Source: a virus. From it: a DNA stretch of 37,209 nucleotides. The notes beneath the pieces were generated by a model. The model was not told where the DNA came from, ran no database searches, and saw only the letters and a list, made by a program, of their open reading frames with translations. Where the stretch lies: positions 1-37,209 of IMG/VR virus record IMGVR_UViG_3300009499_000004; one strand, written 5' to 3'. Positions 1 to 37,209 of the stretch are shown here, piece after piece. The translations under genes and the position numbers were made by a program. How positions within the stretch are numbered: position 1 is the first letter of the stretch; each line of letters starts with the position of its first letter.

Positions 1-123
1 AGAGCTGGCTGCCGCGATCGGGGGCCAGGTCGCTGGGATACAGGCCCAGACGTGGGCACAGGGCCTCCCCCACGAGTTGCCCAGGGGGACGCAGTTCGCA
101 CCAGGGATGGGGCCTGCTGGCCC
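1..123. repeat. Terminal direct repeat, left copy
   Basis: Bases 1-123 are identical to bases 37087-37209. The same reading frame runs through both copies, so they are one genomic segment read twice. This is what an assembler produces for a circular or circularly permuted molecule; 123 bp is also compatible with a short assembly overlap rather than a physical terminal repeat. The unique circle is 37,086 bp. Confidence 0.95.
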
Positions 124-256
124 CGCGTCCCGACTCGCTCGAATGAGCGGCTCGCAGTTCACGCCGATGAGGATAGCCCCCTCGCCGCCGCCGAGTCCCC
201 AGGAGCTTATGACCCTGGTGCAGCAGGCGGCGAGCCAGTTCGGCCCAGGAGGATAG
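2..256 (+). CDS. C-terminal part of Gln/Pro-rich virion protein (gene spans the contig ends)
   Basis: This frame continues the gene that starts at 36206 and runs off the right end. Joined across the circle it is 1137 nt, encoding 378 residues. The part here begins in the region rich in Gln and Ala (ELAAAIGGQVAGIQAQTW...) and ends in a Pro-rich tail finishing QFGPGG. The stop codon TAG at 254-256 lies inside the SD (AGGAGG) of the next gene. The last codons, SD and following ATG (236-262) recur almost exactly at 762-788, on the far side of the next gene. By position between portal and scaffold it is probably an internal or ejection protein, but no known family was recognised. Confidence 0.85.
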   Translation, partial: ELAAAIGGQVAGIQAQTWAQGLPHELPRGTQFAPGMGPAGPASRLARMSGSQFTPMRIAPSPPPSPQELMTLVQQAASQFGPGG

Positions 257-262
257 ACGATG
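236..262 (+). repeat. Gene-junction direct repeat, pair 1 (second copy 762-788)
   Basis: A 27-base segment matches 762-788 at 24 of 27 positions, including the invariant CAGGAGGATAGACGATG. It comprises the last codons (QFGPGG or QFGAGG, then stop), the SD and the start codon of the following gene. The pair brackets the deoxyribosyltransferase-like gene and a 24-codon remnant ORF. Confidence 0.9.
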
Positions 263-715
263 CTTTATGTGGAGAGTCCAACACACTTTCATTCTCTTTC
301 TCCAAAGGAAAAGGTTCTGTTTCTTGCAGGTGGAATAACGAACTGTCCTGATTGGCAGCAGGAGATGAGGCAGAAGTTGGCGGACACTGAGTGGGTTCTG
401 CTCAATCCAAGACGAGAGCACTTTCCAATCCACGATCCAGGCGCGGCGTTGGCGCAGATCACCTGGGAGTATGAACATCTACGCATGGCAACTGCGATTC
501 TGTTCTGGTTCCCATGTGAGACGATCTGCCCGATCGTCCTGTACGAACTCGGCGCATGGTCTATGACGGCCAAACCCTTGTTTGTAGGCGTCCATCCCGA
601 CTATAGCCGGCGGCGCGATGTTGAGATACAGACTGGACTTGTAAGGCCCGACGTTGCCCTCGTCTACTCATTGGAGGAGCTGGCGCGGGCTGTCAGGGAG
701 GTGAGCGATGGCTAA
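260..715 (+). CDS. Nucleoside 2-deoxyribosyltransferase-like protein
   Basis: 151 residues starting at ATG 260, six bases after a strong AGGAGG. The N-terminal strand and loop (VLFLAGGITNCPDWQQEM, about residues 15-32) and the PIVLYELGAW segment near residue 95, with its candidate catalytic Glu, fit the nucleoside 2-deoxyribosyltransferase-like superfamily. Such enzymes exchange or remove the base of (deoxy)nucleosides or nucleotides. The substrate here is unknown. Salvage, host nucleotide degradation or counter-defence are possible, and none is shown by the sequence. The gene sits alone among virion genes and is bracketed by the 236-262/762-788 direct repeat, so it looks like an acquired single-gene cassette. 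Its base composition is slightly more AT-rich than its neighbours. Its stop overlaps the ATG at 708. Confidence 0.7.
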   Translation: MLYVESPTHFHSLSPKEKVLFLAGGITNCPDWQQEMRQKLADTEWVLLNPRREHFPIHDPGAALAQITWEYEHLRMATAILFWFPCETICPIVLYELGAWSMTAKPLFVGVHPDYSRRRDVEIQTGLVRPDVALVYSLEELARAVREVSDG

Positions 716-782
716 CGGCACCCCTTACGGCGGCGAAGCCTGGATAGAGCAGGCGATGGGCCAGTTTGGGGCAGGAGGATAG
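708..782 (+). pseudogene. 24-codon chimeric remnant ORF
   Basis: ATG 708, preceded by GGGAGGTGAGCG, opens a 24-codon frame, MANGTPYGGEAWIEQA then MGQFGAGG. The start resembles the start of the 450-residue protein at 786 (MANGT, then PYGGQGW about 20 residues further on). The end resembles the C-terminus of the protein ending at 256 (QFGPGG). It therefore looks like a fused scrap of both neighbours left when the gene at 260-715 was inserted. It could still be translated, and could couple translation into the gene at 786, whose SD overlaps its end. Confidence 0.55.
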
Positions 783-785
783 ACG

Positions 786-2138
786 ATGGCGAATGGTACA
801 GATTGGCAAACGGGCGGGGCTTACGGCTCAAGTGGGCCTGAGATTCTAGGTGGCGGTGTGCCCTACGGCGGACAGGGTTGGCAGGCGGGGCAACTGGAGG
901 CGCTGATACAGGCGGTCTTGCAGCAGCTTCAGTACGCGCAGACGTTCGGCTATGGCTACCCTGGCATGGCTGCGCCCACGGCCCCGACGCGCAACGATGC
1001 CCTCATGGCTATCTGGCAGAACCGTCCAGACATCCAGGCTTTCTACCAGCAGAACTGGGGAGACCCAGCTACGGCGAAGGGTAGTCTGAGGAACTGGCGG
1101 CCGCAGGATGCGATCGAGAACTGGCTGGGGATGACTGGGGAGCTGACTGCTGAGCAGAAGGCAGATCCGATGGCCTTCGCTATCGAGCAAGGGTGGCTTG
1201 TGGACTATTCGGCAATGGAACGGGAGCCCACCCTGGCCCGCGAGGAGGCTGAGGCACGCTGGCAAGAGGCGGACAGGCAGTATCTTCGCTCGATCGGCCT
1301 TGACGAACAGCAGCAGGAAAACTACCTGGAGGAGGTGGCCTATCGGGAGAGGCGTGATGTCATAGATGATCAGCGAGCGTTACAGGAATGGGAGAGGGTC
1401 AATAAGCTCGACGCCGAAGCGGTGAGGCAATACAACCTGAATCGGCAAGATGAGCTGGCCCGACGCGCGACGGAAGATGAGCAGTGGGACAGGGAGTTTG
1501 CAAGGCTAGCCGGCTTGGACGAGGCAGCCATACGGCAATTCGAGCAGATCCATGCGCTGAACGTGCGTGCCCAAGAGCAACTGGAGACATACCAGACTGG
1601 CCAACTGGGTTTGGCTCAGCGGGAGCTAGAGCAACTTGCGGCATGGCAGACTGGCCAACTGGGTTTGGGTCAGCAGGAACTCCAGCAACTGATGAGTTAC
1701 CAGACTGGCCAACTGGGCCTGGGTCAGCAGCAGCTCGGCCTCGGCTATCTTGAGCTCCTGGGCCAGCAGAGAGGGCCGCAGGACTGGCCCTTCTACTGGC
1801 AGACACAGCGAAGGGCGGAGGCGACGGCTCTGCCCGCCTTTGCCCAGGCTCTTGCGGCGGGGACTCGACTCCCCCCGTGGCAGGCACCAGCACCGGGCGT
1901 GCCACTGGCGGGCCAGGGTGCTCCAGCGATCGCTCCGGCAGCAGGGGGCGTGCCATCCTTCGCCACTCCGCTTCCGCAGCAGATCACGCCGCAGCAGTGG
2001 TTCAATATGTATCCGTCGGAGCAGGCTGGCCTCCAGGGCATGGTCGAGTACGGCGGAGGGTACATGGCCGACTATCTTCAACAGATGCAGAGGGCTTGGC
2101 CGACGGGTCAGGCCCAGGGGGTGAGCTACTTTGGGTAA
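786..2138 (+). CDS. Gln-rich putative internal virion protein with three 18-residue repeats
   Basis: 450 residues, start fixed by AGGAGG at 773-778. The N-terminus is Gly-rich. Residues about 60-260 are charged and helical, very likely coiled-coil (many E/R/Q heptads). Then come three tandem copies of an 18-residue unit, (Y/W)QTGQLGLxQxxL, and a Pro/Ala-rich tail. The tail contains ALPAFA, a motif shared with the proteins encoded at 36206-256 and 4236-9968. Composition and order resemble the 378-residue neighbour (both Gln-rich, LPAFA-bearing), suggesting paralogues or partners. Between portal and scaffold, such proteins are often internal or ejection proteins; that role is inferred. The C-terminal codons (VSYFG) are duplicated at 2446-2467. 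Confidence 0.75.
   Translation: MANGTDWQTGGAYGSSGPEILGGGVPYGGQGWQAGQLEALIQAVLQQLQYAQTFGYGYPGMAAPTAPTRNDALMAIWQNRPDIQAFYQQNWGDPATAKGSLRNWRPQDAIENWLGMTGELTAEQKADPMAFAIEQGWLVDYSAMEREPTLAREEAEARWQEADRQYLRSIGLDEQQQENYLEEVAYRERRDVIDDQRALQEWERVNKLDAEAVRQYNLNRQDELARRATEDEQWDREFARLAGLDEAAIRQFEQIHALNVRAQEQLETYQTGQLGLAQRELEQLAAWQTGQLGLGQQELQQLMSYQTGQLGLGQQQLGLGYLELLGQQRGPQDWPFYWQTQRRAEATALPAFAQALAAGTRLPPWQAPAPGVPLAGQGAPAIAPAAGGVPSFATPLPQQITPQQWFNMYPSEQAGLQGMVEYGGGYMADYLQQMQRAWPTGQAQGVSYFG
1593..1754 (+). repeat. Three tandem 54-bp repeats in the coding sequence
   Basis: The string CAGACTGGCCAACTGGG begins at 1593, 1647 and 1701, a period of exactly 54 bp (18 codons). The repeats encode a Gln/Leu/Gly-rich 18-residue unit. 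Near-identity at the DNA level indicates recent duplication or ongoing homogenisation. Confidence 0.9.
2117..2134 (+). repeat. Gene-junction direct repeat, pair 2 (second copy 2446-2463)
   Basis: GGGGGTGAGCTACTTTGG occurs here and, perfectly, at 2446-2463. The first copy encodes the VSYFG end of the 450-residue protein. The second copy still reads VSYFG-stop (2450-2467) but is not attached to a gene, and it contains the TTG start (2460) of the next gene. The pair brackets the ORF at 2145-2453. Confidence 0.92.
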
Positions 2139-2144
2139 CTCGGC

Positions 2145-2453
2145 GTGAAGCTCTCTGAGGCTAGTTTTGAGGTGTGGGGTCTCGTCTGGGCTTGGGCTAA
2201 GCATCAAGGCGTTCGGGTCCTTGGTGATCCTGAGCTGCATATCGTGCCGCCCCGAACAATGCGATGGCGGGTTCCAGTCGTTCGGCAAGAAGTGTGCATG
2301 ACTCCGATAGAGGAAGTGTATGCGGGCGTGCCACCGTTCCTGGAGACGGAGGATATTGAGATCCAATCTTGCACAGTACATAACACCAGGGTAGGTATAG
2401 GCTACGGACCTAGAACTAGCACATTGGTCATCTGGCAGGAGATTCGGGGGTGA
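2145..2453 (+). CDS. Hypothetical protein, 102 residues
   Basis: Starts at GTG 2145 shortly after the stop of the 450-residue gene; no strong SD is visible. The product is a soluble mixed alpha/beta protein with several Trp and two or three Cys, and no family was recognised. It is flanked by a perfect 18-bp direct repeat (2117-2134 and 2446-2463) that duplicates the 3' end of the upstream gene, so it looks like an inserted cassette. The frame is open over its full length and ends inside the second repeat copy. Confidence 0.6.
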   Translation: MKLSEASFEVWGLVWAWAKHQGVRVLGDPELHIVPPRTMRWRVPVVRQEVCMTPIEEVYAGVPPFLETEDIEIQSCTVHNTRVGIGYGPRTSTLVIWQEIRG

Positions 2454-2459
2454 GCTACT

Positions 2460-2891
2460 TTGGCTGAGCCAGAATACGTGGACACACCAGAGGAGACCCT
2501 GGAGCTTCCAGGGCAGACAGACGAGCACGAGCCAGCGTTCGGGGTTACGGCTATCTCGCGCCACAATGAGACCGTCGTATTCGACATAACTATGCCATCC
2601 GAGCAGGGAGAGATGGTGCTGGATAGGGGCTGGCTCCTGGGGCAACTTGAGGAGCGCCAGGATCAGGAGCAGGTGGCGATCACAGGGGAGGTGCCGGAGC
2701 GAAGGCTGGTGGTGGGCATGTGGGTGGATGGCCTGCTCGAGGTGCTGTGCCGCCAGTTCCCTGAGCGATATGTCTCCTGGCTGAAGCCAATGGCGACGAC
2801 TGAAGCTCCGAGTCTGCCGGCAGCTGACCCCACCATGGCACGCAAAGCGTACAAGAGGGTGTCGCTTGAGATACCGGAGCCAGCGGACTGA
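2460..2891 (+). CDS. Hypothetical acidic protein, 143 residues
   Basis: Start taken at TTG 2460, inside the repeat, since GGGGG lies 10 bases upstream and no better start gives a conserved-looking N-terminus. The product is acidic at the N-terminus (Glu/Asp/Pro/Thr), has a central region with strand-like segments (ETVVFDITMPSEQGEM), and an SLEIPEPAD tail. No domain was recognised. Before the upstream cassette was inserted, its start would have overlapped the stop of the 450-residue gene, implying an ancestral virion-operon position. Confidence 0.6.
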   Translation: MAEPEYVDTPEETLELPGQTDEHEPAFGVTAISRHNETVVFDITMPSEQGEMVLDRGWLLGQLEERQDQEQVAITGEVPERRLVVGMWVDGLLEVLCRQFPERYVSWLKPMATTEAPSLPAADPTMARKAYKRVSLEIPEPAD

Positions 2892-2902
2892 GCAAGGAGG
2901 AG

Positions 2903-3109
2903 ATGCGGATGAAGAAGGAACTGGACCGGTCGGTCCGCCTGCATCTGCGGACGGCCTCGGCAGCGACTACGGCGAGCGCCCGGAAGGTCGCGGCGAGCCT
3001 GGGGTATATTTGCGCCAGGGGGCAATTCACGGGCCTGGGCAATCTCAGCGCCCTGGTGAACGCGATCGGCAGTGGCGAGGTGATCGTGACGCGAGCAAAG
3101 CCAGAATGA
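2903..3109 (+). CDS. Small basic protein, 68 residues
   Basis: ATG 2903 follows a good AAGGAGG; a second ATG at 2909 is possible. The N-terminal half is Lys/Arg-rich and probably helical. The C-terminal half reads LGYICARGQFTGLGNLSALV and may form a small helical DNA-binding or adaptor fold. That is a guess, since no family was recognised. Its stop overlaps the glycosyltransferase start (ATGA at 3106-3109), so the two genes are translationally coupled. Confidence 0.6.
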   Translation: MRMKKELDRSVRLHLRTASAATTASARKVAASLGYICARGQFTGLGNLSALVNAIGSGEVIVTRAKPE

Positions 3110-4239
3110 TCCCCACGCTCTCGGTCGTGATGATCGTCAAAGACGAAGAGGACTCCCTAGCCCGCTGTCTCAAGAGCGTCGAGGGCGTGGGGGATGAGCT
3201 TGTCATCGTCGATACGGGATCGAGCGATGGCACGGTGGAGATAGCGCGGCATTTCACCCGTAAGCTCTACTTTCACGAGTGGGAGGACGACTTCTCCAAG
3301 GCCCGGAACCAGGCGCTGTCATACTGCACCTGTAGCTGGTGCCTACAGATAGATGCCGACGAGGAGCTTGTCAGAGAGGACATCCCGGTCTTGCGGGAGA
3401 CGCTGGAGCAGTTGCATCCGATAAGCAAGGTCCACGCGGTGCTCATGCCCATTCTGAGCTATCTGCCGTCGGGACTGATCGCCAAACACTACTTCCACCG
3501 CCTCTATCGTCGAAAGCGCGTACACTATGAGGGGTATGTGCACAACCAAGTGGAGTTTGATGGCCGGAACGCGATGGCCGAGATACGGATTCTGCACCAT
3601 GGCTACGCCCTCTCGCCAGAGGAGATGCGGAGGAAGCAGGAGGTGCGTCGGCGGCTGATGGAGAAGGAGATAGAACGAACCGACCCAGAGAGTGCCTGGA
3701 ACGCCTTTGCCTGGATGAACCTGATACGGCTCTACAGAAACTGGCTGGACTGGGAGAAGGTCATAGAGCTTGCGCCGAAGGTCTTGGAGCATCCAGCAGC
3801 CCAGGAGGTTCACCGGCAGACCGTTGCTGCGGACACGGTGATGGCTTGCACCGCCCTGCACCGGTTTGAGCTTGGCATAAGCGTGGGCCTCAAGGCACTG
3901 GAAGAGACGCCCGATTGCTTCGACGTGCTTCATCATCTCGGCTGGCTCTACCTTGACGCTGGGCGAGTAGGGGAGGCGAAGCTAACATTTGAGAAGTGGT
4001 TATACTACAAGATCAGGGAGCGCGTCAACGGACCGAGGCCCAGCTATCTGATAATCGACACGCACCAGTGCGAGCCTCACGTTTGGGAGGGTCTAGCGCG
4101 GTGTTACGACATGATGGGGAACCGAGAACTGGCATCGAACGCGATGGGCTGGGCCGTGATGGCTAGAAGGAAGCAGGCGAGCGATGTGGTGGCGATGCAA
4201 ACAGAAAGTGGCCTTCGGCCAAATGAGGTAGCCGTATGA
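3106..4239 (+). CDS. GT2-family glycosyltransferase with TPR-like C-terminal domain
   Basis: 377 residues from ATG 3106 (ATGA overlap); an upstream in-frame extension to 2866 lies inside other genes and was not used. Residues 1-110 carry GT-A hallmarks: LSVVMIVKDEED, VDTGSSDGT and a DAD metal-binding motif at about residues 83-85 (QIDADEEL). The second half contains helical pairs typical of TPRs. This pairing is common in bacterial GT2 enzymes that transfer a sugar from a nucleotide-sugar donor. Sitting between putative internal virion proteins, it might glycosylate virion proteins or alter host surface glycans; the substrate is unknown. The last codons lie in the 24-bp hairpin repeat (4198-4221), giving QTESGLRP near the C-terminus. 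Confidence 0.85.
   Translation: MIPTLSVVMIVKDEEDSLARCLKSVEGVGDELVIVDTGSSDGTVEIARHFTRKLYFHEWEDDFSKARNQALSYCTCSWCLQIDADEELVREDIPVLRETLEQLHPISKVHAVLMPILSYLPSGLIAKHYFHRLYRRKRVHYEGYVHNQVEFDGRNAMAEIRILHHGYALSPEEMRRKQEVRRRLMEKEIERTDPESAWNAFAWMNLIRLYRNWLDWEKVIELAPKVLEHPAAQEVHRQTVAADTVMACTALHRFELGISVGLKALEETPDCFDVLHHLGWLYLDAGRVGEAKLTFEKWLYYKIRERVNGPRPSYLIIDTHQCEPHVWEGLARCYDMMGNRELASNAMGWAVMARRKQASDVVAMQTESGLRPNEVAV
4198..4221 (+). repeat. 24-bp hairpin element, copy 1
   Basis: Core GAAAGTGGCCTTCGGCCA preceded by CAAANN. TGGCC and GGCCA form a perfect 5-bp stem around TTC. Other copies are at 10105-10128, 29744-29767 and, reversed, 23418-23441. This copy ends 18 bases before the glycosyltransferase stop. 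Confidence 0.93.
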
Positions 4240-7200
4240 GTTGGTGGCAGTGGGCAACCGAGGAAGAAAAGAGCAGATTCGATGCTCACGAGCTTCTGCG
4301 CGAGTATCGCCCGCCGGAGGCTCCAAAACCGCCTGCCGTGCCCACACCTACGCCGAGGCCAGTGCCTACACCGGCGCCAGCAGCACCACGGCTACCAGCG
4401 TTTGCGCCGCAAGTGGAGCCAGAACTTGCGGCACAGGGCCAGCGGATGACCTACCCAGGGGCTGTCAGGGCGGCGGTGGGCCAGATACCATCCTTCGTGA
4501 GATCGCTTCGTGACCTGGTGGTGACTGGCCGCTTGCCTGAACAGGAGCCGACCTGGGCACAGCCTATCACCCGAACATGGGAGGATTTCAGGCAGCAGAT
4601 TCTACGGCCCGCCAGTATGCTCACGCAGGAGCGTATCGCGGCCCCTTTGCTGGGCGAGTTGATGCGCTGGAATGTGCCCTATCGGATGCTGGCCCCCGAG
4701 CGGGCTGGTCCTTCGCCTTGGGGTGAGATACCTGAACTGGCCAAGCGGGCCGTAGACGTCGGGGAGCCGTTGCCGGGCGTTGGAAGGCTTCCTGCCTTCG
4801 CCAAGCAGCGCTACGAGGAAGCCAGGGCTTACGAGCCGACCCTGCCAGCGGGCGTGAGGCTGGTCGGAAGGCAGCTTCTCGACCCGCTGGGCCTGGGTGG
4901 TGCTTGGGCGTCAACTATGCTAACAGGCCCGCTGGGTGCAATCTATAGGATCGTAGACATCGCTGACTACACCGCTTTTCTTCTCTCGGCGACCCCAGAC
5001 GAGCTAAAGGTAGCCGCAGCCTTGATAGGCGTGGGAATAACCGCCAGGAACCTGCCAAAGATCAGAGCCTTCGTAAAGAGGGTGGCTGGCGGGGCCACAC
5101 CAGCGATGCGGAGAGCCGCGCAGGAGGCGGCGCCGGCCGTGCAGAGGTTCATGGCTGAGGAAGCAGGGGCGGCGGAGATACTGGGGAGGCCGCCGGTTCC
5201 CAGTGCGGAGCGGTGGAACGAGATACAGGATCAACTCGTCCCTCTAAGGCGTCGGTTCGAAGAGCTAACGTATGGACCAATCCGCGCGCAGCGGAGAGAC
5301 AATATCTTTGAAAGAATGCGGAAGCAAATTGAGGCCCTTGAGGAGGAGGCAGCATTCCACAAGCCAGCAGTAGAAGAGCCAGCAGCGGCGGAGATACCCG
5401 GACGGCCACCTGTGCCCGAGGTGGAGCCAGAGGACTTCGTGCAGCGAGTGTCAAGAAGGGTGGACGAAGATAGTCTCAAGATGGGCAGGCGGCTACGGCT
5501 AAGTAAGCCTGAGAGGTTACTGACAGTCGTGGTAGATGGTGAACCTGCTTGGTCATACGAGGGGTTCTTTATCGAGGTGGGCGAAACGCCTGCTCGCTTC
5601 AAGGGTGCCCAGAGCGTGGATAGGGGGGCCGTCAGTTGGCTTGCTCTCTTTGAGGGGGAGGGATCGCCTGCCCTTCCGATGGGCACGGCTAGAGGGGACT
5701 ATCTCGCGGACAAGGTGAAGACAGGTGATGAGGTCGTCTTCATATCAGAGGCCGGGGACGCTATATCAGTGGCTACGAGATACTGGGGCTATTTCCAGAA
5801 GAAATACAAGGATGCTGAGTGGCGTATGTATGGCCCAGACAAGGGCGTGGAGGTGAGGTCTCGAGGACGTACTGTTGGCTTCATCATGCCGTTCGTGCGT
5901 CAGGGTCGGCTACCCTCAGAAGTGTTCACTCAATGGTCAGACCTGGTTACGCGCGAAACCCCGACCACAGAGATTGGCGGAAAGACGTTCAGGGCAGGCC
6001 AGCGAGTGCGCAGTGGCCCCCAGGAGGGCTTTATCGCAGAGACCGCCCATGGTTGGGTGATGCGAGCAGACACTCCGTTGGTTCCTGGTGCTCGGAGAGA
6101 CATCCCCCTGCGGGATATTGCCGATTATATCGAGCCGATTGGCCCCGACGTGGCTGCTCCGGTCCGGCCGGAAGCACCAGTCGCCGTGCCCGAAGCTGCG
6201 CCAGAGGCGATGAGGCCGATGGAGGTGCCGCCAGAAGAGGCCGCAAGGCTGGCCCGCGAGGCGGAGGAAGCGGCGGGGCAGAGAGCCCTTGGTGCCCCCG
6301 CGCCAGAAGCGAAAGAGTACTGGCAGATGACGCGCGAGGAATACGAGGGCCGTCGTCTATACAGTCCATCGTGGGATCCAGAGCACCGAGAGGTCATCGA
6401 AGAGGCACTGGCCGAAGCCAGGCCCGTTCCCGCCAAGGTCCTGGCCGAGTATCCCGACTTGGCCAGAGCTGCCCCTGCGCCAGAAGCGCCGCCTGTGCGT
6501 GCGGTAGCGCCAGCAGGACTTCCCGACCCCTGGACATTGCCGCGTGACCTGTATGTGCGGGCAACTGGTGCGACTGACCGCGCGGATGTTCTGCAAGCCC
6601 AGATGCAGTGGCGCACCGGCATTGAAGAGGCTTACAGACGGGGCGAGATTGACTTGGGCACGCGAGGTCTCAGCAAGGCTGCGGATATGGTCATCCGCGA
6701 TCTGAGGGCGAGGCCCCCCGCGCCTGTGCGTGCCCCAGTGACGCGGCCAGTTACGCCCGGCGTTGCACCTTTGGCTGAGCCAGCGGTTCCACCACCCGCT
6801 GTCCCAGCGTTTCCTCCTGTGACCGCTCAACCCGTACCCGGAGCTGGGGGCATTCCAGGCCAACCCTTGGCTCCGGGTGCGGGAGCGGCGGTCGTTGCGC
6901 CAGCGGGTAGGCCCGTTCAGCCGCCGTTGGCTGCGGCTGGCGTGCAGATAGCACCGGGTGGGCCACCTGCGGGTGCAGTGCCACCTGCTGCGCCTCCAGG
7001 GGCCGTAGTGCCTCCGCCGGGCAGTCCGCAACTACCTGGCTTCGTGACTCGGCCTCCAACCGCGCCAGGGCGCCTCGCCTCTATTCTTGATAGTGGCGAG
7101 ATTCTATCGTCTCAGAGGAGGCCTGACCTGGCGCGCAGGATGATGACCTTTGCCGAGACACATCACGTAACGCCGATGGTGAAACTACTGCGATCTATCG

Positions 7201-9968
7201 GCATATCGGGTACGGACCCAGCTACGGAAGCGGCGATGCTGGCCCATTTCATCACTGTAGAGGGAAGGGTAGCGTCGATAGGTGCAGTCTCCGATCTTCG
7301 CGGCTTTGGCGATGTGCAGAAACTCTTTGGCGCGAAAGATTTGGTGGTCAGCTACAGGGGCAAGGACTATTTCCTGGGAGACATCATGGAGGGGATGCAC
7401 CCAGAGCTTCCGCTGACAGCAGACCAGCTACGCTTCATGCAGATGGGGTGGGAGCTGGGAGATGAGTTGCACGCCTTCGCAAAGGCGCATGGGGTTGACA
7501 TTCCCTTGGCCAAGTACGGTGAGGGACAGCACTGGTGGCACAGGGGAACGGTGTATCGCAGAAATGCCAATGGCCTGATAGACACTGGCGTGATTCGGGG
7601 CGGGCGGGCTGGAAGGTACGTCGCGGCCATGATGGGGATCGAGAAGCCACGGCAGTTTGACACGATGGCCGACGCACGAGCGCAGGGGTTTTATCATCTG
7701 GACCCGACCGATGCCATGCAGGTTGCTGTGCAGGATGTGTACCGTCGAATCGGCGACGAGCGACTGAAGGCTCATGTTCTGGAGCATATTGCCTCTCGCA
7801 CGGAGGCGCCGGCGCGCTGGGGAGAGGTGGAACTTCCGGGAATGCCGGGACGCTTCTTCGAGGCTGGAGAAGTTGGCCCAGTCAGGGACTACCTGAGAGA
7901 TTTGGGATTGTCATGGGTGGATACTTTCGCTACAGGTGTAAATATAGTGAACCGCGTCCCGCGCACGGTTCTCACGTCACTTGACCCTGGCCCTGCACTG
8001 TTGCAACTACAGGGAGTCATGCTGACCTATCCCAGAGTCTGGACAGCAGGGGTGCTCAAGGGCTGGCAGGAACCCTTTAGCCCTGGGGCGATGGCTAGGT
8101 TTCTCTCGGAGCCTCAGCACGCTGCAACTTTGCGTAGGTTCGCACCGTTTGGCTTGAACGCCCACGGTTCGGAGTTGACGGAGGGTGCGAGGGGAATCTT
8201 TGCAGAGCATGGGCCTCTGACCAGGATACCAGTTGTGAGCAAGATACCTCTGCTTCGCCATGTGCCCGTTCTGCTAGGCAAAGGGGTCAGAATCGGCTCG
8301 GCCATATTTGACAATCAGATGCTCGCTATACGCATTATGGGCATTGAAGCCACCGAATACATGATAAAGAAGCCAGAGGACGCTTTCGAGCTAGTTCGGC
8401 ATTGGAACACGTTTACCGGGGTTTCCGAGCCCGGGTCGTATGGGATAAGCAGGTCTCAGCAGCTCAAGGAGGCAGCGTTTGGATTTGCTCCCAAGCTGCT
8501 ACGCTCCACGCTCAGCATAGTGGCGGATGTGTTCCAGGGGGGCTTGCGGGGCAAGATGGCCCGTGAGTCGTTGGGGAAGATGGGAGTCCTTGGATTGCTG
8601 GGCTACCTGGCGATATGCCAGGCCCTCAATCAGAAGCCGCGGTTGGACCCGAAGGAGGGCAGCCGGTGGATGACTGTGACAGTTGGCGATCAGGTGGTGG
8701 GCTTTGGCGGTCCGTACTTTATGGTCCTTCGGACGCTCATTCAGATGGCGACTGGAGGCTCAGAGGCCGCAGTGGAGACGGCAGGTCGCTTTGTGCGGTC
8801 GCGGCTCTCGCCTGGTGTATCAACAGGCTGGGACGTTCTCACCCGCAAAGATGCTATTGCTATGCCTGTGCCTATGAGCATCCCGAAGCTCACTCAGTAT
8901 GTGCTGAAGAATAACCTGATCCCGATCTGGCTTCAGGGCGTCACCGAGTCGGGGGTGACAGACTGGGAGAACTACATAGAGATTGGCGCGATGGAGCTGG
9001 CTGGTCTGCGGGTGTTCCCTGTTTCTCCAGCGAGGAAGCGCAACGAGATCAGGGAGCGGCTGGCGCAGGCTACATTCGGGAAGCCGTGGGCAAGTCTGAG
9101 CCGCCCCGAGACGTACCAGTTGGAGCAGGTGCCTGAACTGGGCCAGGCTGTGGAGGAGGCGCGGGCTCTGGCCCTGAAGCGAGAGACGCCCTGGGGACTC
9201 TTCTGGGCCGATGTTGACAGCCAAAGAGAACCGTATAGAATAGAGATAGCGGAACTAGGCCAGGAATTGCAGGCGGGGCAGCGAACGGGCCGGTCCTACC
9301 GCGAGGAACTGACCCAGCGGCAGATGATAATGGCCCGCATCCCGGAGATGCTCCAGAGGACGCGGGAGTACCAGGACATCCGTCTGGAGGGGCGCGAGCC
9401 AGAGACCGCGGTAGATCGGTTCATAGACGCCTACTACAAGATAGCCGACGAGACCCGCGATCCGCTGACAGGGGTGGCGGACGCACGGCAGATCGTGATG
9501 GACAGGGAGGCACTCAAGACCCGAACGCCAGACGACGTGGTGCGGCAAGCGATGGGCTACATCAATCGCAAGCTGGACCCGGAGTACGTGCAAGCGCGAG
9601 ACCTGTACTACGAGTACATGCGCATCCCGCAGTACCTTGGGCTGAACGAGGATGAGGCGCAACTGGCGAACGAGGCCATCCGCACCTACCGAGATATGCG
9701 GCGGGCCAACCCGCAGATGCACCCCGACTGGACACGGGCCTATCTGGCCAAGTATAATCCAGAGGGCTACAAGCTGATGCTGGTGGCCCAGCGGAGGCGC
9801 AATCCGGCCAGGCAGCGCTTCTGGGCGGCACACCCGCTGCTGTCGAAGTTCTACAGCGACCTGACGACCGAGGAGCTGGAGCTGGTGCTCCCAGAGGAGA
9901 ATCTGTGGCAGCCGCAGCCACAGGCGCGGCTTCCGGCGTTCGCGGGATCGCTGAGCTACGGCCAATGA
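4236..9968 (+). CDS. Giant 1910-residue polyvalent/ejection-type virion protein
   Basis: Start ATG 4236 overlaps the glycosyltransferase stop. Visible layout: an N-terminal Trp-rich peptide; a Pro/Thr linker (about residues 30-50); a helical region to about 330; an alpha/beta part (about 400-600); an SH3-like stretch (TFRAGQRVRSGPQEGFIAE); Pro/Ala/Gly linkers up to about 935; then a long helical C-terminal half. That half includes a hydrophobic segment near residue 1450 (GVLGLLGYLAICQAL), followed by a WMTVTVGDQVVGFGG strand region, as in C-terminal domains of phage 'large polyvalent' proteins. (R)LPAFA occurs near residues 52 and 184 and close to the C-terminus. Such multidomain proteins are usually packaged and ejected with the DNA, and individual domains may act on the host. 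No catalytic motif was identified with confidence, and no tape-measure-like hydrophobic periodicity was seen. Confidence 0.7.
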   Translation: MSWWQWATEEEKSRFDAHELLREYRPPEAPKPPAVPTPTPRPVPTPAPAAPRLPAFAPQVEPELAAQGQRMTYPGAVRAAVGQIPSFVRSLRDLVVTGRLPEQEPTWAQPITRTWEDFRQQILRPASMLTQERIAAPLLGELMRWNVPYRMLAPERAGPSPWGEIPELAKRAVDVGEPLPGVGRLPAFAKQRYEEARAYEPTLPAGVRLVGRQLLDPLGLGGAWASTMLTGPLGAIYRIVDIADYTAFLLSATPDELKVAAALIGVGITARNLPKIRAFVKRVAGGATPAMRRAAQEAAPAVQRFMAEEAGAAEILGRPPVPSAERWNEIQDQLVPLRRRFEELTYGPIRAQRRDNIFERMRKQIEALEEEAAFHKPAVEEPAAAEIPGRPPVPEVEPEDFVQRVSRRVDEDSLKMGRRLRLSKPERLLTVVVDGEPAWSYEGFFIEVGETPARFKGAQSVDRGAVSWLALFEGEGSPALPMGTARGDYLADKVKTGDEVVFISEAGDAISVATRYWGYFQKKYKDAEWRMYGPDKGVEVRSRGRTVGFIMPFVRQGRLPSEVFTQWSDLVTRETPTTEIGGKTFRAGQRVRSGPQEGFIAETAHGWVMRADTPLVPGARRDIPLRDIADYIEPIGPDVAAPVRPEAPVAVPEAAPEAMRPMEVPPEEAARLAREAEEAAGQRALGAPAPEAKEYWQMTREEYEGRRLYSPSWDPEHREVIEEALAEARPVPAKVLAEYPDLARAAPAPEAPPVRAVAPAGLPDPWTLPRDLYVRATGATDRADVLQAQMQWRTGIEEAYRRGEIDLGTRGLSKAADMVIRDLRARPPAPVRAPVTRPVTPGVAPLAEPAVPPPAVPAFPPVTAQPVPGAGGIPGQPLAPGAGAAVVAPAGRPVQPPLAAAGVQIAPGGPPAGAVPPAAPPGAVVPPPGSPQLPGFVTRPPTAPGRLASILDSGEILSSQRRPDLARRMMTFAETHHVTPMVKLLRSIGISGTDPATEAAMLAHFITVEGRVASIGAVSDLRGFGDVQKLFGAKDLVVSYRGKDYFLGDIMEGMHPELPLTADQLRFMQMGWELGDELHAFAKAHGVDIPLAKYGEGQHWWHRGTVYRRNANGLIDTGVIRGGRAGRYVAAMMGIEKPRQFDTMADARAQGFYHLDPTDAMQVAVQDVYRRIGDERLKAHVLEHIASRTEAPARWGEVELPGMPGRFFEAGEVGPVRDYLRDLGLSWVDTFATGVNIVNRVPRTVLTSLDPGPALLQLQGVMLTYPRVWTAGVLKGWQEPFSPGAMARFLSEPQHAATLRRFAPFGLNAHGSELTEGARGIFAEHGPLTRIPVVSKIPLLRHVPVLLGKGVRIGSAIFDNQMLAIRIMGIEATEYMIKKPEDAFELVRHWNTFTGVSEPGSYGISRSQQLKEAAFGFAPKLLRSTLSIVADVFQGGLRGKMARESLGKMGVLGLLGYLAICQALNQKPRLDPKEGSRWMTVTVGDQVVGFGGPYFMVLRTLIQMATGGSEAAVETAGRFVRSRLSPGVSTGWDVLTRKDAIAMPVPMSIPKLTQYVLKNNLIPIWLQGVTESGVTDWENYIEIGAMELAGLRVFPVSPARKRNEIRERLAQATFGKPWASLSRPETYQLEQVPELGQAVEEARALALKRETPWGLFWADVDSQREPYRIEIAELGQELQAGQRTGRSYREELTQRQMIMARIPEMLQRTREYQDIRLEGREPETAVDRFIDAYYKIADETRDPLTGVADARQIVMDREALKTRTPDDVVRQAMGYINRKLDPEYVQARDLYYEYMRIPQYLGLNEDEAQLANEAIRTYRDMRRANPQMHPDWTRAYLAKYNPEGYKLMLVAQRRRNPARQRFWAAHPLLSKFYSDLTTEELELVLPEENLWQPQPQARLPAFAGSLSYGQ

Positions 9969-10096
9969 TGGAGCGCGAGTTCTGGCTAGCAATACGCGAG
10001 GCGCTACTGGCCCTGATTGATGCACTGGAGCGCTGGCTGGGCCTGAAGCCCAGGACGAGCGAGATCAGGAAAGAGTGGAAGAGAGATAGACGGTGA
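9965..10096 (+). CDS. Small amphipathic basic protein, 43 residues
   Basis: ATG 9965 overlaps the stop of the giant protein gene (CAATGATGG). The product, beginning MMEREFWLAIREALLALIDA, has a single amphipathic or weakly hydrophobic helix and a strongly basic tail (RKEWKRDRR). It may associate with membrane or nucleic acid; no family was recognised. Its stop overlaps a GTG that opens a 12-codon frame (10093-10131) ending in ESGLRP, through the hairpin repeat. Confidence 0.6.
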   Translation: MMEREFWLAIREALLALIDALERWLGLKPRTSEIRKEWKRDRR

Positions 10097-10104
10097 CAAA
10101 GCGA

Positions 10105-10128
10105 CAAAGTGAAAGTGGCCTTCGGCCA
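10105..10128 (+). repeat. 24-bp hairpin element, copy 2
   Basis: Same core as copy 1, immediately downstream of the 43-residue gene and upstream of the structured intergenic block. It is read in the same codon phase (Q-S-ESGLRP, then stop) by a 12-codon GTG frame at 10093-10131. Confidence 0.93.
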
Positions 10129-10129
10129 T

Positions 10130-10260
10130 AGTCCTACGGACAACTGAATAGGCAACCCATTCGGAGTGCCGCTTCTTGTGCGGGACCTTAGATAGGCCCG
10201 CTGGGAAGCGGCCTTTTTTTGTGGCTAGGACTATCGGTTCGCCGATAGGACTATCCGTAG
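10130..10260 (+). other. Structured intergenic block between ejection and capsid genes
   Basis: No gene of credible size is present. Successive foldable segments are GGCA/TGCC (about 10151-10170), CCGC/GCGG (10169-10183), the terminator at 10195-10220, and a perfect CTATCGG-TTCG-CCGATAG hairpin (10231-10248). AGTCCTACGGA at 10130 is the inverse of TCCGTAGGACT at 19557. TAGGACTATC occurs twice (10226, 10245). The block could be a terminator region, a processed non-coding RNA, or a regulator of capsid expression. Confidence 0.65.
10195..10220 (+). terminator. Rho-independent terminator upstream of the capsid operon
   Basis: GGCCCGCT, loop GGGA, AGCGGCC, with one bulged C in the stem, followed directly by seven T residues (10214-10220). 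This is the clearest intrinsic terminator in the genome. It separates the packaging/ejection transcript from the scaffold-capsid genes, or attenuates read-through into them. Confidence 0.85.
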
Positions 10261-10288
10261 CACCATCAGTTTACGAAAGGAGTGTTCG

Positions 10289-11017
10289 ATGGCACCAGAG
10301 ACTTCCGAGGCTCAGGTAGCAGGGCCACAGGAGCCAGGGCAGGAGCGCGTTCCAGCAGCTTCTATACAGGAGCCAGCAGGGACGACCGCACCGCCCGCTT
10401 CCGAGACCCAGGCGCCAGTAGCAGGGCAGCAACCTGTGGCAGGCGCGGCGCCAGCCGCTCCAGCGATCAGCGTAGAGGAACGAGTCCGACGAGGAATCCA
10501 GGCTGGGATGGACAGCGCACTCAGCAAGGCGCAGGGACGCTGGGAGACGCAGCAGATGCAGCGGCTTCAGCAAGAGGCGTTTCAGCGCCAGGTTCAGTCG
10601 ATGAGTCCGGCAGAGCTGGGCCAGATGATGAAGGACAACCAGCGAATGGAGCCGATCATCCAGCAGAGAATGCAGGCCCAACGTGCGCAGGACTTTGGCG
10701 CGTTGGTGCAGGGCATGATCGACCCAATAGCCGACGAGGCAAAGAAGGCTGAGCTGGCAGAGATGGCCTACAGCAACCCATCCTGGGAGGCATTCTTCGG
10801 GAGCGTTCAGAAGGCGATTGTGGAGCAGGAGCTGGCCAAGGAGCGGCCGAAGCTGCGAACGCAGATTCAGGAGTCGCTGAACAGGGAACAGACCGCAGCG
10901 CTGACTGGATCTGGCCCACAGCTAGGGGCTGGGCTTCTCGCGTCTCATCGAGACCTTGCAGATATGACCACCGATGAGAAGCTAGATCGCGGGCTAAAAG
11001 AACTCTGGGGAGAGTAA
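10289..11017 (+). CDS. Capsid scaffolding protein
   Basis: 242 residues, ATG 10289 preceded by AAGGAG. The N-terminal 60 residues are Pro/Ala/Gln-rich and disordered. The remainder is Gln/Glu/Arg-rich alpha-helix with predicted coiled coil (RWETQQMQRLQQEAFQRQ) and a charged C-terminal helix (DEKLDRGLKELWGE). This architecture, placed directly before the major capsid gene, is characteristic of phage scaffolding proteins. These fill the procapsid and leave or are degraded before packaging. No protease was recognised in the genome, so exit without cleavage is likely. Confidence 0.85.
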   Translation: MAPETSEAQVAGPQEPGQERVPAASIQEPAGTTAPPASETQAPVAGQQPVAGAAPAAPAISVEERVRRGIQAGMDSALSKAQGRWETQQMQRLQQEAFQRQVQSMSPAELGQMMKDNQRMEPIIQQRMQAQRAQDFGALVQGMIDPIADEAKKAELAEMAYSNPSWEAFFGSVQKAIVEQELAKERPKLRTQIQESLNREQTAALTGSGPQLGAGLLASHRDLADMTTDEKLDRGLKELWGE

Positions 11018-11065
11018 GGTCCCCATAGGGCTATTAGTTTGCGCGGCTAGCGGGAGGTAACGAAA

Positions 11066-11998
11066 GTGGCTATAGGACTACTCGAGGCAGCCAACCTGAC
11101 GCAGGACACCCTGCACATCGGCTTGATCGAGGAGTTGATAAAGACTTCTCCTCTGATCAAGCGGCTGCCTTTCGTGACCGCTGTTGGAAGTGCCATGAAG
11201 ATCGTCCGCGAGGACGAGGACAATCCACCTGGTATCCAGTTCGTGGGTCCCAGCGATGAGATCACCGAGAGCACGGGGGACACCTCCACGCAGACCTACA
11301 ATCTGACCATCCTGATCGGGGATGCGGATGTATCTACCTTCATCCAGCAGACCCAGAGCAACAAGATGGACCAGATGAAGACCCAGGTCAAGATGAAGCT
11401 GAAGCAGCTGGCGCACAAGTTCGAGGAGACCTTCATCTACGGCGACGAGGACATCGACAACCAGTTCGACGGTTTCCAGAACGGCGCTATGTGCACCGCT
11501 ACGCAAAGGCTTTGTCTGGGTACAGGCGCAACAGGGGCAACGTTGACCCTGTACGATCTGCACCACCTTGTGGACACCGTGCTGGGCGAGCCGCCGGACA
11601 TTCTGCTGCTGAACAAGGAAATCATGCGCAGGCTCACGGTCAAGTTGGCTTCAGTTGGCTCGTACCAGACTCAGAGAGACGAGTATGGCGATCTGTGGGC
11701 CTACTGGCGAGGGATTCCGCTGGTCGTAACCGACTGGCTCACGCAGACCGAGGCCATCCTGGCCACGGCCTACAAGGCCAAGACCGGCGGGGTCACCTCT
11801 AGCATCATCGCCGTTCGCTTCGGCGAGGGCGACGGTGTGTGCGGCTTGCAGAACGGCACCATCACCACGGAGAAGTTCGACAAGCTGGAGACGAAGGACG
11901 CCAAGCGGACCAGGCTCAAGTGGTACGTAGGCTCCATCATCTACTCCACGAAGTCCCTGGCGATCCTCAGCGGCATCACCGACGCGGCGATGACATAG
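11066..11998 (+). CDS. Major capsid protein, HK97-like fold
   Basis: 310 residues from GTG 11066 (SD GGGAGG at 11052). Features typical of HK97-fold capsids include the N-terminal helix (LTQDTLHIGLIEELIKTSPLIKRLPF), an E-loop-like stretch around residues 45-75, a spine helix rich in Gln/Lys (MDQMKTQVKMKLKQLAHKFEE), and the P-domain/A-domain segment with LLNKEIMRR and GIPLVVTDWL. Length is on the small side for the family and there is no obvious N-terminal delta domain, consistent with the separate scaffold encoded just upstream. Confidence 0.9.
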   Translation: MAIGLLEAANLTQDTLHIGLIEELIKTSPLIKRLPFVTAVGSAMKIVREDEDNPPGIQFVGPSDEITESTGDTSTQTYNLTILIGDADVSTFIQQTQSNKMDQMKTQVKMKLKQLAHKFEETFIYGDEDIDNQFDGFQNGAMCTATQRLCLGTGATGATLTLYDLHHLVDTVLGEPPDILLLNKEIMRRLTVKLASVGSYQTQRDEYGDLWAYWRGIPLVVTDWLTQTEAILATAYKAKTGGVTSSIIAVRFGEGDGVCGLQNGTITTEKFDKLETKDAKRTRLKWYVGSIIYSTKSLAILSGITDAAMT

Positions 11999-12008
11999 GA
12001 GGGATGAC

Positions 12009-12398
12009 ATGGGATTTGCAGATACGAATACCAGGGTGATCTTGCAGGGCATCGGCCCTGTGCCGGTCAGCCTGGCGACGCCAGTCAGCCGTGGCGACCT
12101 CCTGGCCATCTCCGGCTCGCAGTGGGCACCGGCAAGCGCGGTAACCGCTGATGCGCTGTTCCCAGCACTCCTTGTAGCTGGCGAGACGGGCGACACAGAC
12201 GACACCATCACCGCCTTCATGCAGGCCGTCGTTGGCAACTTTGTGAGTGCGTCTGGCTTGAAGACCTTGTACCTGTCCGACACAGCGGGCAACTATGCTT
12301 CCGCTGCAGGGACGCAGCCGCAGGTTGTTGGCTGTATGGCTGCGAGCGCTGTGGCTTTCGTCGGTCCGGCGTCCTACAGTACAGGCACGTTGTTCTGA
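12009..12398 (+). CDS. Capsid decoration/cement protein (DUF2190-like)
   Basis: 129 residues; its SD (AGGAGGG) starts in the capsid gene's stop region. It is a small beta-rich protein rich in Ala/Gly/Thr/Val (VSRGDLLAISGSQWAPASAV; LYLSDTAGNYASAAGTQPQVVGCMAAS), matching the style of DUF2190-type proteins that bind outside capsids next to the major capsid gene. No catalytic residues are seen. The assignment rests on composition, pattern and position. Confidence 0.75.
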   Translation: MGFADTNTRVILQGIGPVPVSLATPVSRGDLLAISGSQWAPASAVTADALFPALLVAGETGDTDDTITAFMQAVVGNFVSASGLKTLYLSDTAGNYASAAGTQPQVVGCMAASAVAFVGPASYSTGTLF

Positions 12399-12419
12399 CC
12401 AAGGCCGCGAGAACAATCA

Positions 12420-12469
12420 AGGGGGGCGGCCTGAGAGTCGCTCCCCTGGCACCCGGTAGTTCAGGGTGC
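12420..12469 (+). promoter_or_regulatory. Tandem hairpins in the capsid-adaptor spacer
   Basis: AGGGGGGCG pairs with CGCTCCCCT (12420-12447; 9 bp including one G-U). It is followed immediately by GCACCC/GGGTGC (12449-12469; perfect 6 bp), just before the SD AAGGAGAG of the next gene. There is no T-tract, so it is more likely an mRNA stability, processing or translation-tuning element than a terminator. Confidence 0.6.
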
Positions 12470-12482
12470 AAGGAGAGGGCCT

Positions 12483-13355
12483 ATGGCCACGAGTCTCAAG
12501 TCGTTGAGACAGGGGCTGGGCCTCGACCTGGCTGAGTGCACCGTCGCAACCGTCACGAGCGCAGGGGCGACGACCATAACTGCTGCGACGCTAGTGGACA
12601 ACGATGCGTCCAGCAGCAAGTACGACCGTGCCTGGCTGAAAGTGACCGACGGGGACGCGGCGGGCAGCGTGCGCCGGATACGCGAGACCGACGAGGATGA
12701 GACGGTCAAGGGCTTCGATCCGGCCAATGGCATCCTGCAGTGGTCGCGCGACCTGAGCGACGTGCCAGCGCCAGGGGACGAGTTCGAGATACACCAGCTC
12801 CTGGACCCTGACCGCATGGACACGCTGATAAACCGCGCCTTGCAACGGTGCTCCCACCTGGAGCAAGAGGACATCACCGTCGTCTCAGGGCAGCGAGAGT
12901 ACAGCCTAGCCGCCTACACCTGGCTCACGCGCCAGCAGCAGATCACCCAGGTCTGGTGGAGACAGGGCAGCACCGCTCTGAAGTACAAGTACCACCCCCT
13001 TTCCTGGTGGGAGGTCTTTGACGATGCGGGCGTGCTGACCCTGCACATCCGGCCCCTGGCCGCAGAGGGCGATACCATTGTGCTTGAGGGGATAGCCCCG
13101 TACGGGGCACTCTCTGCCGACGACGAAGAGACCGACTGCCCCGCCGAGTGGGTGAGGGCCATGGCCCGCTGGGAGATATACAACTGGCTGGTGCAGTCGG
13201 GGGCTGCACAGGATGTCTCTCGATATGAGGAGAGGCGCACGGAAGCATACAGAGACGCTCGCAGGCTTTACAAGCTGCATGCGCCCAGGCCCAGGCCACG
13301 AATCCAGCTGCCGGATAGCCCCGCGCGCGGTTACTCTAGCCAGGTTGCGCACTAG
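12483..13355 (+). CDS. Head-tail adaptor/connector protein
   Basis: 290 residues. The central segment LLDPDRMDTLINRALQRC followed by a beta-rich middle and a C-terminal helix of the type WVRAMARWEIYNWL resembles phage adaptor proteins. These sit below the portal (the role of T7 gp11 or P22 gp4) and seed tail attachment. The N-terminal 90 residues look like a beta-domain (TVATVTSAGATTITAATLV). Position after capsid and decoration genes supports this. Sequence similarity is only at the pattern level. Confidence 0.65.
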   Translation: MATSLKSLRQGLGLDLAECTVATVTSAGATTITAATLVDNDASSSKYDRAWLKVTDGDAAGSVRRIRETDEDETVKGFDPANGILQWSRDLSDVPAPGDEFEIHQLLDPDRMDTLINRALQRCSHLEQEDITVVSGQREYSLAAYTWLTRQQQITQVWWRQGSTALKYKYHPLSWWEVFDDAGVLTLHIRPLAAEGDTIVLEGIAPYGALSADDEETDCPAEWVRAMARWEIYNWLVQSGAAQDVSRYEERRTEAYRDARRLYKLHAPRPRPRIQLPDSPARGYSSQVAH

Positions 13356-13364
13356 CTGCCATCG

Positions 13365-13616
13365 ATGAAGCTTTTTCATGGCACGACGCCTGCCGCCTGG
13401 GAACGAATCAAGGTAGAGGGTCTGAAGGCGGGAAATGAGTGGGGGCTGGTGTATCTGACACCCCTGGTTCAAGAAGCCCAGCGCTATGGAGGCATCGTCC
13501 TTGAGGTGGAGACAGGCGATCTGCGGCTGACGGCTTTTGAGGACTGCAAGGAATGGGAAGTGCTTTGCTGGAGCCGGGAGCCCATACCACCTAGTCAGAT
13601 CAAGCTAATGAGCTGA
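13365..13616 (+). CDS. Mini ADP-ribosyltransferase/KptA-like domain protein
   Basis: 83 residues, ATG 13365. The protein opens with LFHGTTPAAWERIKVEGL, has VYLTPLVQEAQRYGG, and then VLEVETGDLRL. This is the H-(G-T) and Y arrangement of small ADP-ribosyltransferase or RNA 2'-phosphotransferase-like folds, with His5 and a Tyr near residue 28 as the NAD-binding pair. The third catalytic position is uncertain. Such enzymes use NAD+ to modify, or remove phosphate from, protein or nucleic-acid targets. Lying between adaptor and nozzle genes, it could be late-expressed or packaged. No SD is obvious, so expression may depend on coupling. Target unknown. Confidence 0.6.
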   Translation: MKLFHGTTPAAWERIKVEGLKAGNEWGLVYLTPLVQEAQRYGGIVLEVETGDLRLTAFEDCKEWEVLCWSREPIPPSQIKLMS

Positions 13617-13619
13617 AAG

Positions 13620-15548
13620 ATGGCCAAGAACGAAGCCTACGACTTCATGCTCAACGGGTTGGGCTACCTACTGGCCCGTCGCTCTCAGATGGGCGAAGGT
13701 GGAAGAGCCTGGGTTGAGCAATGGGTGGGTTCGAGTATAGCCCAACTGACACCTACGGAACTCCGCTTTGGTAACCTGGACTCCGTCATAGAGATCCCGA
13801 TGGTGTTCCGCAGTGGCCACCTGGGCTATGGAGACGGTGAGTTCCGAGCAGACGGGCGGTATCGCTACACCCTGGACATGGATGCTCGCTTCAAGGAGCA
13901 GATCATCCCTGGGCCTGCGATAACCAACCTGACCGTCGGTGGATCTGCCACGGTGTCGGGCTTCTTCGAGCATGACGAGATGCTCTTTTGCCTTGGCGGC
14001 CGGTACTGCAAGCAGATCGCGTCGAGCGGTACGATCGTCTTGGCCAAGGACTTTGGCGATACCAAGGTGGCCACCGATGCCCTAGTCTACAACGACGTGG
14101 CCTACGTGGGGATGGGCTACTCGGAGCCCTTCTGGACCCGAATCTCGAATGCGGCTCCGACGCTGACCTGGCTTAAGGCCACGGCCCTCTACATGGGCAA
14201 GATGGCTCGCTTCAAGGACAGATTCTGGGCTTCCGTGAGTGCCCACGAGGTGAAGTGTGTGGCCACGGCGCCCACGGTGAGCGGCAACTGGTCGGCGGCC
14301 TACCAGATAGGGGAGTCTGACCACAGCATAACCGCGCTGGCCGAGCTGGCCGAGCTGCTCTACATCGGAAAGAGCGACGGACTATACGCCCTGGACTTTG
14401 AGGGGCTGGGCAAGCGACTGACCCCAGAGCTGAAGGCGTTTGTCAAGAGCACGAACTGCCAGAACATGGCCGCTTGGCATGGGAGCCTGTGGGTGCCACA
14501 TACCAGGGGCTTCCTGAACTATCGGCACCTGGGGGCCAGCGGCTTTCTGGTGACATCGGCCTCGCCTGGTGATGGCGTCGATGAGGATAATCCCGTCTAC
14601 GGGCGCATCACGGCGATGGCAGGCGAGGGCAAGTGGCTCTTTGCCGCCCTCTACACGCCAGACGGCGACACCTACATCATGGCAGCCAGAGAGCCGGTAG
14701 GTGACGAGGCTGTCTTTGGGCGTCTGATATGGCACCCGCTGAGAAAGATAACTGGGAAGCGCTGCGATGCCATGCACATCTCTGCCCTGTGGACGAACCC
14801 AAGGCTCTTCTTTGGGCAGGGCACGGACGTAGGCTACATCGTCCTCCCTCGCAACAGCGACAATCCCTTGCTGGATTCCGAGTGCAGCTATGCGACAGCG
14901 GGGAGCATCTACTACCCGGCCCACTCGTGGAACGTGCCCACGACCAAGAAGGTGTGGAAGAGTGCCGAGGTTGCCAGCGAGAAGCTGAGTCCGGCAGCCT
15001 ACCTGACGCTGCACTACAGCGTAGATGAGCAGAGCGAGCAGGAAGCGGGCAGGGTCACGCTATCGCCAGCCTACGAGGTCGCGTTCGCAGATGAGGGCGT
15101 GCAGGGCGTCAAGATGCGAGTGCGGATTCAGTACAACATCCCCAATGCGACGAGGGCCCTCATCCTGCGATCGGTGACGGTGCGCGGTGTGGAGCGCCCA
15201 CGGCGGGTCAGGACGATAACGGCGACCATACGGGCATCGAATGAGCTGAGAACGCGCCTGGGAACCAAGTGCAACCGGACGGTGCGGGACATGCTAGACG
15301 AGCTGGACACGCTAGCGAATGGCCACGAGGCGGTGAGCCTGGTGGACGTGTGGGGCAGGGAGCGCCGGGTGCTGGTACTTCAGGGGGTTCGACCAATCGA
15401 GATCGAGCAGGAGGGCGACCTGAGCCAGGAGCTCCTGATAGAGGTTCCTATGGCGGAGTTCGAGGCGGAGACGACGGAGAGCACGGCGAGCTACTGGGTT
15501 TGGGATGAGTCCAAGTGGGATGAGGGAGACCTTTGGGCTCCTGGTTAG
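13620..15548 (+). CDS. Tail nozzle/tubular-type structural protein (beta-propeller-like)
   Basis: 642 residues starting four bases after the ART-like stop. The protein is beta-rich throughout, with repeating short hydrophobic strands containing Trp (for example YIGKSDGLYALD, AAWHGSLWVPHTRG, GEGKWLFAALYTPD, MHISALWTNPRLFFGQG). This looks like blades of a propeller, and the C-terminal part (RVRIQYNIPNATRALILRSV...) resembles beta-sandwich tail proteins. Gene order after the adaptor suggests the podovirus nozzle (T7 gp12-like role). A tail-tube protein of a long-tailed phage is less likely because no tape measure follows. Confidence 0.65.
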   Translation: MAKNEAYDFMLNGLGYLLARRSQMGEGGRAWVEQWVGSSIAQLTPTELRFGNLDSVIEIPMVFRSGHLGYGDGEFRADGRYRYTLDMDARFKEQIIPGPAITNLTVGGSATVSGFFEHDEMLFCLGGRYCKQIASSGTIVLAKDFGDTKVATDALVYNDVAYVGMGYSEPFWTRISNAAPTLTWLKATALYMGKMARFKDRFWASVSAHEVKCVATAPTVSGNWSAAYQIGESDHSITALAELAELLYIGKSDGLYALDFEGLGKRLTPELKAFVKSTNCQNMAAWHGSLWVPHTRGFLNYRHLGASGFLVTSASPGDGVDEDNPVYGRITAMAGEGKWLFAALYTPDGDTYIMAAREPVGDEAVFGRLIWHPLRKITGKRCDAMHISALWTNPRLFFGQGTDVGYIVLPRNSDNPLLDSECSYATAGSIYYPAHSWNVPTTKKVWKSAEVASEKLSPAAYLTLHYSVDEQSEQEAGRVTLSPAYEVAFADEGVQGVKMRVRIQYNIPNATRALILRSVTVRGVERPRRVRTITATIRASNELRTRLGTKCNRTVRDMLDELDTLANGHEAVSLVDVWGRERRVLVLQGVRPIEIEQEGDLSQELLIEVPMAEFEAETTESTASYWVWDESKWDEGDLWAPG

Positions 15549-15551
15549 TCA

Positions 15552-15565
15552 CCTCCTCGAGGAGG
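15552..15565 (+). promoter_or_regulatory. Palindrome that pairs with a fibre-gene SD
   Basis: CCTCCTCGAGGAGG is a perfect 14-bp palindrome. Its right half is part of the SD (GAGGAGGAG) for the fibre gene at 15573, and its left half is an anti-SD. It could reduce fibre translation unless ribosomes finishing the upstream gene (stop at 15546-15548) open it. Pairing of CTCGAG at the centre leaves no loop for an intramolecular hairpin unless central pairs open. Confidence 0.5.
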
Positions 15566-15572
15566 AGCGATT

Positions 15573-16373
15573 ATGGGTTTTGGGAGACCTGCGGCACACG
15601 ACACGGGCGTGGTTGCCCATCTTCTTCAGATCATCTACGCCTGGGAGGGTGATACTGGGAAGGGCCAGCCACTGGACCTGACCGAGGTGGACAGCGCGAC
15701 CAAGTATGCGGTGGAGGCCAAGAACAAGAACGCGAGCGGCCTGTCCTTCCGCTTCTTGACCACTGCGGGAGCCAATATGCTGCGCGGCGCGGGCGCGACC
15801 GTGTATCTGGGCCAGAACGTGGAGGTGACGGCTGGGAAGACGATAGATGGCGTGGACGTTGGGACCCACGCCGCGACGACCGACACTCACATTGCTGCAA
15901 CGACTGGCATTCATGGGGCGACCGCCGCGGCTACGGCGAACAAGCTGCTCATCAGAGATGCTGCGGGCCGGGCCAAGGTGGTAGCCCCCTCTGTGGCTGA
16001 CGATATCGCTCGCAAGGACACCGTTGATACGGCAGTGGGCAATTGGAAGGTGGTTGACTACGACGGAGAAGTAACCACCCAAACTTTTCAGTTTACCGTG
16101 CCTCTTCCCGCCGACTGGCAAATCTACTATTACGAAGTGCTGGTCCTTCACCGGACGGGTGGCGGTATGGTTGCCCAGCGCAACGGGCTCTTGATATGGA
16201 AAGAACTGGGTGGCGTTAGTCTTACTTCGATTGTGATGTACCAGGTGTACGTAGACACTAATCCGTTAGTGACCTACGCGCTGGCTGGGACAACGATTAC
16301 TGGGACACTGCCCAACATTCCGAGTGTCAAGGCGAAGTACATAGTCTGGGGATTTGACGGATGGGTTTCCTAG
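15573..16373 (+). CDS. Tail fibre/adhesin protein 1
   Basis: 266 residues; SD GAGGAGGAG. The N-terminal half binds the tail and is partly strand-rich. A motif near residues 110-150 (HGATAAATANKLLIRDAAGRAKVVAPSVADDIARK, split here as HGATAAATANKLLIRD and GRAKVVAPSVADDIARK) is common in fibres and tail appendages of phages of Gram-positive and related bacteria. The last 100 residues form an independent beta domain likely to contact the host surface or exposed to it. Confidence 0.8.
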   Translation: MGFGRPAAHDTGVVAHLLQIIYAWEGDTGKGQPLDLTEVDSATKYAVEAKNKNASGLSFRFLTTAGANMLRGAGATVYLGQNVEVTAGKTIDGVDVGTHAATTDTHIAATTGIHGATAAATANKLLIRDAAGRAKVVAPSVADDIARKDTVDTAVGNWKVVDYDGEVTTQTFQFTVPLPADWQIYYYEVLVLHRTGGGMVAQRNGLLIWKELGGVSLTSIVMYQVYVDTNPLVTYALAGTTITGTLPNIPSVKAKYIVWGFDGWVS

Positions 16374-16397
16374 ACCTAGAAAGGGAGGGATAGAACG

Positions 16398-16970
16398 ATG
16401 CCTCTGTCCAACGAACACATTGCGGCCACTACTGCTCACGGGTCTAGCGGGGCAGTGGTAGGGCAGACAACGCTGAACACCCACAAGGGGAGTACAGACC
16501 ACGACGGGCGATACTTCACGGAGACCGAGCAGGATGCGCGGTTCGCACCTATCGCCAAAGGCGTGACCAACGGCGATGCCCACGACCACGCGGGCGGTGA
16601 TGGGGAACAGATACCGCTTGCAGGCCACGCGGACAACTCCGTGGACGACACCAAGGCGGGCAACCGCGTGCCGCAGTTCTATCGAAGGCAGGGAGGTAGC
16701 CCGACCAACTGGGACAGCTACGGCACTACGTCCTATACACCGACAGCCGTGAGAATGCAGGCCGGAGCTGCTCGAACAGCGGAAGGTGGGGTCGTGACGG
16801 TTACCTTCCCTGTTGCTTTTAGTGCTAATCCACTGGTTTTCCTGACAGCAACCGAAGAACAGGCTGGCGTGCCCACGAAAGCCTATGTGGCCAGTGTTTC
16901 TACTACACAACTGGTTATCAACGGAGCTGCGCTGGTTGTGTTCAACTGGCTCGCCATAGGCCCGGAGTAG
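16398..16970 (+). CDS. Tail fibre/adhesin protein 2
   Basis: 190 residues after a GGGAGGGA SD. The N-terminal part is His/Asp/Gly-rich with NGDAHDHAGGDGEQIPL, a collar motif recurrent in phage fibre proteins that often precedes a receptor-binding tip. The C-terminal 90 residues (TAEGGVVTVTFPVAFSANPL...FLTATEEQAG) resemble small beta-sandwich carbohydrate-binding tips of the H-type-lectin style. Likely trimeric. Receptor unknown. Confidence 0.75.
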   Translation: MPLSNEHIAATTAHGSSGAVVGQTTLNTHKGSTDHDGRYFTETEQDARFAPIAKGVTNGDAHDHAGGDGEQIPLAGHADNSVDDTKAGNRVPQFYRRQGGSPTNWDSYGTTSYTPTAVRMQAGAARTAEGGVVTVTFPVAFSANPLVFLTATEEQAGVPTKAYVASVSTTQLVINGAALVVFNWLAIGPE

Positions 16971-16974
16971 ATTG

Positions 16975-17301
16975 ATGCCCAAGATCACCCTTCAGCCCTT
17001 TGACGGACAGATCGCGTCGGCAGCCACGGCCATCTACACCGTGCCCGGGGAGACCGAGGCGACGCTGCGGGCCCTGACGCTGCTGAACACGCACCCGACG
17101 ACCACCATGACGGTCATCGTCTACATCCGCAAGAGCGGCTCCACGCGGCGGCAGATAGTGCACCAGGACCTGGCCCCAGGCTCGGCGCACCACTACGGGC
17201 TGCCTCAGTACATGAGGGCCAAAGACGCCATCCTGGGCACGGCCACGAGCGCGGGCGCGGTGGACTACTACGGGAGCGTGGAGGAGAAGGTGACCATATG
17301 A
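16975..17301 (+). CDS. Small beta-sandwich tail-associated protein
   Basis: 108 residues from ATG 16975 (a TTG one codon upstream is the alternative). Strands such as ATAIYTVPGETEATLRALTLLN, split here as ATAIYTVPG and EATLRALTLLN, and MTVIVYIRKSG repeat through the chain, suggesting a small jelly-roll or Ig-like decoration unit of the tail tip. It sits between two fibre genes and its stop overlaps the next start by four bases (ATGA at 17298). No enzyme motif is visible. Confidence 0.6.
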   Translation: MPKITLQPFDGQIASAATAIYTVPGETEATLRALTLLNTHPTTTMTVIVYIRKSGSTRRQIVHQDLAPGSAHHYGLPQYMRAKDAILGTATSAGAVDYYGSVEEKVTI

Positions 17302-17963
17302 GTGGCATGCCATTTCCCTTGCCCTGGACTATCACGAAAGACGGCAAGCTGGTCATCGACATAAAGGGCGACGCGGATACGGTGGATGGTGTTCACGCCG
17401 CTGCGACTCCCACGGCCAACAAGCTCCTGGCGATGAACGCCAACGCCAAGTTTCCCACGCATACGGTAGAGGGCGACCTAACCGTAGAGGGTACTTTCAT
17501 CAACACCAGAACGCGAACGTTTCTCGTGCAGGCGATTGCGGCGTACAACGGCACCGATGCCGTTGATATAGTTTTGGGCGCATGGACGCTTGGGTGGCCC
17601 CTTCCGGACGCGAAAGCCTCCCGCGCTACAGGGGGCTTTTACGTTCCGTCGGACTTTGTTTCTGATCTTGTCATTGAAGGCGCGGTCTATCCTTGGGCGG
17701 CTGGCGATCTCTATGGAGCAATCTATGCGTTTGGGGCTGCTGACGGTGAAGTCTACAACACACACAGTACTGTGCCAGATAAAGCTGCCGTCACGCTCGC
17801 CGCATCAAAATGGGATCTAGTCTATCCAACAGAGATCGATGGTGTGGCAATCGGTGATTTTGTTCGGCTAGAGCTCCACCGAGATGCAACCAATGCTGCC
17901 GATACAATTAGTCACACCGTTGCCGTCGCAGGTTTTCTTGTCTCGTACACGGTGGATAGTTAG
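17298..17963 (+). CDS. Tail fibre/adhesin protein 3
   Basis: 221 residues, start coupled to the previous gene (ATGA). The N-terminal 60 residues contain DTVDGVHAAATPTANKLLAM, the same A-T-A-N-K-L-L signature seen in fibre 1, implying a shared attachment module. The remainder is an unrelated, more AT-rich domain (SDFVSDLVIEGAVYPWAAGD...) with clearly different codon use. This is typical of a host-range module that has been swapped by recombination. Confidence 0.72.
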   Translation: MSGMPFPLPWTITKDGKLVIDIKGDADTVDGVHAAATPTANKLLAMNANAKFPTHTVEGDLTVEGTFINTRTRTFLVQAIAAYNGTDAVDIVLGAWTLGWPLPDAKASRATGGFYVPSDFVSDLVIEGAVYPWAAGDLYGAIYAFGAADGEVYNTHSTVPDKAAVTLAASKWDLVYPTEIDGVAIGDFVRLELHRDATNAADTISHTVAVAGFLVSYTVDS

Positions 17964-17982
17964 GCGAACGGAGAGGATGCCG

Positions 17983-19110
17983 ATGACCAAACTAGCGGCC
18001 CACGTCCAGGAGAGTAGCGACGCGGCAGCGGAGCATCTGCGGATGGCACTGTACCCAGCCCTCAAGTGCATGGGGAACACGACCGCAGCATGGCTGAGGG
18101 AGAAGGTGCTACCTGAGTACGACCGGTGCGGGGTGCCGAGACCGTTCATCTGGCGCCGTGAGCACGTAACCATTGAGCAGCAATACGAGTGGGTTCGACA
18201 GGGCACTACAGGGGCGGCCAGGTTCTTTGAGTCCACAGTGCAGGCCTATGATACCTGGCGAGAGCTGACCGACGTGATAGAGAGTGTCAACGAGGTCATT
18301 GGGTCGGACGAGGACATGCGCTGGCTGGCTGAGTTCGAGTCCGAAGTCCTGCGACTGTACCACGTACACGGCAATCGCGTCATCGCGGGCAACTTCAACG
18401 TCGGCTGGCCGAAGCTAGAGCAATGGCCGCTCTACTCCGCTGTGCTGGCCCACGCCGACTTCCTGGGCCTGCACGAGTACGCTTGGCCCGAAGGTGTCGC
18501 TGAAGATGGAGTGCCCTTCCTCTGGCATCCGTGGTGGGTGATGCGCTACAAGAAGGCGCGGGAGGTCATACTGAGTCATAGGCTGCGCTTGCCGCCGATC
18601 GTCTTTACAGAGATCGGCTGGGACAAGGCCATATGGCAGGGAGGTCACGTAGGCTTCCGGGGAGCACCGGACCCGAACGCCTACTACTCCTGGCTGACGG
18701 GCTATGATTACCGCGTGACCCCAGACACGGACGTGCGCTACTGCTCAATCTTCCAAACCGGAGCCGCCGCCGACTGGCGAGAGAAAGGCTTCGACATCGT
18801 GGGTCATTATGTGGGCAACGTTCTGGCAGACTACACGAGGGTCGATGCCTTGCAGATGCCACCAGAGACGCCGCCGGAACCCCCTACGACCGGCAAGCTG
18901 AGCGAGGTGGAGAAGGCCAGGCTGCGGGAGTTCTTCGCTACGGCGGTGCCGGCGACGCTGAAGGACGCCATCGCGCGGAGACGCCTTTGGGTAGGCCAAG
19001 TGCCGGGCACCGAGAATCTATACGTGAGCTGGGACCCGGCCTATGGGCGCTACGAGATCAACAAGGTTCACCCGCAAACCTGGGAGCACCTGGACGACGA
19101 GTCACTATAG
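17983..19110 (+). CDS. Glycoside hydrolase-type (clan GH-A-like) putative endolysin
   Basis: 375 residues from ATG 17983 (GGAGAGG six bases upstream; ATG 17977 is too close to it). The first 270 residues look like a TIM barrel. SVNEVIG with Glu104 fits the strand-4 Asn-Glu acid/base motif, and IVFTEIGWD with Glu210 fits the strand-7 nucleophile. FLGLHEYAWPEG lies between them, as in GH-A glycanases. A Pro-rich linker (PPETPPEPPTTG) leads to an 80-residue C-terminal domain (LWVGQVPGTENLYVSWDPAYG), probably wall-binding. Followed at once by a holin, it is best read as the lysin, cutting a glycan of the host envelope. Substrate unknown; a virion depolymerase is the alternative. Confidence 0.7.
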   Translation: MTKLAAHVQESSDAAAEHLRMALYPALKCMGNTTAAWLREKVLPEYDRCGVPRPFIWRREHVTIEQQYEWVRQGTTGAARFFESTVQAYDTWRELTDVIESVNEVIGSDEDMRWLAEFESEVLRLYHVHGNRVIAGNFNVGWPKLEQWPLYSAVLAHADFLGLHEYAWPEGVAEDGVPFLWHPWWVMRYKKAREVILSHRLRLPPIVFTEIGWDKAIWQGGHVGFRGAPDPNAYYSWLTGYDYRVTPDTDVRYCSIFQTGAAADWREKGFDIVGHYVGNVLADYTRVDALQMPPETPPEPPTTGKLSEVEKARLREFFATAVPATLKDAIARRRLWVGQVPGTENLYVSWDPAYGRYEINKVHPQTWEHLDDESL

Positions 19111-19118
19111 GAGGCAAC

Positions 19119-19526
19119 ATGAAGGAATGGAAACTGAACGGATTTCTCAAAGCGATCTTGGCTGCTCTGATGGCTGGCATCACGACATTGCTCGGCGGAT
19201 GGGATGATGCCATGGTGATCCTGACCATCTTCATCGCTCTCGACATCGTATCGGGATGGGTTCGGGCATTCATCCAGAAAGAGCTATCAAGTGAGGAGAG
19301 CTTTCGGGGCACGGCCAAGAAGGTCCTGATCTACGTGATTGTGGCCGTTGCAGCCCAGGCAGACCGCCTCACGGGAACCGCCCTGGTACGCAATGTGGTG
19401 ATCACCTGGTACTGTGCCACGGAAGCATTGAGCATCCTGGAGAACACTGTAGCGGCGGGGCTGCCAGTGCCAGAGTTTCTGAGGGACGCACTGAAGGCGC
19501 TGAATACCGAGAAGTTCACCGAGTAG
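19119..19526 (+). CDS. Family-4-type phage holin
   Basis: 135 residues; TATAGGAGG places the SD over the lysin stop. At least two to three hydrophobic segments are visible (AILAALMAGITTLLGG; MVILTIFIALDIVSGWVRA; VLIYVIVAVAAQADRL). The DIVSGWVRAFIQKELSS-EESFRGTAKK arrangement matches the phage_holin_4 (toxin-secretion/phage-lysis) family. It would form the membrane lesion that releases the lysin or collapses the membrane. This is the last rightward gene of the late region. Confidence 0.88.
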   Translation: MKEWKLNGFLKAILAALMAGITTLLGGWDDAMVILTIFIALDIVSGWVRAFIQKELSSEESFRGTAKKVLIYVIVAVAAQADRLTGTALVRNVVITWYCATEALSILENTVAAGLPVPEFLRDALKALNTEKFTE

Positions 19527-19540
19527 ATATCATCTTCTGC

Positions 19541-19583
19541 CCCGTGGTTGGCGATCTCCGTAGGACTATCGGTTTGCCACGGG
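19541..19583. terminator. Hairpin between converging transcripts
   Basis: CCCGTGG (19541-19547) pairs with CCACGGG (19577-19583), with further partial pairing inside (CGAT/ATCG). It lies between the holin stop and the leftward lipoprotein operon, so a bidirectional terminator is plausible. No T-tract follows on either side, so confidence is limited. The loop contains TCCGTAGGACT, an element also found at 10130 and 30172. The neighbouring 19584-19649 holds nothing recognisable. Confidence 0.45.
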
Positions 19584-19649
19584 TGCAGTCTTCTCCTTCT
19601 TGGCACGTCTGGCCCTGGGGCTTGACCAACCTCGGGGCCAGCGTGTCTG

Positions 19650-19766
19650 TCACCCTGAGCGCATGAGGCTGCAAGCGCAGTCCTTGATGGCGCCGACGAC
19701 GACAGCCAGCAGGATAAGAAGGAGACCGATGCCCCGAATGCGGCGGGAGGAGGGGGAACCACTCAT
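19650..19766 (-). CDS. 38-residue single-pass membrane peptide
   Basis: Leftward start at 19766 overlaps the lipoprotein stop (ATGA). The product, MSGSPSSRRIRGIGLLLIL followed by LAVVVGAIKDC and a short Cys-containing tail, has a basic N-terminus and one transmembrane helix. Coupling to the lipoprotein gene argues that it is real and works with it, perhaps in superinfection exclusion or as a membrane partner. No family was recognised. Confidence 0.55.
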   Translation of the reverse strand: MSGSPSSRRIRGIGLLLILLAVVVGAIKDCACSLMRSG

Positions 19767-20134
19767 CGGGGTTGCCAGAGTAGGGGGGCTTCCCATGACA
19801 GTTGTGCTTCAAGGTAGCGGGCTGCGTCATTCAGTGGCAGCGCACGGCCGGTCCATTCGCTAACCTCCCAGAAGGCCCAAGACCCCCCCCAGCGGCACTT
19901 GGCTTCCCAGTTGCCCCCCCTCATATAACGTGCTGACATCCCTGTAGAGAACAGAGGGCGCTTGCGCACCGGGAAGCGCTCAAGCACCATTGATATTGCC
20001 GCCTCCTCGGTGATCGTAGGCAAGTCTACGACTGGAGTTGGCACAGGCGCAGGGGCTTCGCAGGCAGACAGGAGCAACCCGATGACGGCCAAGAAGCAAA
20101 GAAGAGGCGCACACGGGGACATTTTATGGAACAT
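19763..20134 (-). CDS. Lipoprotein, likely lysogeny-associated
   Basis: 123 residues, leftward ATG at 20134 after GGGAGGGC. Clear lipoprotein signal: hydrophobic core LLCFLAVIGLLLSAC with lipobox L-S-A-C, acylated Cys at residue 25, followed by a Pro-rich tether (EAPAPVPTPVVDLP). The mature domain of about 90 residues is Trp-rich (NWEAKCRWGGSWAFWEVSEW) and unlike anything recognised. Adjacent to the repressor and in the same direction, it is probably expressed in lysogens. Prophage lipoproteins in this position often block DNA entry of related phages; that role is inferred only from position and topology. Confidence 0.7.
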   Translation of the reverse strand: MFHKMSPCAPLLCFLAVIGLLLSACEAPAPVPTPVVDLPTITEEAAISMVLERFPVRKRPLFSTGMSARYMRGGNWEAKCRWGGSWAFWEVSEWTGRALPLNDAARYLEAQLSWEAPLLWQPR

Positions 20135-20263
20135 GAGCCCTCCCGGCTACGTCTTGTGGTTGAACCGCTTGGGCTTTCTCCATGACACCCCCCTAAGACT
20201 CCTTCTTTGCAGCCGCGTTACATAATGGAATACCCTAGCACAACTGTTCTACCAGGAGGAGAC
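20135..20263. other. Short non-coding spacer
   Basis: Between the lipoprotein start and the small rightward ORF. No promoter with a good match was found on either strand. A 19-codon leftward frame (MEKAQAVQPQDVAGRAHVP) ends just over the lipoprotein start and could be a leader. The support is weak. Confidence 0.3.
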
Positions 20264-20386
20264 ATGGCAAACGCAACGCGGCGTCAGCTATGGCGCATGG
20301 CAAAGATGCTATTCAAGCAAGGGTTCAAGGCCATTGTTCTGATGTTCAAGCCTCGGTATCAGGCGGAGCCTCATTCTCAGCCTTGA
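20264..20386 (+). CDS. 40-residue basic protein, antisense to the repressor 3' end
   Basis: ATG 20264 follows AGGAGGAGAC, one of the strongest SDs in the genome. The protein, MANATRRQLWRMAKMLFKQG then FKAIVLMFKPRYQAEPHSQP, is strongly basic with an amphipathic helix. Its last 41 bases overlap, in antisense, the 3' end of the leftward repressor gene. It lies isolated on the plus strand in a leftward region. It may be a small membrane or nucleic-acid-binding protein, or its transcript may be antisense to the repressor. A chance ORF behind a chance SD cannot be excluded. Confidence 0.45.
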   Translation: MANATRRQLWRMAKMLFKQGFKAIVLMFKPRYQAEPHSQP

Positions 20387-20738
20387 CCAGCCCCTCCAGG
20401 ACCTGCCGCGCTATGGCCCGAGACTGCCCCGTTTTGAGTGCTCGGTAGTTGGTCAACAACTCCGCCTCGGTGAACTCCAGATCGCCCAGCTTCGCCTTGT
20501 CGCGCGGCCGGGGGTCGCCGGCTGTGCCAGCGATATAGGCCATGTTGGTGCGTAGGGCGCGCGAGAGGGCGTAGAGCACCCCGGAGCCGACGCCGGTCGG
20601 CTTGCCACTTTCGATCTCTGAGATATGGCTTTGGCTGATCCCACACCGATGATGCAAGTCGGTCTGTGTCCAGCCTCGAGCCTCGCGCAACAGACGGATG
20701 CGGTCACCACGAATGAAGACTTTCTTCCTAGGACGCAT
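20346..20738 (-). CDS. XRE-family (CI-like) repressor
   Basis: 130 residues, leftward ATG at 20738 with AAGGAGC upstream. The N-terminal HTH is unmistakable: IRLLREARGWTQTDLHHRCGISQSHISEIESGK (helices 2-3 around residues 25-45; written here as IRLLREARGWTQ and HRCGISQSHISEIESGK). The C-terminal 60 residues are helical and charged. There is no LexA/CI-type Ser-Lys protease domain, so induction must work differently from lambda CI. Transcribed away from the Cro-like gene across a shared promoter region, it is the likely lysogeny repressor. Confidence 0.85.
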   Translation of the reverse strand: MRPRKKVFIRGDRIRLLREARGWTQTDLHHRCGISQSHISEIESGKPTGVGSGVLYALSRALRTNMAYIAGTAGDPRPRDKAKLGDLEFTEAELLTNYRALKTGQSRAIARQVLEGLVKAENEAPPDTEA

Positions 20739-20779
20739 GATCTAGCTCCTTATCGGCGGAGGAATGGTGTATTGCTCCA

Positions 20780-20806
20780 ATTATACACGAAACTCACCCT
20801 TGACAA
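20780..20806 (-). promoter_or_regulatory. Leftward promoter for the repressor
   Basis: On the minus strand: -35 TTGTCA (20801-20806), 15-bp spacer, -10 TATAAT (20780-20785). The spacer is two bases short of ideal. The -35 occupies nearly the same bases as the rightward -35, so polymerases for the two directions should exclude each other. Confidence 0.6.
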
Positions 20807-20828
20807 ACTAGAGCAAATGTGGTACAAT
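20800..20828 (+). promoter_or_regulatory. Strong rightward early promoter
   Basis: TTGACA (20800-20805), 17-bp spacer, TACAAT (20823-20828): a near-perfect sigma70/sigmaA promoter. The predicted start is around 20835, just ahead of the inverted repeat at 20846-20925. It drives the Cro-like gene and the early operon, and is the expected target of the repressor. Confidence 0.88.
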
Positions 20829-20845
20829 AATCATGAGACCGTAGA

Positions 20846-20925
20846 GTGGGGCCGATAATCGGGCGATGAGACTTATCGAGAAATACCTCGTACCATCGCT
20901 CGCCCGATACCAAGTGCGGCCCCAC
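20846..20925 (+). promoter_or_regulatory. Long inverted repeat in the early-operon leader
   Basis: GTGGGGCCG (20846-20854) pairs with CGGCCCCAC (20917-20925), and ATCGGGCGA (20858-20866) pairs with TCGCCCGAT (20900-20908). An inner CGAG/CTCG stem is also possible. It would make an 80-nt stem-loop starting about 10 nt into the transcript and ending just before the SD of the Cro-like gene. It could be an RNA regulatory leader, an attenuator, or paired operator sites. No T-run follows. Confidence 0.7.
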
Positions 20926-20937
20926 AGAGGAGGGAAC

Positions 20938-21183
20938 ATGTGGGGTCCTTTGGCAGAGGCACTTCGGGAGCGCATGGGCGATGAAACTCAGACGCAGTTT
21001 GCTCAGAGGCTCGGGGTTCATCAGAGTCGGCTAAATGTCATTCTGCATGGCCTGATCCCCAAAATCGAATCGAAAGCGGCGCAAGCGATTCTCAGAACCT
21101 ATCCTGAGCTTGCTCCTTTCTTTTTGCCCGAGCATATCGTACAGGCTATACGGAATTCCGGGAACGGTACGGAAATGCCATGA
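20938..21183 (+). CDS. Cro-like HTH regulator
   Basis: 81 residues from ATG 20938, chosen because AGAGGAGGG precedes it. An earlier in-frame ATG at 20866 lies inside the leader stem and has no SD. MWGPLAEALRERMGDETQTQ then FAQRLGVHQSRLNVILHGL is a lambda-repressor-like HTH with turn G-V-H. First gene of the rightward early operon, opposite the repressor, so it fits the Cro or early-regulator role. Its stop overlaps the next start (ATGA). Confidence 0.75.
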   Translation: MWGPLAEALRERMGDETQTQFAQRLGVHQSRLNVILHGLIPKIESKAAQAILRTYPELAPFFLPEHIVQAIRNSGNGTEMP

Positions 21184-21677
21184 CCAAGACAATCTCGCTC
21201 TCTCAAGGCAAAGTGGCGCGGGTGGACGAGGAGCAGTTTGAGTGGCTCAACGCGTGGAAATGGTGCGCTCACAAAGGCAGAAACACCTGGTACGCCGTTC
21301 GGCGAGATTACTCAGGCGACAAGCCAAAGATGGTCTCCATGCACAGGCTCCTCTTGGGTCCGCCTCCCGGGATGGAGACGGATCATCGTAATGGGGATGG
21401 GCTGGACAATAGGCGAAGCAACCTACGTGCCTGTACGAGACGACAGAATCAGATGAATAAGAGAAAGCAGACTGGTTGCATGGGCAGATTCAAGGGCGTC
21501 TGTTGGAGTCGTCCGAAACGGAAGTGGTGGGCATACATCAAGATCAGTGGGAAGCAGTGCTCCCTGGGCTATTTTGATGACGACAGAGAAGCTGCTTTGG
21601 CCTACAACGCCGCCGCGCTTGAACACTTTGGCGAGTTCGCCCGATTGAACGAGATAGCCGAGGTGGAGCCAGCATGA
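21180..21677 (+). CDS. HNH endonuclease with AP2 DNA-binding domain
   Basis: 165 residues. The HNH part spans about residues 55-95: MHRLLLGPPPGMETDHRNGD then GLDNRRSNLRACTRRQNQ, with the Asp-His pair and the downstream Asn-Asn-Arg. Residues about 105-158 form an AP2 domain (GRFKGVCWSRPKRKWWAYI, SLGYFDDDREAALAYNAAAL). This combination is typical of free-standing phage homing endonucleases. It lies within the early operon with ATGA overlaps on both sides, so it is not interrupting a gene. Confidence 0.88.
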   Translation: MTKTISLSQGKVARVDEEQFEWLNAWKWCAHKGRNTWYAVRRDYSGDKPKMVSMHRLLLGPPPGMETDHRNGDGLDNRRSNLRACTRRQNQMNKRKQTGCMGRFKGVCWSRPKRKWWAYIKISGKQCSLGYFDDDREAALAYNAAALEHFGEFARLNEIAEVEPA

Positions 21678-21865
21678 AGGCCAAACTCATCTGTGCCTGG
21701 TGTGACAAGTTTCTCCGCTGGACGGACACGAGCGATGGTCGCGATTCACATGGCATCTGCCGCATCTGTTTCGACCGTGAGATGGCCAAGGCCGAGAAGT
21801 TCTTTCAGCAGGAGGTAGAGCTGCGAGTTGGCCACCCGGGCGAGGCCATACGGGGTTCGGGCTAA
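21674..21865 (+). CDS. Small zinc-ribbon protein, 63 residues
   Basis: ATGA-coupled to the HNH gene. CAWC (residues 8-11) and CRIC (about 31-34) form a treble-clef or ribbon-like four-Cys site, followed by a charged helix (FDREMAKAEKFFQQEVELR). Proteins of this build are common in phage early regions and often bind nucleic acid or host proteins. Specific function unknown. Confidence 0.6.
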   Translation: MKAKLICAWCDKFLRWTDTSDGRDSHGICRICFDREMAKAEKFFQQEVELRVGHPGEAIRGSG

Positions 21866-21876
21866 TGGCAGGAGGA

Positions 21877-21900
21877 GCCAGCGGGCGAGGAGGCGTGATG
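21877..21900 (+). repeat. Gene-junction direct repeat, pair 3 (second copy 22115-22141)
   Basis: GCCAGCGGGCGAG followed by GGAGGCGTGATG occurs here and at 22115-22141 with three extra bases (AAG) in the middle. Each copy supplies the SD and the ATG of the gene that follows. The pair brackets the ORF at 21898-22101. Confidence 0.88.
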
Positions 21901-22101
21901 CTAAACTTCAGGACAAGAACTAAGTGGTATGTTCGGAAGATGAACACAGGCACATGCTTTCAGCTATCAACCAAGCGCAAGGCTTTGCGTGTGATCGAGA
22001 TACTCGAAGCCAAAGGGTTTGAGGCACACCTAGAGCCAGAGCGCACCACGTATGCGACTATACGGATTGGCGCGGAGACCATCCGCATCAACTTGGATTG
22101 A
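21898..22101 (+). CDS. Hypothetical basic protein, 67 residues
   Basis: Start placed at ATG 21898 behind GGAGG. An in-frame ATG at 21865 would add a Gly-rich 11-residue stretch encoded by the repeat. The product has an alternating strand pattern (TKWYVRKMNTGTCFQLSTKR, ATIRIGAETIRINLD) with one helix (KALRVIEILEAKGFEAHLEP), suggesting a small alpha/beta fold. Its composition is more AT-rich than its flanks. It is flanked by repeat pair 3, so probably a cassette insertion. Confidence 0.6.
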   Translation: MLNFRTRTKWYVRKMNTGTCFQLSTKRKALRVIEILEAKGFEAHLEPERTTYATIRIGAETIRINLD

Positions 22102-22138
22102 AAGCCACTGCCCCGCCAGCGGGCGAGAAGGAGGCGTG

Positions 22139-22420
22139 ATGGCGAAGACATGTAGGACGTGTGGCTTTGCGGCTTTGGCCAGGGAGTGTAACCGACGCCA
22201 TATTTGGGTCAGTGACAAGGAGTTCTGTGGAGACTACAAGCCGCGCGAGACGCCGCTGCTGGTGGACGTGCTGGCTCAGGCGCTGAACGGAATGATTGAA
22301 CTCTGGAATCGAGCAGATGACGCCGATGTCGATCCAGAATCCTATCAGGGATTCGACGAGGTTATGCGGGCTGCATTTGCGGCCCTGGCAAGACACCAGA
22401 AGGAGGTGGGCGATGCCTAG
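22139..22420 (+). CDS. Zinc-binding hypothetical protein, 93 residues
   Basis: SD AAGGAGG. N-terminal CRTCGFAALARECNRR plus FCGDYKP gives a four-Cys metal site (C5, C8, about C17, about C30). The remainder is helical and acidic (VDVLAQALNGMIELWNRADD), ending HQKEVGDA. That C-terminal string and its DNA recur at the end of the next gene. The stop overlaps the next start by eight bases. Function unknown. Confidence 0.6.
   Translation: MAKTCRTCGFAALARECNRRHIWVSDKEFCGDYKPRETPLLVDVLAQALNGMIELWNRADDADVDPESYQGFDEVMRAAFAALARHQKEVGDA
22397..22415 (+). repeat. Gene-junction direct repeat, pair 4 (second copy 22842-22860)
   Basis: CAGAAGGAGGTGGGCGATG is found perfectly twice. Each copy encodes the QKEVGD end of one gene, its SD core and the ATG of the next. 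The pair brackets the ORF at 22413-22871. After each copy, CCTAGC also recurs. Confidence 0.93.
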
Positions 22421-22871
22421 CCTGCGAGAGCTATTTGAGGCAATTCCCAAGGTCTTTCGAGATGACGCTGCCTATGACTTGTTGGAAGCGCTGGTCGAGG
22501 CTGTGGAGGCCCAGGAAAACGACGACCTACGCAAAGAACGCGACGGTTGGGAACAAGGGTGCTGGCAAGCCGAACAGGAGCTTGCCGAGGCCAAGGCGGC
22601 GCTAGAGGCCTGGATGCGACGATGCCAGAAACTTGAGCGCCTACTAGCTGTCCAGAAAGCCAGCATCGCCGACGCCGAGATCGGCCGGCTGGTGCGGGGG
22701 ATGAAGTGGGGATCAAAGTTCTCGGTACATGGCTATGATTTGAGCATACCAGAATATATGAGCTTTTGCTGGGATGCCGCGCAAGACGGGTATCGATTAC
22801 TCAAGCAGACCAAAGACCCCGCCGAGGCCCTGCGTGCGATACAGAAGGAGGTGGGCGATGGCGAAGCCTAG
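22413..22871 (+). CDS. Hypothetical coiled-coil protein, 152 residues
   Basis: ATG 22413 in repeat pair 4. Residues about 25-90 form a long charged helix (LVEAVEAQENDDLRKERDGW..., AKAALEAWMRRCQKLERLL), almost certainly coiled coil. The C-terminal third (FSVHGYDLSIPEYMSFCWDA...) is a small mixed fold. It ends IQKEVGDGEA, copying the end of the preceding gene. No family recognised. Confidence 0.65.
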   Translation: MPSLRELFEAIPKVFRDDAAYDLLEALVEAVEAQENDDLRKERDGWEQGCWQAEQELAEAKAALEAWMRRCQKLERLLAVQKASIADAEIGRLVRGMKWGSKFSVHGYDLSIPEYMSFCWDAAQDGYRLLKQTKDPAEALRAIQKEVGDGEA

Positions 22872-23034
22872 CGTGGGCCAGAGCATCCTCTGCGTCGGAG
22901 GCATCCTGGGCTTACAGGCTGGCCTGAACTGGATGGACCAAGCGTCCAACGCCGAGTTGACCTGGGCAGCGTTGGGCGTGGTTGTGTTCTGGGTCCTGGC
23001 TTTCTGGCTCACAAGGAGGAAACCGACGAGATGA
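22858..23034 (+). CDS. Small two-helix membrane protein, 58 residues
   Basis: ATG 22858 behind AGAAGGAGGTGGG. Two hydrophobic segments: VGQSILCVGGILGLQAGLNW, and LTWAALGVVVFWVLAFWL ending in a basic tail (TRRKPTR). Early-operon position makes a holin role unlikely. A host-takeover or superinfection membrane factor is possible. Overlaps both neighbours. Confidence 0.6.
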   Translation: MAKPSVGQSILCVGGILGLQAGLNWMDQASNAELTWAALGVVVFWVLAFWLTRRKPTR

Positions 23035-23417
23035 AGAAGTGGTGTGCATTGTGCGGAGAAGAGCTGCGATTCGATTCTGCCCAGGGTTGGGTGCATCAGG
23101 ACGGCAAGGAGGGCGATGAGCGCTGCTACTGTCCGACGTCTACTACGAGAGACTGGAAGGCAGCGGAGCGGCGGGAGGAGCGGGAAAAGGCAGAGCGTGG
23201 CCCACTAGGAGAGGAGTTCGACGAGCTCCTGGGATCCCTGGAAGACGCGCTTTACTGGCTCGGCAAGGTGAATGCGCGATTCCCCGAGGACGATGACGAG
23301 CAATGTGACAACCCCTTTTGGGGCGAGGTCGAAGAGGCGCGCAAGCCCCTGGAGGACATTCTCGCTGACTTGAAGGGCGTCGAGAAGCACATGCCCAGGG
23401 AGGTGGTCAAGGTATGA
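23031..23417 (+). CDS. Zinc-ribbon hypothetical protein, 128 residues
   Basis: ATGA-coupled to the membrane protein; SD AAGGAGG at 23013. CALCGEEL and downstream ERCYC give a metal site in the first 35 residues. The rest is highly charged and helical (DWKAAERREEREKAERG; EEFDELLGSLEDALYWLGKV). No known domain recognised. Stop overlaps the next ATG. Confidence 0.6.
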   Translation: MKKWCALCGEELRFDSAQGWVHQDGKEGDERCYCPTSTTRDWKAAERREEREKAERGPLGEEFDELLGSLEDALYWLGKVNARFPEDDDEQCDNPFWGEVEEARKPLEDILADLKGVEKHMPREVVKV

Positions 23418-23662
23418 TGGCCGAAGGCCACTTTCAGTTTGCAGAGCACCTGTTTTGCTGGTGCGGGTATCCGATCACAGTCGAGGATGTGATGACCGTC
23501 GAAGGCGAGCGTCAGCTGTACTCAGACGGCGAGACCGGAGGGCTGACCAACGAGTGCCCTGGATGCGGAGAATCGCCCCTCGACGTGAGTCGGCTCTTCC
23601 CAAGCGTTTTTGGCGGCAGAGAAGAAGGCGATGAGAACGAGCCACTACTAGGAGGAAACTAG
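23414..23662 (+). CDS. Zinc-ribbon hypothetical protein, 82 residues
   Basis: ATG 23414 (or 23417, MAEGHF). CWCG and CPGCG flank a 30-residue strand-rich insert, forming a probable rubredoxin-like knuckle pair. Its first codons lie in the reverse-orientation copy of the 24-bp hairpin repeat. This is the only copy at a gene start instead of a gene end. Confidence 0.6.
   Translation: MMAEGHFQFAEHLFCWCGYPITVEDVMTVEGERQLYSDGETGGLTNECPGCGESPLDVSRLFPSVFGGREEGDENEPLLGGN
23418..23441 (-). repeat. 24-bp hairpin element, copy 3 (reverse orientation)
   Basis: The reverse complement reads CAAACT, then GAAAGTGGCCTTCGGCCA. It overlaps the first codons of the zinc-ribbon gene at 23414, so in the mRNA the hairpin would hold the start region. 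Confidence 0.92.
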
Positions 23663-23663
23663 C

Positions 23664-24575
23664 ATGAGCGAGAATGTTCCGAATATCAGGACCACCCAAG
23701 ACCTCGCACTACTGACCGGGCAACAACTGGCCCTCATCAAAAACACCATTGCCAAGGGCGCAACCGACGAGGAATTGCATATGTTCCTGGAGGTTGCCCG
23801 AGCAACTGGTCTCAATCCCTTCGCCAAGGAGCTGTACTTCATCAAGTACAAGATGCGCAATGGCACGAGCAGCGTCGCTATGCCCGTGGGCATCGACGGC
23901 CTGCGGCGCAAGGCAGCAGAGTCAGGCGACTACGCGGGTCAGGTCGGCCCACACTTTTGCGGAGAGGACGGAGAGTGGAAGGATGTCTGGCTCTCCAAAG
24001 ACCCGCCAGCGGCCTGTAGGGTAGGAGTCCTCCGCCACGGCAATCCTGAGCCTACTTGGGGCATCGTGAAAGCCAGCGAGTTCGCCAAAGACACCAACTT
24101 CTGGCGGGACATGCCTACCCATATGCTGGCTGTGACGGCCGAGCGACATGCTTTGCGGAAGGCGGCACCGAGGCTGGTGGAGAAGATACAAGCGGCCGGG
24201 GCTCAGGTCATGGACGCTGACTATCTCATCGCCAAGGGTGAACAGTTCGAGCGGCAGCGAGCTCTCCCGCAGCAGAGTCCGGCTGGTGACTTGCAGCAGG
24301 AGTTGTACGGTCAAGGCCCGACCGGGAGCGAGGGCGATAAGAAAGAAGAGCCGGTCGAGTGGACCAAGACGGATTTGGCCGAGCTCAAGGCAGCCGTCGA
24401 GCAGAGAGAGCTTTCGTCCAAGGAATGGCGCGAGCTGCTTGGCCTGACGGCGACCGCCGAGGTAAAGGATGTGGTGGCACTCGGCAGCGTTGCGACGGTC
24501 ATCAAGTTGCTGGAGGCCGCCTTTGCAAAGGCGGTAGCGAACGAGCCAGTGGGGCAGGCCAAGCTCGGGTTCTGA
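23664..24575 (+). CDS. bet: Bet/RecT-family single-strand annealing protein
   Basis: 303 residues, SD AGGAGG at 23650. The first 190 residues carry the Bet/RecT core: TGQQLALIKNTIAKGATDEE, LEVARATGLNPFAKELYFIK, then the conserved hydrophobic runs around WGIVKASEFAKD and MPTHMLAVTAERHALRKAAP. The C-terminal 100 residues are a charged linker and small helical module. It anneals complementary single strands during phage recombination. The usual exonuclease partner is absent next to it; SbcCD and a VRR-NUC protein are nearby candidates to make the 3' tails. Confidence 0.88.
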   Translation: MSENVPNIRTTQDLALLTGQQLALIKNTIAKGATDEELHMFLEVARATGLNPFAKELYFIKYKMRNGTSSVAMPVGIDGLRRKAAESGDYAGQVGPHFCGEDGEWKDVWLSKDPPAACRVGVLRHGNPEPTWGIVKASEFAKDTNFWRDMPTHMLAVTAERHALRKAAPRLVEKIQAAGAQVMDADYLIAKGEQFERQRALPQQSPAGDLQQELYGQGPTGSEGDKKEEPVEWTKTDLAELKAAVEQRELSSKEWRELLGLTATAEVKDVVALGSVATVIKLLEAAFAKAVANEPVGQAKLGF

Positions 24576-24676
24576 GAGACTCGCCCGCGCTCCTGTGCGC
24601 GACACGTGCTCCAGGCAATGCCACGAGCATTGCGCACTCTGGCGGCGGGAGGGCGGGCCTCAAAAGAGGAGGAGAT
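24576..24676. other. Non-coding spacer in the early operon
   Basis: About 100 bases with a G/C-rich purine tract (GGCGGCGGGAGGGCGGG) and the SD of the next gene. No convincing hairpin, promoter or ORF was found. Confidence 0.4.
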
Positions 24677-24895
24677 GTGAGCAAAGAAGTAGGCCACCTG
24701 AACAACGCACTAGGACATCTGATGCAGGCCACTGAGACCCTTGCCACCAAGCCAATAGTCAACGAGAAGGCGGTTAGAGATTGTGTTGCCGCTGAGATGG
24801 GCGTCAGACACCTTCTAGCCTTCCTAAGGGGGAGTGATGAGATTCATGCACCTGGCGGACGCCCACCTGGGATACCGCCAGTACAACAGCGATGA
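24677..24895 (+). CDS. Hypothetical small protein, 72 residues
   Basis: GTG 24677 follows AGAGGAGGAG. The N-terminal 50 residues (VGHLNNALGHLMQATETLAT, ...VRDCVAAEMGVRHLLAFLRG) are two amphipathic helices. The C-terminal 20 are Pro/Gly-rich and overlap the sbcD start by 59 bases in another frame. Looks like a small helical-hairpin phage protein. Function unknown. The overlap may serve coupling. Confidence 0.55.
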   Translation: MSKEVGHLNNALGHLMQATETLATKPIVNEKAVRDCVAAEMGVRHLLAFLRGSDEIHAPGGRPPGIPPVQQR

Positions 24896-26087
24896 CAGGG
24901 CGCGGGACTTTGCCCGTGCCTTCCGGCAGATGTGTCAGAAGGCGATAACTGAGCGATGCCAACTGGTGCTCATCGCCGGCGACCTGTTCCACGGCTCGGC
25001 CATGGACCCCCGGACGTTTTTGCAAGCTGTGGGGGCACTTGAACCGCTGCGAGAAAAGGGCATTGATGTTATCGCCATTGCTGGCAACCACGATCGCGCT
25101 CGCACGAGCCGGGGACTGAACTGGCTTCACGCTCTCCAGAAGCTGGGCTTGGTGACACTGCTGGAGATCGGCATCGAGAAGGGAGAGCTGAGTCTGGAAA
25201 AAGCGGTCTGGGAGAGACACGAGATTCGCGTGATTGGCATTCCCTTCGTCGGCACGGGGCTGCCGCAGATTCTGCCCCAGATCGCCGACTATCTGGCGCT
25301 TGAGGCGATGGGTCCCACCAAGTTCACCATCCTGATGCTCCACGCTGGGCTGGAGGGCGAGATACCAGCTTTCCGAGCATCGCTGACCATGGAGAACCTG
25401 GCTCCCTTGGGCCCTCACGTAGACTATCTGGCTCTCGGCCACATACACAAGCCTTACGCTCGCGGCGACTGGATATTCAACCCAGGGAGCCTGGAGACAG
25501 TCAGCATCGATGAGGCCCAGTGGGACGATCGAGGCGGTATCCTGGTGGAGATCGAGGACGGTCTGATAACGGGGCCGCCCACGATTGAGTGGGCTATCCC
25601 CGATCGGCGACCGTTTGTGCAGATAAGTCTAGGGGTGGATACGTTTCGTGACCCAGAAGCGCTATATCGGTTCTATGTGCTCACTAGCAAAGACCATGCC
25701 ATGCTCCGCGCAGAGGAAATTGGGCAAAATCCAGTAGTTGAGCTGCGGCTGCAAGGCTCTCTCCAGTTTGATCGCTCTAGTCTTGAACTGTCCCGCATTG
25801 AGCAAATCATCGAGGACACGTACCATCCGCTTCTGGTCCGCATCCGCGATCACACCGAAAGCGACGCCTCGGAGATCGCAGTCACCGAAGACGCCACCCG
25901 GGCCGAGATTGAGCGCCATGTGGTGCGGGAGCTGGTGGGACGCGATGCGGGGCGCAAAGAGCACGCAGAGTTTTGGACATGGATGATCTTAGACCTCAAG
26001 GACATGGCACTGGCCAGGAATGCCCCGGAGAAAATCATCGCGGCCGCCCGATCAGGCCAGAGAAGCCTTACCGAGGGCCTATGCTGA
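24837..26087 (+). CDS. sbcD: SbcD/Mre11-type nuclease
   Basis: 416 residues from ATG 24837. Metallophosphoesterase motifs are all present: D8-x-H10 (HLADAHLGY), LIAGDLFHG, AIAGNHDRAR, LMLHAGLEG and ALGHIHKP. A cap and C-terminal helical region follow. With SbcC/Rad50 it forms an ATP-dependent exo/endonuclease that trims ends and opens hairpins. In phages (T4 gp46/47) it supplies recombination and end-resection during replication. Gene order sbcD-sbcC with a 19-base gap is standard. Confidence 0.93.
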   Translation: MRFMHLADAHLGYRQYNSDDRARDFARAFRQMCQKAITERCQLVLIAGDLFHGSAMDPRTFLQAVGALEPLREKGIDVIAIAGNHDRARTSRGLNWLHALQKLGLVTLLEIGIEKGELSLEKAVWERHEIRVIGIPFVGTGLPQILPQIADYLALEAMGPTKFTILMLHAGLEGEIPAFRASLTMENLAPLGPHVDYLALGHIHKPYARGDWIFNPGSLETVSIDEAQWDDRGGILVEIEDGLITGPPTIEWAIPDRRPFVQISLGVDTFRDPEALYRFYVLTSKDHAMLRAEEIGQNPVVELRLQGSLQFDRSSLELSRIEQIIEDTYHPLLVRIRDHTESDASEIAVTEDATRAEIERHVVRELVGRDAGRKEHAEFWTWMILDLKDMALARNAPEKIIAAARSGQRSLTEGLC

Positions 26088-26106
26088 ACATACTACGGGA
26101 GGAAAC

Positions 26107-28554
26107 ATGCCGATCAAGTCGATCGAGCTTGAAAACTGGAAGAGCTATGGTTTCGCCAAAATCCTCTTTGATTCCGGGGTCACGGCCATCCTCGGGGAGA
26201 ATGGGAGTGGCAAGTCGAGCATCCTGGAGGCGGTGGGGTTCGCGCTCTTTGACCATCGCAACGGCAAGCTGGAGGCCCTACTCCGGGAAGGGGCCAAGTC
26301 GGGTAGAGTGGCCATATCCCTCACATCATCCCTGGATGGCGCCGAGTATCTGGTAGAACGGGAGTTCACCGCCAAGGCCACGACCAGCTATCGAGTCCAC
26401 CAACCGGAACGGGCGAATCAGATAGTGGCCCAGGGTGCAGCGGACGTGCAGCGGTGGCTCCGAACGCATATGGGAGTACCGCCCGACGCGCAGTTGGGCA
26501 CGGTGTTCGAGAACACCATCGGAGTTCCGCAGGGCACTTTCACCGCTCCCTTCCTGCTGGCGCCGGCGCAGCGCAAGGCCGTGTTCGACCCGCTGCTTCG
26601 TGTGGAGGAGTATCGGAAAGCCTCAGACAACTTGCGGCCTACGGTGCGCCAGCTCAAAGACGAGAAGGCTACTCTGGACACGGAGATCGCGCGCATGGAG
26701 GGGGTGTTGACAGGGCTGCCAGGACTGCGCGAGGAGCACAAGACCCTGGGGTATGACCTGGCGCGTCTTGGAACAGTTCGGGCCTTGCGCACCCAGCAGC
26801 TAGAGAAAGCCGAGGCCAAACTGAGAGTGCTGGGCCAGGCCGCCAAGCGTGTTGAGGAGGCTGACCGGCAGACCGACACAGCCAAGGTTCGGCTTGACGC
26901 TCACGAGGCGCTTTGCGAGACCGCGTTGCATGGCACTGAGGAAGCCGAGAAAGCGACCCAGGTGGTCGCGGAGAACTTGGTCGGCTACGAGGCTTACATC
27001 GAGGCCGAGGTCAAGGTGCAGGAACTCGAGACCAGCCAACAGGAACAAGCGCGGCTCCTGGCCAAGCGGGCCCAGTTGGAGGTTCAGATAGCCCGACTGG
27101 AGGGCGCAAGGCAAGAAGAGGAACGAAGCAAGCAACAGATCGCGCAAGGCAAGATGAGGGTCCAGGAGACCGAGGCCGGCGTGGAGAAGGCTGGGCAGCT
27201 TGAGAAGCAGATACAGGCGCTTGACACAGAGGCTGATCAGATACGTGAGTTGCTCACGCAAGCCAATGCGACGAAAGCAGGTGTTCGTGCCGAGTGGCAA
27301 GGTCTTCAGCGCCAGTCGGACTTCCTTGCGGATGCCGTCCTTGCTGCTTGTCCCACCTGCGGATCCGAGTTGACCACCGAGCACCGCGAGGAGATTAGAT
27401 CGCGAAACGAGATCGAGATAGAGGGTTTGCGGTCTGAGGAAGCCAGACACAACCGACATACCGCAGACCTCCAGTATACCATCGCCCAACTCGGGCCCCG
27501 GCGGGTCGGTGCACGGGACAGGCTGCGAAATCTCCCCGCGCAGGGCGACCTGGCTCGCACCCGACAAGACCTCGCCAAGCGCGAAGGGGAGCTCGAGGCA
27601 ATAAAGGGCCGGCTGGAGATGCTAGCCCAGGCCCCCAGCGCCTTGAAGCAAGTAGATGTCGCACTGGAGCCCTTCGCCGGACTTGAGAGAGAACTATCCC
27701 TCTGGCGAGCGCGACACGGGCTACACAAGCGTGGACACACACTCTATCTGGGCAATGTCACCCTCGCCCAGCAGCAACCCGAGCGCCAAGCCAGACTGGA
27801 GGAGGTACGTGCCAAACGCAATGAACTCGTTTGCGAATGGCAGCGACTGGCCGAGGAACATTGGCGAGCCAAGGGTGATTACGACGGCGAGGAGCACGCC
27901 AACGTCCAGGCCGAGACGACTAGGCTCCAGCTAGAACTCGCCGGCGTCCAGGCCCAGCTCAAGGAGAAGGCGTATCGCCTCACCGTCGTCAAAGAGAGCA
28001 TCGAGTCCCTTGAGGGCCTAGAGAAGGAGCTGGCCGTCAAGAGTGCGCTAGCCACAGAGACCAGTGACCTCCTTGCGACGATGGAGACCGTGCGGGACAT
28101 CCTCCGCGAGGCAGGCCCTTACGTGACCCGACGCCTGGTCCGGCAAATCAGTCAGGGGGCCTCCACGACGTTCGGAGACCTGATGGGCGACTCGGGGCGA
28201 CGGCTCCAGTGGTCAGAGGACTATGAAGTGTCGCTAGACGTGCGTGGTCACAGTCGGACCTTCGCACAACTCTCGGGCGGTGAGCAGATGGTCGCAGCCT
28301 TGGCGGTGCGGCTGGCCCTTCTACGCGAGACGTCGGCGATCGACGTGGCATTCTTCGACGAGCCGACGGCGCACCTAGACCCTGAGCGTCGGCAGAGTCT
28401 AGCCGACAGGCTGAGCCAGGTCAAGGGGTTCAGCCAGCTCTTCGTCATCTCGCACGATTCTACCTTTGAGTCTGCCGCCGAGAACACCATCCGCATCGTG
28501 AAGGACGAGAGAGGCAGCCAGCAAGAGGAGGAGCGAGATGCCAGCACCGAATGA
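26107..28554 (+). CDS. sbcC: SbcC/Rad50-type ATPase
   Basis: 815 residues from ATG 26107, SD GGGAGG; a longer frame to 26020 overlaps sbcD and is not needed. Walker A GENGSGKSS near residue 35; long coiled coil; zinc hook CPTC at residues 415-418; second coil; ABC signature LSGGEQMVAALAVRLAL (about residue 722); Walker B FFDEPTAHLD. It is shorter than cellular SbcC (about 1050 residues), so the coiled coil is reduced, as in phage homologues. Its last codons (EEERDASTE) are duplicated at the end of the next gene. Confidence 0.95.
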   Translation: MPIKSIELENWKSYGFAKILFDSGVTAILGENGSGKSSILEAVGFALFDHRNGKLEALLREGAKSGRVAISLTSSLDGAEYLVEREFTAKATTSYRVHQPERANQIVAQGAADVQRWLRTHMGVPPDAQLGTVFENTIGVPQGTFTAPFLLAPAQRKAVFDPLLRVEEYRKASDNLRPTVRQLKDEKATLDTEIARMEGVLTGLPGLREEHKTLGYDLARLGTVRALRTQQLEKAEAKLRVLGQAAKRVEEADRQTDTAKVRLDAHEALCETALHGTEEAEKATQVVAENLVGYEAYIEAEVKVQELETSQQEQARLLAKRAQLEVQIARLEGARQEEERSKQQIAQGKMRVQETEAGVEKAGQLEKQIQALDTEADQIRELLTQANATKAGVRAEWQGLQRQSDFLADAVLAACPTCGSELTTEHREEIRSRNEIEIEGLRSEEARHNRHTADLQYTIAQLGPRRVGARDRLRNLPAQGDLARTRQDLAKREGELEAIKGRLEMLAQAPSALKQVDVALEPFAGLERELSLWRARHGLHKRGHTLYLGNVTLAQQQPERQARLEEVRAKRNELVCEWQRLAEEHWRAKGDYDGEEHANVQAETTRLQLELAGVQAQLKEKAYRLTVVKESIESLEGLEKELAVKSALATETSDLLATMETVRDILREAGPYVTRRLVRQISQGASTTFGDLMGDSGRRLQWSEDYEVSLDVRGHSRTFAQLSGGEQMVAALAVRLALLRETSAIDVAFFDEPTAHLDPERRQSLADRLSQVKGFSQLFVISHDSTFESAAENTIRIVKDERGSQQEEERDASTE
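28525..28551 (+). repeat. Gene-junction direct repeat, pair 5 (second copy 28925-28954)
   Basis: GAGGAGGAG, a few variable bases, then ATGCCAGCACCGAA. It recurs at 28925-28954. Each copy encodes the EEE-x-x-ASTE end of one gene plus the SD and MPAP start of the next. The pair brackets the 140-residue ORF. Confidence 0.9.
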
Positions 28555-28960
28555 CCGGAACTCCAGGATAGCCCTGGCGAAGGGCTGGACATTCCATGAG
28601 TGGTATGAGGAGGCGGGCCGACCAGAAACGCGCTCAGAGACACCGCTTCACACTCACTGGCGTAATCCCTCCTATGAGATTGCAGAACCCCGCGACTACG
28701 TGGGCACGCTGAAGGGCGTGGCGGGGCTGATGCGGGAGCTGCAAGCAACACGTAAACCGATGAGCCAGTGGGCTTGGTATTGGAATGACAAGAAGCAACG
28801 CTTCGTTATGCGACACGCAGCGTGGTTGCGTAGATTCCCATTTCGCAGACAGATTCATGCGATTTTCTATTCGCCCAAAGACCGCCCCGGCAACTGCGTC
28901 GGCCAGGCTTGGTTGAGTATGTTTGAGGAGGAGGCGGCCAATGCCAGCACCGAAGCGTAG
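28538..28960 (+). CDS. Hypothetical protein, 140 residues
   Basis: ATG 28538 inside repeat pair 5, overlapping sbcC by 17 bases. The N-terminal LAKGWTFHEWYEEAG and the central region AGLMRELQATRKPM loosely resemble small phage alpha/beta sandwich proteins, but the match is too weak to name. The C-terminal half is basic and aromatic (WAWYWNDKKQRFVMRHAAWL). Its start (MPAP) and end (ASTEA) copy those of its neighbours, indicating cassette insertion. Confidence 0.6.
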   Translation: MPAPNDRNSRIALAKGWTFHEWYEEAGRPETRSETPLHTHWRNPSYEIAEPRDYVGTLKGVAGLMRELQATRKPMSQWAWYWNDKKQRFVMRHAAWLRRFPFRRQIHAIFYSPKDRPGNCVGQAWLSMFEEEAANASTEA

Positions 28961-29771
28961 CAAGATTGGATACTGCGACTACTCAGGCGGCGACCTGAAT
29001 GTGGTACTCGGTTGCACGCCGGTATCGGCCGGTTGCGCCAACTGCTACGCCCGCCGCATCTATGAGCGCTTCGGCAAGGACTTCACCCAAGTGACCGTCT
29101 ATCCCGAGAAGCTGGAACGGCTTCTCAAGTGGCAGCCCAAGCCGCCGTTCAAGCGTGGGCCAGGTAGTAGGCCGCTGGCTTTCGTCTGTGATATGAGCGA
29201 CCTCTTCCACGCGGACGTGCCCAGGACCTTCATTCTGATAGCCATTGAGATCATGGAGAAGAGGGGGGACATTGATTGGCTTCTCCTGACCAAAAGACCA
29301 AAGCGGATGTCGGAGGTTCTCTGGCGACTGGGCTGGTGGAGTCATGGCCATACCCCAGCAAATATCTGGCTCGGCGTCACTGTCGAGAACGAGGACAACC
29401 TCTGGCGCATCGACGAACTGCTGAAGACGCCCGCCACCGTGAGGTGGGTGAGTCTGGAGCCGATGCTGGGGCCGATTGAACTCGGGCTCATTGGAACTAT
29501 CCCCAAAGACATCTCGCCCTCCTACCGCCTAGTTGGAGACTGGATTGATTGGATTGTCATCGGTGCCGAGTCTGGCCTCAACGGCCGCCCGTTCGAGAAG
29601 GAGTGGGCGTGGGATGTGCTTGACCAGTGCCGAGAGGCGAATGTGGCGTGTTTCCTCAAGCAGGACTCCGGGGCACGACCAGGCGTGCCGTTGCTGGACA
29701 GGGAAGGCAGAGAGGTGAAGGAATGGCCGGAACCAGCGCCGCGCAAAGTGAAAGTGGCCTTCGGCCATTGA
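28941..29771 (+). CDS. Gp37/Gp68 (DUF5131) family protein
   Basis: 276 residues from ATG 28941 (GAGGAGGCGG upstream). The N-terminal GCTPVSAGCANCYARR supplies the C-x6-C-x2-C cluster of the family. Downstream are VCDMSDLFHADVP, DWLLLTKRPKRM, NIWLGVTVEN, RWVSLEPMLGPI and VIGAESGLNGRPFEKEWA, in the usual order. The fold resembles a radical-SAM-type barrel; the reaction is not established. The family's usual three-Cys-motif partner (TcmP) is not encoded here. The last codons (KVKVAFGH) cross a copy of the hairpin repeat. Confidence 0.9.
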   Translation: MPAPKRSKIGYCDYSGGDLNVVLGCTPVSAGCANCYARRIYERFGKDFTQVTVYPEKLERLLKWQPKPPFKRGPGSRPLAFVCDMSDLFHADVPRTFILIAIEIMEKRGDIDWLLLTKRPKRMSEVLWRLGWWSHGHTPANIWLGVTVENEDNLWRIDELLKTPATVRWVSLEPMLGPIELGLIGTIPKDISPSYRLVGDWIDWIVIGAESGLNGRPFEKEWAWDVLDQCREANVACFLKQDSGARPGVPLLDREGREVKEWPEPAPRKVKVAFGH

Positions 29772-30115
29772 GCGCGACCGTTGCCGACAAAGACGTCCTT
29801 CGCGTGGGAGACCTGGTGTTGAACCTGAACAGTGGCGAGGTTCATGCCGGGACCAGGACTGCCCAGCTTACACCGACCGAGACTGACATGCTCAGGTTCC
29901 TGATGGTGCAGAGCCCTCGGGTCTCTAGCGCATACCAATTATGGGATGAGCTGTGGAGCTCGATGGGATCGGGTCTGTCTCTCGTGAGGCGCTACATCAA
30001 AAGCGTCCGTGGCAAGATTGAGGATGATCCTGCGCATCCGAGCCGGCTTGTGAATATGAGAGGATTTGGCTATCGGATTGTGGCGGTGGAAGAAGGTCAG
30101 AAGGAGGCAACTTGA
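29723..30115 (+). CDS. Stand-alone OmpR/PhoB-type winged-helix regulator
   Basis: 130 residues from ATG 29723 (SD GAGAGGTGAAGG), overlapping the previous gene by 49 bases. Alternative TTG at 29769 would omit the repeat-encoded peptide. Residues about 20-125 are a transcriptional-regulator C-terminal winged helix: LTPTETDMLRFLMVQSPRVS, LVRRYIKSVRGKIEDDPAHP, GFGYRIVAV. No receiver domain is present, so it is not phosphorylation-gated. It could switch early/late transcription or act on host promoters. Confidence 0.85.
   Translation: MAGTSAAQSESGLRPLSATVADKDVLRVGDLVLNLNSGEVHAGTRTAQLTPTETDMLRFLMVQSPRVSSAYQLWDELWSSMGSGLSLVRRYIKSVRGKIEDDPAHPSRLVNMRGFGYRIVAVEEGQKEAT
29744..29767 (+). repeat. 24-bp hairpin element, copy 4
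   Basis: Same 24 bases as copy 2 (CAAAGT plus core). It is read as KVKVAFGH by the ending Gp37-like gene and as QSESGLRP by the overlapping regulator, the latter in the same phase as copies 1 and 2. Confidence 0.93.
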
Positions 30116-30192
30116 GCGTGTGCGGCGCATAGTCCAAAGGGGTTATGGACGGGTTATTTCCACAGACTGAGAGTCCTACGGAAGGAGGGATC

Positions 30193-30450
30193 ATGTCAGT
30201 AAGAAAGGCACAGAACCGGGTCCGAAAGCAGTACGGGGTTGGCAAGACCAAGCTCCATAAGCGCATGAGCCGGAATCGTATGACGCTTGCAAACCTCGCA
30301 TTCCGCGCTCAATGGACTGGCGGCTTTCCAGGAGGCTTCACTGCACACACGAAAGAAGAGATGCACGACCTAGTAGACGCACTGGCTGCCGACTGCATCA
30401 TAGCCACCGCCTACAGAGAGGCTGAGCGGGCGGCACGCGCAAGCGAATAG
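30193..30450 (+). CDS. Hypothetical basic protein, 85 residues
   Basis: ATG 30193 with AAGGAGGG. Strongly basic first 40 residues (RKAQNRVRKQYGVGKTKLHK) then a Gly/Phe/Trp middle and an acidic helical end (LVDALAADCIIATAYREAER). Possibly a small nucleic-acid-binding accessory of the initiator gene that follows. The 77-base spacer before it contains AGTCCTACGGA (30172), the reverse of TCCGTAGGACT. Confidence 0.6.
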   Translation: MSVRKAQNRVRKQYGVGKTKLHKRMSRNRMTLANLAFRAQWTGGFPGGFTAHTKEEMHDLVDALAADCIIATAYREAERAARASE

Positions 30451-30459
30451 GCGGGAAGG

Positions 30460-31272
30460 ATGAAGTCCTGGGTCAAGCTGTACACCGAGATCAACCGGGA
30501 TCCGAAGATGGCCGAGTTCACCTGGGCACAGAAGGGCATCTGGGCTGCGCTGTTGGCACTCGCTGGAGACCTGGATATCCGTAAGGGAGACGGCGCCGAG
30601 ACGGGGCAGCTACAGTCGGTCCCGGACACCGCGTGGAGCATACGTTGCGACATCGGCGAGTTCACTGAAGCAGTCGAGGCATTGTCGCGGCCAGTAGGTC
30701 AAGACAAGAGAGGGATGCTTTACGACCAGGATGGTATCCTATTCATCACCAACTATGCCAAGCGGCAGGCCCGGGCCCCATCGGCACGACCGGCAGCGAC
30801 CCGAGAGAGAAAGCGACGGCAACGAGCCAGGGAGTCACAACCTCGTCACGAGCCGTCACAACCCGTCACGCCCTCAGAGTCAGAATCAGAGACAGAGACA
30901 GATACAGAATCAGATCAGAGTCAGACACAGAACGTGACCCCCTCACACCAAGCCCCCGCCAAGCACCGCGGTCTGCGCCCCATCTCTGATCTGATTTCTT
31001 CTCTTTCTGTTTCTGATTCTGAACTGACCAAACGGGGCCCGCCGCAAACCGACGCCGCCAGAATCGAGTATGCCATCCAGATACGCGAACGCGCCGAGCG
31101 CGGCAAGCTGCCCGGTCGCGAGGAAGCACAGATGCGGCAATGGGCCAACGAGTATGGTGCGGCCGTGCTCTATGAGGCTACGCGCCGCACGGCCTTCAAG
31201 AAGCCAGACAACTTCGGGGCATACCTGCGTAAGACCCTGGAGCAGATCGGCAAGCCCAGGGAGCCACCGTGA
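30460..31272 (+). CDS. Replication initiator/replisome organiser with embedded candidate origin
   Basis: 270 residues, SD GGGAAGG. The N-terminal 110 residues (SWVKLYTEINRDPKMAEFTW..., LFITNYAKRQ) match the winged-helix N-terminal domain typical of phage replisome organisers. Residues about 120-190 are a low-complexity Ser/Glu/Thr/Gln linker whose DNA forms the iteron-like structure described at 30834-31022. The C-terminal 80 residues are helical (AARIEYAIQIRERAERGKLP, NFGAYLRKTLEQIGKP), likely the DnaB/DnaC-loading part. Origin inside the initiator gene is the lambda-O arrangement. No helicase, primase or polymerase gene is present, so host machinery is needed. Confidence 0.72.
   Translation: MKSWVKLYTEINRDPKMAEFTWAQKGIWAALLALAGDLDIRKGDGAETGQLQSVPDTAWSIRCDIGEFTEAVEALSRPVGQDKRGMLYDQDGILFITNYAKRQARAPSARPAATRERKRRQRARESQPRHEPSQPVTPSESESETETDTESDQSQTQNVTPSHQAPAKHRGLRPISDLISSLSVSDSELTKRGPPQTDAARIEYAIQIRERAERGKLPGREEAQMRQWANEYGAAVLYEATRRTAFKKPDNFGAYLRKTLEQIGKPREPP
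30834..31022 (+). other. Candidate replication origin inside the initiator gene
   Basis: GTCAC occurs at 30834, 30845, 30855 and 30865, phased by 10-11 bp, with an inverse GTGAC at 30934. Next comes a run of CAGA/TCAGA repeats (30875-30930) and its mirror. TCAGAATCAGA (30880-30890) is inverted at 31012-31022, and ATCAGATCAGAG (30909-30920) is inverted at 30984-30995. The nested arms make a 40-bp imperfect inverted repeat around a 63-bp centre. Helically phased short repeats in an initiator gene are typical of iteron origins. Confidence 0.65.
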
Positions 31273-31535
31273 GTGCCAAGCGTGTTGACGCCAACCAGGC
31301 CAGCATCGTCGCAGACCTGCGAGCGATCGGCGCCACTGTACTCCACCTCCACGCCGTGGGACAAGGATGCCCGGATATCCTGGTGGGGTTCCGGGGCGAA
31401 AACTATCTGTTCGAGATCAAGAGTCCGAAGGGGCGGCTGACGCCTGGGCAGGAAGGCTGGCATTCGCTGTGGTGGGGCCAGGTGGCGGTCATTCGGTGCC
31501 TTGAGGATGCTTTGGCCATAATGGGGCTTGACTAG
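31269..31535 (+). CDS. VRR-NUC (PD-(D/E)XK) nuclease domain protein
   Basis: 88 residues, GTGA-coupled to the initiator. GCPDILVGFRGENYLFEIKS holds the catalytic PD...E-x-K, preceded by the family's N-terminal helix (ANQASIVADLRAIGATVLHL). VRR-NUC singletons in phages are proposed to cut branched or flap DNA, here plausibly clearing replication/recombination intermediates before packaging. The downstream promoter overlaps its stop codon. Confidence 0.9.
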   Translation: MSAKRVDANQASIVADLRAIGATVLHLHAVGQGCPDILVGFRGENYLFEIKSPKGRLTPGQEGWHSLWWGQVAVIRCLEDALAIMGLD

Positions 31536-31556
31536 CAGAAACTCCCGTGGTATAAT
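31528..31556 (+). promoter_or_regulatory. Late (terminase) promoter
   Basis: TTGACT (31528-31533), 17-bp spacer, TATAAT (31551-31556): a near-consensus sigma70/sigmaA promoter at the end of the nuclease gene, about 45 bases upstream of the small terminase start. It presumably drives packaging and virion genes. It matches the rightward early promoter in spacing. Confidence 0.85.
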
Positions 31557-31602
31557 CGGGTGAGCGATAGCAGGATTGGTGCAAAGATAACCTGGTGAGA
31601 CC

Positions 31603-31947
31603 TTGGCGGATAGAGATTCGCGCGGTCGCTTTCTGAAGGGCCATGCGCCCAGCAACAAGGGCAAAGGTGGCCGGCCTCCGCGTGCAGTCGAGGAGCGCTA
31701 CATGCGCGCGCTGGTGCAGGCCATGCCCATCAAGCAGTTCCTCAAGGTGTGCCGGGCGCACGCTGCGAAGGCTGACAAGGACCTGGCTGTCTTCCGCACG
31801 TTCCTGGAGCGCTTGCTAGGCAAGCCACGCGAGAGCCAGCAAGCCGAGGCCCTGTCGGAGGCTCTGCGGGGACTGCTTGTGCGTTGGCGGGATGTCTGTG
31901 ATAATGATGCCGAAGGTGATGCCAAATCTAGCGAGGATACAGGCTGA
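31603..31947 (+). CDS. Small terminase subunit (putative)
   Basis: 114 residues starting at TTG 31603. GRFLKGHAPSNKGKGGRPPR is the basic opening seen in DUF5681-type and other terminase-associated proteins. A helical middle (RYMRALVQAMPIKQFLKVCR) and an acidic C-terminus follow. Immediately upstream of, and overlapping, the large terminase, it likely recognises packaging sites. The SD is weak; the TTG start fits low expression. Confidence 0.65.
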   Translation: MADRDSRGRFLKGHAPSNKGKGGRPPRAVEERYMRALVQAMPIKQFLKVCRAHAAKADKDLAVFRTFLERLLGKPRESQQAEALSEALRGLLVRWRDVCDNDAEGDAKSSEDTG

Positions 31948-33244
31948 GTTCAAGAAGGATGTCTGGCATCAACGGGGCTATCTCCCGCTGCCAGAGCAAA
32001 GGGAGATACACCTAGATAGCCACCGTCTCAAGTGCATTGCTGGCGGCTGGCGTGCAAGCAAGTCGGTGACGACCGCGGAGGAGGCCAGCCCCTGGCTGTT
32101 GCTGGACCTGCCGAATGCGGTGTACTGGATCGTCGGACCGGACTATCAGCAGGCACGGCCAGAGTTCAAGTATCTGGTGGACGGCTGGGATGGCAGCGGA
32201 CTCGTGTCCGAGGTCTCGATGCCCCAGAACGGTAGCTGTCGTTTTGAGACGGTGTTCGGAGCCAGCGTTGTCACCCGATCATCGGTCAAGGAGAAACGCC
32301 TGGGTGGGCAGGCACCAGACGGTATCCTGATGGTGGAGGCGGCCCAGCAGACCTACGAGGCGTTTCTGACGCTGAGGGGCCGCGTGGCCGAGAAGCGGGC
32401 TCCCCTGATCTTGTCTGGCACGTTTGAGCATGGCAAGACCTGGTACTCGGACCTATGGGATAGCTGGCAGACTGACAACCTCGATGATGGGCGCTCGTTC
32501 TCGATACCGACCTGGCGCAATACGTACATCTTTCCCGGTGGGCGTCAGGATCCAGAGATCAAAGCATTGGAGGCCACGTTCCCTCCTGACGTGTTCCAGG
32601 AGCGCTTTGGGGCTGAGCCTTGCCCGCCGGCGACGCTCGTGTTCAAGGAGTTCTCGCACATCGCCCACGTCAAGGCTTGCCCCTTCAAGGATGCGTACGA
32701 CGTGCAGCTATGGATCGACCCTGGCTGGGCCGGGGCCTATGCCGTCCTCGCGGTACAACTACACGGCGGAGCCGTGTTCAACATAGACGAGATTTACTGG
32801 ACACAGCGGACTGCACAGGAGGTGATAAAGGAGTGCAAGGGCCGCGAATGGTGGAGCAAGGTTACTCACTCCTGGATGGACGTGGCCGGCCGTCAGCACC
32901 AGGGCATGGAGAGCCACGTCGAGATATGGCGCCGGCTGGCACGCATCCCCGTGAGGTCGCAGACCGTAGGCATCCCCGACGGCATCCTTCGGCACCGGAC
33001 GTTTCTCAAGGCCGACGGGAAGCCTCGCATCTTCCACGATCCCCGTTGCAAGCATACCATCTGGGAGTACGGGCAGTACAAGTACAACGAGATCAAGGAG
33101 AGCCGGCCGGTGCGCGAGCTGCCGATAGACCGCGACAATCATGCGCTCAAGGCCATCGCCTACGGGCTGGTCGGCAACTTCGGCTTCGTCGATGTGCGGC
33201 GCAAGCGCGTGCGCAGCATGAGGTACACGATGAGGGGGCTCTGA
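31904..33244 (+). CDS. terL: Large terminase subunit
   Basis: 446 residues from ATG 31904; starts at 31892 or 31919 are alternatives and all overlap the small terminase. Walker A is GGWRASKS (about residues 47-54), a variant lacking the usual Gly before Lys-Ser. Walker B reads ILMVEAAQ, with Val where Asp is expected but the Glu retained. The nuclease half has LWIDPGWAG, SWMDVAGRQ and DNHALKAIAYGL, the RuvC-like acidic residues. It powers DNA translocation into the prohead and cuts the concatemer. The stop overlaps the portal start (TGATG). Confidence 0.9.
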   Translation: MMPKVMPNLARIQAEFKKDVWHQRGYLPLPEQREIHLDSHRLKCIAGGWRASKSVTTAEEASPWLLLDLPNAVYWIVGPDYQQARPEFKYLVDGWDGSGLVSEVSMPQNGSCRFETVFGASVVTRSSVKEKRLGGQAPDGILMVEAAQQTYEAFLTLRGRVAEKRAPLILSGTFEHGKTWYSDLWDSWQTDNLDDGRSFSIPTWRNTYIFPGGRQDPEIKALEATFPPDVFQERFGAEPCPPATLVFKEFSHIAHVKACPFKDAYDVQLWIDPGWAGAYAVLAVQLHGGAVFNIDEIYWTQRTAQEVIKECKGREWWSKVTHSWMDVAGRQHQGMESHVEIWRRLARIPVRSQTVGIPDGILRHRTFLKADGKPRIFHDPRCKHTIWEYGQYKYNEIKESRPVRELPIDRDNHALKAIAYGLVGNFGFVDVRRKRVRSMRYTMRGL

Positions 33245-35163
33245 TGGCTGACGACAAGGGCAAGCTGGTCTACGAAGACCTGGAGGCACTGTACCGGCGC
33301 CAGGCCACGCTGTGGGCCGGCCGCAACGACCACATCGACCGCATGGAGCAACTGCGCTTCATGGAGGTGCAGCCGAAGGTCTCGCAAGACCTGGAACCCG
33401 AGGACGTTCGGACCGCACAGCCCTACATGGTCGTCGCCCGCATGGTGCCCATGCTGACGGCCAACAGGCCCCAGATACACATTCCCCCCGCAGCGGACAC
33501 CATCCAGAAGCAGAAGCAGAGCGGCCTCGTAGAGAACTGGAGCAACGCAGCGCTCAGGGTGCTGGCCGAGCAGACCGGGGAGGACGTGTTCGAGCGGTTC
33601 ACCGAGTCGCTGGTCGCCTATGGTCACGGCTGTATGCGTGTGCTCTACGCGCCCCAGCTCTGGGCGGGCATGCGTACGCGCGGAAAGAATGAGAAGGAAG
33701 AGGACTACAACAAGGCCATCGACGAGTGGAGCCAGGGCAAGCCTCTGCCCATATCCTGGACCTGGCTTGACGCTCGCAATGTGTTTCCCATGTGGCGCGA
33801 CGACAAGCTGGTGGCCATCCTGGAGGTGGACAAGCGCGAGCCGTTCACCCTCAAGGCCCAGCACTACAACCTGGCGGACAAGAAACCCGAGCTTTGGAAG
33901 ATGGGCAGGTACACCTCCCCGGAGGGAGGCGGGCTGGTCCAGTTCATGCAGCTCTGGACTGAGGATGCCCTGATCTACGCCGTCGAGACCAACATCGTCC
34001 ACTACGAAGCGCACCAGTACGGCAGGCCACCCTACGTCTACCGCTACGGCATCGCCACGGCCAGCCGCGATCGGAGCAAAGCTGGCCTGTCCGTGCTCTT
34101 CCCTCTGGAACACCTGAGCCTCTACTGTGACCGTCTCCTGAGTCAGTGGGCCACGGCTATTCGCATCTGGGCGTACCCCACGCTGGTAGCGCAACTGAGT
34201 GAAAACGAACAGGCCGCCGCCGGTGGCGAAGCACCCGATGCCAAACAGCTCACCAGGGACTTCAGGATAGCCCCTGGCCACGTCAACGTGCTGTATGGCG
34301 ACGAGAAACTTCAGCCGTTTGGCCCTATGGGTGTCGGCCCAGACCTGCCCAGGATGATCGAGCTGGTGATGAAGCTCCAAGAGCGGGCAGGGATAGCCGA
34401 CGTGCTGTACGGGCAAGAGGCATGGGGCCAGAGCGGATATGCCATCAGCCAGCTCATCGCAGCGGCGCGGACCGCCTTCAAGCCGATCAAGGAGCACGCC
34501 GAGAGCGCACTAGAGGCGGTGCTGAGGATCATCTGGGACATCGTGGAGTACCACTGCAAGCAGAAGGTGTTTGTGTACGGCAGCTCGGAGAAGAAGGGCG
34601 GCAGCAAGGGCTGGATCGGTATCGGGCCTGACGACTTGCAGGACTACCGCCAGGTGCAGGTGACGATCAACCCCATAATGCCCACCGACGAGTATGCGCG
34701 ATCAAGCAAGGCCCTGAACGAGAGGACGGCCAAGGTCAGGTCTCGCCGCAGCACGATGGAGCAGATAGGGATAGAGGATCCCGACGCCGAGGCTGACCGG
34801 ATCATCATCGAGGAGTGGCTGGAGCGGGACGACGTGAAGGCCTGGGCCGCCGAGCGCATCATCCGCAAGGCCGGCATCAAGCTGGAGGAGATACAGCAGC
34901 TCTCTCCGACGCAGTTCGTGCAGGCTCTGCCGACGCTACCTCCGGCGATGCAGCAGGCCCTCTTGATGGCCAGGGCTGCGGGGGGCAGGTTGGGACAACA
35001 GCCAGGCGCGGGAGTTGCCCCGGTGATGGGGGCGCCGGGCGTTCAGGCGATGCCACAGCCGCCGACACCGCAAGCGGCGAGTATGCTTGGCCCCCGGACG
35101 ATGCCGGCAGGGATAGCGACCGGGCAGGCTCCGGGAGTCAGAAGAGGAGCGATGGGAGCGTGA
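33244..35163 (+). CDS. Portal protein
   Basis: 639 residues from ATG 33244. Long helical/beta protein with RTAQPYMVVARMVPMLTANR near the start, ENWSNAALRVLAEQTGEDVF, SWTWLDARNVFPMW, and a central ERAGIADVLYGQEAWGQSG loop typical of podovirus-type portals. A C-terminal Gln/Pro/Gly-rich tail follows, ending RRGAMGA. The dodecamer forms the DNA entry and exit vertex. The RRGAMGA-stop end is duplicated at 35386-35409, behind the next gene. Confidence 0.9.
   Translation: MADDKGKLVYEDLEALYRRQATLWAGRNDHIDRMEQLRFMEVQPKVSQDLEPEDVRTAQPYMVVARMVPMLTANRPQIHIPPAADTIQKQKQSGLVENWSNAALRVLAEQTGEDVFERFTESLVAYGHGCMRVLYAPQLWAGMRTRGKNEKEEDYNKAIDEWSQGKPLPISWTWLDARNVFPMWRDDKLVAILEVDKREPFTLKAQHYNLADKKPELWKMGRYTSPEGGGLVQFMQLWTEDALIYAVETNIVHYEAHQYGRPPYVYRYGIATASRDRSKAGLSVLFPLEHLSLYCDRLLSQWATAIRIWAYPTLVAQLSENEQAAAGGEAPDAKQLTRDFRIAPGHVNVLYGDEKLQPFGPMGVGPDLPRMIELVMKLQERAGIADVLYGQEAWGQSGYAISQLIAAARTAFKPIKEHAESALEAVLRIIWDIVEYHCKQKVFVYGSSEKKGGSKGWIGIGPDDLQDYRQVQVTINPIMPTDEYARSSKALNERTAKVRSRRSTMEQIGIEDPDAEADRIIIEEWLERDDVKAWAAERIIRKAGIKLEEIQQLSPTQFVQALPTLPPAMQQALLMARAAGGRLGQQPGAGVAPVMGAPGVQAMPQPPTPQAASMLGPRTMPAGIATGQAPGVRRGAMGA
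35140..35161 (+). repeat. Gene-junction direct repeat, pair 6 (second copy 35386-35407)
   Basis: GAGGAGCGATGGGAGCGT is identical in both; the 22-base version has one mismatch. The first copy encodes the RRGAMGA end of the portal. The second still reads RRGAMGA-stop (35386-35409) but is a detached remnant. The pair brackets the ORF at 35168-35386. Confidence 0.93.
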
Positions 35164-35167
35164 AAGA

Positions 35168-35386
35168 GTGACCAGGGAGGGGCAGCGAACCGTCATCAAG
35201 TGGCAGCTTGGGCCGATTCTCTATGGCCAGAACCCGATTCTGGTATTCCCGCCGGTAGGCGCATATCACCCTCCGAGCCGCTGGGAGCGATGGAAGGCCA
35301 AGCTAGGCTTTCGGTACTCGCGGCTGAGGTACAGGTTTGGCAGGTGGATAATGGGCCAGCGCAACTGGGCAGAGTATCAGGACTGA
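35168..35386 (+). CDS. Hypothetical basic protein, 72 residues
   Basis: GTG 35168, five bases after the portal stop. The product has a strand-like start (TVIKWQLGPILYGQNPILVF) and a Trp/Arg-rich C-terminal half (RWERWKAKLGFRYSRLRYRF), so it is strongly basic. No family recognised. Bracketed by repeat pair 6, it appears inserted between the portal and the gene at 35422. Confidence 0.6.
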   Translation: MTREGQRTVIKWQLGPILYGQNPILVFPPVGAYHPPSRWERWKAKLGFRYSRLRYRFGRWIMGQRNWAEYQD

Positions 35387-35421
35387 GACGAGGAGCGATG
35401 GGAGCGTAGGAGGGGGAGTGA

Positions 35422-35691
35422 GTGACTCTAACTGATGGCACCCGAATCGTGGTGGAGATGGGCGTAGAGGAGCTCGACTTTCTGGAGGAGTTCCAGACGC
35501 AGCTTCTCCGTTACAGTGGGCTTGATCTACGTGATAGCTGTTACAGTGGGGTTGAGGGAGCGTACACCTGGGGCAACGTGCTTGAGGCTTATGTGCGTGC
35601 CAGGGAACACTACTTGCTACAAGGGACCGTCAGCCTTGTCATACCGCAGAGGCCAGGACGAGAGGGAGGTCAAGGATGCCCTACCGACTGA
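35422..35691 (+). CDS. Hypothetical acidic protein, 89 residues
   Basis: GTG 35422 after TAGGAGGGGGAG. A 30-bp tandem duplication (GTTACAGTGGG at 35510 and 35540) gives the repeats YSGLDLRDSC and YSGVEG. The N-terminal half has short strands (GTRIVVEMGVEELDFLEEFQ) and the C-terminal half a helix (NVLEAYVRAREHYLLQG). No family recognised. It overlaps the next start by 16 bases. Confidence 0.6.
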   Translation: MTLTDGTRIVVEMGVEELDFLEEFQTQLLRYSGLDLRDSCYSGVEGAYTWGNVLEAYVRAREHYLLQGTVSLVIPQRPGREGGQGCPTD

Positions 35692-35849
35692 ACCCCAAGA
35701 ATCGCCGTGAGGTGCAGGTCAAGCGCAAGAGCGGCTGGGTGCACAAGCACACCCACAAGACCGTAGCCTTGGCCAAGAAGCACGTCTCGGCGCTGAACAT
35801 TCACGTCCATCATCCCGAGAAGGCGCGGAAGAGGAGACGCAAGAAATGA
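35676..35849 (+). CDS. Small His/Lys-rich basic protein, 57 residues
   Basis: ATG 35676 follows GGGAGGTCAAGG. The product is extremely basic with a His-rich middle (KHTHKTVALAKKHVSALNIH) and an RRRKK tail. It probably binds nucleic acid. Packaging or DNA-condensing roles fit its position but are inferred. Its stop overlaps the next start. Confidence 0.6.
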   Translation: MPYRLNPKNRREVQVKRKSGWVHKHTHKTVALAKKHVSALNIHVHHPEKARKRRRKK

Positions 35850-35950
35850 TGGATTACAAGCACAGCATCTTCTCTCTTTGGGTCTTCGGGCTGCCTTACT
35901 GTGTTTTCCTCCTCGTATGCGTCTGGAAGAATAGGAAGAGGAAGCCATGA
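35846..35950 (+). CDS. 34-residue single-pass membrane peptide
   Basis: ATG 35846 (or 35849) overlaps the previous stop. The sequence has one hydrophobic stretch (HSIFSLWVFGLPYCVFLLVC) and a basic C-terminus (VWKNRKRKP), an N-out or N-in small membrane peptide. Its stop overlaps the next ATG. Small size and coupling favour a real gene. Function unknown; an auxiliary lysis role is possible. Confidence 0.55.
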   Translation: MMDYKHSIFSLWVFGLPYCVFLLVCVWKNRKRKP

Positions 35951-36333
35951 GCGACGCCAATCCCCTCGATAGCCTGCTGAACAAGGCTGCGGACGAGCTA
36001 CTGCGGCGGGTCGAGGACTTCCCCGAGGCGGCCCAGCCGGTGGGTGGGGTCCGACTCACACCTGACCAGCAGTTACAGGGATACAGGCGCATCAGGGAGG
36101 ACCCCCAGGCTCTGCTGAAGGTCATCCAGGACCAGGGGGAGCGTGAGGCGGTCAGGTACGTGCGGGCTATGGAGAAGCTACTGGAGACGAGACAGGAGCA
36201 GGTAGATGCCACTACAGCAGGGCTACCAGGGCTACTCGAGGAGTCCCCTGGGGGACAACATCCTGGGCCAGTATCGGCAGCAGGTCTTGGCACGGTTGGA
36301 GGCAGCGTCCCGCAGGGGAGCGCCCCAGAGTGA
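35947..36333 (+). CDS. Hypothetical protein, 128 residues
   Basis: ATGA-coupled. Helical first 80 residues (DSLLNKAADELLRRVEDFPE; AMEKLLETRQEQVDATTAGL), and a Gly/Pro/Ser-rich end that overlaps the next gene by 128 bases in another frame. Likely a small virion or assembly protein located near the portal. No family recognised. Confidence 0.6.
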   Translation: MSDANPLDSLLNKAADELLRRVEDFPEAAQPVGGVRLTPDQQLQGYRRIREDPQALLKVIQDQGEREAVRYVRAMEKLLETRQEQVDATTAGLPGLLEESPGGQHPGPVSAAGLGTVGGSVPQGSAPE

Positions 36334-37209
36334 GATAAGACGCCTACAGGCTGAGCTGAGGGCGATAGACGCAGCGGCGCCGGCAGTCGGCCCGCCGATG
36401 GGCGCACCCGCTGGCGTTCCGACGCCTCCACCGTCACCACCAATGCCGGGAATGCCAGCCACGCCCACGCCCACGCGCACGCCGTATCCCACGGGCACGC
36501 GGCTCCCGGCCTTCGCCGCACCTATGGGCACGCCACAGCCAACCTTTGCCGCGCCTCCAGGCGTAGGGAAGCAGCCGATTTCCTGGCTGGACCCCTATGC
36601 GCCTGGGCTAGGGCCGCAGCCACCCGCACCGATTTCCTTTCCTGGTGGCGGAGGCGGAGTGGGCGCTGGCGGAATCGGGCAGGAGATTACACCACTCACG
36701 TATGCCCCCTGGGAGTACGCTGCCATGACGCCAGAGCAGCGGTTGCGCTACATCGAGCTTGCGTCTGGTGGAGGCCCGCCGACAGCACCGACCTGGTATC
36801 AGCAGGAGCAGGTGCGGCTTGCGGACGAACGGGCAGCGTACCAGCGGATGCAGGACCTCATGGGCTTGGCCGCTGGCCGGCAACCGAGCTGGCTTCAGAG
36901 GGAGCAGATGGGGCTCTCACGGGAGGAGTTCGCATGGCAGCAGCAGCAGGCGCAACTCGCACAGCAGCTCGCCCAGCAGAAGTTCGGATTGAGCCAGCAG
37001 CAGTTTGCAGGCCAACAGGAGTATCAGCAGCAGAGCCTCGCCCAGGCGCGGATGATAGCCCTGCAGCAGCTTGCTCAGGCGCAGCGAGAGCTGGCTGCCG
37101 CGATCGGGGGCCAGGTCGCTGGGATACAGGCCCAGACGTGGGCACAGGGCCTCCCCCACGAGTTGCCCAGGGGGACGCAGTTCGCACCAGGGATGGGGCC
37201 TGCTGGCCC
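36206..37209 (+). CDS. Gln/Pro-rich virion protein (N-terminal part; continues to base 256 of the circle)
   Basis: ATG 36206 after GACAGGAGCAGG. The protein is 378 residues when joined across the contig ends. N-terminus MPLQQGYQGYSRSPLGDNIL then a helix; residues about 60-150 are Pro/Gly/Thr-rich and contain RLPAFA; a Gln-rich helical region follows (QQQQAQLAQQLAQQKFGLSQ...), which resembles the repeat zone of the protein at 786-2138. It overlaps the upstream gene by 128 bases. Likely an internal or ejection protein. No known family recognised. Confidence 0.8.
   Translation, partial: MPLQQGYQGYSRSPLGDNILGQYRQQVLARLEAASRRGAPQSEIRRLQAELRAIDAAAPAVGPPMGAPAGVPTPPPSPPMPGMPATPTPTRTPYPTGTRLPAFAAPMGTPQPTFAAPPGVGKQPISWLDPYAPGLGPQPPAPISFPGGGGGVGAGGIGQEITPLTYAPWEYAAMTPEQRLRYIELASGGGPPTAPTWYQQEQVRLADERAAYQRMQDLMGLAAGRQPSWLQREQMGLSREEFAWQQQQAQLAQQLAQQKFGLSQQQFAGQQEYQQQSLAQARMIALQQLAQAQRELAAAIGGQVAGIQAQTWAQGLPHELPRGTQFAPGMGPAG
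37087..37209. repeat. Terminal direct repeat, right copy
   Basis: Identical to bases 1-123; see the left copy. It lies inside the Gln-rich virion gene, so both contig ends sit within one reading frame. Confidence 0.95.

Follow-up and report, generated by a model that had tools for sequence, protein, structure and literature searches.

Six genes bracketed by doubled gene junctions in one phage genome: probable traces of out-of-register crossover between related phages

It has long been asked how phages gain single genes between packed genes without breaking the neighbours, since most mosaic boundaries leave no trace. Transposons and ultra-small mobile elements with target-site duplication are recognised by an identical element at several sites and by an element-end motif, and integron-like gene cassettes are marked by a tyrosine integrase along with attC-type sites. 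The closest described cases come from mycobacteriophages. Pope et al. 2011 (PMC3029335) described the footprint of gene 68 of Island3 against Brujita, which is by its authors' account the first in mycobacteriophages and for which they propose recombination at a sequence of about 50 bp. The same paper describes in LRRHood (Cluster C1) a 1.35-kb segment that lies at a gene end and is flanked by 29-bp direct repeats, where the relatives have one copy, and it cites (its refs 21-22) the recombination of mosaic phages at gene boundaries via short conserved boundary sequences. In the Cluster K mycobacteriophages one motif, the start-associated sequence (SAS), is described in 11-19 copies per genome (PMC3203893).

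Here we analyzed virus record IMGVR_UViG_3300009499_000004 over a stretch of 37,209 nt (hereafter the window), in which six genes are each bracketed by a short direct-repeat pair at gene junctions (Table 1). The six genes and repeat pairs listed by the initial annotation are all present, recurrent and placed at junctions, and only the right copy of locus 5, claimed at 28925, was 3 nt off. The repeat stands at the end of the upstream gene or just past that end at all six loci. The last codons of the upstream gene had been said to be copied in five of the six, which is correct since the locus 3 repeat is intergenic; the re-read ends are QFGAGG, VSYFG with its stop, QKEVGD, ASTE and RRGAMGA with its stop. 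Both copies reach the start codon of the following gene at loci 1, 3, 4 and 5 and not at loci 2 and 6, and the copies differ inside the aligned repeat at four of the six loci. The inserts are six different genes and not an identical element standing at several sites, and no repeated insert was found among the 20 largest of the 48 direct-repeat families listed, which cover copies within 1500 bases only. Assembly error was set aside by argument, as a misjoin would not be expected to leave, six times over, repeats of 13-19 exact bases whose flanks diverge.

Table 1. Positions of the doubled junctions, the bracketed genes (X) and the recombination-related genes in the window
Feature	Position	Strand	Remarks
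Locus 1 left copy	222..262	+	gene A end, SD, stop, X1 start; repeat with 748-788
X1	260..715	+	Nuc_deoxyri_tr2 (PF15891), Pfam 1.8e-15
Composite scar micro-ORF	708..782	+	MANGTPYGGEAWI-EQAMGQFGAGG and stop; R2-type gene B start fused in frame to gene A end
Locus 1 right copy	748..788	+	A' end, SD, gene B start
Gene B	786..2138	+	no PHROG match, among virion genes; homologues adjoin A in R1, R2, L046, L047, L052
Locus 2 left copy	2117..2138	+	B end, GVSYFG + TAA
X2	2145..2453	+	no family match; stop TGA inside right copy
Locus 2 right copy	2446..2467	+	relic of B end, GVSYFG + TGA
Locus 3 left copy	21877..21900	+	intergenic, SD, start
X at locus 3	21898..22101	+	no family match
Locus 3 right copy	22115..22141	+	3-nt indel against left copy
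Locus 4 left copy	22397..22415	+	QKEVGD of gene 22139-22420, SD, start
X at locus 4	22413..22871	+	QKEVGD repeated at C-terminus
Locus 4 right copy	22842..22860	+	next gene's ATG at 22858
RecT-family annealing protein	23664..24575	+	candidate recombinase; PF03837, 7.3e-23
Calcineurin-like phosphoesterase	24834-26087	+	Mre11/SbcD-like; Metallophos 8.9e-15
SMC/AAA ATPase	26107-28554	+	Rad50/SbcC-like; SMC_N 4e-29
Locus 5 left copy	28525..28551	+	...DASTE of Rad50/SbcC-like gene, overlapping X start MPAPN
X at locus 5	28538..28960	+	starts MPAPN (next gene MPAPK), ends NASTEA (previous gene DASTE)
Locus 5 right copy	28928..28954	+	overlaps start of DUF5131 gene 28941-29771
Locus 6 left copy	35134..35163	+	portal gene end, GVRRGAMGA + TGA
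X6	35168..35386	+	no family match
Locus 6 right copy	35380..35409	+	relic of portal end, GLRRGAMGA + TAG
Second portal-end relic candidate	35411..35425	+	R1 type, RGSE and stop; 35411-35423, 13 nt identical to R1 portal end

The junction pairs were counted at an ungapped score of at least 14 (match +1, mismatch -2) over a hand-picked list of 44 genes of the window. Within the window such a repeat is shared by 6/44 adjacent gene-start pairs against 1/902 non-adjacent pairs (Fisher p=4.9e-8). This comparison took the place, as the null, of the codon shuffle that the initial annotation had proposed: shuffling of synonymous codons gave a mean of 2.1 and a maximum of 3 pairs in 60 shuffles against the 6 real ones, yet it is not a clean null because about 19 real bases are kept at each start. 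Against 99 other phage loci the window has 6/39 adjacent pairs compared with 28/1484, or with 20/1436 (p=3.6e-5) when L019 and L032, both carrying SAS-like repeats, are left out; gene A, an open frame from 36206 to 256 crossing the circle junction, was entered with its start at 35947 in the 6/44 count and at 36206 in the 6/39 count. C-terminal echoes between neighbouring genes, among them QKEVGD, DPQLPS and EAKP, came up in this comparison. Fifteen near-identical loci were removed before the 99-locus comparison and retained in the scan of other phages that showed the SAS-like L019 and L032. In other phage groups, 6 of 24 distinct presence/absence indels, 19 of which contain a called gene, have an overlap of 9-27 nt in the empty genome, and a repeat scoring at least 14 was absent from all 13 inspected indels (best score 9), so that in these groups segments present or absent are mostly not bracketed in this way, which counts against the crossover reading given below. 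A repeat in L046/L047 with a score of 32 was not accepted as marking a cassette, the two genes being tandem paralogues that are 72% identical. Out-of-register exchange between related phages, of which several of the copies look like scars, is a known kind of event and would be unusually frequent in this phage.

Locus 1 is the most informative of the six. Its copies match over 41 nt at 85% with 17 nt exact, the end of gene A reading QAASQFGPGG in one and QAMGQFGAGG in the other, and the A' relic carries GCAGGCGATGGG, the same as gene A of the relative R2, where gene A of the window has GCAGGCGGCGAG. The stop TAA of X1 sits within a B' start, ATGGCTAACGG, and the start of the scar differs from the B start of R2 at six places in 13 codons, all of them third-position and synonymous, when one 12-nt indel is set aside. 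The window's own B shares MANGT with the scar and then VPYGGQGW some 20 codons on; the scar piece is not a copy of it, so that it would have diverged in a functional B gene belonging to a different lineage. No gene lies between A and B in R1, R2, L046/L047 and L052, and at the locus 2 site B touches the next gene directly in R2, these relatives being only about 60% identical to the window in terminase. Since A and B adjoin in them, X1 is supported as a derived insertion, at least for locus 1.

The pair at locus 2 (2117-2134/2446-2463) is exact over 18 nt. At locus 6, where the portal gene is identified by a weak PHROG match (5.3e-05) and by its position, the pair (35134-35161/35380-35407) matches over 28 nt at 89% with 18 nt exact, and the two portal ends differ by 5 substitutions, the stop being preserved across 2 changes. 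A clearly similar portal end is present in R1, L045, L046/L047 and L052 and a weakly similar one in R2, which assigns the relics to the upstream gene; the stretch just downstream of the right copy may be a second relic of this end, which is suggestive only. For stretches that were picked after being seen, the chance that random substitution would give equal similarity with the stop kept is P=0.0021 at the portal end of locus 6, P=0.043 at the B end of locus 2 and P=0.084 at the A end of locus 1, the latter two being weak taken singly. Because the differences at these three loci keep the frame and the stop and the scar of locus 1 holds an R2-type B start, the right copy at each of them resembles another phage's allele for the end of the upstream gene.

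The other three loci are neither for nor against a crossover between relatives, and they may have the same origin as loci 1, 2 and 6. The locus 3 pair is non-coding and consists of two 13-nt exact blocks with the indel; the locus 4 pair is exact over 19 nt, with only an in-frame 6-nt indel beyond; and the locus 5 pair matches over 27 nt at 81% with 14 nt exact, its differences being mostly non-synonymous.

The nearest relatives found are about as distant as noted above. Scanning of viral contigs with the terminase gave R1, R2 and L004, the tail-gene alignment search gave L044 and again R1/R2, and the terminase alignment search gave 176 relatives, the best 80 being retained. The RecT scan gave 33 loci having little else in common with the window. 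Megablast of window 1-25000 against phages gave no match, and no relative came from viral-contig scans with the B, portal, capsid and DUF5131 proteins or from genome-contig scans with the terminase and the tail-gene alignment; tblastn of the locus 5 X in phages gave no match, and neither did the Rad50-like protein in the R1 and R2 records, which are possibly fragments. These searches brought up neither a parent nor a close relative, and the crossover is not directly seen.

We consider it probable that the junctions were doubled by crossing-over out of register between related phages, one bearing and one lacking the additional gene, and that the copies are the scars of such events. One parent would have the order A-X-B', with the extra gene X after A, and the other the order A'-B without X. 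The left parent would contribute A-X, and at locus 1 also 13 codons of its B', while the right parent would contribute the last codons of its A' and then B, and the product A-X-(A' end)-B would carry two alleles of the end of A. Selection would retain those products in which B keeps its start signal. Compact phage genomes place the start signal of B inside the end of A or directly behind it, so that B would have a working start only where some A' end is brought along. Instability would remove the longer duplications, with repeats of roughly 15-40 nt remaining. A plausible agent is the RecT annealing protein that the phage itself encodes, acting with its Mre11/Rad50-type pair; on the Rad50/SbcC-like protein, the SbcC and zinc-hook models stay below their own cut-offs. 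Rad52-like phage recombinases are described as working on short, diverged sequences (PMC3945230).

The initial annotation held that the junction is duplicated when a gene is acquired, by short-homology joining or copy-choice insertion into one genome, and the differences would have come later. The derived insertion of X1 agrees with that claim, as do the exact copies at loci 2 and 4 and the start codon reached in both copies at four of the six loci; moreover R2 has two bracketed cases of its own with repeats identical at 32/32 and 30/31 nt, which are equally expected of plain duplication. At the three testable loci (1, 2 and 6), however, the right copy resembles an other-phage allele, with differences that keep frame, stop and mostly peptide, and the R2-type B start in the locus 1 scar was not copied from B of the window. 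For these loci the reading is probably wrong, and for the set as a whole we hold it possible but unlikely. A tandem duplication of the A-B segment within the lineage, followed by deletions that removed most of B' and A' and left X between relic ends, would account for a scar in which a B start precedes an A end, as the arrangement A-X-B'-A'-B would have it. It does not predict a B' start much nearer to that of R2 than to B of the window unless the duplication is very old, and no B' piece was seen by eye at the other five loci, which makes it distinctly improbable.

Two further readings place the origin of the repeats in the start signals themselves, and both are opposed by the non-adjacent junctions, which share such a match in only the one pair out of 902. 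If the repeats were retained because they serve translation or regulation, as functional sequences of the SAS type seen in Cluster K, their position near start codons, mostly with an SD-like stretch, would be expected, and such families do occur in L019 and L032; but each pair here has its own sequence and takes in codons and stops of the upstream gene, so that this reading is largely refuted and has very little probability left. Chance similarity of strong ribosome-binding sites, where an AGGAGG-like stretch and a start codon form part of the match at four of the six loci, is refuted for the set as a whole and is the least credible account, though it could hold for one weak locus, for example locus 3. 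It is also conceivable, though highly improbable, that X moves as a cassette together with one copy of the junction, the RecT system of the phage excising it and re-inserting it by way of the junction repeat. The j-X-j geometry and the RecT encoded in the genome would suit this, and a homologue of the glycosyltransferase at 2977-4239 stands at a different junction in R2; against it, in no case did one cassette turn up at two junctions along with its repeat, and at four of the six loci the two copies are not the same over the aligned repeat.

A bolder extension of the crossover reading, which we regard as improbable, is that in this phage group exchange takes place preferentially at gene junctions, where RecT with Mre11/Rad50 would pair short gene ends out of register, would repeatedly load single genes after structural and replication genes and could remove them through the same repeats. 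If true, it would be a general-purpose trade of cassettes without integrase or transposase. The traces in this genome are dense (six in 37 kb) and still readable, and at three of the loci they help to decide between an exchange among related genomes and a duplication made at insertion. The tests used here, namely same-frame relics, stop-to-stop changes, third-position differences and the comparison of adjacent with non-adjacent junctions, can be transferred to any phage collection, where they would measure how frequently genes arrive by this route.

In comparison with the known systems, the nearest likeness is with Island3 of the Cluster I mycobacteriophages, where an extra gene after A is likewise bracketed by two junction copies. 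The C-terminus of that gene repeats the one of gene A through a 58-nt copy with 5 mismatches, and Brujita, which is without the extra gene, has one similar junction whose letters are, by eye, slightly unlike both Island3 copies. The claim that no standard element leaves such a footprint was therefore too strong, as Island3 gene 68 against Brujita displays the same one in the published account (PMC3029335). That is a single case, whereas the present genome alone has six such junctions, with a composite scar besides. The LRRHood insertion carries four genes, whereas each locus of this phage has one. The boundary sequences of mosaic phages also permit exchange at gene boundaries through a short common sequence, but these are common to different genomes at the same boundary, whereas both copies here lie in one genome. 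The SAS are likewise short SD-containing repeats at gene starts; there one motif serves many genes, whereas each pair in this phage is distinct and local. What is new relative to the published single mycobacteriophage cases is the density of the doubled junctions and the composite scar.

All six genes that the initial annotation had described as bracketed by short direct repeats at gene junctions (loci 1-6) were found in the window along with their flanking repeats. As the first 123 bases of the record (37,209 bases) recur at the window end, the window was taken as circular, with 37,086 bases. Among its products are a major head protein (PHROG, 1.1e-52), a terminase (PHROG, 4.8e-08; the Pfam match was below cut-off) and a portal protein with a weak PHROG match (5.3e-05) and a fitting position, and it carries RecT and Mre11/Rad50-like genes. 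Genes A and B, which lie upstream and downstream of the bracketed gene X1 of locus 1, are without a named family and were called structural from their position among the virion genes. The HNH endonuclease gene directly ahead of loci 3 and 4, with an AP2 match below cut-off, is possibly a homing-type gene.

An unbiased direct-repeat scan of the window (spacing 60 to 2000 bases) returned 15 segments of score at least 13, of which seven connect neighbouring gene starts and together cover all six loci; the other eight do not have gene starts on both sides. Every junction (the 50 bases ahead of the gene start plus 21 from it) was compared with all others in the same genome, so that ribosome-binding and start signals were retained in the control. 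The suspected excess held against this control, as a score of at least 14 was reached by 6 of 44 adjacent versus 1 of 902 non-adjacent junction pairs (p=4.9e-8), and repeat bracketing in the window is strongly non-random. The sole non-adjacent match, which links the end of the glycosyltransferase gene with that of the DUF5131 gene, belongs to a 17-base sequence with three copies in the window, which contains the inverted repeat TGGCC-TTC-GGCCA. In a wider locus set, with the window included and near-identical loci kept, the same score was found in 38/1954 neighbouring pairs, 3/1123 pairs seven genes apart and 6/1017 pairs eight apart. After 15 near-identical loci were dropped, the window gave 6/39 neighbouring pairs against 28/1484 in 99 other loci (20/1436 without two loci having repeats like start-associated sequences, SAS); the window is therefore an outlier which stands out from a weak general trend.

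Features of the window and of the compared phage records
Feature	Location	Remarks
Bracketed gene X1	260-715	locus 1
Micro-ORF MANGTPYGGEAWI-EQAMGQFGAGG*	708-782	75 bases, between X1 and B
Tandem repeats	1565-1726	three of 54 bases, within gene B
Bracketed gene X2	2145-2453	locus 2
Glycosyltransferase	2977-4239	
Its homologue	R2 22682-23962 (R2 orientation)	49%; between homologues of genes 12009 and 12483
AAAGTGGCCTTCGGCCA	4205-4221	at glycosyltransferase gene end
AAAGTGGCCTTCGGCCA	10112-10128	in gap following large gene 4236-9968
AAAGTGGCCTTCGGCCA	29751-29767	at DUF5131 gene end
HNH endonuclease	21180-21677	
Bracketed gene X6	35168-35386	locus 6, behind portal gene
Possible relic RGSE*	35411-35425	13 identical bases
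Tandem paralogues of repeat-rich protein	L046:6699-9793	behind portal gene; 72% over about 300 residues
SAS-like motif	L019:12263-14791	
SAS-like motif	L032:4734-8419	
Single small genes, present/absent	L095, L101, L103 (minus strand), e.g. L095:458-795	at next gene's start codon; about 4 shared bases only, no long repeat

The nearest syntenic records are R1 (L002/G001, 41.6 kb) and R2 (L003/G002, 30.9 kb), whose terminases are 63% and 59% identical to that of the window. The portal gene is common to the window, R1, R2 and the more distant L045, L046/L047 and L052, as are genes A and B, save for L045 in the part compared. Since the A-B gap in R1, R2, L046/L047 and L052 holds some tens of non-coding bases at most, X1 appears to be derived in the window. 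Gene B of R2 directly adjoins the next large gene, and the same place in the window holds X2, X3 and the glycosyltransferase, which has its R2 homologue at another junction. The portal end is recognisably alike in R1, L045, L046/L047 and L052 and weakly so in R2; the copy behind X6 is hence a relic of the portal end and not X6 sequence. No parental phage was found, two scans of genome_contigs included.

At loci 1, 2 and 6 the two copies are ends of genes A, B and portal. The portal-end copies read GVRRGAMGA with TGA and GLRRGAMGA with TAG, the B-end copies GVSYFG with TAA and with TGA, and the A-end copies QAASQFGPGG and QAMGQFGAGG, both with TAG; frame and stop are retained in all three. Under the same number of random substitutions, in stretches picked after inspection, a likeness at least as high with the stop retained had a P of 0.0021 for portal, 0.043 for B and 0.084 for A. 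The copies at the other three loci favour neither exchange between relatives nor duplication on insertion, being non-coding at locus 3 and differing solely by a 6-base in-frame indel at locus 4 and mainly by amino-acid changes at locus 5. Behind the first portal-end relic, RGSE* may be a second one of R1 type, which is only suggestive because unrelated matches of the same length also turn up in that scan.

Locus 1 is the most telling on the origin of the copies. The first 13 codons of its micro-ORF match the B start of R2 once a 12-base indel is set aside, and the six differences are without exception third-position and synonymous; the window's own B begins MANGTDWQTGGAYG and has VPYGGQGW some 20 codons later. 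The last codons are those of an A end that has GCAGGCGATGGG in common with R2 and not with the window's A. At least the B' piece (B' being the B allele of another phage) must, before joining here, have evolved within a functional gene of a different lineage.

The allelic gene ends of three loci, together with this composite scar, a B' start joined to an A end, point to exchange between relatives over duplication on insertion. Two bracketing cases in R2, one enclosing a small gene without family match and the other ending a cytosine methyltransferase gene, have copies identical at 32/32 and 30/31 bases, which fits a recent event, exchange or duplication alike. The scars were most likely produced by out-of-register crossover between relatives of A-X and A'-B type. 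The left parent would be A-X (A-X1-B' at locus 1) and the right parent A'-B, and a slightly misaligned crossover, leaving the left parent immediately behind X (or 13 codons inside B') and entering the right parent shortly ahead of the A' end, would give A-X-(A' end)-B. The stop of A overlaps the start of X or is within 6 bases of it at loci 1, 2, 4, 5 and 6; at such tight junctions the start signal of B would be retained only when the A' end is carried along, which would explain the likeness among survivors. The encoded RecT and Mre11/Rad50-like pair are candidate agents; short, diverged sequences are reported as substrates of Rad52-like phage recombinases (PMC3945230).

In other phage groups, 24 distinct indels between relatives were collected (some being one event counted in two loci), 19 of them with a called gene. 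An overlap of 9-27 bases in the empty genome accompanied six of the 24, and a flanking repeat of score 14 was seen at 0 of the 13 inspected (best 9), so the doubled-junction footprint is not the usual mode of gene gain and loss.

A limited search of open papers found none on many such scars in one genome, and the window is best read as carrying densely set recombination scars whose kind is already known. The SAS repeats, as described in PMC3203893, differ in kind from those of the window; an SAS-like motif of about 20-40 bases is common to runs of neighbouring gene starts in L019 and L032, phages retrieved via the RecT gene. LRRHood is described with a 1.35-kb segment between 29-bp repeats (PMC3029335). 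In Island3 the last 18 residues of gene 68, a gene not in Brujita, match those at the end of the upstream gene 67, and according to Pope et al. 2011 no event of this type had been described in mycobacteriophages before (PMC3029335). The Island3 sequence has a 58-base repeat with 5 mismatches, and Brujita, by eye, has one similar junction without extra gene. Island3 gene 68 is like the window loci in that the junction is doubled around an extra gene.

What the first reader, a model, noticed from the sequence alone, without database searches (positions are those of the whole stretch)
30834..31022. Helically phased repeats and nested inverted repeats inside the initiator
Four GTCAC sites spaced 10-11 bp, then CAGA-rich repeats with a mirrored copy 100 bp away. 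The coding cost is a low-complexity Ser/Glu/Thr linker. This is the best origin candidate.
Basis: partly seen in the sequence, partly recalled or inferred. Interest (0 to 1): 0.62.

Follow-up and report, generated by a model that had tools for sequence, protein, structure and literature searches.

The report
Phage replication origin inside its initiator
A phage gene for a replication-starting protein appears to carry, within its own coding sequence, the short DNA sites that the protein binds to start copying the phage genome; many other phages seem to use the same sites, and one short helix of the protein changes in step with one base of the site.

Summary
In detail: four GTCAC sites (30834, 30845, 30855, 30865), a CAGA-rich tract (30873-30933) and its mirror (30984-31022) lie in the linker of ORF 30460-31272, a distant DnaD-like replisome organizer. 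Recoding the protein with the phage's own codon usage never reproduced the array (0/20,000) or the inverted repeat (0/400). The window and eight relatives carry the same array at the same place: 37 GT[A/C]AC sites in all three reading frames, with steps only of 10, 11 or 21 bp. Outside initiators it was absent from 667 kb. A DNA-only search of viral contigs gave at least 120 hits against 3 for the reversed pattern; most of the ORFs recovered are replication initiators, usually followed by an AGA tract with 6-bp period. A basic helix just upstream covaries with the central base of the sites (R-V-x-[KR]-[HY]-R with GTAAC; R-K-x-x-Q-R with GTCAC, as in the window) across 36 protein clusters, so the initiator probably reads them itself. 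Best reading: an initiator-embedded origin in the style of lambda O, SPP1 gene 38 or 80alpha gp20, of a widespread GTMAC variant. The mirror/hairpin is lineage-specific. Not shown: binding, unwinding, replication. The proposed GC-skew test is uninformative.

The parts
30460..31272 (+). initiator / replisome-organizer ORF, 270 aa
   Evidence: weak PHROG matches: phrog_186 DnaD-like helicase loader E=5.5e-4, phrog_3926 replication initiation protein E=0.003; relatives match phrog_10469 down to 1e-10 and PF09681 just under its cut-off
30460..30774 (+). N-terminal winged-helix domain (residues 1-105)
   Evidence: AlphaFold2 model, pLDDT mostly 76-93; top VIA matches RepA_N initiators 4pql, 5kbj, 4pt7 at Z 8.8, tied with MarR-type wHTH
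30790..30837 (+). basic helix (residues 111-126), ...TRERKRRQRARE...; K118 and Q121 are the residues that covary with the iteron's central base
   Evidence: helix in model; covariation
30834..30838 (+). iteron 1 GTCAC
30845..30849 (+). iteron 2 GTCAC
30855..30859 (+). iteron 3 GTCAC
30865..30869 (+). iteron 4 GTCAC
30873..30933 (+). CAGA/AGA tract, purine-rich top strand, A-ending codons; among the weakest duplex stretches of the window
   Evidence: codons; as weak a 60-bp window at only 0.1% of positions; AGA spacing mostly 6 bp
30934..30938 (-). inverted site (GTGAC on the + strand)
30984..31022 (+). pyrimidine-rich mirror arm; the weakest 50-bp duplex of the window starts at 30982
31018..31248 (+). 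C-terminal helical domain (residues 187-263), presumed helicase/loader contact
   Evidence: helices in full model; isolated-domain model low confidence; role inferred

Best explanation
This is the phage's replication origin, embedded in the gene of the initiator that uses it. Supported here by sequence statistics and covariation: GT[A/C]AC iterons at one or two helical turns are selected at DNA level, belong to initiator genes, and change in step with residues X1 and X4 of a basic helix just after the winged-helix domain, so the initiator very probably reads them. Inferred: protomers bind side by side on one face of the helix, bend the DNA and destabilise the neighbouring AGA tract; one exposed strand of that tract is held while the C-terminal domain recruits the host helicase or its loader, starting theta replication. 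The Ser/Glu/Thr linker is the coding by-product. In this phage the tract has a mirror copy, which could expose a second weak region of opposite strand polarity or form a hairpin.
For: Array beyond chance under protein constraint. Nine genes (window and eight relatives): 37 sites, all 28 steps 10, 11 or 21 bp, all three frames used; the tenth gene (L056) has a disrupted array. In 667 kb of related loci, chains of at least 3 phased sites occur only in these initiator genes. AGA tract with period 6 downstream (distance 6: 239 pairs; distances 5 and 7: 59 and 39) and not upstream. Helix/site covariation over 36 clusters at 60% identity: X1=V 18/27 GTAAC vs 0/14 GTCAC (p 3e-5); X4=Q/S 0/27 vs 9/14 (p 6e-6); X4=H/Y 21/27 vs 1/14 (p 3e-5), including switches within clusters. 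Weak duplex in the element. Precedent: 80alpha gp20 deletion is not complemented in trans and ORF20-21 drive plasmid replication (PMC5499656); the record annotates an origin inside gp20.
Against: No binding, unwinding, depth or replication data for this uncultivated phage. The window protein itself misses Pfam's PF09681 cut-off and its PHROG matches are weak. 80alpha and TP901-1, the tested relatives in layout, use different iterons. Part of the AGA period follows from alternating acidic residues. The mirror arm is not conserved. No helicase or loader gene was recognised among the window ORFs scanned. The array could also or instead be an operator.
Confidence: 0.86

Rival explanations
1. The array is an operator: the initiator or another early regulator binds the sites inside the gene to control transcription, and the origin lies elsewhere.
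For: Helically phased short sites also fit an operator; a Trans_reg_C regulator gene lies just upstream at 29627-30112; covariation shows reading by the initiator, not origin function.
Against: The sites sit mid-gene rather than at a promoter, are followed by the AGA tract in most families, and in 80alpha genetics place the origin in the gene with this layout.
Confidence: 0.08
2. Protein-level explanation: the linker must be acidic and flexible; DNA repeats are a by-product of repeated Ser-Glu-Thr codons.
For: The linker is low in complexity and disordered in the model (pLDDT under 50 at 134-186); acidic residue alternation alone gives some 6-bp periodicity.
Against: The same 5-mer is read in all three frames; rare A-ending and T-ending codons are used; recoding nulls fail; the protein sequence of the linker is poorly conserved while the DNA sites are kept.
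Confidence: 0.02
3. The CAGA tract and its mirror act mainly as a large hairpin, in mRNA or single-stranded DNA, for regulation or primosome loading; the GTCAC sites are secondary.
For: The strand folds far better than shuffles, -31.8 against -13.9 kcal/mol, z -6.6.
Against: L003 folds at z -1.4 and most relatives show no such hairpin, while iterons and tract are conserved.
Confidence: 0.04

Closest known systems
ori-lambda / ori of Stx phages inside gene O
   Same: Four or more direct iterons in the middle of the initiator gene, then an unwinding tract (PMC7466680)
   Different: GTMAC 5-bp cores repeat every helical turn here; no profile match to O was found for the window protein; tract is AGA-periodic rather than simply A+T-rich. 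That lambda iterons are longer is from general knowledge.
Staphylococcus phage 80alpha gp20 origin
   Same: Initiator gene with origin mapped genetically to it (PMC5499656), repeats then a simple-repeat tract in the linker
   Different: Iterons and tract sequence differ (CCAACnnTGGAAAAACCGTTAAnGGTAAA; ACTAATAAT repeats); no phased GTMAC array
SPP1 gp38 / oriL in gene 38
   Same: Replisome organizer binds direct repeats within its own gene next to an A+T-rich DUE (PMC6316719)
   Different: Sequence not compared: record not held
Replisome organizers of phi11, Streptococcus, Listeria phages (PF09681)
   Same: GT[A/T]AC or GTCAC/GTGAC sites at the same place, acidic tract after them
   Different: Closely packed, often palindromic GTAACGTTAC units; about 27% identity to L045, a relative of the window protein
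RepA_N plasmid initiators (pSK41, pTZ2162)
   Same: N-terminal wHTH; best VIA matches, Z 8.8
   Different: Tied with MarR proteins; RepA_N iterons are usually semi-palindromic around a poly-A tract (PMC7145576)

Membership tests
Initiator-embedded iteron origin (lambda O type, as architecture) | Direct repeats inside the initiator gene | tested here: met
Initiator-embedded iteron origin (lambda O type, as architecture) | Easily unwound tract next to the repeats | tested here: met
   60-bp window at 30873 is matched in weakness by 0.1% of positions; weakest 50 bp of the window starts at 30982
Initiator-embedded iteron origin (lambda O type, as architecture) | Initiator reads the repeats | tested here: inconclusive
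   strong indirect support from helix/site covariation; no binding assay
Initiator-embedded iteron origin (lambda O type, as architecture) | Segment supports autonomous replication with the initiator | not testable with these tools
   needs an experiment
Phage_rep_org_N (PF09681) | Score above Pfam gathering cut-off | tested here: not met
   no match for the window protein; relative L045 scores 21.0 against 23.3
DnaD-like helicase loader / replisome organizer (PHROGs) | Profile similarity | tested here: inconclusive
   window E 5.5e-4 to phrog_186; L003, L045, L046 E 2e-8 to 1e-10 to phrog_10469
RepA_N initiators | RepA_N-type N-terminal wHTH | tested here: inconclusive
   Z 8.8 but within 1 of MarR folds
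DnaD recognition element (TnnT pairs) | Enrichment of 5'-TnnT-3' on the pyrimidine strand | tested here: not met
   6 TnnT in the complement of the tract, 10.8 +/- 1.9 in shuffles; element defined in PMC10201434
DnaA-trio | Trinucleotide period | tested here: not met
   dominant AGA period is 6, with a smaller rise at 3

The most novel reading that the evidence does not exclude
A single origin code, GT[A/C]AC sites at every helical turn plus an AGA tract with 6-bp period, is shared by initiator genes whose N-terminal domains belong to several different families in phages of several bacterial phyla, and is read by a short basic helix in which two residues set the central base (V and H/Y for A; K and Q/S for C). 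Phages would switch origin specificity, and so avoid cross-initiation, by changing helix and sites together.
Probability: 0.45. Interest if true: 0.78.

Novelty: new variant of a known kind. Interest (0 to 1): 0.64.

Why it matters
Origins of uncultivated phages are rarely known. If right, the origin of many phages can be read directly from sequence, and origin specificity becomes predictable from two residues of the initiator and testable with two point mutations. It also shows how a coding linker is shaped by a DNA signal.

Tried and rejected
GC-skew switch: none, cumulative skew rises throughout. Direct homology search with the window initiator alone: no hit in viral contigs or phage records; relatives came via the terminase locus L003 and then its initiator. 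PDB sequence searches of the initiator, of the N-terminal profile and of the basic helix: nothing meaningful. Foldseek alone: no match at E under 0.001. Isolated C-terminal domain model: pLDDT 58, not used. DRE (TnnT) and DnaA-trio readings of the tract: not met. Conserved hairpin: not conserved. Likeness of the basic helix to eukaryotic bZIP basic regions (half-sites GTCA and GTAA) was noted from memory only; no sequence support. Literature searches found no description of GTMAC arrays in phage initiators, but the review by Weigel and Seitz 2006 was not available and may list some. Some scan hits lie in ORFs that are not initiators or on the opposite strand (7 of 88 GTAACG arrays).

Full report
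Setting. The window is a virus record of 37,209 bases from IMG/VR, linear and probably incomplete. All its recognisable genes run on the + strand: tail and holin genes, HNH nuclease, RecT, SbcD- and SbcC-like proteins, a Trans_reg_C regulator, then the ORF in question (30460-31272), a VRR-NUC-like ORF, a putative small terminase, the large terminase and a portal-like protein. The ORF has weak but consistent matches to DnaD-like helicase loaders and replication initiation proteins; relatives match better.

Observation. GTCAC lies at 30834, 30845, 30855 and 30865; the CAGA tract at 30873-30933; the mirror at 30984-31022. Two nulls were used. Permuting synonymous codons within the gene gave an equal chain in 6 of 2000 shuffles. 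Drawing codons from the phage's other genes gave 0 of 20,000; a chain of four of any 5-mer at 10/11 bp, 0 of 5000; and an inverted repeat as strong, 0 of 400. For the inverted repeat the first null is marginal (14/300 and 29/300) because the unusual codons are kept. Those codons are themselves the signal: TCA and ACA in the tract (8 of 9 Ser/Thr codons, against 8% and 12% of Ser and Thr codons elsewhere) and TCT in the mirror (6 of 6 Ser codons, against 10%).

Relatives. The terminase led to L003, which has an initiator gene shortly upstream of the terminase, 47% identical to the window's over the full length. From there eight further relatives were found, one of them in an Anaerolineales MAG (L056). 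The window and eight relatives carry 37 GT[A/C]AC sites between the basic helix and an acidic tract. All 28 steps are 10, 11 or 21 bp and all three reading frames are used. The tenth gene, L056, keeps two palindromic CGTTACGTAACG units and has an HNH-like segment inserted in the linker. In 667 kb of related loci, chains of three or more such sites occur only in these genes. The linker protein sequence is poorly conserved, whereas the DNA sites are kept.

Wider distribution. Initiators of phi11, Streptococcus, Listeria, Mammaliicoccus, Oenococcus and other Staphylococcus phages have GTAAC/GTTAC or GTCAC/GTGAC sites at the same place. A second PF09681-like subgroup (Streptococcus Javan263, Javan192, Enterococcus, Brochothrix) has GGACAAA/TGTCCGGACA-type repeats there instead, followed by a similar tract. 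Of 60 distinct ORFs holding the array, 40 match a DnaD-like loader PHROG and 38 match PF09681; the array lies at residues 123-140 (quartiles). Several other N-terminal types (YTKLF-, KLFxxI-, WLRLW-like) also carry it. Downstream, AGA recurs every 6 bp (239 pairs at distance 6, 197 at 12, 157 at 18, against 59 and 39 at distances 5 and 7); upstream it does not.

Who reads the sites. A second scan for GTCAC arrays allowed a test. Just after the winged helix, initiators have a basic helix R-X1-x-x-X4-R. In the WIKL-type group, X1 is K in 10 of 12 GTCAC users and 1 of 42 GTAAC users (p 3e-8). With a fixed selection rule over all families and one count per 60%-identity cluster and site type (36 clusters), X1=V is 18/27 for GTAAC against 0/14 for GTCAC, X4=H/Y is 21/27 against 1/14, and X4=Q/S is 0/27 against 9/14 (p 3e-5 to 6e-6). 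Several clusters contain both types with the helix changed accordingly (L083/L217, L084/L061, L107/L228). The window (K118, Q121; GTCAC) obeys the rule, as does L048; L050 (Q, H; GTCAC) is an exception. The helix is encoded upstream of the sites, so this is not a coding artefact, although clusters are not fully independent and the rule picks a wrong helix in a few proteins. The simplest explanation is that the initiator binds these sites.

Anatomy and mechanism. The AlphaFold2 model shows a winged-helix N-terminal domain, the basic helix at 111-126, a disordered linker (134-186) and a helical C-terminal part. VIA-align places RepA_N initiators (4pql, 5kbj, 4pt7) at the top (Z 8.8) but within 1 of MarR folds. 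The AGA tract and the mirror are among the weakest duplexes of the window, and the weakest 50 bp of all starts at 30982. The inferred steps are cooperative binding on one helical face, melting of the tract, and helicase recruitment by the C-terminal domain. The mirror allows a strong hairpin here (z -6.6) but not in most relatives, so it is probably a local elaboration.

Comparison. Origins inside initiator genes are known in lambda and Stx phages (PMC7466680), SPP1 (PMC6316719) and 80alpha, where deletion of gp20 is not complemented in trans and ORF20-21 support plasmid replication (PMC5499656). 80alpha and TP901-1 share the layout but not the iterons. The tract does not fit the DnaD recognition element (TnnT pairs, PMC10201434) or DnaA-trios. 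What appears new is the short GTMAC iteron at single-turn spacing shared across initiator families, the period-6 tract, and the two-residue code. No paper in the searched library was found to describe these, but coverage is partial.

Limits. No experiment was possible. The host is unknown: one relative lies in an Anaerolineales MAG, and of 400 Chloroflexota genomes 6 had a related domain, of which two loci outside L056 carry a GTAAC array (L076, L077).

Noticed in passing
L056:1510-2466: Initiator of an Anaerolineales MAG contig has an HNH-nuclease-like segment inserted in the linker at the iteron site; two palindromic CGTTACGTAACG units remain after it.
   Followed up: partly
L082, L113, L132: These initiators carry two GTAACG arrays 282 bp apart in one gene (residues near 50 and 144 in L082 and L132).
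   Followed up: no
L067, L068, L069, L070 initiator genes: A second subgroup of replisome organizers (YYYLKL start) has GGACAAA/TGTCCGGACA-type repeats at the same linker position, followed by the same kind of AGA/GATA tract.
   Followed up: partly
L206, L214, L223, L255 and relatives: WLRLW-type initiators in many isolate-derived viral contigs carry GTCAC arrays with an ERKRAQRER basic helix, fitting the same code in another N-terminal family.
   Followed up: partly
window 23664-28554: RecT, SbcD-like and SbcC-like genes form a recombination module close to the replication region.
   Followed up: no
window 31269-31535; L003 3855-4511: Small VRR-NUC / endonuclease-like ORF between initiator and terminase; in L003 the corresponding ORF is longer and looks joined to a winged-helix regulator domain.
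   Followed up: no
C-terminal parts of the initiators in L045-L048, L050-L052: C-terminal domains diverge strongly while the N-terminal domain, helix and iterons are conserved, suggesting swapping at the origin.
   Followed up: partly
L076, L077: Loci from Chloroflexota genomes carry GTAAC arrays near initiator-like matches, a possible hint to the host phylum.
   Followed up: partly
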